26,658 nucleotides of DNA from a virus, in the IMG/VR virus record IMGVR_UViG_3300032288_006545, positions 1 to 26,658 of that record; one strand, 5' to 3'. Positions within the stretch are counted from its first letter, which is position 1, and the number at the start of each line of letters is the position of its first letter. The notes beneath the pieces were generated by a model that did no database searches, was not told where the DNA came from, and saw only the letters and a program-made list of their open reading frames with translations. This document shows positions 1 through 26,658 of the stretch, piece by piece. The translations under genes and the position numbers were made by a program.

Positions 1-685
1 CACCGGGATGTGCTCTTCCAGCATCTTCAATAACTAGAATTGTGTTTGAAGAACCGTCTGCTACTGATGCTACAGTTGAACCATTTGCATTCAACATACC
101 AAAGAACTTGCCACGATATTGAGCAGAACCAGTTCCAACAACTCTTGCTCCTGTGCCTTCATCAATATCAGTAACAGAAACGCACATGTAATCTATGCAT
201 CCAAGATTTTCTCCAGCAGACCTACCAATAGGAGATAATGCTGTGCTAGGGCAAACGAATGTTTTTACTTGGGTCTGTGCGCCTACCCAGCCACTTGGGA
301 AAGTTGGATCATCATAGTCCAATCCTCTTGATGTGTTGTGTAAAAATGTCTTATTATAATTTGCTGGGACAGGACTTGTGAGGTCAAACATCTTAAAAGT
401 TGCTTCTTGTTCAACATAAGGCAGAATCTGTGTTGCCCAAGAATGAATGGTATAAAGCGTTGCATTATTACCAGTACTGTCTACCTGTCCCGGTGTGGGC
501 AACTTGCTATTAGCACTCTCAAAATTGTGCATAGCTAAACCAACTTGTTTCATGTTGTTGCTGCAACTCATTCTGTTTGCAGCTTCTCTAACTTTCTGAA
601 CTGCTGGTACTAATAGACCAACTAGAACAGCTATGATTGCTATAACGACTAGCAATTCAATTAATGTAAAACCTTTGCGCTTCAT
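1..685 (-). CDS. DUF1559-type type IV pilin-like protein (pseudopilin), C-terminus beyond window
   Basis: The first 228 residues are visible and the gene runs off the left edge. It begins MKRKGFTLIELLVVIAII, a textbook prepilin peptidase site (cleavage after G5, then F, with E at +5) followed by one hydrophobic helix to about residue 28. The next segment contains 'SCSNNMKQVGLAMHNFES', which is the DUF1559 (SBP_bac_10) signature, followed by 'HSWATQILPYVEQ' and, near the edge, 'DGSSNTILVIEDAGRAHPG', the usual order in that family. AGGAG lies 6 nt before the ATG. DUF1559 proteins are hugely expanded in planctomycetes, where they are surface or secretion-linked pseudopilins. Finding one beside phage-type genes suggests host acquisition. 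Family assignment is firm; a role in the virion or in the infected cell envelope is inference. Confidence 0.9.
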   Translation of the reverse strand, partial: MKRKGFTLIELLVVIAIIAVLVGLLVPAVQKVREAANRMSCSNNMKQVGLAMHNFESANSKLPTPGQVDSTGNNATLYTIHSWATQILPYVEQEATFKMFDLTSPVPANYNKTFLHNTSRGLDYDDPTFPSGWVGAQTQVKTFVCPSTALSPIGRSAGENLGCIDYMCVSVTDIDEGTGARVVGTGSAQYRGKFFGMLNANGSTVASVADGSSNTILVIEDAGRAHPG

Positions 686-715
686 TTTTTCTCCTAATTT
701 ATCTTTGTGAGAAAT

Positions 716-723
716 TATTTAGA
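716..723 (-). promoter_or_regulatory. T4-late-promoter-like octamer TCTAAATA
   Basis: On the minus strand the octamer TCTAAATA (7 of 8 matches to the T4 late consensus TATAAATA) lies 31 nt before the pseudopilin ATG. Similar octamers sit at comparable distances before several other structural-type genes here. Alone it would not be significant in AT-rich DNA. Confidence 0.4.
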
Positions 724-785
724 GAAAACGAGCTATAGATTTGTATGAATTATATATGAAGAATTTATGATGAAACGATGAAGAA

Positions 786-818
786 AAAAGGCCGGTTTTA
801 TTAAAAAACCGGCCTTTT
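786..818 (-). terminator. Intrinsic terminator after the RCC1-repeat gene
   Basis: A perfect 14-bp inverted repeat (AAAAGGCCGGTTTT / AAAACCGGCCTTTT) with a 5-nt loop ends 6 nt past the stop codon of the minus-strand RCC1 gene. A/T runs on both sides would let it act in both directions. Confidence 0.85.
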
Positions 819-823
819 ATCGA

Positions 824-2155
824 TTAAGATTCAACGATCCAATGCCATCCATTGCCGTTAGTTAAATCTGTAAGTTTTTCTGGTTCGTTGGTAATGTTAT
901 CGCCATCCTTAACTTCAAATACAATTTTATTTTTATTATTATCAAACGATGGAACTTCGATGTATGCTCCTCTTTGCAGAGAAACACCGTTGATAGCCCA
1001 TTCATCCATGTAGCCTTCTGTTCCTTCATTTCTGGCATTAGGAGTCAATTTTACTTGATAGATGTCGTATCCAACTCCTGTGCCAAATGCTGAGACATGA
1101 TAATAGCCAGCAGAAACATATGTCCAGCCTTTTCCTCCAACAACAGTTTGAGTTGGTATTGAGACATTGTCAGCAGCGTTATTGCCAATTTGACCATCAC
1201 CGCCTCTACCCCAAACCCAAAGGCTTCCGTCTGTTTTTATTGCGGCACTCAGGTAATAACTGCAAGAAATTTGCGCCCAAGTATTGCCACCTAATATGGT
1301 TTGAACTGGAGAAGAAATATCTAATGTATTTCCTACTCCTAGTTGCCCTACACTGTTATCTCCCCACATCCAAAGAGTACCATCGTTTTTTATAGCTCCT
1401 ACAAAACGCCTACCAAAAGATACTTGAGCCCAATCATTTCCGCCAGCTATAGTTTGTATTGGAGATGAAACCGTTTGAGTGTTATTAGTACCTAATTGTC
1501 CATCGCCATTTCTTCCCCACACCCATAGAGAGCCATCATCCTTGATAGCTGCCGTGTTATCTCTGGAACATGATACTTGTGCCCAGTTACTACCACCAGT
1601 TATGGTTTGTATTGGAGAAGAAACATCCGTTGTATCGTCATTTCCAAGTTCTCCGTATTCATTTCCTCCCCAAATCCAGAGAGTTCCGTCAGTCTTGATT
1701 GCGGCACTATGGTATCCACTATGAGAAGCAGATTCCCAATTATTTCCACCAGTTACAGTCTGTACTGGTGATGATTTGGCATTTGTCGTATTGTCTCCAA
1801 GATTTCCAGAGTTGTTATATCCCCAAAGCCAGAGCGAGCCGTCATTCTTAATTCCAGAACATATTCCCCAGTACCAATTAGAAGCAGATATACTAACCCA
1901 ATCTGTATCGGTCCCAATTTGGCATGGTGATGAGCGATTAGTAGCATTATTTAAACCTAAATCGCCGCTGTCATCTCTTCCCCAAGACCACATGGTTCCG
2001 TCATCTTTTAAAGCAAGTGTCATGTCATATCCACCGGCAACTTGGAGCCAGTTTGTGCCTCCAGTTACAGTTTGAACAGGTGATGATTTGTCATTTGTTG
2101 TATTGTCTCCAAGTGTTCCATCACCATTGTTTCCCCAAAGCCATAATTTTGACAT
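824..2155 (-). CDS. RCC1-repeat (beta-propeller) protein, probable virion or tail-associated structural protein
   Basis: 443 residues. Seven RCC1-type repeats of about 50 residues fill residues 1 to about 365, each with 'LW-x-WG-x4-GxLG' followed by 'SSPxQT-(V/I)-x-GG-x-W'. Seven blades match a complete RCC1 propeller. Residues 370-443 form a separate module with 'NGVSLQR' at 389-395 and an aromatic 'GWHWIVES' end. The same kind of module is found near the N-terminus of the minus-strand protein at 4246-4953. GGAG lies 8 nt before the ATG and a late-promoter-like octamer lies 27 nt upstream; a strong terminator follows the gene. Large phages often encode RCC1-repeat proteins of unknown role, so binding to a host ligand or virion decoration is inference. 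The repeat-family call is secure. Confidence 0.88.
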   Translation of the reverse strand: MSKLWLWGNNGDGTLGDNTTNDKSSPVQTVTGGTNWLQVAGGYDMTLALKDDGTMWSWGRDDSGDLGLNNATNRSSPCQIGTDTDWVSISASNWYWGICSGIKNDGSLWLWGYNNSGNLGDNTTNAKSSPVQTVTGGNNWESASHSGYHSAAIKTDGTLWIWGGNEYGELGNDDTTDVSSPIQTITGGSNWAQVSCSRDNTAAIKDDGSLWVWGRNGDGQLGTNNTQTVSSPIQTIAGGNDWAQVSFGRRFVGAIKNDGTLWMWGDNSVGQLGVGNTLDISSPVQTILGGNTWAQISCSYYLSAAIKTDGSLWVWGRGGDGQIGNNAADNVSIPTQTVVGGKGWTYVSAGYYHVSAFGTGVGYDIYQVKLTPNARNEGTEGYMDEWAINGVSLQRGAYIEVPSFDNNKNKIVFEVKDGDNITNEPEKLTDLTNGNGWHWIVES

Positions 2156-2181
2156 GATATTTCTCCAAGAAAAGTTTTATA

Positions 2182-2189
2182 TATTTATG
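2182..2189 (-). promoter_or_regulatory. T4-late-promoter-like octamer CATAAATA
   Basis: Minus-strand CATAAATA, 7 of 8 to TATAAATA, is 27 nt before the RCC1-protein start. That leaves room for a short leader holding the GGAG ribosome site. Confidence 0.45.
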
Positions 2190-2198
2190 CAAACTAAA

Positions 2199-2206
2199 TA
2201 TAAATA
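2199..2206 (+). promoter_or_regulatory. T4-late-promoter-like octamer TATAAATA (exact)
   Basis: An exact TATAAATA is 26 nt before the ATG of the 58-residue gene at 2232. It lies almost back to back with the minus-strand octamer at 2182, giving a divergent pair. A sigma70-like TATAAT at 2213-2218 has no convincing -35 partner. Confidence 0.45.
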
Positions 2207-2231
2207 GTGTATTATAATTTTTGGAGGATAT

Positions 2232-2408
2232 ATGAGTGATATTCCACAGTGGGCAACAGATTTAATTAACAGTCAGGTTGACCCGCTTTTAGTGCCGGAA
2301 TTGTCAAAGGAGCAAAAAATAAAATTAGCTCGTCAAAAGACAGATGATGTAGTAAGAGATGTTAAAGAAGCTGCCGAGGCTAAAGTCCGTGCATTGAAAA
2401 ATTCTTAA
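2232..2408 (+). CDS. Small charged helical protein, unknown function
   Basis: 58 residues, starting MSDIPQWATDLINSQ and ending in a basic/acidic helical stretch (KTDDVVRDVKEAAEAKVRALK). A strong GGAGG site lies 6 nt before the ATG, and a 21-bp terminator hairpin follows the stop within 20 nt, so this is a compact single-gene transcription unit. No family was recognised. The heptad-like spacing of V, A and L in residues 37-56 would suit a short amphipathic helix. It is unlike the Trp-rich family further right. Confidence 0.75.
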   Translation: MSDIPQWATDLINSQVDPLLVPELSKEQKIKLARQKTDDVVRDVKEAAEAKVRALKNS

Positions 2409-2423
2409 TTTTATTTTAATATC

Positions 2424-2480
2424 AAAAAATATTGGGCTTATTTCTCTAAATGATTTGGGGAAATAAGCCCAATATTTTTT
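2424..2480 (+). terminator. Intrinsic terminator, 21-bp perfect stem
   Basis: The arms at 2424-2444 and 2460-2480 are perfect reverse complements (core TATTGGGCTTATTTC) around a 15-nt loop. The right arm ends in six T. It closes the 2232 transcription unit and separates it from the small-gene run that starts at 2543. Confidence 0.88.
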
Positions 2481-2542
2481 AACATAATAATGCTTGTTTT
2501 TTTTGTTTTTAATTATACAATCGTCTTGCAAAGGAGTGTGAT

Positions 2543-2692
2543 ATGCCATTTAAATCTAAAATCAAAGCAGAAGAATGGCGTTTGGCTTGGCGTATTAAAA
2601 ACAAAGAAAAGCTTAGGCAACAGAGATTGGCATGGGAAATCAATAACCAAGATAAGCTAAAAGCATATAGTATGAAGAGGAACAAAAAGTGA
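2543..2692 (+). CDS. Small basic protein, unknown function
   Basis: 49 residues, MPFKSKIKAEEWRLAW at the start, with Lys, Arg and Gln dominating the rest and no hydrophobic core. Two copies of an 'LAW-x-I-x-N-x-(E/D)-K-L' motif (residues 14-24 and 29-39) form an internal duplication. AAGGAG lies 8 nt before the ATG. It heads a run of overlapping small genes: its TGA overlaps the GTG start of the next gene (GTGA). The charge suggests nucleic-acid contact, but nothing in the sequence proves it. Confidence 0.7.
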   Translation: MPFKSKIKAEEWRLAWRIKNKEKLRQQRLAWEINNQDKLKAYSMKRNKK

Positions 2693-2892
2693 AAAACCCC
2701 CTCATAATTAATACTGATAACCGTGGATACTCGGGAATACAAATAGATTATGTTAAAACTAGAAAAACATTTTTTGTATCTGGATGGTATAATTCCTGTG
2801 TTGGAATACAAGGACGAGAAATTACTCTCAAAGAACTTTTAGAGCATTTTAAAATTACAGTAAAGGATTGTCAGAAAGTTATGGAGGAATAA
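2689..2892 (+). CDS. Conserved-looking small phage protein, unknown function
   Basis: 67 residues from a GTG start that overlaps the previous TGA. It has ordinary globular composition: 'FFVSGWYNSCVGIQGREITLKELLEHFKIT' is split here as FFVSGWYNSC, then GIQGREITLKELLEHF, a beta-hairpin followed by a helix. This normal composition contrasts with the Trp/Ser-rich genes that follow. The stop TAA overlaps the next ATG (TAATG). No function is known to me. Confidence 0.7.
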   Translation: MKNPLIINTDNRGYSGIQIDYVKTRKTFFVSGWYNSCVGIQGREITLKELLEHFKITVKDCQKVMEE

Positions 2893-3074
2893 TGCTGTAC
2901 ACAGGATCATTTAGGCATTTAATGGACCCATGTAGTGGTGTTTTTGATCATTTTAGTCATTCAAGAATTTTTAGAAGGTATGCAAGTAATTTTGGAAATC
3001 TAAACAATATAGAATCAAATTCTTTTTTATATGTCACAGGTAGATTTAGAAAAAGATATTGGAGAGGTGTATAG
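2892..3074 (+). CDS. Small aromatic/Arg-rich protein, possible divergent WSR-family member
   Basis: 60 residues, coupled to the previous gene by TAATG, with GGAGG 6 nt before the ATG. It has eight Phe, seven Arg and seven Ser. The end is 'RFRKRYWRGV', which fits the family ending of a Trp 3-5 residues before the stop. The Trp codon region (ATTGGAGAGG) serves as ribosome site for the next gene. The central CWS motif is missing, so membership rests on length, position, composition and ending. Confidence 0.65.
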   Translation: MLYTGSFRHLMDPCSGVFDHFSHSRIFRRYASNFGNLNNIESNSFLYVTGRFRKRYWRGV

Positions 3075-3265
3075 TGCAGCGATTTAATTGCTGGAGTTGG
3101 GACAGAAGTTGTAGCACTATTATGCCAACTCCAAGAATAAGAGAATCTTATGTTTGGTCAAGATGGGGGCAAATTTGCGCCAATTGGAGTGATGATTATT
3201 TTTATAGCAGCAATTTCTCGTGTTTTTACCGCACTTATTATTGGAAAAGAGATGATGTTGTTTAA
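3074..3265 (+). CDS. WSR-family small protein (GTG start)
   Basis: 63 residues. The GTG start overlaps the previous TAG by one base (TAGTG), and TTGGAGAGG is 7 nt upstream; an in-frame TTG 15 nt earlier is less likely because it lies in that ribosome site. It has six Trp and four Cys, with 'FNCWSWDRSC' near the start, 'VWSRW' and 'NWSDD' in the middle, and 'YYWKRDDVV' at the end. The pattern CWS, then W-rich, then a terminal W, is typical of the family. Function unknown. Confidence 0.72.
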   Translation: MQRFNCWSWDRSCSTIMPTPRIRESYVWSRWGQICANWSDDYFYSSNFSCFYRTYYWKRDDVV

Positions 3266-3443
3266 AATTGGTGAAAGAAGCGATGGTGCCATGTTTGACA
3301 TGGATTTCAATCGTTCCGTTAATTGGAAGTGGTCTGTGGATTCTGCTTCATGGGTATTAGGACAAGAATTTTCTGGTTGTTTTGAGTGGAATGATTATTT
3401 TTCTATTCAGTCAAGTTATGAACACTGGAGTGCCTTGATATGA
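3252..3443 (+). CDS. WSR-family small protein
   Basis: 63 residues from the first of two adjacent ATGs, overlapping the preceding ORF by 14 nt; TTGGAAAAGAG provides the ribosome site. It has five Trp: 'VNWKWS', 'SASW', 'FEWND', and a 'SYEHWSALI' ending that matches the family terminus S-x-[HN]-W-x3-I closely. More acidic (Asp, Glu) than most members. Its TGA overlaps the ATG of a tiny membrane protein. Confidence 0.72.
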   Translation: MMLFKIGERSDGAMFDMDFNRSVNWKWSVDSASWVLGQEFSGCFEWNDYFSIQSSYEHWSALI

Positions 3444-3523
3444 TCAACTGTCTGTGTCTGCTGCTTGTGATTGCGATTGTGACGGGAATGTTGTTTTTAT
3501 GCTTGGAGAATTTTGAGTCCTAA
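3440..3523 (+). CDS. Tiny single-span membrane protein (27 residues)
   Basis: MINCLCLLLVIAIVTGMLFL then a short polar tail (CLENFES). Residues 4-21 are one continuous hydrophobic segment. It is coupled to the preceding gene by ATGA, with CTGGAG 10 nt upstream. It is too short for most gene finders. The same arrangement, a one-helix protein coupled to family members, recurs at 7644, 12861, 13203, 13788 and 13925, which supports it being real. Confidence 0.55.
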   Translation: MINCLCLLLVIAIVTGMLFLCLENFES

Positions 3524-3548
3524 AAATATTTAAAAGCATATATAAGTT

Positions 3549-3983
3549 ATGAGTCTAAATTTCAAAAAATGGCTTGGAGAAAGTGAATTCAATCTGAATG
3601 AAGCTCCAAATGATTTAGCCAAAGGTTTTTCTGATGTGATTGCGAATGCTTTCAAGGCTCCAGCAATTCAGGGGGCTCTTACTCAAGCAGCAGCAGCAGG
3701 TGCTGCCAAAGCTGCTGGCTCTCCGCCTCCTCCTCCCAGAGCAACTTCTACAGTACAGGCAGGATTAACGCCAACAAAGCCCGGAGAACTATCCCCAGCA
3801 GCTAAAAAACAAATAGAAGATGGGCAAAAGCAAATGCTGGTCAAAGTATCAGACGCTTTCAAAAAGCTTCCGGGTGAAGTCGCTGGATATTTACAGTCTT
3901 GGGCAAAAAAAACAGCACAGACTCCAACTGCACCAACCACGATTAAGCCTACTATACAGGCTCCAGCTGCTCCAACAAAGTAA
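3549..3983 (+). CDS. Ala/Pro-rich protein with capsid-targeting-like N-terminus
   Basis: 144 residues. The first 12, MSLNFKKWLGES, fit the tag [FLY]-x2-[WFY]-[LI]-x-E seen on six other proteins here. In T4 an equivalent leader (MKTYQEFIAEA in internal proteins) directs packaging into the prohead and is cut after the Glu. The rest is low complexity: Ala-rich helix (38-56), a Pro run (residues 59-63), a charged helix around 'KKQIEDGQKQMLVKVSDAF', and a Thr/Pro/Ala tail. Soluble, disordered-to-helical composition suits an internal head protein. There is no clear ribosome site; CATATATAAG lies just upstream of the ATG. Confidence 0.8.
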   Translation: MSLNFKKWLGESEFNLNEAPNDLAKGFSDVIANAFKAPAIQGALTQAAAAGAAKAAGSPPPPPRATSTVQAGLTPTKPGELSPAAKKQIEDGQKQMLVKVSDAFKKLPGEVAGYLQSWAKKTAQTPTAPTTIKPTIQAPAAPTK

Positions 3984-4018
3984 GTTGAAAAATTAATGTT
4001 TTGCAGTATTTTGAAATT

Positions 4019-4249
4019 ATGGATCGATCACCCTGCACTATAATTTTTCGATACTGGAGAAAAGGCAAACTATTTCAACTACAAGCAGATGTTAAATCTA
4101 CCGCTATTGGAATTAAGGTTGCTCACGATACTAGTAAAAAATGTGAAGTTGAAAATGTAGATTGGCTAGCGGAAGTTTTGCCTTTATTCGGTGAGCCAAT
4201 AATAACTGGAACAAGATTTGGTTTAAAACATCAAAAGAGTTTGTTCTAA
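4019..4249 (+). CDS. Small protein, unknown function
   Basis: 76 residues from the ATG chosen here; an in-frame TTG 18 nt earlier is possible, and neither has a good ribosome site. 'CTIIFRYWRKGKLFQLQADV' suggests a beta-hairpin, 'WLAEVLPLF' a short helix, and the end is basic. It is convergent with the minus-strand gene and overlaps its 3' end by 4 nt. Normal amino-acid composition supports coding; no family recognised. Confidence 0.5.
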   Translation: MDRSPCTIIFRYWRKGKLFQLQADVKSTAIGIKVAHDTSKKCEVENVDWLAEVLPLFGEPIITGTRFGLKHQKSLF

Positions 4250-4953
4250 ACAATATAAGGATCGGGAACCACTCGTACAGGATCTGCGTACTCAAACCCA
4301 ATCGTATTTGGGTACAAGCTGAGAGGATCTTGTACTCCATCTTGATCCCAATCACTATAAATTGGTATGAATCCGATGGTGTTATCTGGAGAATTACCAC
4401 CAGCTGGAAGATCTGGTTGAGAAGTTAATTGCTTGACTAATCTCCATGTAATCATCTTGAGTCCGCTTTGTAAAACTAGATTTACAGTAATGCCTAAATC
4501 TTGCAGTTTCGTACCAACACCCAAAGAATATCCGGCATTTCCAACAGGTTGTGAATTTGCAGTTTCCAGATAGGCTGCTTCAAAGAAATTGTATAAATGA
4601 GTTGCATCAGTAAAAATTATGTCACTTTCATTTTCTATAATAGCAGGAGATGATGATCTAAAAGTTGTTAAAGCTGTATTTACATTTACAACGGGATAAA
4701 GATAAGCAGTGTCAACCACTGTAATCCATCCATGGTTATATGGGTTTGTGACTACATTGTTAAAAGTGATACCGTCTTTTTCGGATACAATTTTTAATTT
4801 TCCTTGTTGGTCATTAACCTGTAACATGTTTAATGATCTTTGCAACGAAACCCCATTCAATACAGAAGTGTCAAGGCTTCCTTCGGTTGCCAAATTTACT
4901 AGTTTTGGAGTGAGTTTTGTTGTATATTCGACTGGGTTAGAATAATTTGGCAT
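4246..4953 (-). CDS. Structural-type protein sharing a module with the RCC1 protein
   Basis: 235 residues. Residues 13-80 align by eye with the C-terminal module of the protein at 824-2155. Both have 'KLTP', then 'xTEG', then the identical heptapeptide 'NGVSLQR' (33-39 here), then a Lys/Ile-rich strand region with 'KDG', then an aromatic 'GW' (75-76). The remainder (80-235) is beta-rich with many Thr, Asn and Pro, for example 'GLKMITWRLVKQL' near 165. GAAGG precedes the ATG and a late-like octamer lies 24 nt upstream. A virion surface or tail protein is likely from the shared module, but no named family was recognised. Confidence 0.8.
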   Translation of the reverse strand: MPNYSNPVEYTTKLTPKLVNLATEGSLDTSVLNGVSLQRSLNMLQVNDQQGKLKIVSEKDGITFNNVVTNPYNHGWITVVDTAYLYPVVNVNTALTTFRSSSPAIIENESDIIFTDATHLYNFFEAAYLETANSQPVGNAGYSLGVGTKLQDLGITVNLVLQSGLKMITWRLVKQLTSQPDLPAGGNSPDNTIGFIPIYSDWDQDGVQDPLSLYPNTIGFEYADPVRVVPDPYIV

Positions 4954-4976
4954 GATATAACCTTCACCTTATCAAA

Positions 4977-4984
4977 TATTTACA
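4977..4984 (-). promoter_or_regulatory. T4-late-promoter-like octamer TGTAAATA
   Basis: Minus-strand TGTAAATA, 24 nt before the ATG at 4953. It is back to back with a plus-strand sigma70-like promoter, so the two transcription programmes diverge here. Confidence 0.4.
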
Positions 4985-4991
4985 GTTTTTG

Positions 4992-5020
4992 TTTACAATT
5001 TTCAAAACTTCTGGTAATAT
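4992..5020 (+). promoter_or_regulatory. Sigma70-like promoter with extended -10
   Basis: TTTACA, a 17-nt spacer, then TAATAT preceded by TGG, giving an extended -10 (TGGTAATAT). It lies 36 nt before the 5057 start codon. The same TGG-TATTAT style appears at 22151, suggesting a promoter class read by host polymerase. Confidence 0.65.
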
Positions 5021-5056
5021 GCCTTCGGGTTTTAATTTTTTAGTGAGAGGTGCAGC

Positions 5057-5269
5057 ATGAAATTGCTAGGACAGATTTGTTTTGTTTGTGGATTTCTATC
5101 GATTCTAGGCAGCATTGCTGTTTGGTATTTGGGCAAATCCGGTGATAATTTCTTTTGGCAAAATGGTGATCCGGCCCATGCCGAAAGATTTGGTATATTT
5201 GTAGGACTTTGGGCACCTACATTCTTTATTCTTAGTGAGAGATTTGAAAAGCTTTCCCATAAGAATTAA
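5057..5269 (+). CDS. Small membrane protein, two predicted helices
   Basis: 70 residues. Residues 5-25 (GQICFVCGFLSILGSIAVWYL) and 47-59 (GIFVGLWAPTFFI) are hydrophobic, separated by a polar loop with 'NGDPAHAERF' and followed by a basic tail. GAGAGG lies 7 nt before the ATG, a promoter lies just upstream and a terminator just after, so it is a single-gene unit. It resembles small phage inner-membrane proteins in general layout; no specific function can be assigned. Confidence 0.78.
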   Translation: MKLLGQICFVCGFLSILGSIAVWYLGKSGDNFFWQNGDPAHAERFGIFVGLWAPTFFILSERFEKLSHKN

Positions 5270-5277
5270 TTCAACAT

Positions 5278-5304
5278 CCCTGCGTTAAGAGCGCAGGGTT
5301 TTTT
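5278..5304 (+). terminator. Intrinsic terminator
   Basis: CCCTGCG / CGCAGGG stem with a 7-nt loop, followed by six T. It lies 9 nt after the stop of the 70-residue membrane protein. The next gene starts only 11 nt later, so that gene depends on read-through or an unseen promoter. Confidence 0.85.
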
Positions 5305-5314
5305 CTGGTGAAAT

Positions 5315-5440
5315 ATGAGATGCTTTTCCAGAAATCGTCCATTTTCTTTTTGGGGCATATGGATAGGCTCTAGAATATTTTTTTGTGGACAAGTGAAATC
5401 ATTTCCATCAACTAGCTGCATTTTCACGGAGCCATTCTGA
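5315..5440 (+). CDS. Short Cys/Phe/Ser-rich protein, possible WSR-family relative
   Basis: 41 residues with three Cys, seven Phe and seven Ser, including 'FSFWGIWIGSR'. It ends FTEPF without the terminal Trp motif, so it may be a shortened member. GGTGA lies 4 nt before the ATG. The TGA overlaps the next ATG (TGATG). The overlap and composition support it, but a gene this short is not certain. Confidence 0.5.
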   Translation: MRCFSRNRPFSFWGIWIGSRIFFCGQVKSFPSTSCIFTEPF

Positions 5441-5634
5441 TGAAATGTTTTGCCAGAAGGTATGGGCATTCTTTTTCAAACGGCTGGCATCGTTCCAGAC
5501 ATGGAAAGCACCAAGAAACATGGTGTTATTGCTGGCCCGATTGGAGTAGAAAAACAAACATGTATATTGCGATCACAAAGAAGTTTGAAGTGATAGAGCT
5601 CGGCTATAAGAGTGAGGTATTCAATCGTGGATGA
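5440..5634 (+). CDS. WSR-family-like small protein with a normal-looking C-terminal half
   Basis: 64 residues. The first half is typical: 'GWHRSRHGKHQETWCYCW' and 'DWSRK', with four Trp, three Cys and many Arg and His. From residue 41 on ('YIAITKKFEVIELGYKSEVF') it looks like ordinary beta-strand protein. This could be a fusion of a family N-terminus to an unrelated segment, or a member that drifted. It is coupled upstream by TGATG and overlaps the next gene by 8 nt. Confidence 0.62.
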   Translation: MKCFARRYGHSFSNGWHRSRHGKHQETWCYCWPDWSRKTNMYIAITKKFEVIELGYKSEVFNRG

Positions 5635-5776
5635 CATTCTAATTTACGAAGAAATCATTCGGCATATGTGGTTGAATAGCCATCTATCCAATAGGGGCTA
5701 TGACACGCTGACTGATCAACAAAAGTTAGTGTTTAATTATATCGTTGGTGTAAAACCTAACGATAGAAATATTTAA
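5627..5776 (+). CDS. Small protein, unknown function (GTG start)
   Basis: 49 residues from a GTG start overlapping the previous ORF by 8 nt, with GAGG 10 nt upstream. 'VDDILIYEEIIRHMWLNSHL' is amphipathic helix and 'LTDQQKLVFNYIVG' is a second one. Composition is acidic to neutral and quite unlike the Trp/Ser-rich genes. It is followed after 14 nt by the DNA methyltransferase, so it may be co-expressed with it. No family recognised. Confidence 0.55.
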   Translation: MDDILIYEEIIRHMWLNSHLSNRGYDTLTDQQKLVFNYIVGVKPNDRNI

Positions 5777-5790
5777 TCACAGGGGGGATA

Positions 5791-6429
5791 ATGTTCTCTT
5801 ACTACGGAAGTAAATCCAAAGTAATTGACCATTATCCCGCACCTTCGTATCAAAAAATTATTGAGCCATTTGCCGGAAGTGCCAGATATAGTCTGAAGTA
5901 CCATGATAGGGATGTACTTATCATGGAGAAGTTTGACAAGGTGTATAAAATTTGGAAGTATTTGCAAAACGCTTCCAAAGAACAAATTTTAAATTTGCCA
6001 AATGTCATAACAGATTTAAGAGAAATGGATTTGCTTGATGAAGAAAAGTATTTGATTGGCTACTGCATTGGCAGAGGCAGCGCACGGCCTAGGAACACAT
6101 GCGGTAAATTCAATAATTGGATTCAAGATAAAATCCGAATAGCTGATAGCGTAGAGAAAATAAAACATTGGGATATTAGATTTGGCGATTATAGAGAAAT
6201 TCAAAATGAAGAGGCAACTTGGTTTATTGATGCACCTTATAAAATGCAAATTCATGGCTACAATTGTAAAATTGATAATTATGATGAGTTAGCAACATGG
6301 TGCAAAACAAGAAAAGGGCAAGTCATAGTTTGTGAAAATTCTCATGGCGATTGGTTGCCATTCAGACCATTAAGACAAATGCAAGGCATCAACAAACAAA
6401 CTTTGGAAGTTATTTGGACAAACGAATGA
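5791..6429 (+). CDS. D12-class N6-adenine DNA methyltransferase
   Basis: 212 residues. 'FSYYGSKSKVI' (2-12) is the N-terminal SAM-contact motif of Dam-like D12 enzymes, and 'IIEPFAGSARYSL' (28-40) is the FxGxG-type motif. 'TWFIDAPY' near residue 145-152 is motif IV, the catalytic DPPY, here DAPY. The protein is shorter than Dam (about 270) because the target-recognition part is compact. GGGGGG lies 4 nt before the ATG. Phages use such enzymes to protect their DNA from host restriction or to mark it for packaging. The DPPY to DAPY change keeps the key Asp, Pro and Tyr, so activity is plausible but uncertain. Confidence 0.85.
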   Translation: MFSYYGSKSKVIDHYPAPSYQKIIEPFAGSARYSLKYHDRDVLIMEKFDKVYKIWKYLQNASKEQILNLPNVITDLREMDLLDEEKYLIGYCIGRGSARPRNTCGKFNNWIQDKIRIADSVEKIKHWDIRFGDYREIQNEEATWFIDAPYKMQIHGYNCKIDNYDELATWCKTRKGQVIVCENSHGDWLPFRPLRQMQGINKQTLEVIWTNE

Positions 6430-6441
6430 ATTCAAGAGTGT

Positions 6442-6627
6442 TTAGCTGGAAAAACCTAAACAGCCACCATGATTAAATCGCTGGTTATTGATTACATGCC
6501 CCATGCAACCGCCATGATTGGTTGTTGGCAATTGAGGTATGTATCCAACGCAACCACCCAAGTTGGTTGTGTCTTGGTTGGCAACATATCCGATGCAGCC
6601 AGCTAGGTTTTTGATGTAGTGTTCCAT
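6442..6627 (-). CDS. Small protein with four GGC repeats
   Basis: 61 residues. Four 15-residue units follow the pattern N-[LH]-[GA]-G-C-[IVML]-G-[YHF], for example NLGGCVGYIP and NHGGCMGHVI. Third-position differences between units (GGT/GGC, TGC/TGT) keep the amino acids, which argues for selection on protein. No family was recognised; one Cys per turn could suggest metal binding, disulfide stacking or a modified peptide, all inference. No ribosome site is visible. A CATAAATA octamer ends 5 nt before the ATG, so a leaderless late transcript is possible. An upstream in-frame ATG would add 14 residues. Confidence 0.6.
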   Translation of the reverse strand: MEHYIKNLAGCIGYVANQDTTNLGGCVGYIPQLPTTNHGGCMGHVINNQRFNHGGCLGFSS

Positions 6628-6657
6628 ATTGTATTTATGAAAAAGGCTATGCAAAAT

Positions 6658-6852
6658 ATGATATTTCATTCATATAGGGACTCATCTGCATTTAGTTTGA
6701 TATATTGCAGAAGCAATAGTTGGAAAAAGAAAATGGGAATGAGCGATTCTAAAATTATAACTACAAGCGGTGTTGTTTCATATTCCCACAACTGGCGCAA
6801 ACATATAATCAAATCACAAACCAGCAGCGTATTCATTTGGGGGGTTCGATAA
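6658..6852 (+). CDS. WSR-family small protein
   Basis: 64 residues, starting MIFHSYRDSS, with 'RSNSW' at 18-22 and 'SYSHNWRKH' at 41-49, and a 'FIWGVR' end. The order S-W then S-x-N-W then terminal W fits the family, although the terminal motif is shifted inwards. In-frame ATGs upstream (6619, 6637) would add non-family residues; AAGG lies 12 nt before the chosen ATG. Its TAA overlaps the next ATG. Confidence 0.65.
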   Translation: MIFHSYRDSSAFSLIYCRSNSWKKKMGMSDSKIITTSGVVSYSHNWRKHIIKSQTSSVFIWGVR

Positions 6853-6998
6853 TGATTTTTAGTCGTATGCGTCTAAGCAAGTGCTGGTCTGGTGAATATC
6901 ATGAATTCATTAGTCATCCCAGACAAATACGGTATAGTTACATAACAGCAGGATTTTTCAGCTATGTTTTTAGCAGAGAGTGTACGAGGAGCTTGTAA
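6852..6998 (+). CDS. Short WSR-family member
   Basis: 48 residues, MIFSRMRLSKCWSGEYHEF at the N-terminus: the CWS motif is at 11-13, exactly where full-length members have it. The last third ('FFSYVFSRECTRSL') lacks the terminal Trp, and the gene is about 13 residues shorter than average, so it may be a C-terminally trimmed copy. GGGGGG followed by TTCGATA gives its ribosome site. Coupled to both neighbours by TAATG. Confidence 0.66.
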   Translation: MIFSRMRLSKCWSGEYHEFISHPRQIRYSYITAGFFSYVFSRECTRSL

Positions 6999-7186
6999 TG
7001 ATTATCCGCAGTTCTGGCAATTTTATCACATGTTGGTCTGCCTCTATTCATTTATCAAAGCTTTCGCATGATGATGTATTTTCATATAGATGGAATAAAT
7101 CATTTGGTAATTTGGGATATGGACATAGTGATATTTTCAACAGTTGCGGATGGTCAAAAAATTTTAGTAATTGGAGAAAAAGATGA
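6998..7186 (+). CDS. WSR-family small protein
   Basis: 62 residues with the full pattern: MIIRSSGNFITCWSAS (CWS at 12-14), 'YRWNKSFGNLG', 'CGWSKNF' and the end 'SNWRKR'. The ribosome site for this ORF is the GAGGAG just inside the previous gene. The final Trp codon lies in AATTGGAGAAAAAG, which is also the ribosome site of the next gene, 7 nt from its ATG. This is one of the clearest cases of that dual use. Confidence 0.72.
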   Translation: MIIRSSGNFITCWSASIHLSKLSHDDVFSYRWNKSFGNLGYGHSDIFNSCGWSKNFSNWRKR

Positions 7187-7398
7187 TTGAAGTCAACGAC
7201 ATTGTGCAGATTTCTCCAGAAGTCAACCATCAAGGTGGTTTCTGGGCTGGCAACCTTTTGGTAGTGACAGAAGTCAAGAGTTGGGGCGTTCAGGGTTATT
7301 GCAGAACAGAAGGTGGGGAAGCACATATTCGTCTTAAGTATGGTCAATTTGAAAAAGTAGGCAAGCTTGCATGGGTGACACAAGAGGAAAACGAATAG
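7183..7398 (+). CDS. Conserved small phage protein, SH3-like beta fold likely
   Basis: 71 residues. 'DIVQISPE', 'GGFWAGNLLVVTEVKSWGVQGY' (in part) and 'KYGQFEKVGKLAWV' match a small protein I recognise from many tailed phages, with a short beta-barrel type layout; its function is not known. The start is the ATG overlapping the preceding TGA, with GGAG 7 nt upstream. It shows that ordinary phage genes are embedded in the Trp-rich run and share its coupling. Confidence 0.78.
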   Translation: MIEVNDIVQISPEVNHQGGFWAGNLLVVTEVKSWGVQGYCRTEGGEAHIRLKYGQFEKVGKLAWVTQEENE

Positions 7399-7458
7399 CT
7401 TTTTCCATTGATTTTAAGGCATTTTGTGCAAAAAATGAATAGCTAGGCGAATAGCAAA

Positions 7459-7644
7459 ATGATATTCAAACATATGTCTGGGGGAAGTGCAATTGTTGAT
7501 AGATACCATTCTTCTCAATTTACACATTCTATTTTTTCATGCGAATTGTTTGGGGAAATAGCATATAAGTCTAAGGCTGGAAGAATGGGATATACTATGA
7601 GTACTTGTTTCTCAAAACATTATTTGAGGGGGGAGATAGTTTGA
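7459..7644 (+). CDS. Small protein, divergent WSR-family member without Trp
   Basis: 61 residues. It starts MIFKHMSGGS and ends 'CFSKHYLRGEIV', which lines up with the 'YSKHWGSNI' ending of the member at 11206 if Tyr replaces the terminal Trp. There is no Trp anywhere, but the length, position, MIFK start and Ser/His/Tyr/Cys content fit. The 60 nt before it hold only three copies of a GAATAGC-like word. Its TGA overlaps the next ATG (TGATG). Confidence 0.58.
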   Translation: MIFKHMSGGSAIVDRYHSSQFTHSIFSCELFGEIAYKSKAGRMGYTMSTCFSKHYLRGEIV

Positions 7645-7745
7645 TGTCTGACTATTGGAACGGATTTTGGACAGGGCTTGCTGTTGCTTTTTCTGGCTAT
7701 CAACTGTATCTTTTGGTATTCGATATACTGAGGAAACGGCAATGA
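7644..7745 (+). CDS. Tiny membrane-type protein (33 residues)
   Basis: MSDYWNGFWTGLAVAFSGYQ then LYLLVFDILRKRQ: an amphipathic to hydrophobic stretch at 7-27 and a basic C-terminus, as expected for a one-helix membrane protein with the tail inside. GGGGGGAG is 8 nt before the ATG. It is coupled to both neighbours (TGATG before, ATGA after). No homologue recognised. Confidence 0.55.
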   Translation: MSDYWNGFWTGLAVAFSGYQLYLLVFDILRKRQ

Positions 7746-7939
7746 CCCACCCATTCCATGCATTTAGCCTCAATAGAAAATTTGGCTACGCTGTAAAATC
7801 ACAGCAATTTACTAAGAGCATGTGGAGTTCTTTATGCTTTGGAAACAAGTGTGATAGGAGTTTTATCGTTTTAGGAAAGCTGAGTACCCTTCATAATTTT
7901 TATAAATTTTACAGTTTGCATTGGAGTGACAGAATATGA
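7742..7939 (+). CDS. WSR-family small protein
   Basis: 65 residues, beginning MTHPFHAFSLNRKFGYAVKS and ending 'FYSLHWSDRI', which fits the family terminus S-x-[HN]-W-x3-I. 'FTKSMWSSLCFG' in the middle corresponds to the internal S-x-W motif. Phe and Lys are more frequent than usual. The last Trp codon sits in CATTGGAGTGACAGAAT, ending at the next ATG, so it supplies that gene's ribosome site. Confidence 0.68.
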   Translation: MTHPFHAFSLNRKFGYAVKSQQFTKSMWSSLCFGNKCDRSFIVLGKLSTLHNFYKFYSLHWSDRI

Positions 7940-8124
7940 ATTTCCCTAAGCCGCCATTTGCTTTTTATAGAGACTGTCGTGCATTTGGCGATAATTATAA
8001 TATTTTTGGATTGTTCGATTTGAGTAGATACGGCACATATACAAGTTATAAACGAATTGGAGCAAATCATATGGGCATGTCAGCGTGTTTCAATAGATTC
8101 CAAACAGAATGCTATTGGTTTTAG
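7936..8124 (+). CDS. Divergent WSR-family member at the end of an operon
   Basis: 62 residues, coupled by ATGA. Rich in Phe, Tyr, Arg and Asn ('FYRDCRAFGDNYNIF', 'RYGTYTSYKR') with a single Trp two residues from the end ('TECYWF'). Since no gene follows on this strand, the absence of the usual TGGAG-type ending fits the idea that the ending is kept for translational coupling. Membership is tentative. Confidence 0.58.
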   Translation: MNFPKPPFAFYRDCRAFGDNYNIFGLFDLSRYGTYTSYKRIGANHMGMSACFNRFQTECYWF

Positions 8125-8180
8125 AGCTAGGAGATATTTAAGCAATAATAGGATTAGTATTATGCTTTAATGAACGCAAA

Positions 8181-9071
8181 CTAAGATGCTGCTAATCTAG
8201 GTTTTCTCATGGTAAATCCAATTGTACTATTCACAACATTTTGAAGCATCGAGTTTATTGTTCCTATTAATGCGTTAAAATTTTGATAATTGGATTTGAC
8301 TAGATTTTTAAGAGTTTTAAATAAATTGATATATCCTTCTCTTTCTAGGAATTTATAAATTATATTTGTTGTACCCCAGTTTTGGCTTATTCTGCCTATT
8401 GGTGATGGATTAGATAATGTGTCAAAACTGTGCCATCTCATATTTTTTATACTTTCGTATCTTCTCAGCACATTTTTTATTTGTTGTTGAATCGCACTGT
8501 TTAAAACTCCACCTGAATTTTTGATCATTTCAAGTAATTCTTCTATTGATGGTTTTATGGTTTTCTCAACTGATTTATACAGTTTATGTTCTTTGCTTTC
8601 TTCGTCGGAAATGAACTTTTGGAAGTCCATAGTAGTTTTTTCGAAATCTGGTCTTTTAATCCAAACTGGTTTGTTTGTTTCTATTTGACCTATTATATCA
8701 TAAACTCCATCAAAGGATTCAATTTGATTCCTAGTTCCTTTTGAAACTTTAAATTGATATGGCCTTTGCCCGAAATTGTATTTAGAATCAATATTCTTTC
8801 CAATCCAATCGTCTGCTTGTTTAAATAGTTCATCATCCGCTCTGGGCACAGATAAAGTGGTATCGATATCAGATGTTGGTGAATATTGATATGTCACAGC
8901 AGCCCCGACAACGAAAAAGTCGTCTATAGGCAAATTAGGAAATCTGTTTTTAATTTCACTGATTCCACCCGTGATTGTATTCACAACTTCTTGTTTTAGC
9001 TTTCCATCCTCATCAAAAATATCAGATAATGAGTGTTGTGGTTGATCAACTATGGCTTCTCTTATATACAA
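8181..9071 (-). CDS. Nucleotidyltransferase-fold protein (TTG start)
   Basis: 296 residues. 'FFVVGAAVTYQYSPTSDIDTTLSV' (in the region of residues 52-75) is the core of the pol-beta type nucleotidyltransferase fold: a G-A/S turn followed by D-x-D metal ligands (SDIDTT). A third acidic residue is probably in 'SFDGVYDIIGQ'. The C-terminal half is helical and basic and may bind the substrate. The start is TTG, with GAAGGTG 5 nt before it; no nearer ATG fits. A late-like octamer lies 35 nt upstream. Such proteins occur in large phages; whether this one modifies RNA, a nucleotide or a protein cannot be read from sequence. Confidence 0.75.
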   Translation of the reverse strand: MYIREAIVDQPQHSLSDIFDEDGKLKQEVVNTITGGISEIKNRFPNLPIDDFFVVGAAVTYQYSPTSDIDTTLSVPRADDELFKQADDWIGKNIDSKYNFGQRPYQFKVSKGTRNQIESFDGVYDIIGQIETNKPVWIKRPDFEKTTMDFQKFISDEESKEHKLYKSVEKTIKPSIEELLEMIKNSGGVLNSAIQQQIKNVLRRYESIKNMRWHSFDTLSNPSPIGRISQNWGTTNIIYKFLEREGYINLFKTLKNLVKSNYQNFNALIGTINSMLQNVVNSTIGFTMRKPRLAAS

Positions 9072-9105
9072 AGTTACACCTTCAAGAAATATACATTATA
9101 TTATG

Positions 9106-9113
9106 TATTTATT
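9106..9113 (-). promoter_or_regulatory. T4-late-promoter-like octamer AATAAATA
   Basis: Minus-strand AATAAATA, 35 nt before the TTG start of the nucleotidyltransferase-like gene. It fits the NNTAAATA pattern found before other minus-strand genes here. Confidence 0.35.
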
Positions 9114-9171
9114 AATATTGATTCAATATAGTGCTAATAAAAAATTTTTATGCATTACAAAATTTTTTCTG

Positions 9172-9177
9172 TATAAT
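9172..9177 (+). promoter_or_regulatory. Probable -10 box for the main small-gene operon
   Basis: A perfect TATAAT lies about 45 nt before the first ATG of the 9224-15049 run. The best -35 candidate is a weak TTATGC 18 nt upstream. Being in the only real gap before the run makes it the natural operon promoter. Confidence 0.45.
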
Positions 9178-9223
9178 GTCAGAAAATGAGCAAGTGGGAT
9201 GCTTAGAAAAGCAAGAGGCTGAC

Positions 9224-9397
9224 ATGTTATTTAAAACACGCAACCCAGAAAGTAGATCATATATTTTTAGAAATGAGAAACTCAACACTACTAACAAATG
9301 CTGGTGGAGTCATAGGAGTTATTCTGCATTCATCAATCAATATTATAGGGGTTCACTGTGGCTTTTATTGAGGTATTGCAGGTGCTTTAGGACTTAG
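9224..9397 (+). CDS. WSR-family small protein, first of the main operon
   Basis: 57 residues from the ATG with AGAGG 6 nt upstream; longer in-frame starts at 9131 and 9176 would add ordinary, non-family residues. MLFKTRNPESRSYIF resembles the MIFK starts of other members. 'NKCWWSHRSYS' is the CWS motif with an extra Trp. The end 'LLLRYCRCFRT' is Cys/Arg rich and lacks the terminal Trp. The next gene begins 3 nt after the stop. Confidence 0.65.
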   Translation: MLFKTRNPESRSYIFRNEKLNTTNKCWWSHRSYSAFINQYYRGSLWLLLRYCRCFRT

Positions 9398-9400
9398 ATT

Positions 9401-9595
9401 ATGATTTTGAAACGCCATTCTATTTCTTCCTGTGAGCCGTTTTGGCAAGAATCATTTATTGGCTCCAAGGTGTTTTTATGGAATGAGCCTATATGTTTCT
9501 GGAATGTCCGTTTATATGATTATGCCGAATGTTGGTCGTTTAGCCAGCAAAGTAATTATTATGATAGGTCGCTTCATTGGGGTAGGGATGTATGA
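9401..9595 (+). CDS. WSR-family small protein
   Basis: 64 residues, MILKRHSISSCEPFWQESF at the start, 'LWNEPICFWNVR' and 'YAECWSFSQQ' inside, and 'YYDRSLHWGRDV' at the end. Five Trp and three Cys. The terminus matches S-x-H-W-x3-hydrophobic. Its last Trp codon (CATTGGGGTAGG) lies 14 nt before the next ATG and provides the purine-rich ribosome site. Confidence 0.72.
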   Translation: MILKRHSISSCEPFWQESFIGSKVFLWNEPICFWNVRLYDYAECWSFSQQSNYYDRSLHWGRDV

Positions 9596-9777
9596 CACAT
9601 TTTTCTAGAGTTAATCTTAGACATTTTGGTGTAGTTTTTGCCAGTAACTACAGGTGGGCTGTAAATAGCTTTAGTCGCCCCGGTTCTCAAGGAATTTGTT
9701 GTTGGGTGTTTGATGATGATGGAGCTTGGTCATTAGTTTTTGACCATTATGAAGCGAGAAATTGGGGGTTTAGATGA
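9592..9777 (+). CDS. WSR-family small protein
   Basis: 61 residues, coupled by ATGA. 'FASNYRWAVNSFSRPG' and 'ICCWVFDDDGAW' in the middle, 'HYEARNWGFR' at the end. Four Trp, two Cys; more Val, Phe and Asp than typical, so it looks closer to an ordinary folded domain, with alternating hydrophobics like beta strands. The terminal Trp codon is in AATTGGGGGTTTAG, directly before the next ATG pair. Confidence 0.7.
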   Translation: MTHFSRVNLRHFGVVFASNYRWAVNSFSRPGSQGICCWVFDDDGAWSLVFDHYEARNWGFR

Positions 9778-10001
9778 TGAAGATTTATTTGTTGCATGGC
9801 GATAAAGGAATGTATCTTGCAGTAGGAAAAGATCCTGTTGCTGCTGCCAATAGTCTTAGTGAAAAAACTGGTCATGATTTTTCTTCATGTTCAGTAGGTG
9901 GGTCTTGGGAATGCTCAGAAGGAAGCATCATTAATGCAGGTAAATTTTGGCCATATTTTACTTGTAATCCTCCTTCCCAATATCTTCAAGCCAAAGAGTG
10001 A
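9774..10001 (+). CDS. Small phage protein, unknown function, not WSR family
   Basis: 75 residues. 'IYLLHGDKGMYLAVGKDPVAAANSL' reads as two strands and a helix, like a small alpha/beta phage accessory protein. The end ('GKFWPYFTCNPPSQYLQ') is polar. Two adjacent ATGs are possible starts; GGGGG lies 8 nt before the first. It is coupled to the preceding family member by ATGA. Normal composition, so this gene is probably a stable resident in the run. Confidence 0.7.
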   Translation: MMKIYLLHGDKGMYLAVGKDPVAAANSLSEKTGHDFSSCSVGGSWECSEGSIINAGKFWPYFTCNPPSQYLQAKE

Positions 10002-10039
10002 ATTTATATGATTCTGAAAACTAACAAGGAACGATTTCG

Positions 10040-10207
10040 ATGATATTCACACACGCAAGACATAGTTCTGAACTGAATATGTGTGAATTCTCTTTGGTGT
10101 TCAACCAGAGAGGAATTGCATCATCATGGAAGTCAGATATAATTTGGTCTTACGCTGCTCCTAAACGCTATAGATATTTTAATTGGAAATTCAACGAAAC
10201 AAATTGA
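10040..10207 (+). CDS. WSR-family small protein
   Basis: 55 residues. MIFTHARHSSELNM at the start, 'GIASSWKSDIIWSYAAP' inside and 'YRYFNWKFNETN' at the end; three Trp. AAGGAA lies 9 nt before the ATG. A minimal 11-codon ORF (10008-10043) overlaps its start through ATGA and resembles the first residues of other members (MILKTNK), so it might be a decayed copy or a coupling leader. Confidence 0.65.
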   Translation: MIFTHARHSSELNMCEFSLVFNQRGIASSWKSDIIWSYAAPKRYRYFNWKFNETN

Positions 10208-10218
10208 AGGAGAATCTC

Positions 10219-10701
10219 ATGTACATTTTGTTTGATTGCTTTGGTACGGTTTTCAATATGGAAAATGTGCCAAAAGAAGACTTGGTATATTATGGTTCTG
10301 TTTTGAGAAACCCTATATGGGAACCTCTTAATTTTCCAGATACTTGGAAACATATACCTGCTCATCCAGATAGTAGGGAAGGATTGGAACTAATTAAGCA
10401 AAAGCATAAGATAATTGCTCTAAGTAACGCACCAAAACTTTTGATGACTGAATTGTCGTTAAATGCTGGAATTGTTTGGGATCATATTATTGGTTTAGAG
10501 AAATATAAAATTTATAAACCCAATCCCTTGGCATATTTGACAGCTTGTGCTGAATTAGATTGCCGTCCAAGTGAATGCATTATGATAAGTGCGAATAAAA
10601 ATTTTGGCGACATTGAACATAGCAGAGAAGTTGGAATGCAAAGTATATTGATTAGGGATGATAAGGTTGCTAATATCATTGCTTTGGCGGGGGTGTTATG
10701 A
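10219..10701 (+). CDS. HAD-superfamily hydrolase-like protein
   Basis: 160 residues. Motif I 'ILFDCFGTVFN' (3-13) has the nucleophile Asp6 and, as in 2-haloacid dehalogenase-type members (D-x-[FY]-G-T), no second Asp. Motif II is 'ALSNAP', motif III is the Lys in 'KIYKPNPLAY', and motif IV is 'MISANKNFGDIEHSREVGMQS', where the usual first acidic pair is replaced but a GD and the A/V-GM-S tail remain. AAGGAG is 8 nt before the ATG. Probably a small-molecule phosphatase or dehalogenase-fold protein; substrate unknown. It sits inside the WSR operon and is coupled to the next member by ATGA. Confidence 0.8.
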   Translation: MYILFDCFGTVFNMENVPKEDLVYYGSVLRNPIWEPLNFPDTWKHIPAHPDSREGLELIKQKHKIIALSNAPKLLMTELSLNAGIVWDHIIGLEKYKIYKPNPLAYLTACAELDCRPSECIMISANKNFGDIEHSREVGMQSILIRDDKVANIIALAGVL

Positions 10702-10883
10702 TTACTAAAGCTCTAATACATCCCAAAGATGCAAGATGCTGGACTTGCTATGGATCAATTTCAAGCAGTTGGCGTTTAGATGTACTTATTTCTTATGAGT
10801 CTGCGGGTGCCTTTTCTAGAGCATTCAAAGCTGTTAGGAATACTGGTTGCAAAAGTTATAATTGGAGCCTTAACAAACCATGA
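10698..10883 (+). CDS. WSR-family small protein, DARCW subgroup
   Basis: 61 residues. It aligns by eye along its length with the member at 12186: shared 'DARCW' at residues 11-15, then S-x-W, 'SYE/SYK', F-x-x-F/V, and 'SYNW' close to the end. That gives a direct sequence link between non-adjacent members. GGGGGTG lies just before the ATG, inside the HAD gene. The terminal TGG lies in AATTGGAGCC, 17 nt before the next ATG. Confidence 0.72.
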   Translation: MITKALIHPKDARCWTCYGSISSSWRLDVLISYESAGAFSRAFKAVRNTGCKSYNWSLNKP

Positions 10884-11209
10884 TCCCCCTAGACGATCTT
10901 TACCCAGCCAATGATGATTGCTTTCAGCCAGTTTCGTCTGGTGATTATTTTAATACTGGTTCACCGTTTTGGGAATTTTCTGATTTCCATAAATGGGGAA
11001 ATAATTCAAATGAATTTAAATCGGGATTCTATGCAGGACTTTTTGAAGTTGCCTTAAAATCTGGCAAGCCATTTAAATTTTTAATTCCATATAGTCTTGA
11101 AGATTATGTTGAAATGTTTGTTGCAAGAGCAAGGCAATTTAATAGAAACATTGAGATTGAAAAAGGAGAAGTTTTTATTTATATTTGGGTTGTGGAGCAT
11201 GACATATGA
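10880..11209 (+). CDS. Small acidic protein, unknown function
   Basis: 109 residues, coupled by overlap of the previous stop with ATG (CATGATC). 'FKSGFYAGLFEVALKSGKPF' and 'SLEDYVEMFVARARQF' are clear helices, followed by 'EVFIYIWVVEHDI' as a strand, so this is a folded alpha/beta protein. The N-terminal 35 residues are polar with several aromatic residues. No family recognised. It is larger than its neighbours and not Trp/Ser-rich. Confidence 0.68.
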   Translation: MIPLDDLYPANDDCFQPVSSGDYFNTGSPFWEFSDFHKWGNNSNEFKSGFYAGLFEVALKSGKPFKFLIPYSLEDYVEMFVARARQFNRNIEIEKGEVFIYIWVVEHDI

Positions 11210-11397
11210 TCCGCAATATACACAGCATATCGCATGTAACCTATTTTACAACAAACTGTAACAGGTCTATGTCATGGTCAAGTATGCAATTTAATTTATC
11301 ATCTTTGAAACCTTACATTTTCTTTTCCTATTGCTTTGAACACAATGCTCCTTGGACTTCTAGCCAATATAGTAAACATTGGGGGAGCAATATATGA
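11206..11397 (+). CDS. WSR-family small protein
   Basis: 63 residues. MIRNIHSISHVTYF, 'NRSMSWSSMQF', 'NAPWTSSQ' and the ending 'YSKHWGSNI', one of the most regular family termini. The junction DNA (CATTGGGGGAGCAATATATGATT) is nearly identical to the one at about 11990-12010, two members downstream, so the end-and-restart segment is conserved at DNA level. The GGGGAG there is the ribosome site of the next gene. Confidence 0.72.
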   Translation: MIRNIHSISHVTYFTTNCNRSMSWSSMQFNLSSLKPYIFFSYCFEHNAPWTSSQYSKHWGSNI

Positions 11398-11564
11398 TTG
11401 TTAAAATTAACAGTTTTTCCAATGTTAAATGTTGGAGTCGTCATTGTTCTAAATCTTGGTTTAGAGGTCAAACTTGGTCTTGGTCTTGGGTTAAAGACAA
11501 ATCTAGGTCGTGGTGCTACTCAAAGATTTGCTATAAATCAAATCATTGGAATCAGAATTTATGA
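11394..11564 (+). CDS. WSR-family small protein, most Trp-rich
   Basis: 56 residues with seven Trp and eleven or more Ser: 'VKCWSRHCSKSWFRGQTW' followed by SWSWV, 'SRSWCYSK' and the end 'KSNHWNQNL'. The repeated S-x-W spacing looks like an internal amplification of one short motif. It starts MIVKINSFSNV, the consensus N-terminus. An alternative ORF in another frame (11398) lacks a ribosome site. The last 36 nt plus the next gene's first 13 nt are repeated with 44 of 48 identities at 11772-11819. Confidence 0.73.
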   Translation: MIVKINSFSNVKCWSRHCSKSWFRGQTWSWSWVKDKSRSWCYSKICYKSNHWNQNL

Positions 11565-11576
11565 ACTTGAAAACAT
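11529..11576 (+). repeat. 48-nt junction repeat, copy A (copy B at 11772-11819)
   Basis: The block spans the end of the 11394 gene, its stop/start overlap and the first codons of the 11561 gene. Copy B, 243 nt downstream, matches at 44 of 48 positions. The repeated unit is the junction, not a whole gene, which suggests recombination through conserved junction DNA. Confidence 0.85.
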
Positions 11577-11746
11577 ATAGTTATTCTTGGTTGCAACTAT
11601 GGTGCATCCACCACGGTCGTTCGCACAATTGGAAGGCTAATGATGACCGGAATCAAAAAAAATGCAATCCATTTGGACAAAGAATTCGTTCTTCTTGCTG
11701 GAACCCACCAAGACCATTTTCTACAAATTGGGCTAAAATGATATGA
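11561..11746 (+). CDS. WSR-family small protein
   Basis: 61 residues. Pairs well with the member at 12004 without gaps: shared K-T at 4-5, L-W at 13-14, N-W near 23, 'FGxRxRSxCWxPxR' at 38-51, and a terminal S-x2-W-x-K-x-I. Identity is roughly one third by eye, far above its similarity to other members. Five Trp. It starts MNLKTYSYSW and is coupled upstream by ATGA; its terminal TGG is in AATTGGGCTAAAATGAT just before the next start. Confidence 0.73.
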   Translation: MNLKTYSYSWLQLWCIHHGRSHNWKANDDRNQKKCNPFGQRIRSSCWNPPRPFSTNWAKMI

Positions 11747-11826
11747 TGAAACTTAAAGCCAATATCAAAATTGCTATAAATCAAAGTATTGGAATCAGAA
11801 TGTATGAACCTGAAAACATCTGTTAA
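11743..11826 (+). pseudogene. Chimeric, frameshifted WSR remnant
   Basis: The first 17 nt from the second ATG (11746-11762) are identical to the start of the member at 12186. The following segment from 11772 is copy B of the 48-nt junction repeat, whose original frame encodes the terminus C-Y-K-S-x-W-N-Q-N. Here the two parts are out of frame: in the terminus frame a TAA lies just upstream, and reading on from the ATG gives only 27 residues without the family motifs. This looks like an N-terminus of one paralogue joined to the C-terminus of another with most of the gene lost. Confidence 0.7.
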
Positions 11827-12007
11827 GTCTTTAAATTCCTGTTGGTCTAGAGAAATTTTGTACTCTTGGCTGAGTATTCAAGCTTTTAGAAATTGGTCGT
11901 GGAGAACTGTTTTGCAAGAATCAAGAGCAACAAGCAGCAGTTGTTTCTGGTGCAGATCATGGGTAGCAAACCGCACTTATTCTAGACATTGGGGTGGCAA
12001 TATATGA
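11804..12007 (+). CDS. WSR-family small protein
   Basis: 67 residues. MNLKTSVKSLNSCWSREILYSW at the start (given in parts: CWS at 13-15), 'FRNWSWRT', 'SSSCFWCRSW' and the end 'YSRHWGGNI'. Seven Trp and three Cys. The first five residues are identical to the 11561 member, because both come from the repeated junction block. The terminal junction CATTGGGGTGGCAATATATG is almost the same as the one before 11394. Confidence 0.73.
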   Translation: MNLKTSVKSLNSCWSREILYSWLSIQAFRNWSWRTVLQESRATSSSCFWCRSWVANRTYSRHWGGNI

Positions 12008-12189
12008 TTATCAAAACACATAGTCTTTCTTCTGTTAAATTGTGGCGAATGAATTCTAGGTATTCCCGCAATTGGAATCTCGATGTAATAATAGTTTCAT
12101 TAAACGCTAAGACATTTGGGATAAGATGTCGTTCAGGTTGTTGGGATCCTTTAAGATTATATTCGTTTCATTGGGAAAAATTCATATGA
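12004..12189 (+). CDS. WSR-family small protein
   Basis: 61 residues. MIIKTHSLSSVKLWRMNSR at the start, 'YSRNWNLDV', 'FGIRCRSGCWDPLRL' and the end 'YSFHWEKFI'. Closest relative in the window is the gene at 11561 (see there). Four Trp, two Cys. GGGGTGG in the previous gene's last codons is its ribosome site. It ends in CATTGGGAAAAATTCAT, again 14 nt from TGG to the next ATG. Confidence 0.73.
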   Translation: MIIKTHSLSSVKLWRMNSRYSRNWNLDVIIVSLNAKTFGIRCRSGCWDPLRLYSFHWEKFI

Positions 12190-12371
12190 AACTTAAAGCC
12201 AACACAAAATCTGGAGATGCACGATGTTGGTCTAGGAGTTGGCGGTCATGTGCTTGCTGGCATTTGACATCCCATACCTCATACAAAAATGGCAGAAGTC
12301 TTTTCAAGGTTTTCAGAACTGATACACAACCGGGTTACTATAGTTATAATTGGGGGTCTACTAGAGAATGA
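12186..12371 (+). CDS. WSR-family small protein, DARCW subgroup
   Basis: 61 residues. MKLKANTKSGDARCWSRSW, then 'CACWHLTSHTSYKNG', 'LFKVFRTDTQPGYYSYNW' and GSTRE. It is the partner of the 10698 member (shared DARCW, SY, F-x-x-F/V, G and SYNW in the same order). Four Trp, three Cys. Its first 17 nt also occur at the head of the chimeric remnant at 11743. The next ATG overlaps the stop by ATGA. Confidence 0.72.
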   Translation: MKLKANTKSGDARCWSRSWRSCACWHLTSHTSYKNGRSLFKVFRTDTQPGYYSYNWGSTRE

Positions 12372-12532
12372 TATTAAATCCTCAATCAAGAACTGATTCC
12401 AGAGTGTTTTTCAACGAACATATTTCTGATATTTTTTCATCCAAATATGCATATAGTGAAAGTTGGAGAAAAAGTTTCTGCATGTCAGACTGGAATGATC
12501 AGAATATCTATCATGTAGTTTGGGGAGTTTAA
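12368..12532 (+). CDS. WSR-family small protein, short variant
   Basis: 54 residues. MILNPQSRTDSRVFF, 'YAYSESWRKSFCMSDWNDQ' and the end 'YHVVWGV'. Three Trp. The CWS motif is replaced by 'ESWRK', and the C-terminal Trp is 3 residues from the stop. TTTGGGGAGTTTAAA at the end is a strong ribosome site for the following TTG-start membrane protein. Ribosome site of this gene: GGGGG within the previous terminus, 18 nt away, or TAGAGA nearer. Confidence 0.66.
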   Translation: MILNPQSRTDSRVFFNEHISDIFSSKYAYSESWRKSFCMSDWNDQNIYHVVWGV

Positions 12533-12533
12533 A

Positions 12534-12674
12534 TTGGAATACTGGTACTTTCTCGGCGGTTGTTTTTTCGGGTCTTGCATTAGCTCCGTTTTACTTTATA
12601 GTTGGTCATTCAATATGTTAAAAGAAGTGAGTGAAAAATATCATATAACAGTAAGGCCTAAAGAAGAGGAGTGA
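12534..12674 (+). CDS. Small one-helix membrane protein (TTG start)
   Basis: 46 residues. 'YWYFLGGCFFGSCISSVLLY' (3-22) is a Gly/Cys-rich hydrophobic segment, followed by a charged cytoplasmic-type tail 'EVSEKYHITVRPKEEE'. TTG is the only start that includes the helix and has GGGGAG 6 nt upstream. GAGGAG at its end serves the next family member. It is similar in plan, but not in sequence, to the other tiny membrane proteins in the run. Confidence 0.58.
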   Translation: MEYWYFLGGCFFGSCISSVLLYSWSFNMLKEVSEKYHITVRPKEEE

Positions 12675-12678
12675 TGCC

Positions 12679-12861
12679 ATGATTTTCAAAACCAACTCTA
12701 ATTCACTTAGTGCATTATTCCAAAATTCTGGACATAGGTCAAAGTCATGGTATAAAACTTCAGGCTCACACAGAAAGAACGCCTTTAATACTTGGGCATA
12801 TTCTTGGGACTTTTGCAGGTGGTTGCCTAAGTGGTCAAGAAATTGGAGAGGCAATATATAA
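12679..12861 (+). CDS. WSR-family small protein
   Basis: 60 residues. MIFKTNSNSLSALF at the start, 'HRSKSWYKTSGSHRK', 'NTWAYSWDFCRWLPKW' and the end 'SRNWRGNI'. Six Trp, one Cys. GAGGAG 8 nt before the ATG. The terminus and the junction (AATTGGAGAGGCAATATATAATG) parallel those of 11206 and 11804, with TAATG in place of ATGA. Confidence 0.73.
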   Translation: MIFKTNSNSLSALFQNSGHRSKSWYKTSGSHRKNAFNTWAYSWDFCRWLPKWSRNWRGNI

Positions 12862-12977
12862 TGCTAACAGTTGAAGATATTTTTTGTTTAGGGCTTGCCA
12901 CATTTTTGATTTGTGGCATACTATTGTGGTTGGGTGAATTTATTGTCGGCATAATCAAAGACTGGCTGAGAGGTTAG
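12861..12977 (+). CDS. Tiny one-helix membrane protein (38 residues)
   Basis: MLTVEDIFCLGLATFLICGI, then LLWLGEFIVGIIKDWLRG: hydrophobic from 7 to 31 with short charged ends. Coupled upstream by TAATG; GGAGAGG is 12 nt before the ATG. It follows a family member directly, as at 3440 and 7644. Confidence 0.6.
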   Translation: MLTVEDIFCLGLATFLICGILLWLGEFIVGIIKDWLRG

Positions 12978-12979
12978 CA

Positions 12980-13201
12980 ATGCGTCAGTTCTATAGAATA
13001 CTAGGACAAGTAGTCGAAGTGTTTCATAACGAAAACTACTCTTCTTTTCCTTGGAACTTCCGCATTTACACGGAAGATGGAAGTGTTATATTTTTTGCTG
13101 GTATTCCGAATAGATGTGAAACCAAACAAAGTGCCTTGATGAGAGCATACTACAGAGCTAAATGGATTGCTGATGGCAGCTATAACAAAAGGTATGCTTA
13201 A
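12980..13201 (+). CDS. Small protein, unknown function, not WSR family
   Basis: 73 residues. 'FYRILGQVVEVFHNE' and 'FRIYTEDGSVIFFAGIPNRC' read as beta strands, then 'SALMRAYYRAKWIADG' as a helix. It has normal composition for a small folded phage protein. It begins 2 nt after the previous stop, with GAGAGG upstream. No family recognised. Confidence 0.68.
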   Translation: MRQFYRILGQVVEVFHNENYSSFPWNFRIYTEDGSVIFFAGIPNRCETKQSALMRAYYRAKWIADGSYNKRYA

Positions 13202-13202
13202 A

Positions 13203-13292
13203 ATGGAACTTATAGGAATACTTTTGGCTTTCATTGTAGTAGCCAATTCATTTTATTGGGTCGGCAGGACTTTTGGTAGAGACTTACAATGA
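13203..13292 (+). CDS. Tiny one-helix membrane protein (29 residues)
   Basis: MELIGILLAFIVVANSFYWV then GRTFGRDLQ: one hydrophobic helix (3-20) and a polar end. It is 1 nt after the preceding stop and overlaps the next gene by ATGA. Very short; support comes from coupling on both sides and repeated occurrence of this protein type in the run. Confidence 0.52.
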   Translation: MELIGILLAFIVVANSFYWVGRTFGRDLQ

Positions 13293-13432
13293 CAGAAAAA
13301 CAAGTATTAAACAAAATAGATGAATGGCACACCTCTAATTCGGAAGTGCCCTTGCATGATTTTTTGGGATGGACTTTTCTAGAATACTACGCTTATGTTA
13401 AAACAGGTGTGATTCCAGAGACAAAGCAATGA
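13289..13432 (+). CDS. Conserved small phage protein with 'LHxFLGW' motif
   Basis: 47 residues. 'EVPLHDFLGWTFLEYYAYVK' and 'TGVIPE' match a tiny protein common in phage genomes (L-H-[ED]-[FY]-L-G-[MLW]-[ST]-x-x-E-[YF]), whose role is not known to me. Two short helices are likely. Coupled at both ends by ATGA. It is one of the few genes in this run that can be tied to a wider phage family. Confidence 0.72.
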   Translation: MTEKQVLNKIDEWHTSNSEVPLHDFLGWTFLEYYAYVKTGVIPETKQ

Positions 13433-13596
13433 TCTGCCGCCTTGTTCACTTTTCTTTTATAGAATGCTGGAGCGATGATAAAAGTTATTCCAGAAATTGG
13501 ACTTTAAGGAAGCGTCAATTTTCCTCTAGCCCCATCGGTTACAGGGCTTGGCACAATGGTTTTGTTATGTCTTATCAATGGAAAAAAAGCATATGA
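13429..13596 (+). CDS. WSR-family small protein
   Basis: 55 residues. MICRLVHFSFIECWSDDKS, 'YSRNWTLRKR', 'YRAWHNG' and the end 'MSYQWKKSI'. CWS at 13-15 and SRNW at 21-24 sit exactly at the consensus places, making it one of the most regular members. Four Trp. Coupled by ATGA both upstream and downstream; its final Trp codon is in CAATGGAAAAAAAGCAT before the next ATG. Confidence 0.73.
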   Translation: MICRLVHFSFIECWSDDKSYSRNWTLRKRQFSSSPIGYRAWHNGFVMSYQWKKSI

Positions 13597-13766
13597 TTCA
13601 CAGAAGAATTAAAATCTCCTTCTTGGGATGTTGGAGTCATATGGAATCCAAATCAAGGTCTTGGAGATATTCAATTTTCAATGAGAATTATGGTTGTGGT
13701 TTTGGCACAGAAGGCTATGAAGTGTCATTTCATTGGAACAAAGATTTATGTTGCACAGACATGTAG
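13593..13766 (+). CDS. WSR-family small protein
   Basis: 57 residues. MIHRRIKISFLGCWSHMES, 'KSRSWRYSIF' and 'YEVSFHWNKDL' followed by a short extra tail CCTDM. It aligns with its upstream neighbour at 13429 through F-[IL]-x-CWS (10-15) and SR-[NS]-W (21-24), which suggests a local tandem duplication. Three Trp, four Cys. This is the last member before two membrane-protein genes. Confidence 0.73.
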   Translation: MIHRRIKISFLGCWSHMESKSRSWRYSIFNENYGCGFGTEGYEVSFHWNKDLCCTDM

Positions 13767-13787
13767 TTTGCTGAAAAGAGGATGCAA

Positions 13788-13928
13788 ATGAATGCCAAAA
13801 TTAAAAGTGAGATTTGTTTTTGGATTGTTTTTACAATCTTAGTTTTTGGTATAATATACAGGAGACAAGTTTTAGAGTTTTTTGCCATGTGCATCGGCAT
13901 AGGATATAATGTGGGAATTAAACCGTGA
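13788..13928 (+). CDS. Small membrane protein (46 residues)
   Basis: MNAKIKSEICFWIVFTILVF then GIIYRRQVLEFF and a glycine-rich end. One helix at about 9-23, then a basic RR stop-transfer. The ATG at 13788 is preferred over the one at 13782 because AAGAGG is 5 nt before it. Its stop overlaps the GTG of the next membrane protein (GTGA). Confidence 0.57.
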   Translation: MNAKIKSEICFWIVFTILVFGIIYRRQVLEFFAMCIGIGYNVGIKP

Positions 13929-14044
13929 AATATCTAAAAATTTCAATTTATTTGTTTTTGATTTTGTGTTTCTTGGCGTTCATACTTTTTGTAGGATATT
14001 TAAGAGCATTAGGTGGTTGGGCATACGGTATTGGTCCAAGATAG
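13925..14044 (+). CDS. Small membrane protein (39 residues, GTG start)
   Basis: Residues 5-25 are hydrophobic (KISIYLFLILCFLAFILFVG), followed by 'YLRALGGWAYGIGPR'. GTG overlaps the previous TGA. Together with 13788 it forms a pair of coupled one-helix proteins. The similarly Gly/Tyr-rich ends ('CIGIGYNVGIKP' and 'WAYGIGPR') hint at common origin or partnership. Confidence 0.55.
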   Translation: MKYLKISIYLFLILCFLAFILFVGYLRALGGWAYGIGPR

Positions 14045-14069
14045 ATTATAATGGTGGCCGGAATGCATC

Positions 14070-14261
14070 ATGAAATTCCAGCATAAAAACTTCTGTTCAA
14101 AAGAATTTAGCGAAACTCAACGATTTAGTTGGTGTTGGAAAATAATTTGTAGATGTTCGGCACCATTTAATGACAAAGGTATGCCAAGATCATTCAGCTT
14201 TTCATTTAGTTTGCCTTGCTGTTATGATGTTGCTAAAGATATTTTCCCAAGGGGATTCTAA
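14070..14261 (+). CDS. WSR-family-like Cys/Ser/Phe-rich protein
   Basis: 63 residues with six Cys, eleven Ser and ten Phe. 'QRFSWCWKIICRCSAP' is the Trp/Cys core; 'SFSFSFSLPCCYDV' is a Ser-Phe alternation. It lacks the terminal Trp and is followed by an unrelated gene, where TGG-based coupling is not seen. CCGGAA is the nearest upstream purine-rich site, about 8 nt away, inside a minimal 11-codon ORF. Confidence 0.6.
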   Translation: MKFQHKNFCSKEFSETQRFSWCWKIICRCSAPFNDKGMPRSFSFSFSLPCCYDVAKDIFPRGF

Positions 14262-14268
14262 ATACTTC

Positions 14269-14649
14269 ATGATAACATTCAAACAATTTATAGAAAACAA
14301 ATTTGAAGATCAACAGTTTACAGACCAAGATGGTGCTTATAGTGTCATAGATTTAATTGATTATGCACAGAAAAACAAAAAGCCAGAAGAAATAAAAGTA
14401 AAAGAGTTAATGCATAATTTAGAACCTTCTACCGAAGAAACAGGCAGCGATGTTCCCGGTTCTCCTGAATTTATTGCAAGGGCTGAAAAAGCATCTTTGG
14501 AATTTCCAATTTTAGTTATAAAATATTCTGATGGACTGTGGATTGCTGATGGTGTCCATAGATTATGGAAAGCCGTGCAACAAAAACAAAACTACATAAA
14601 AGGTTACATATTGAACAAAGACGAAATATACCCGTTTAAAAGGAATTAG
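14269..14649 (+). CDS. ParB/Sulfiredoxin-like domain protein with capsid-targeting-like tag
   Basis: 126 residues. The start MITFKQFIENKFEDQQ resembles the T4 internal-protein leader (Y/F-x-x-F-I-x-E). The C-terminal half has 'FPILVIKYSDGLWIADGVHR' and 'LWKAVQQKQNYIKGYIL', the strand, G-x-H-R turn, helix and strand order of ParB N-terminal/sulfiredoxin-like nucleotide-binding domains that phages commonly encode. In-frame upstream ATGs would cut into the previous gene; AAGGGGA is 14 nt away. If the tag works as in T4, the protein would be carried in the head and delivered with the DNA. Domain call is good, tag role inferred. Confidence 0.75.
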   Translation: MITFKQFIENKFEDQQFTDQDGAYSVIDLIDYAQKNKKPEEIKVKELMHNLEPSTEETGSDVPGSPEFIARAEKASLEFPILVIKYSDGLWIADGVHRLWKAVQQKQNYIKGYILNKDEIYPFKRN

Positions 14650-14655
14650 GGTTTA

Positions 14656-14865
14656 ATGCCATTCCCCCACAGAAGATTTAATCAAAGTTACTGGCATTCC
14701 AGAACAAACTCTAAAATTAGAGATTCCCATATTTGCAATTGCTGGGAATTTAACAATTTGAATTCCAGAAGTTGGACTTTAAATTATTATCGTAATAGTT
14801 TATCCTTGATAACTAGCTTTGGTGGAAGATTATTTGTTGGGAATCGTAATGTTCAAAGTGCATGA
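14656..14865 (+). CDS. WSR-family small protein
   Basis: 69 residues. MPFPHRRFNQSYWHSRTNSK, 'HICNCWEFNNLNSRSWTLNY' and an atypical tail 'FGGRLFVGNRNVQSA'. The motifs are CWE and SRSW; the usual C-terminal HW motif is absent, and the ending runs over the start of the next gene by 17 nt. AAGGAATTAGGG provides the ribosome site. Confidence 0.68.
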   Translation: MPFPHRRFNQSYWHSRTNSKIRDSHICNCWEFNNLNSRSWTLNYYRNSLSLITSFGGRLFVGNRNVQSA

Positions 14866-15049
14866 CAGTTTTTCTTCGGTTTTTGGCTATGAGGTTCATC
14901 GTGCAGAGCTATTTACAATAAACCAACTTACTCCATCAACTCATAGCAGGCATTGGACTCAGTCTTATTTTTATAACAAAAGTTTTGAAACTTGTGGATA
15001 TTATTGGATTTTATTCCACATGTCTTTGTGCTGGAACAAAAATTGCTAA
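14849..15049 (+). CDS. WSR-family small protein, last of the main operon
   Basis: 66 residues from the ATG with TTGGGAA 6 nt upstream; longer starts read through the previous gene. 'FKVHDSFSSVFGYEVHR', 'STHSRHWTQSYFYN' and the end 'FHMSLCWNKNC'. Here the SRHW motif is central and the end is CWNKNC. Three Trp, three Cys. A bidirectional terminator lies 38 nt after the stop, closing the run. Confidence 0.68.
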   Translation: MFKVHDSFSSVFGYEVHRAELFTINQLTPSTHSRHWTQSYFYNKSFETCGYYWILFHMSLCWNKNC

Positions 15050-15087
15050 AAATGCATAAGGTATGCAAAAACTGCATTAAATGAATT

Positions 15088-15122
15088 AACCGCAAACATT
15101 ATTTGAATAAATGTTTGCGGTT
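15088..15122. terminator. Bidirectional terminator between convergent genes
   Basis: AACCGCAAACATT / AATGTTTGCGGTT, a perfect 13-bp stem with a 9-nt loop, between the end of the plus-strand small-gene run and the end of the minus-strand fibre gene. A-rich and T-rich flanks suit both directions. Confidence 0.8.
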
Positions 15123-15144
15123 TAAAAATATAAAAGTATTAAAT

Positions 15145-16089
15145 TTAAACTATAGCTGTAACATCGACGCTTTTCCAAGCACCGCCAACATAAACTTCTA
15201 TATTGCCAGTTGCTGTATTGTAGCAGAACATGCCATTAGTTGGAGTGCCAGCACCTGCATCTCTTGTGGTTGCATTGGCGTATACCGGCATCCTTGGCAT
15301 GGAATTCAGGTAGATGTGACCCTCTCTGCCCGATCCGGTGTTGAATCCCGATGTCATGTTGATATCACCACCCCTGCTTGTGCCAGAACTGCTGCCAGCG
15401 GTCATGTTCAGGTCGCCGCCACGCCCGTTGACCGATCCACTACCGGAATAGATGTTAACATCACCACCATTAGTATTAGTAGTGGAGAGCGAGTTCCCGG
15501 CAGATATCTGAACAGATCCGGCCTCTGGACTGTCTTCCGAGCCGTCACCGTTACCGCTGTCGCCCGCCGTGATCGTGACGCTGCCTGCCTGTCCATCGTC
15601 CCCTGCATTCCCTGCGGTGATGCTTACGCTGCCACCATCGCTATCCCCTATTCCATTGGATGCATCGCCACCGTTAATGTTTACACTACCAGCATCACTA
15701 TTGTTGGCAACATCGGCATCTCCACCACGAATGTTTACATTTCCAGCGTTTGCATCTGGACCGTCCCCGGTATTACCAGCACTAATATTAACATTGCCAC
15801 CCTCGCCATCACCGTTTGCTGCGCCAGCGTAAATATTAATGCTACCACCATCAGCATCAATGCCATTAGCAGCAGCAGGATATCCTGCGCCAGCTTCAAT
15901 GGTGATGCCAACCGCATCAACAGCAGATGCTGTCCCATCTGCTGTTGAAATTACTATTGCTTGTGTTAAACTTTCGAATATTTTACTTACATTTTGTAAA
16001 TTGTCTGGTTTCACAACATCATTTATGATTTTTGGATAAACATCTGCTGCTGAACCCGGTCCTGTGCCTTCTGTAGAAGCTGCTCCCAT
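15145..16089 (-). CDS. GGxVNI-repeat fibre-like protein
   Basis: 314 residues. Residues 80 to about 250 contain at least ten units of the form (G/A)-G-[SND]-[VIL]-[NST]-[IM]-x-[AGS]-G, for example GGNVNISAGN, AGNVNIRGGD and GGDVNIYSGS, separated by Gly/Asp/Asn/Ser loops of 5-12 residues. This is what a right-handed beta-helix or collagen-like fibre shaft looks like. The C-terminal 60 residues ('MPVYANATTRDAGAGTPTNG' then 'MFCYNTATGNIEVYVGGAW') match the tip module seen at the ends of many phage tail or capsid fibres. GGGAG precedes the ATG. The repeat segment is clearly GC-richer than its surroundings. Likely a virion fibre; target unknown. Confidence 0.85.
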   Translation of the reverse strand: MGAASTEGTGPGSAADVYPKIINDVVKPDNLQNVSKIFESLTQAIVISTADGTASAVDAVGITIEAGAGYPAAANGIDADGGSINIYAGAANGDGEGGNVNISAGNTGDGPDANAGNVNIRGGDADVANNSDAGSVNINGGDASNGIGDSDGGSVSITAGNAGDDGQAGSVTITAGDSGNGDGSEDSPEAGSVQISAGNSLSTTNTNGGDVNIYSGSGSVNGRGGDLNMTAGSSSGTSRGGDINMTSGFNTGSGREGHIYLNSMPRMPVYANATTRDAGAGTPTNGMFCYNTATGNIEVYVGGAWKSVDVTAIV

Positions 16090-16171
16090 AATTATCTCCC
16101 TTTAAAAAAACACCCTAGATATATATTGATTTTTTTAATTTTGTTCTGGTCTTTTTTTTTGCAAATTATTT

Positions 16172-16180
16172 TGTTAACAT
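16172..16180 (+). promoter_or_regulatory. Extended -10 promoter element
   Basis: TGTTAACAT matches TGn-TAnnnT, 20 nt before the ATG at 16200. No good -35 is present, which is acceptable for extended -10 promoters. It is the first plus-strand signal after the convergent terminator. Confidence 0.4.
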
Positions 16181-16199
16181 AAAAACATGAGGATTTAAA

Positions 16200-16355
16200 A
16201 TGAACAACGACCGTAGCTATGTATTCAATGGCTGGCATCCGATGACAAGTCACGCATCTTTCATTCGGGTTTACAGCCGATCACTTTTTGTTGGTATTTG
16301 TTTCAGATGTAGTGTTTTTAACGAAGATTTAATTGAAAGTAATTGGCGGGATTGA
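16200..16355 (+). CDS. WSR-family small protein, isolated copy
   Basis: 51 residues. MNNDRSYVFNGWHPMTSHAS, 'FIRVYSRSLFVGICFRC' and the end 'IESNWRD'. Two Trp, two Cys. GAGG is 7 nt before the ATG. It stands alone, not chained to another coding gene, but keeps the S-N-W terminus, with AATTGGCGGG there; the terminus is therefore not kept only for coupling. Confidence 0.64.
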   Translation: MNNDRSYVFNGWHPMTSHASFIRVYSRSLFVGICFRCSVFNEDLIESNWRD

Positions 16356-16364
16356 AAACCACTA

Positions 16365-16392
16365 TTGCTTTTTATTCTTTTTGCTGTACACT
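16365..16392 (+). promoter_or_regulatory. Sigma70-like promoter for a possible small RNA
   Basis: TTGCTT, a 16-nt spacer, then TACACT. Transcription would begin near 16399 and meet a strong terminator about 100 nt later, before any sizeable ORF. Confidence 0.4.
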
Positions 16393-16398
16393 TGAATT

Positions 16399-16501
16399 GT
16401 CGGTATCCCTTGTTGGGAAATTGATGATAGGAATCCTTCGGGAAACCTTTCCGAGTACATAAAGACCCTAGCCAGCATTTGGCTGGGGTCTTTATGTTTT
16501 A
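16399..16501 (+). ncRNA. Candidate ~100-nt structured RNA or leader
   Basis: Between the predicted promoter and terminator there is no ORF longer than about 13 codons. The sequence contains TCCC-TTGTT-GGGA and TCC-TTCG-GGA (a UUCG-type tetraloop) hairpins before the terminator stem. This could be a small RNA or a read-through-controlled leader for the 16511 gene. Boundaries are estimates. Confidence 0.3.
16457..16501 (+). terminator. Strong intrinsic terminator, 17-bp stem
   Basis: Arms at 16457-16473 and 16481-16497 (core AAAGACCCTAGCC / GGCTGGGGTCTTT) pair along their full length with one G-U, around loop AGCATTT, and are followed by T residues. The next ATG is only 14 nt downstream. Confidence 0.88.
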
Positions 16502-16510
16502 AGGTGCTAT

Positions 16511-16705
16511 ATGTTACACAAAAACACAAGTTGGTCTTCCATATGCCTTTTTAACACTGGCTATATGTTTAGTTTTGCTTTCATAGGAGATATGGATTTC
16601 AGTTTTCATTGGCAATTGCAACATCAAGCATCTGAAGATTTAGCAATTAGGCGATGTTTTAGTTTGGGTAATTACAGGGGTAGAAGTTGGTTAAATGATA
16701 CTTAA
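16511..16705 (+). CDS. WSR-family small protein, isolated copy
   Basis: 64 residues. MLHKNTSWSSICLFN, 'MDFSFHWQLQHQASED' and the end 'YRGRSWLNDT'. Three Trp, two Cys. The FHW motif is central and RSW is terminal. AAGGTG is 6 nt before the ATG, directly after a strong terminator, so expression would need read-through or a promoter inside the hairpin region. It lies before the glycan-modification genes. Confidence 0.66.
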   Translation: MLHKNTSWSSICLFNTGYMFSFAFIGDMDFSFHWQLQHQASEDLAIRRCFSLGNYRGRSWLNDT

Positions 16706-16763
16706 AATTAATTAAAAACCAACCAATACATAAACTATATTTATAATAATTAGGAGATAATTC

Positions 16764-17270
16764 ATGAGTGAAACAGCAGCCGCAAGACCACTTCTTGCAC
16801 AATATTGTAATGGGTTGGGAATTGATATGGGATTTGGAGGATCAGCAATAGTTCCAACTGCTTTGACATTTGACATGCCAAAAAGTTATTGTCCTAGTTT
16901 CGAAGGGCATAAACAAATTTTTCGTGGTGACTGCAAAAACTTGAGTTTTATTTGTGACGATGTTTTTGATTATGTATATTCATCACATCTTTTGGAAGAT
17001 TTCTCATATGCTGAACTTGTTCCAATTTTAACTGAATGGAGAAGAGTTTTAAAGGCAGGCGGTTTTTTGGTTACGAATTGTCCTGACCAACAGAAATTTT
17101 TAAATCATTGTGCAAAAACTGGACAGCCTCTAAATTTGGCACATAAAGAGCAAGATTTTTCTTTGGATAATTTTAGAAAAGTTGCAAATAAAGTTGGAAA
17201 ATGGAAAGAAATTTTTGTTGAACCAAATGCTGGAGCTTATTCTTTCTACTTAGTTTTAGAAAAAGTCTGA
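16764..17270 (+). CDS. Class I SAM-dependent methyltransferase (type 11-like)
   Basis: 168 residues. 'GLGIDMGFGGSAIVP' (17-31) is the SAM-binding motif I, 'DVFDYVYSSHLLEDF' (about 71-85) is motif IV, and 'EWRRVLKAGGFLVTNCP' (92-108) is the post-motif typical of Methyltransf_11. It is shorter than usual at the N-terminus. GGAG is 8 nt before the ATG. It is followed after 2 nt by the glycosyltransferase-like gene, so it probably methylates a sugar or lipid in the same pathway. Family is clear, substrate inferred from neighbours. Confidence 0.82.
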   Translation: MSETAAARPLLAQYCNGLGIDMGFGGSAIVPTALTFDMPKSYCPSFEGHKQIFRGDCKNLSFICDDVFDYVYSSHLLEDFSYAELVPILTEWRRVLKAGGFLVTNCPDQQKFLNHCAKTGQPLNLAHKEQDFSLDNFRKVANKVGKWKEIFVEPNAGAYSFYLVLEKV

Positions 17271-17272
17271 AA

Positions 17273-18253
17273 ATGAAAATACATGTATTGTCTCCGTATG
17301 AAAATGGATATATTTGCCCAGTTATTAATAATTTAATTTTTAGCAGATTGCCAAATGTTACTGGAAATCAGGCACATGCAGATGTTGTCATATTGCCAAT
17401 TTTTCTTAAAGATCTGAAGTTAAACAAATGTATTTTAAATATAAAAAAGCCATATATCATAATTGATTTTATAGAATATGGCGTTTTATGGGATCCGAAA
17501 CTTATGCCAACACATATAATTGGAGAAAACACCAATAATTTTAATTTTTTGAAATCTGATGATTGGGTTGAGTTAGAAAATTTTGTTAAATGTAATCCAC
17601 CAAGGTTATATTTTAAAAGAGAACTAAAAAAAGAAGATCAAAGAGAAAGAGTATTGCCAATAGAATATCCTTGTGGGCACAATATTAAAAATATACAATC
17701 AAAAAATGATTTTAATAATAGAAAAATTGAAGTTTTTTTTTGCTGGGGGTTGTCACATAAGTCTAGACCTTACTTACATGGAGAAATATATAAAAATAGC
17801 TATGAAAAAGGCATAAACATTATGAGTAGTTGGGAAACATGGAATTCAACTTTTTTAAGTGATGTAGAAAAAACAAGAACAAAAAAAATATGGGCTCCCA
17901 TACACACACATCATAGTGCTAGACTGCCAATTAACAAAATAATTGAATGGAATGAAAAATCTAAAATATCTGTATCTCTTTATGGTTGTGGACGGAAATG
18001 CTTCAGGCATGGAGAATGCGTTGGGACAATTATGGCAAAGCAAGATGATGGTCTGAGTTGGGCACATCCTTGGAAGCATGGAGAAAACTGTGTACTACTA
18101 AAAGAAGATAATCTTTTTGAAGATTTATATTCTGCAACGATGAGGGATGATTTGTATGAGATTTATGTTGCATGCAATAATAATATGAGACATTATTTAT
18201 CAGAAAATTATATAAATAATCATGTAGTGTTTCAAATAAAAAAATATTTATGA
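17273..18253 (+). CDS. Glycosyltransferase-like (exostosin-like) protein
   Basis: 326 residues. It begins 'MKIHVLSPYENGYICP', a Rossmann-type first strand. The C-terminal domain has 'KISVSLYGCGRKCFRHGECV', 'GLSWAHPWKHGENCVLL' and 'EDNLFEDLYSATMRDDLYEI', which resembles the nucleotide-sugar-binding half of exostosin-like GT-B enzymes (G-x-G-R, a conserved W-x-H-P-W region and a final helix). No ribosome site is obvious; it is spaced 2 nt after the methyltransferase. Context with two methyltransferases and a pyruvyltransferase-like protein supports a role in glycan assembly. The family call rests on memory of motifs and is moderate. Confidence 0.55.
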   Translation: MKIHVLSPYENGYICPVINNLIFSRLPNVTGNQAHADVVILPIFLKDLKLNKCILNIKKPYIIIDFIEYGVLWDPKLMPTHIIGENTNNFNFLKSDDWVELENFVKCNPPRLYFKRELKKEDQRERVLPIEYPCGHNIKNIQSKNDFNNRKIEVFFCWGLSHKSRPYLHGEIYKNSYEKGINIMSSWETWNSTFLSDVEKTRTKKIWAPIHTHHSARLPINKIIEWNEKSKISVSLYGCGRKCFRHGECVGTIMAKQDDGLSWAHPWKHGENCVLLKEDNLFEDLYSATMRDDLYEIYVACNNNMRHYLSENYINNHVVFQIKKYL

Positions 18254-18262
18254 AAGATAATT

Positions 18263-18910
18263 ATGAAAAGTAAAAAAGAAATTATGATTGAAAATATAAA
18301 TCAAGTTTTGCATGATGTTGAATCAAAAAAAATTAATATTCCTGATGTTTTAAAAAATCTTGATGGAATGAGTGGAAATCTTTATAGAATTTTCATAAAT
18401 CATTTAATAAAATCTTTTGATAAAGTAAATTATTTAGAAGTTGGATGTTGGAAGGGATCTACGGCAATATCTGCATTATGGGGCAATTTAAGTCATATTG
18501 AAAAATATACAATCATCGATAGTTGGCATGAATTTGGTGGCCCAAAACAAGAATTTGAGAATAATTTTCAGAAACATGTAGGTGTAAAAGCAAATTTAAT
18601 TGATGCCAATTGTTTTAAAATTAACCCTAAAGATCATCAAATATCAAACATAGACATTTATTTTTATGATGGGGCTCATTCTGAAAATGACCACATTCAG
18701 GCAATTACTCATTTCAATGGATGCTTTCAAGATACTTTCATTTTAATTGTTGACGACTATAATTGGGACTATGTCGTATCTGGAACACAAAAAGGAATTG
18801 AGTTGAGTAATTTGCATGTAGATTTTAAAATAGTAAAATCAACACCTGCCAACGGAATCAAGGAAACTTGGTGGAATGGTGTTGGAATTTTTGTTTTGAG
18901 CAAAAAATGA
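18263..18910 (+). CDS. Class I methyltransferase (Methyltransf_24 / cephalosporin-hydroxylase-like)
   Basis: 215 residues. 'NYLEVGCWKGSTAISALWG' (around 54-72) is motif I (E-x-G-x2-x-G-S/T), 'YTIIDSWHEFGG' is motif II, 'NIDIYFYDGAHSENDHIQAI' is motif IV with the D-G-x-H signature of the type 24 family, and 'FILIVDDYNW' is motif V, where D-D can bind a metal. The length matches the family. Such enzymes O-methylate sugars or small molecules. It overlaps the next start by 4 nt (ATGATGA), consistent with one operon. Confidence 0.82.
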   Translation: MKSKKEIMIENINQVLHDVESKKINIPDVLKNLDGMSGNLYRIFINHLIKSFDKVNYLEVGCWKGSTAISALWGNLSHIEKYTIIDSWHEFGGPKQEFENNFQKHVGVKANLIDANCFKINPKDHQISNIDIYFYDGAHSENDHIQAITHFNGCFQDTFILIVDDYNWDYVVSGTQKGIELSNLHVDFKIVKSTPANGIKETWWNGVGIFVLSKK

Positions 18911-19875
18911 TGAAAATATTATTCGTTGGTGCTGACAAGAACAACCCTACTGATGGGGTTATAGTAAAAGGAATATTTAATTTATTGAATCTAAATAAAA
19001 TTAAATATTCATATGATTATTATTTTCTTAATGATAACGAAATTTTAAAAGAAAATAGTTTTCCTACCAGAGTATACGATTATATCATAGTTTGCGGAAC
19101 TCCTTGGATATGGGATCAATTTCATCGAAGTATTAAATATTCAAATTTGTTGCAAATTATTAAATATCATAAAAAATCAAAAATAATGTTTTTGGGCATA
19201 GGATCATGTATTGGCTTAGACCATTTAAATTCAAAAATATGTGAAACTAATGAAGAACAGAAAGGCATGCAAGTTTTATTTGAAAATGCATGTGTAATAA
19301 CGAGAGATAAATTATGTCATGATAAATTACAAACAGCAAAAATAAAATCATATTTTTTACCATGTCCTTCTTATTTTTGTTATGAAATTGAAAATGATTA
19401 TTCTGCGATAAAAACGGAAAATGTGATGATATGGTGCGACCCACAGAAAACCATAGCACAAGTAGATTGGCAAAAAACAGAAAAATTACAAGAATACTAC
19501 AGAATATTTACAGATTTTTTTGCTAAATTCAATCCTAAAGTTTATTGTGCCTTTGATAATGAAAAAACTTCTGCAATAAAAATTGGATTGCCAGAACCAA
19601 TTGTATTGTCCGGATGGCAAAATACATTAGATATTATGAAGACTGCCAATCATGTTTTGTCTGGAAGAATTCATTGTGCGGTCCCAGCCGTCACAGCAGG
19701 CAAAAAAACTTGTGTAGTAAAAATTGATAGCAGATACATGACAATATCTGATTTTAATGGATACGCAATATCAAACATTGTCGATCTAAATTTTGTTGCG
19801 AAAAAAATAGACTTGCATTTTTATTCAACATGTTATAAAAATATTTTTGATCTTTTCTTCCAGTCAAATTTTTGA
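18907..19875 (+). CDS. Polysaccharide pyruvyltransferase-like protein
   Basis: 322 residues. N-terminal half: 'KILFVGADKNNPTDGVIVKG', 'YDYIIVCGTPWIWDQFH', 'KIMFLGIGSCIGLDH', then 'VITRDKLCHDKL', which is the 'R-[DE]-x2-S/C' element of PS_pyruv_trans proteins. C-terminal half: 'MKTANHVLSGRIHCAVPAVT' followed by AGKKTCVVKIDSRY, which is the S-x-R-x-H active-site motif of that family. GT-B-like fold expected. Either of two adjacent ATGs could start it. It would add a ketal-linked pyruvate, or a related group, to a glycan. Family call is good; phage use is inference. Confidence 0.75.
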   Translation: MMKILFVGADKNNPTDGVIVKGIFNLLNLNKIKYSYDYYFLNDNEILKENSFPTRVYDYIIVCGTPWIWDQFHRSIKYSNLLQIIKYHKKSKIMFLGIGSCIGLDHLNSKICETNEEQKGMQVLFENACVITRDKLCHDKLQTAKIKSYFLPCPSYFCYEIENDYSAIKTENVMIWCDPQKTIAQVDWQKTEKLQEYYRIFTDFFAKFNPKVYCAFDNEKTSAIKIGLPEPIVLSGWQNTLDIMKTANHVLSGRIHCAVPAVTAGKKTCVVKIDSRYMTISDFNGYAISNIVDLNFVAKKIDLHFYSTCYKNIFDLFFQSNF

Positions 19876-19880
19876 TTATT

Positions 19881-20063
19881 ATGAACATGATTTCTAAAAC
19901 TAATCTTCGCTGCACCAACCCAGCCCGATCATCTTGGATGAGTGGGAGGAGTATGAACATCATTTTTGAATGGAGTTTGTACTTTTCTGTTAATTTTAGA
20001 ACTCGTATATACAGATGCTCCAGCTTTTGTAGGAATGAAGGCAGTAATTATAGGTGGCCATAA
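19881..20063 (+). CDS. WSR-family small protein
   Basis: 60 residues. MNMISKTNLRCTNPARSSW, 'MNIIFEWSLYFSVNFR' and the end 'CRNEGSNYRWP'. Three Trp, three Cys, many Arg. No ribosome site is visible; a TTG at 19872, overlapping the previous TGA and giving an MII start, is a real alternative because family members typically begin M-I. The next ATG overlaps its TAA. Confidence 0.62.
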   Translation: MNMISKTNLRCTNPARSSWMSGRSMNIIFEWSLYFSVNFRTRIYRCSSFCRNEGSNYRWP

Positions 20064-20380
20064 TGGAACTTCCGTTTGAAGAATATGGTTTTACAACTCC
20101 AAACCCTCCCGTTCTCAGGACAGCTTGGAATGAACAAAAAAGGGTTGTAGACCTAAACAAAAAAAGCTATGTGTTTATAACAAGTTTGACATCATCCAAC
20201 TGGAGAGAGAGACATCGTTTTCCTAATGCAGACCATTCTACTTGGTTTTATTACTGGTCTAAATGGGCTGATTGCAGAATTAAAAAAAGCAAACATTGGG
20301 TTCTAGGAGATAACAGAAGATTTGGTGGAACAGGTGCCACAAAATCAACAATATTCAATCAAAACTTGAGAACATTTTAA
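20063..20380 (+). CDS. Trp/Arg-rich protein, possible long WSR relative
   Basis: 105 residues, about 40 longer than most members. The N-terminal 45 residues ('PPVLRTAWNEQKRVVDLNKK') look ordinary. The middle is family-like: 'SLTSSNWRERHRF', 'HSTWFYYWSKWADCR' and 'KSKHWVLGDNR', with six Trp in all. AGGTGG is 6 nt before the ATG and TAATG couples it upstream. The S-K-H-W motif is followed by a further 27 residues rather than a stop. It may be an extended member or a fusion. Confidence 0.66.
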   Translation: MELPFEEYGFTTPNPPVLRTAWNEQKRVVDLNKKSYVFITSLTSSNWRERHRFPNADHSTWFYYWSKWADCRIKKSKHWVLGDNRRFGGTGATKSTIFNQNLRTF

Positions 20381-21420
20381 ATAATTAAACTTACAAATTC
20401 TTCATGCTTGTAGTTTGAAAATTGAGAAACATATTCAATACTGACTTCACAATCTGCATCTAATAAACTATTTATTTCCTGTTTAATATTACAAGTTAAT
20501 TCTTTTGACAAAGGTTCTGCAACTATTTCAAGTTTAAGTTTTCTTAGCTCAACCTGAGTAAGTTTGTATTGTTGGATACCATACTTATCATAAAATGTTC
20601 TACTGCCGAATATAGGCCATTTTTTGTCTCCGTTAGGCATAACAAACATATTTCTAACTCTGCCGTAAATTTTGGTAATAGTTTGCAGACTTCTACCGCA
20701 ACTGCATTCTCCTAATTCAACAACATCTCCATTTTTATATCTTTTAATATATGGGTTTGTAAGAGTAGTAATAATAAGTTCGTTGTCTTCATTAGTTTCA
20801 ACTATTTGGTTTTCCATTACATGATAATTGTTTTTACTAGCTGGACACTGAATGGCTATTGTTCCACATTCTTCAGACGAAAATGATGTCCCACCATTTT
20901 CACCAGTGCTTTTTACATCAATTAAATTTGTTACTTTAGTCAAATCAAATTGTTTGATAACAGAAGGATATGCATGTAGATAATGTGGATTTTTTTCTTC
21001 TAGCCATTTCTGTAGTTCAGATATTGGTGCTTGATAGTGCAAATATAATTGTCCTTGATTTTTAGCAATCAGTGAGGACATGCCCCAAGTAGGAAATTCT
21101 TGAACTTTCTTTTCAACACTTGGCTTAATAACAGCCATAGTTAAAGATGGATTCCATTTCCTCCATTGTATTTCTCTTATGTTCGTAGCTGTGTGCCACA
21201 AATGATCATCAAAGGTTTTCTCGACTGTAACTGGCTCTCCTGTTGAACCTGAAGTGCTCGTCCTGTAAAGGCCTTTTTGCATTTTGATTTTTCTTAAATC
21301 ATGTCTGCTTAAAATTGGTAAATTTTTTACCAATGACAAATTTACTGTGTGGTTATACTGAGATGTTTCAAACACAGACAACAATCGAACTAAATGATCT
21401 TCAAAACCAATTTTTTTCAT
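20377..21420 (-). CDS. AMP-forming acyl/aryl-CoA ligase-like protein (PaaK/CapK type), shortened
   Basis: 347 residues. 'LYRTSTSGSTGEPVTVEK' (51-68) is the ATP-binding P-loop-like A3 motif; 'STGENGGTSFSSEECG' corresponds to the substrate-site region; 'NPYIKRYKNGDVVEL' with 'CSCGRSLQTITKIYGR' is the YxxGD and C-x-CGR region of phenylacetate-CoA ligase/CapK proteins. The family is usually about 430 residues, so the N-terminal part is reduced. It overlaps the upstream gene by 20 nt. CapK-type members occur in capsule loci, which fits the glycan genes nearby. Confidence 0.78.
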   Translation of the reverse strand: MKKIGFEDHLVRLLSVFETSQYNHTVNLSLVKNLPILSRHDLRKIKMQKGLYRTSTSGSTGEPVTVEKTFDDHLWHTATNIREIQWRKWNPSLTMAVIKPSVEKKVQEFPTWGMSSLIAKNQGQLYLHYQAPISELQKWLEEKNPHYLHAYPSVIKQFDLTKVTNLIDVKSTGENGGTSFSSEECGTIAIQCPASKNNYHVMENQIVETNEDNELIITTLTNPYIKRYKNGDVVELGECSCGRSLQTITKIYGRVRNMFVMPNGDKKWPIFGSRTFYDKYGIQQYKLTQVELRKLKLEIVAEPLSKELTCNIKQEINSLLDADCEVSIEYVSQFSNYKHEEFVSLII

Positions 21421-21868
21421 TAAAGTTCCACACTAAAAAAGAATATTCTTGTTTTTTAATTATAGCATCAGGGATAAATGCCATATCGTTTGGATCGACA
21501 AAACATTCTGCAACAATCATTTTTGGAAGTTTATAATTGAAATATCTTACTATTAAACGATTACAACAGTTGTATGCCATTTTAAGAATATCTTGTGTAA
21601 GCTTTGTATCTAAATTAAGTGCTCCATCTGATATAATATTATCAAAAAATATCTTGTTTTCACGCCAATCTTCCTTAATTACAGTATCTGCTTCATACCA
21701 AGGATCAATATCCATTTGATAATCAGATAATGGTATTAGTATTTTTGTACAACCTAGAAGCAATGTTGTCCCTTTAATCATATGATTTTTAATAATACGA
21801 ACATCTCCATCATTTGGAGCTAATGGATGCGCAAAAAGGGTTTTCCAATATTCTTTGTCAGCTTTCAT
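21401..21868 (-). CDS. Methyltransferase-fold protein, probably degenerate
   Basis: 155 residues. 'IKGTTLLLGCTKILIPLSDY' then 'QMDIDPWYEADTV' follows the outline of a class I SAM-binding motif I and II (strand, G-C-T turn, helix, strand ending in D-I-D), and 'FDNIISDGALNLDTKLTQDI' looks like motif IV with D-G-A-L. Motif I lacks the full G-x-G. It sits directly upstream of the AMP-ligase-like gene and overlaps it, so the two are probably made together. Methyltransferase-like fold is suggested; catalysis is unsure. Confidence 0.55.
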   Translation of the reverse strand: MKADKEYWKTLFAHPLAPNDGDVRIIKNHMIKGTTLLLGCTKILIPLSDYQMDIDPWYEADTVIKEDWRENKIFFDNIISDGALNLDTKLTQDILKMAYNCCNRLIVRYFNYKLPKMIVAECFVDPNDMAFIPDAIIKKQEYSFLVWNFNEKNWF

Positions 21869-21896
21869 TTTTTTAATTGAGTGTGAATCAATCCAA

Positions 21897-22109
21897 TCAT
21901 TTTGAAAACATAGAAATAGTTTTTATTGCAATCAAAGTTAAGCAAAAAGAAAATGCTAGAAGCAAGGGAGTCCATAGCAAATGCCACCATCCTGTGAAGA
22001 TGGGTAAAAACTTGTTCAGTAAAAAAATGCAAACAGTTTGATTGGTAGCAAAAACAATTAAAAATATTGTTAAAAAAATTAAAGCAACTAGTCTAGCCAA
22101 ACTCTCCAT
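21897..22109 (-). CDS. Small membrane protein, two predicted helices
   Basis: 70 residues. Helix 1 at 6-22 (RLVALIFLTIFLIVFAT) and helix 2 at 42-66 ('WWHLLWTPLLLAFSFCLTLI'), with an aromatic belt between. Short charged ends. GAGGTG is 5 nt before the ATG. Divergent from the plus-strand gene at 22182. No family recognised; size and layout suit a phage inner-membrane protein. Confidence 0.74.
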   Translation of the reverse strand: MESLARLVALIFLTIFLIVFATNQTVCIFLLNKFLPIFTGWWHLLWTPLLLAFSFCLTLIAIKTISMFSK

Positions 22110-22131
22110 ACTACACCTCAGAATAATTATG

Positions 22132-22159
22132 TTGCAATTTTAAAATTTTATGGTATTAT
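22132..22159 (+). promoter_or_regulatory. Sigma70-like promoter with extended -10
   Basis: TTGCAA, 16-nt spacer, TATTAT preceded by TGG. It is 22 nt before the ATG at 22182 and contains the upstream in-frame ATG (22158), which is a reason to reject that ATG as start. Confidence 0.6.
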
Positions 22160-22181
22160 GATTTTTTTCAGGAAACCAACT

Positions 22182-22535
22182 ATGATTGCAATAATATGTA
22201 CTGATGGTCAGCTTGGTTTACATGAAATTGAAAAAGAGTGTGTATCACAAAGATGGATTCCACTTCTTATATTAAAGCAAAAACTTGATGGTAAGATTAT
22301 TCTGCCTGTTTTTAATTTAATTGATATATCGAGAAAATTTGTTAATAGGAATATGCCTAAAAACTGGAATCACGGTTGTGTGCTTCTAGCAAATGAAGAC
22401 ATAGAAAATATTATTAAAAAAGATTGGAAAATTGAACCATTTGATTTTCCAAGAAAAGTTAATGAGCACCCAGATTTTGAAATGACATTTGAAATTCATG
22501 AATTTGCCCAAGAACCAGATTTTAATTGCGTTTAA
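22182..22535 (+). CDS. Small protein, unknown function
   Basis: 117 residues. The start is set at the ATG with AGGAAA 8 nt upstream. 'MIAIICTDGQLGLHEIEKEC' suggests a strand-turn-helix beginning, 'RWIPLLILKQKLDGKIILPV' a beta-hairpin, and the C-terminal 40 residues are acidic ('HPDFEMTFEIHEFAQEPDF'). It is the first gene after its own promoter, with no terminator seen after it. No family recognised. Confidence 0.68.
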   Translation: MIAIICTDGQLGLHEIEKECVSQRWIPLLILKQKLDGKIILPVFNLIDISRKFVNRNMPKNWNHGCVLLANEDIENIIKKDWKIEPFDFPRKVNEHPDFEMTFEIHEFAQEPDFNCV

Positions 22536-22560
22536 TTTTTTAAAATAGTTTGAACAACAC

Positions 22561-22568
22561 TCTAAATA
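22561..22568 (+). promoter_or_regulatory. T4-late-promoter-like octamer TCTAAATA
   Basis: TCTAAATA, 7 of 8 to the T4 late consensus, 25 nt before the GTG start at 22593. It abuts the hairpin described next, so the transcript would begin inside or just at the left arm. Confidence 0.35.
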
Positions 22569-22594
22569 CTAGCAATACAAAAGGTATTGCTAGT
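22568..22594 (+). promoter_or_regulatory. Hairpin covering the start codon of the 22593 gene
   Basis: ACTAGCAATAC, loop AAAAG, GTATTGCTAGT: a perfect 11-bp stem. Two bases of the GTG start lie in the right arm and the loop holds the only purine-rich ribosome-site candidate. No T run follows, so it is not a terminator. It could limit translation of the gene from long upstream transcripts. Confidence 0.5.
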
Positions 22595-23249
22595 GGACAA
22601 AATTTCTAAGCTTCAAAAATTCTGTAGCATCATTGGATACAACCTTGATGATTTTCTCTTGAAATATCAAGGTGTAAAAATTCCAAAAACTAATTTAGAT
22701 AAACATGATCTATTCAAAAATTTGATCTTACATAATCTAACCGATGAACAGAACAGTTACATTAAGCATATTTGCAATTTACCTAACAGAGATTCTAGAA
22801 CGCCACAAGAATATGCAAAAGATCTAGTTATTTCTTGGTTGGTCGAAGACATCATACAAGATTATTTGAATTTAAAGAGTAATGGAGCAGATAAGGATAG
22901 AGTTTTTCTACATTCAAGACAAATTAAATATGATTCTGATTTTATGGCAGGAGATAGACTGCTTGAGCTATATGTTAATTTTACTAACTACTGGACTAAA
23001 ACGAGACAAATTGATTTAAGAATGGATAAGTATTCACATTTAGTGGAAAAAAAATCATTGTTGTTGGGAATAGCATTTGAAGATCTTAAATTTTACTTGA
23101 TTGATTTTGGAAAGAGTGACATTCCTTTTTATGAAAACTATAATTATTTTTGGAAGAAGAAATGTTATACTTGTAAAAAATTTAATGACTTTCATGATTT
23201 GTCATTTATAAAAGAACATCTGTTGAGTGTCACAAACCATGCATCATAA
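22593..23249 (+). CDS. Unknown protein, possible nuclease-like fold (GTG start)
   Basis: 218 residues from GTG; a TTG two codons earlier is also possible. 'AKDLVISWLVEDIIQDYLN', then 'DFMAGDRLLELYVNFTNYW' and 'LRMDKYSHLVEKKSLLLGIAF' with 'LKFYLIDFG'. The D-x(n)-L-E-L-Y-V run followed by a basic K-Y-x-H-L element loosely resembles the core strands of PD-(D/E)XK-type phage proteins, but catalytic residues cannot be fixed by eye. Near the C-terminus is a single 'KKKCYTCKKF' that might bind metal. Unknown, with a weak nuclease-like hint. Confidence 0.65.
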   Translation: MDKISKLQKFCSIIGYNLDDFLLKYQGVKIPKTNLDKHDLFKNLILHNLTDEQNSYIKHICNLPNRDSRTPQEYAKDLVISWLVEDIIQDYLNLKSNGADKDRVFLHSRQIKYDSDFMAGDRLLELYVNFTNYWTKTRQIDLRMDKYSHLVEKKSLLLGIAFEDLKFYLIDFGKSDIPFYENYNYFWKKKCYTCKKFNDFHDLSFIKEHLLSVTNHAS

Positions 23250-23460
23250 AATTACAGCAAAATCATCAGGAATAGTCTGGACTGGCAGCACAGGTTTTCA
23301 TAGGTCTTTGAATCATTTTTATTCAAGATCAAGAGGAAGATGTTTTTTAACAAACAAGATTATCTGTTTGTTGAATTTGTTTCATGAATCAACATGTTTT
23401 GAATCTTTTGCCTTTACTAACAACAGAATATACTCTAAATGCTGGCGAAACAATATATAA
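23239..23460 (+). CDS. WSR-family small protein, isolated copy
   Basis: 73 residues. MHHKITAKSSGIVWTGSTGF, 'HFYSRSRGRCFLTNK' and the end 'NRIYSKCWRNNI', a regular family terminus with Cys in place of His/Asn. Two Trp, four Cys. It overlaps the previous ORF by 11 nt. It lies apart from the main run and directly before a convergent minus-strand gene. Confidence 0.66.
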   Translation: MHHKITAKSSGIVWTGSTGFHRSLNHFYSRSRGRCFLTNKIICLLNLFHESTCFESFAFTNNRIYSKCWRNNI

Positions 23461-23471
23461 AATGTCAATTT

Positions 23472-24314
23472 TCAAAATAAGACGATTGTATTTTTTAAAT
23501 TATCAAAAATCTGATCCAGTTTTTCAGTGTATTTATGTGCCAGTTTTTCAGTGATGTTTTTGTATTTATCTAAATTTTTATTGGCATGTAAAACTTTTCT
23601 TTCATCGGACAAATATGTAATTGAAAAATCTGAAAATCCGTATTGAATCGCACTTAGTGTTGAAGGTAATGGATTGAAAGTAATTTTATTATTAAGCACA
23701 TATTGTGCTGTTATTTCAAAAACAAATTCAATTTCTGGAAATATTTTTTCTTTATTTGCACTACGCATGGTTGCAACTTTATTGAAAAGTGCCATTATGA
23801 CATTTGATGAATCAAAATCATCTCCTCTGATAAGACTTTTATTTTTAAAATCAAAATCATAAACATTTTTAAGTATTTCTGCAAAATCGTTTCTTATATC
23901 ATCTGCGAACTGCTTGTATTCGATGTTATTATAAATAAGCGCATGTCCTATTTTATGTGCCATAATCCATGGTGTCATAGGTTCCACTACAGAGGAATTA
24001 CTTTGGTAAACGATTGAAATTGTATCTGGTTTTGTCTGAATATCAATTCCAAGTTGTTTTTTTATTACATCTAAATTTATATCTTCGTAACCCCAAAGTT
24101 TATTTTTTAAATTCGTAAAATGTAATTCAAATTTATGCTTAGCATTACTCCACAACTTGACCACACGGTTCATTTTATGATATTTAGGATGTGTTAATAA
24201 GTTTGTATCCCTCTTGCTCCATCTTTGAAAATTGTCTTCTGGATTACCATGATAAAAAATGCTGGAAATTGGCATTTCGTTAATTTTTTCAATCCAAGAA
24301 TAAAATGATAACAT
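23472..24314 (-). CDS. Phage protein with metallopeptidase-like HxxxH site lacking the catalytic Glu, capsid-tag-like N-terminus
   Basis: 280 residues. It starts MLSFYSWIEKINEMPISS, which fits the tag (F-x2-W-I then I-x-E). 'MTPWIMAHKIGHALIY' near residue 109 has the spacing of a zincin HExxH motif but with Lys for Glu (HKIGH). Phage proteins with 'TPW-x-x-AH[RK]-x-GHA' are, as I recall, a family of their own, so the change may be ancestral. AGGAGG is 5 nt before the ATG. A metal-binding but non-peptidase function is likely; packaging into the head is inference from the tag. Confidence 0.75.
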   Translation of the reverse strand: MLSFYSWIEKINEMPISSIFYHGNPEDNFQRWSKRDTNLLTHPKYHKMNRVVKLWSNAKHKFELHFTNLKNKLWGYEDINLDVIKKQLGIDIQTKPDTISIVYQSNSSVVEPMTPWIMAHKIGHALIYNNIEYKQFADDIRNDFAEILKNVYDFDFKNKSLIRGDDFDSSNVIMALFNKVATMRSANKEKIFPEIEFVFEITAQYVLNNKITFNPLPSTLSAIQYGFSDFSITYLSDERKVLHANKNLDKYKNITEKLAHKYTEKLDQIFDNLKNTIVLF

Positions 24315-24366
24315 TTTTGCCTCCTAAATATATATTGAAAAATATTGTAATTTGTTTTGTAACCTT

Positions 24367-24374
24367 CCTAAATA
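24367..24374 (+). promoter_or_regulatory. T4-late-promoter-like octamer CCTAAATA next to start codon
   Basis: CCTAAATA ends 4 nt before the ATG of the Nudix gene, which has no ribosome site. If used like a T4 late promoter, the mRNA would start at or in the start codon. It may instead be chance. Confidence 0.25.
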
Positions 24375-24378
24375 AAAT

Positions 24379-24915
24379 ATGAGAAGTTTTTGGACATATT
24401 TAATTACAGAATCAGAATGTTGGAAATATTGGGGAGACTCTGCCGCTGGTGTATTGCCATTTTGTACAACTACAAAAAGGTTCCTACCTAATCTTAGAAG
24501 TGGTCAAATTACTGAACCAAACACATATTCTTTGTATGGTGGTGGTGTTTTCGTAGGTGAGGATGAGGCATCTGAAATTCAAAATGTTGAAGAATTAAAC
24601 GATCCATCAAATCAACATATTTTCGAGGAAACTGCCAGAAGAGAACTGGAAGAGGAAGCTGGATATGATGGCCCTCTCCACTTGCAATTAATTTATACTT
24701 TTAAGGATGAGCCTTGTAATTGGTTTTACTACAATTTTGTTGGCTTAGTTCCTAAAGAATTTGATCCTGTAGCTTCAGCAGAACACAGCTGGGAAGATTC
24801 TGGAAAAAATGCATGGGTTTCTTACGATGAATTAATTAAACTAAGCCCTATGCACTTTGGTCTACAAAAAATGCTAAAAGAGGTTGGTAGTAAACTAAAA
24901 TCTATAGCATCGTAA
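24379..24915 (+). CDS. Nudix hydrolase with capsid-targeting-like N-terminus
   Basis: 178 residues. The start MRSFWTYLITESECWKYWG fits the tag (F-x2-Y-L-I-T-E-S). The Nudix helix is 'EETARRELEEEAGYDG' (about 85-100), which holds the R-E-x2-E-E-x-G core; the preceding Gly-rich loop 'YGGGVFVGEDE' is separated from it by a longer insert than usual. The C-terminal part has 'WVSYDELIKLSP', the common Nudix end helix. Substrate could be a nucleotide or cap-like molecule. No ribosome site precedes the ATG. Confidence 0.83.
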   Translation: MRSFWTYLITESECWKYWGDSAAGVLPFCTTTKRFLPNLRSGQITEPNTYSLYGGGVFVGEDEASEIQNVEELNDPSNQHIFEETARRELEEEAGYDGPLHLQLIYTFKDEPCNWFYYNFVGLVPKEFDPVASAEHSWEDSGKNAWVSYDELIKLSPMHFGLQKMLKEVGSKLKSIAS

Positions 24916-24929
24916 ATAAATAATATACT

Positions 24930-26216
24930 ATGATAAGCTTAAATGAATGGTTACTTCAAGAAGGCAAAAAAGATGCGTGCTATCACAAAGTGAAAGCAAG
25001 GTATCGGGTTTGGCCAAGCGCTTATGCTTGTGTTCCTGTGGAAACCAGCAAAGCTTTAACTAGATTTGGATGGAAGAAATATAATGAACTTGCTGTGGGT
25101 GATGAAATACTCACATACAGTTTAGAAAAACAATCATTAGAGTTTAAGCCCATACAAAATTTGTATTACTATGAAGATGCTGAAACTTGGATTGTTAGAA
25201 ATGGAAATACAGGATTTAAGTTTGAATGTACTCCCAATCACAAATGGGTTGTCAAACATCCTGCTTGCAAAGGATTGAGAGGAAGAAAAAAACACCAAAA
25301 CCTTGTAAATGATATGCGATTAGCGTCCATTCAAGAATTGTTGGAAGGTTCTGGATCAAATAGAAAGTTAGTTATAAGTGCGCCATACGATGATGGAAAA
25401 CCAGTTATGCTTGATAAAATTTATAAGTATCAAACAAACTGGATAGAATATTTATTAAGCTGTTCCAAAGAGCAAAGACAATCTTGGCTTTTTAGTGCAA
25501 TAGTTTACGATGGAAATCAAAAAAAAACAGAAAGATTAGTAGAAAAAACTACTTACATGACTCAGACAGAATATCTTTTTGATTCTCCGCATGGCAAACA
25601 ATCATTCGGGTTTAAACAAAAAGATGTGCATCATAGAGATGCGTTTTTACTTTCTGCATTTTTGAACAAAGGTATTGTAACATTCAGAAAAGTAAAAAAT
25701 AAAGATATTTATAATTGTAATTTTGTTCAATATAATGGAACAAAAAGCTTTGAAGGTTTTGCTATAGAAAGAATGAACAAGTCAACCGTTTGGTGCCCAC
25801 AAACTGAAAACGGAACTTGGGTGATGATGCAAGAAACTGAGGGGCATGGGATTATCACAATCACAGGTAATTCTGGTGCCCTTGTCCGTTGTAGAAAAGT
25901 AGGAGCATCAAATTGGGGTAATTCCACTCAGGAAAGTACGGATCATAAGTTTCCGACACTTCAAGAATATCTCAACGAAAACAAGTTCAAATTAGAGAAA
26001 GAAAGAGGCCTTAAAGGCTGGTTTGATCGAAATAAAGGCAAAGGATGGATTGATTGCAAGGCAAGCAAAAAAGGGCATCTGGTGCCTTGTGGAAGGCAAA
26101 AAACCGGGCCGGGTGCTGAGAGAAAATATCCAGCATGCCGTCCTACTCTGAGTATGTGCACAGCATCAAAGCATAAGAAGAAAAGTAGCAAAATTATTAG
26201 TTGGGGTAAAAAATGA
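24930..26216 (+). CDS. DUF5872-type protein interrupted by an intein, with capsid-targeting-like N-terminus
   Basis: 428-residue precursor. Residues 1-33 are the N-extein: tag MISLNEWLLQEG, then KKDACYHKVKARYRVWPSAY-A. Residues 34-314 are the intein. Residues 315-428 are the C-extein, 'SGALVRCRKVGASNWGNS' then a Lys/Cys-rich tail ('WIDCKASKKGHLVPCGRQK', 'YPACRPTLSMC'). Joined exteins read '...WPSAYA-SGALVRCRK...', the uninterrupted sequence of the DUF5872 family as I recall it, giving a mature protein of 147 residues. The several Cys could bind zinc. No ribosome site is clear; a TAAATA element ends 7 nt before the ATG. Its stop overlaps the next gene's start. Confidence 0.85.
   Translation: MISLNEWLLQEGKKDACYHKVKARYRVWPSAYACVPVETSKALTRFGWKKYNELAVGDEILTYSLEKQSLEFKPIQNLYYYEDAETWIVRNGNTGFKFECTPNHKWVVKHPACKGLRGRKKHQNLVNDMRLASIQELLEGSGSNRKLVISAPYDDGKPVMLDKIYKYQTNWIEYLLSCSKEQRQSWLFSAIVYDGNQKKTERLVEKTTYMTQTEYLFDSPHGKQSFGFKQKDVHHRDAFLLSAFLNKGIVTFRKVKNKDIYNCNFVQYNGTKSFEGFAIERMNKSTVWCPQTENGTWVMMQETEGHGIITITGNSGALVRCRKVGASNWGNSTQESTDHKFPTLQEYLNENKFKLEKERGLKGWFDRNKGKGWIDCKASKKGHLVPCGRQKTGPGAERKYPACRPTLSMCTASKHKKKSSKIISWGKK
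25029..25871 (+). other. In-frame intein (281 residues)
   Basis: It begins at Cys34 with block A 'CVPVETSKALTRFGWKKYNE' and 'LAVGDEILTYS', has block B 'FECTPNHKWVV' (T-x2-H), and ends 'GHGIITITGN' followed by Ser as the +1 nucleophile. The penultimate residue is Gly instead of His, known in several splicing inteins. The middle has 'RQSWLFSAIVYDGNQ', resembling one LAGLIDADG-type helix, but no second intact one, so homing endonuclease activity is probably lost. Confidence 0.88.
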
Positions 26217-26476
26217 GATTTACAGAATGGCTTATGCTATCTGAAATAAAGTTCACGCAAAAAGATGTTTTGGAACTTGCAAAAAAAGGCGATTTAGATG
26301 TTTCTAAATTTTCTACTAAAGAACTAGTTGATGGATTAAACACTGAAAAAGAACACATGAGCAGCAAAAAACTTGATGTGATAAAAGGAGACAAAGTCAA
26401 GATACTTAAAATTGCACTTGCTCATTTAGAAGAAGATCCAAATTATTACAAAAAACTAAAAAAGGCAAAACTTTAA
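26213..26476 (+). CDS. DUF5661-type small protein with capsid-targeting-like N-terminus
   Basis: 87 residues. Tag: MRFTEWLMLSEI. The rest is helical: 'VLELAKKGDLDVSKFSTKEL', 'GLNTEKEHMSSKKLDVIKGD' and 'ILKIALAHLEEDPNYYKKLK'. The end 'A-H-L-x-E-x-P-x-Y-Y-x-K-L' is the hallmark of the DUF5661 family found in many phages. GGGG 6 nt upstream and ATGA coupling place it in one operon with the intein gene. Function unknown. Confidence 0.82.
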   Translation: MRFTEWLMLSEIKFTQKDVLELAKKGDLDVSKFSTKELVDGLNTEKEHMSSKKLDVIKGDKVKILKIALAHLEEDPNYYKKLKKAKL

Positions 26477-26477
26477 A

Positions 26478-26658
26478 ATGAATTTTAGAAATTGGTTAGT
26501 TGCTGAAAGTTTGAAGGATCTGACAAAACAGTATTCTGGTTTGCTAAGTCCAATTCCACAGGATCCTGTTCATCATCCTGAAGGTAATGTTTTAACACAT
26601 GTTAAGCTTGTAAGAAAATCAATTCCTAATGCAATTAATTATTTAAATAATTTGAAAA
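26478..26658 (+). CDS. HD-domain-like protein with capsid-targeting-like N-terminus, cut by window end
   Basis: The first 60 residues are visible. Tag: MNFRNWLVAES. 'PVHHPEGNVLTHVKLVRKSI' (31-50) matches the start of an HD domain (H-x-E-G-x-V-x-x-H), as in HD phosphohydrolases and the HD part of some tRNA nucleotidyltransferases; the HD pair itself would lie past the edge. It starts 1 nt after the previous stop, in the same operon as two other tagged genes. Confidence 0.72.
   Translation, partial: MNFRNWLVAESLKDLTKQYSGLLSPIPQDPVHHPEGNVLTHVKLVRKSIPNAINYLNNLK

Follow-up and report, generated by a model that had tools for sequence, protein, structure and literature searches.

The window analysed here is the whole of IMG/VR record IMGVR_UViG_3300032288_006545 (26,658 bases). 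It encodes an RCC1-repeat protein, a D12 methyltransferase, a HAD-like hydrolase, SAM methyltransferases, and a NUDIX protein, together with a set of tiny Trp/Ser/Arg-rich (WSR) ORFs on the plus strand, typically about 60 residues long. Eleven regular members (those starting at 10698, 11206, 11394, 11561, 11804, 12004, 12186, 12679, 13429, 13593, and 3255) confirm, in somewhat wider form, the motif pattern of an earlier, sequence-only reading. They have in common M-[IN]-x-K, S-x-S, CWS, and S-x-[NS]-W, and they end in S-x-[HNQ]-W-x3-[ILV]. The features by which we recognise the family, an M-[IN]-x-K start, CWS/SxxW words, and a C-terminal S-x-[HNQ]-W within about 50-80 aa, are all found in the window.

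With a profile HMM that included relatives from three other phages, scores of 33-65 bits were obtained for 13 window ORFs, whereas none of 4,540 composition-shuffled ORFs exceeded 11.0 bits, the shuffled maximum. Members lie at 10698-10883 (50.9 bits), 11206-11397 (50.7 bits), 11394-11564 (41.4 bits), 11561-11746 (59.1 bits), 11804-12007 (53.0 bits), 12004-12189 (64.9 bits), 12186-12371 (50.1 bits), 12679-12861 (44.2 bits), 13429-13596 (52.3 bits), and 13593-13766 (49.1 bits). Further members are MIIRSSGNFITCWS... (6998-7186, 33.5 bits), MLHKNTSWSS...FSFHW (16511-16705), and MLFKIGERSDG...SSYEHWSALI (3255-3443), the last first found by HMMs built without it (E 7.7e-4 and 2.7e-4). Two ORFs held out of the model are probable members: 23239-23460 (...IYSKCWRNNI, 18.4 bits) and 9401-9595 (MILKRHSIS...RSLHWGRDV, 12.6 bits against the shuffled maximum of 11.0). 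Given these scores relative to the shuffled maximum, we accept about 15 plus-strand members, and the earlier count of about 33 is too high. We also accept one diverged cousin (MIFHSYRDSSAFSLIY...YSHNW, 6658-6852), which is supported by its orthologue in another phage. The expectation that an HMM from half of the members would recover the other half held in part: one half recovered 4 of 5 held-out members (E<=0.02) and the other 2 of 5 (E<=3e-4). The half-split search also picked up 3255-3443 from outside the training set. The remaining Trp-rich ORFs (e.g. 9176, 9592, 10040, 12368, 14070, 14656, and 16200) score no higher than the shuffled maximum; the coupled ORF at 12368-12532 (10.5 bits, at that maximum) is a possible member. 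Some of these low-scoring ORFs, which are candidate members only, are probably genes, because they are coupled. On the plus strand of 2801-16750, 15 ORFs exceed 5% Trp, where 0.9 would be expected.

Profile searches identified three further IMG/VR phages that carry WSR genes. The first match of the window-built profile to G004 (IMGVR_UViG_3300027754_005796) was weak but full-length (E 0.05), and on inspection two WSR genes in tandem came to light, with the start motif and the ATGA junction known from the window. A search with one G004 member reached G054 (IMGVR_UViG_3300027754_005989, 144,066 bp), the best-studied WSR-carrying relative, which has two arrays of five and six units. G017 (IMGVR_UViG_3300044612_003672), found with the combined profile at E 5e-8, has at least five diverse members, one of them with a GTG start that overlaps the upstream stop as the ATG starts do. 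Since G054 encodes a T4-type terminase and baseplate wedge protein, we call the carrier group T4-like. Judged by sequence, the family is present in at least four related T4-like phages, known from metagenomes only. Whole-record scans covered other phages with the window's conserved genes (the 24930-26213 protein or the 7183 gene), and among these only G004 and G017 carry WSR genes. No WSR gene was found in L002-L004, whose sole gene in common with the window is the methyltransferase. Neither a window WSR protein nor the D12 methyltransferase gave any match in direct peptide-pattern scans, and the conserved N-terminal DNA pattern occurs among viral contigs in G054 and G004 only and in none of the genome contigs. 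A match in a further phage, G018 (E 0.006-0.01), was rejected as WSR on account of in-frame stops.

As the profile had grown while members joined, we retested homology with separate HMMs. With a window-only HMM, six WSR ORFs of other phages rank first among 4,641 ORFs, five from G054 at 15-24 bits and one from G017 at 12.4 bits (shuffled maximum 11.7). Conversely, an HMM built only from other phages ranks window ORF 11394 first at 24.1 bits, and four further members also exceed the shuffled maximum (9.6), with 14.3 bits for 11206 and 11.2 bits for 12679; a G017-only HMM gives 13429 14.6 bits, with one shuffled ORF at 14.8. By tblastn, 11394 matches a G054 array at 7.6e-12. The member at 16511 and the cousin at 6658 have G054 orthologues at 37245-37433 (E 3e-11) and 43156-43347 (E 2e-11), respectively. 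Pfam, PHROGs, NCBIfam, and PADLOC gave no match above threshold (best E-values 0.01-0.2, unrelated). There was no DNA match in GenBank phages, where tblastn reached E 3 or worse for regular members and nothing for cousins, and there was no sequence match in PDB. We found no description of the WSR family in the literature searched. The protein family appears to be new, and the HMM scores, cross-phage HMMs, and database searches without a relative bear out the suggestion of a fast-diverging paralogous family unlike known ones.

Stop/start overlaps between these genes had been noted, and among plus-strand ORFs of 45 aa or more in 2801-16750 we count 15 ATGA overlaps, compared with 1 on the minus strand and a mean of 0.05 (maximum 1) in dinucleotide shuffles. 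The purine-rich tract upstream of the next start often consists of the last Trp codon and the codon that follows it. The arrangement indicates that WSR genes form chains of ~60-codon cassettes, in which ATGA/GTGA overlaps link one cassette to the next and also to ordinary phage genes. In several places a member runs into the start of an ordinary gene: 10883/10880, where ATGA overlaps couple the member both to the HAD-like gene upstream and to the gene at 10880; 7186/7183; and G017 MNYTVKIT. The gene at 7183-7398 is conserved (phrog_19062 by PHROG match; 73% identity to G054:37501-37698), and its G054 relative also lies near WSR genes. That WSR members alternate with ordinary genes was absent from the sequence-only reading. 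Overlaps of this kind would suit Trp/Arg-rich leader peptides, whose translation throttles coupled downstream genes as in attenuation. However, a convergent gene follows the plus-strand array of G054, so that the regulated gene which an attenuator needs directly downstream is missing there and nothing is left to control. A throttle would also not be expected to conserve Ser, His/Asn, and N-terminal motifs, and we consider such a role extremely improbable.

Trp-Ser repeats in one frame are Gly-Leu repeats in the next, and the reading frame therefore had to be tested. The WSR frame of the window contains 0 stops in 838 codons, compared with 29 in the +1 frame and 79 in the third; for G017 the numbers are 0, 3, and 27 in 267 codons. 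Starts and purine-rich upstream tracts agree with the WSR frame. Ten members all carry a Ser three residues ahead of the last Trp, yet seven encode it with TCN (TCA/TCT/TCG) and three with AGT, a sign of selection acting on the amino acid. In two window-G054 orthologue pairs, those of 16511 and the cousin, conservation is confined to this frame, with WSR-frame scores of 119 and 118 and at most 49 and 65 in the other frames. Third codon positions are least conserved, so that the three-base periodicity expected of genes is present in the two members that have orthologues. We conclude that WSR is very probably a gene family, with the WSR frame as its frame in the window, and these signatures mark its members as predicted translated protein-coding genes.

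The case for this frame is weaker in the G054 and G004 arrays, where both frames are open. There, the +1 frame could be the functional one, encoding small Leu/Gly-rich hydrophobic (membrane) proteins such as LKQIAIAITDALDLIIQNQIAGLGLGLG...NIGAAINDNQ, with the Ser-Trp repeats as the shadow of Gly-Leu repeats, or both frames could be used. The +1 frame is open in nearly all G054/G004 units, including a G054 unit that has an in-frame stop in the WSR frame. The variable base of the arrays (TGG/AGG) is silent in +1-frame Leu codons, and TCT is nearly the only Ser codon. For the N-terminal 75 nt in the arrays, the dN/dS values of the WSR, +1, and third frames are 0.58, 0.51, and 1.20, and there is no clear purifying selection on the WSR frame. 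Simulations give so low a dN/dS pair in 77% of dual-constraint runs and in at most 7% of WSR-only runs, with the third-frame dN/dS poorly reproduced by every model. In the window, however, the +1 frame is broken by its 29 stops. Nor does this frame offer an ATG or GTG at the sites where WSR genes start, and it takes no part in the conservation of the two orthologue pairs. In G017, Ser is TCG/TCC, which turns Leu into Arg or Pro in the +1 frame. A family of small Gly/Leu-rich membrane proteins would need every unit to have its +1 frame open and provided with a start codon, which is not what we see, and +1 peptides have no relative in PHROG or GenBank phages. We regard a functional +1 frame, even limited to the array-bearing phages, as improbable. 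Both the +1-frame ambiguity and the hexamer arrays of the related phages were absent from the sequence-only reading.

These arrays also bear on how WSR units arise and are lost. G054 contains 230-bp tandem units and runs of a 6-bp unit, with intact units interspersed with truncated, frameshifted, and stop-bearing ones. In the two tandem-array phages, G054 and G004, TCT-NGG hexamer repeats encode (Ser-Trp/Arg/Met)n, and residual hexamer runs occur in a third phage; residual TGG-TCT hexamers are present in window member 11394. The window WSR region has no tandem repeats. It does retain duplicated junction sequence (61 nt at 85% identity). The segment at 11746-11826, which reads MKLKANIKIAINQSIGIRMYEPENIC, is a hybrid remnant with a 12186-like head and an 11394-like tail, as seen from direct repeats D1 (61 nt, 85%) and D3 (24 nt, 88%). 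The duplications and the remnant support the birth and death of units by recombination at conserved junctions. Taken together, the sequences indicate that the family turns over fast, through unit duplication, conserved-junction recombination, and unit decay, to which G054 and G004 add replication slippage in TCT-NGG hexamers. A conserved RNA hairpin considered in G054 units (TTTGGATT-AATCCAAA) was rejected, its changes being one-sided only and tracking codons; an Rfam search of the window gave no matches.

Repeats and broken units of this kind could also mean that the units are decaying simple-sequence DNA, a mixture of hexamer repeats and tandem duplicates without protein function. The hexamer and 230-bp repeats of G054 and its truncated, frameshifted, and stop-bearing units fit that explanation. 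Yet the window WSR region, which has no tandem repeats, keeps an open frame with starts, couplings, and codon-independent Ser conservation, and we think decay without function very unlikely. A coding family may nevertheless have been born from hexanucleotide repeats. Slippage in TCT-NGG arrays would continuously generate new Ser-Trp/Arg/Met peptides, while the overlapping frame would yield a second, Leu/Gly product; the new peptides would then become fixed, undergo duplication, and be shaped into host-directed proteins encoded in coupled chains. This origin is speculative and on balance unlikely; if true, it would give these phages their own self-renewing supply of new small proteins.

The composition of the proteins suggests what they might do. 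Window WSR proteins contain 8.2% W, 17.9% S, and 7.5% R with a net charge of +9.2 per 100 aa; the values for ordinary window genes are 2.2%, 6.5%, 3.4%, and +0.8. WSR proteins range from 8-13% Trp and 18-26% Ser, with excess Arg and Cys, few acidic residues, and +7 to +9 per 100 aa. S-to-W at a spacing of 3 is observed 32 times in 14 window proteins, compared with 9.7 expected. The registers alternate, with Ser/Asn/His in one and Trp/Arg/Lys/Phe/Tyr in the other; outside SxxW words, Ser/Trp alternation is marginal in the window (z 1.9). AlphaFold models have pLDDT 52 and 59, with no secondary structure and no confident fold. The products would thus be strongly cationic peptides (about +9 per 100 aa) that probably have no stable fold of their own. 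Their repeated S-x-[S/N/H]-W words would set Trp together with Arg/Lys in one register and leave the other to Ser/Asn/His, and the Trp/Arg faces may bind host nucleic acid or proteins. The phage would hold them as a fast-evolving accessory set, varying copy number and repeat length.

Their most likely role during infection would be that of small cationic binding proteins acting on the host, where we infer both the binding and the target; host takeover or anti-defence, as suggested earlier, is plausible. Members lie between or overlap ordinary genes, vary quickly, and were restricted in our searches to four related phages. Host-directed binding, taken as a separate claim, is tentative. The best explanation as a whole, in which a coupled, fast-turnover WSR coding family supplies host-directed cationic peptides, we hold at evenly balanced confidence. 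Most phage genes are short and have no assigned function, and a family that annotation pipelines had missed now has a name. Across the related phages, several stages of a small-protein family can be compared: at one end tandem units that are built from hexamers and still nearly identical, at the other coupled genes that have diverged deeply. This makes de novo protein birth and arms-race diversification in phages directly testable.

Several known systems resemble parts of this picture. Indolicidin and tritrpticin are Trp/Arg-rich antimicrobial peptides and, like WSR proteins, are short, cationic, and rich in Trp and Arg, a likeness of composition and charge alone; WSR proteins are longer, Ser-dominated, chain-encoded, and would be made in phage-infected cells. 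WSXWS and thrombospondin-type Trp-Arg ladders offer a working analogy only, in that they share repeated Trp-Ser words and Arg/Lys in the Trp register, whereas WSR proteins have no Pfam, NCBIfam, or PDB profile match and no confident fold. Small phage genes are already known to occur in multi-copy clusters. Among these, the small ORFan clusters of T4-like phages likewise consist of tiny, variable, overlapping genes in hypervariable regions; in contrast, many neighbouring WSR genes can be recognised as paralogues within a single family, whose variation is driven by hexamers.

Most array units of the T4-like phage G054 (IMGVR_UViG_3300027754_005989; L090, its array stretch, 7154-8329) carry an inverted repeat, TTTGGATT-TAAT-AATCCAAA, whose arms match perfectly or nearly so. 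Sequence changes in this repeat fall on one side only, so it is at most a candidate RNA structure. Outside the window, L132 contains a tandem repeat (3832-4767; 246-bp unit, 3.9 copies) inside a MNFKLWLYREESEF gene, and the window ORF at 6442-6669 (-) holds four copies of a ~14-residue repeat, N-[LH]-[AG]-GC-x-G-[YHF]. At L132 5973-6137 (-), a Trp-rich ORF reads MFRTGECCCRTF...; the alternative frame would give MDFMFFIVVGGDLCSGQENVVAGLLPTTDGGLGLGG, plausibly a small hydrophobic protein. This locus is a further instance of the two-frame ambiguity seen in the WSR genes, whose Trp-Ser repeats become Gly-Leu repeats in the +1 frame.

The protein at window 24930-26213 is conserved (69% identity to L005), and its N- and C-terminal parts are separated by a long insertion that looks like a candidate intein. 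A homologue in L133 (8469) also seems to have an intein-like insertion.

Many unrelated proteins share the N-terminal pattern M-x(0-7)-[FY]-x-x-[WYF]-[LIV]...[ED], exemplified by MSLNFKKWLGESE and MRSFWTYLITESE. Of the 23 window ORFs that reach 100 aa, 5 match this pattern, against 0 of 57 internal Met. Proteins with the motif lie at window 3549, 23472-24314 (-), 24379, 24930 and 26213, and the motif occurs at an internal Met at 14170. Beyond the window, it is present in proteins of G054, G016 and G017 (IMGVR_UViG_3300044612_003672). The injected internal proteins of T4 carry a capsid-targeting sequence, of which this motif is reminiscent.
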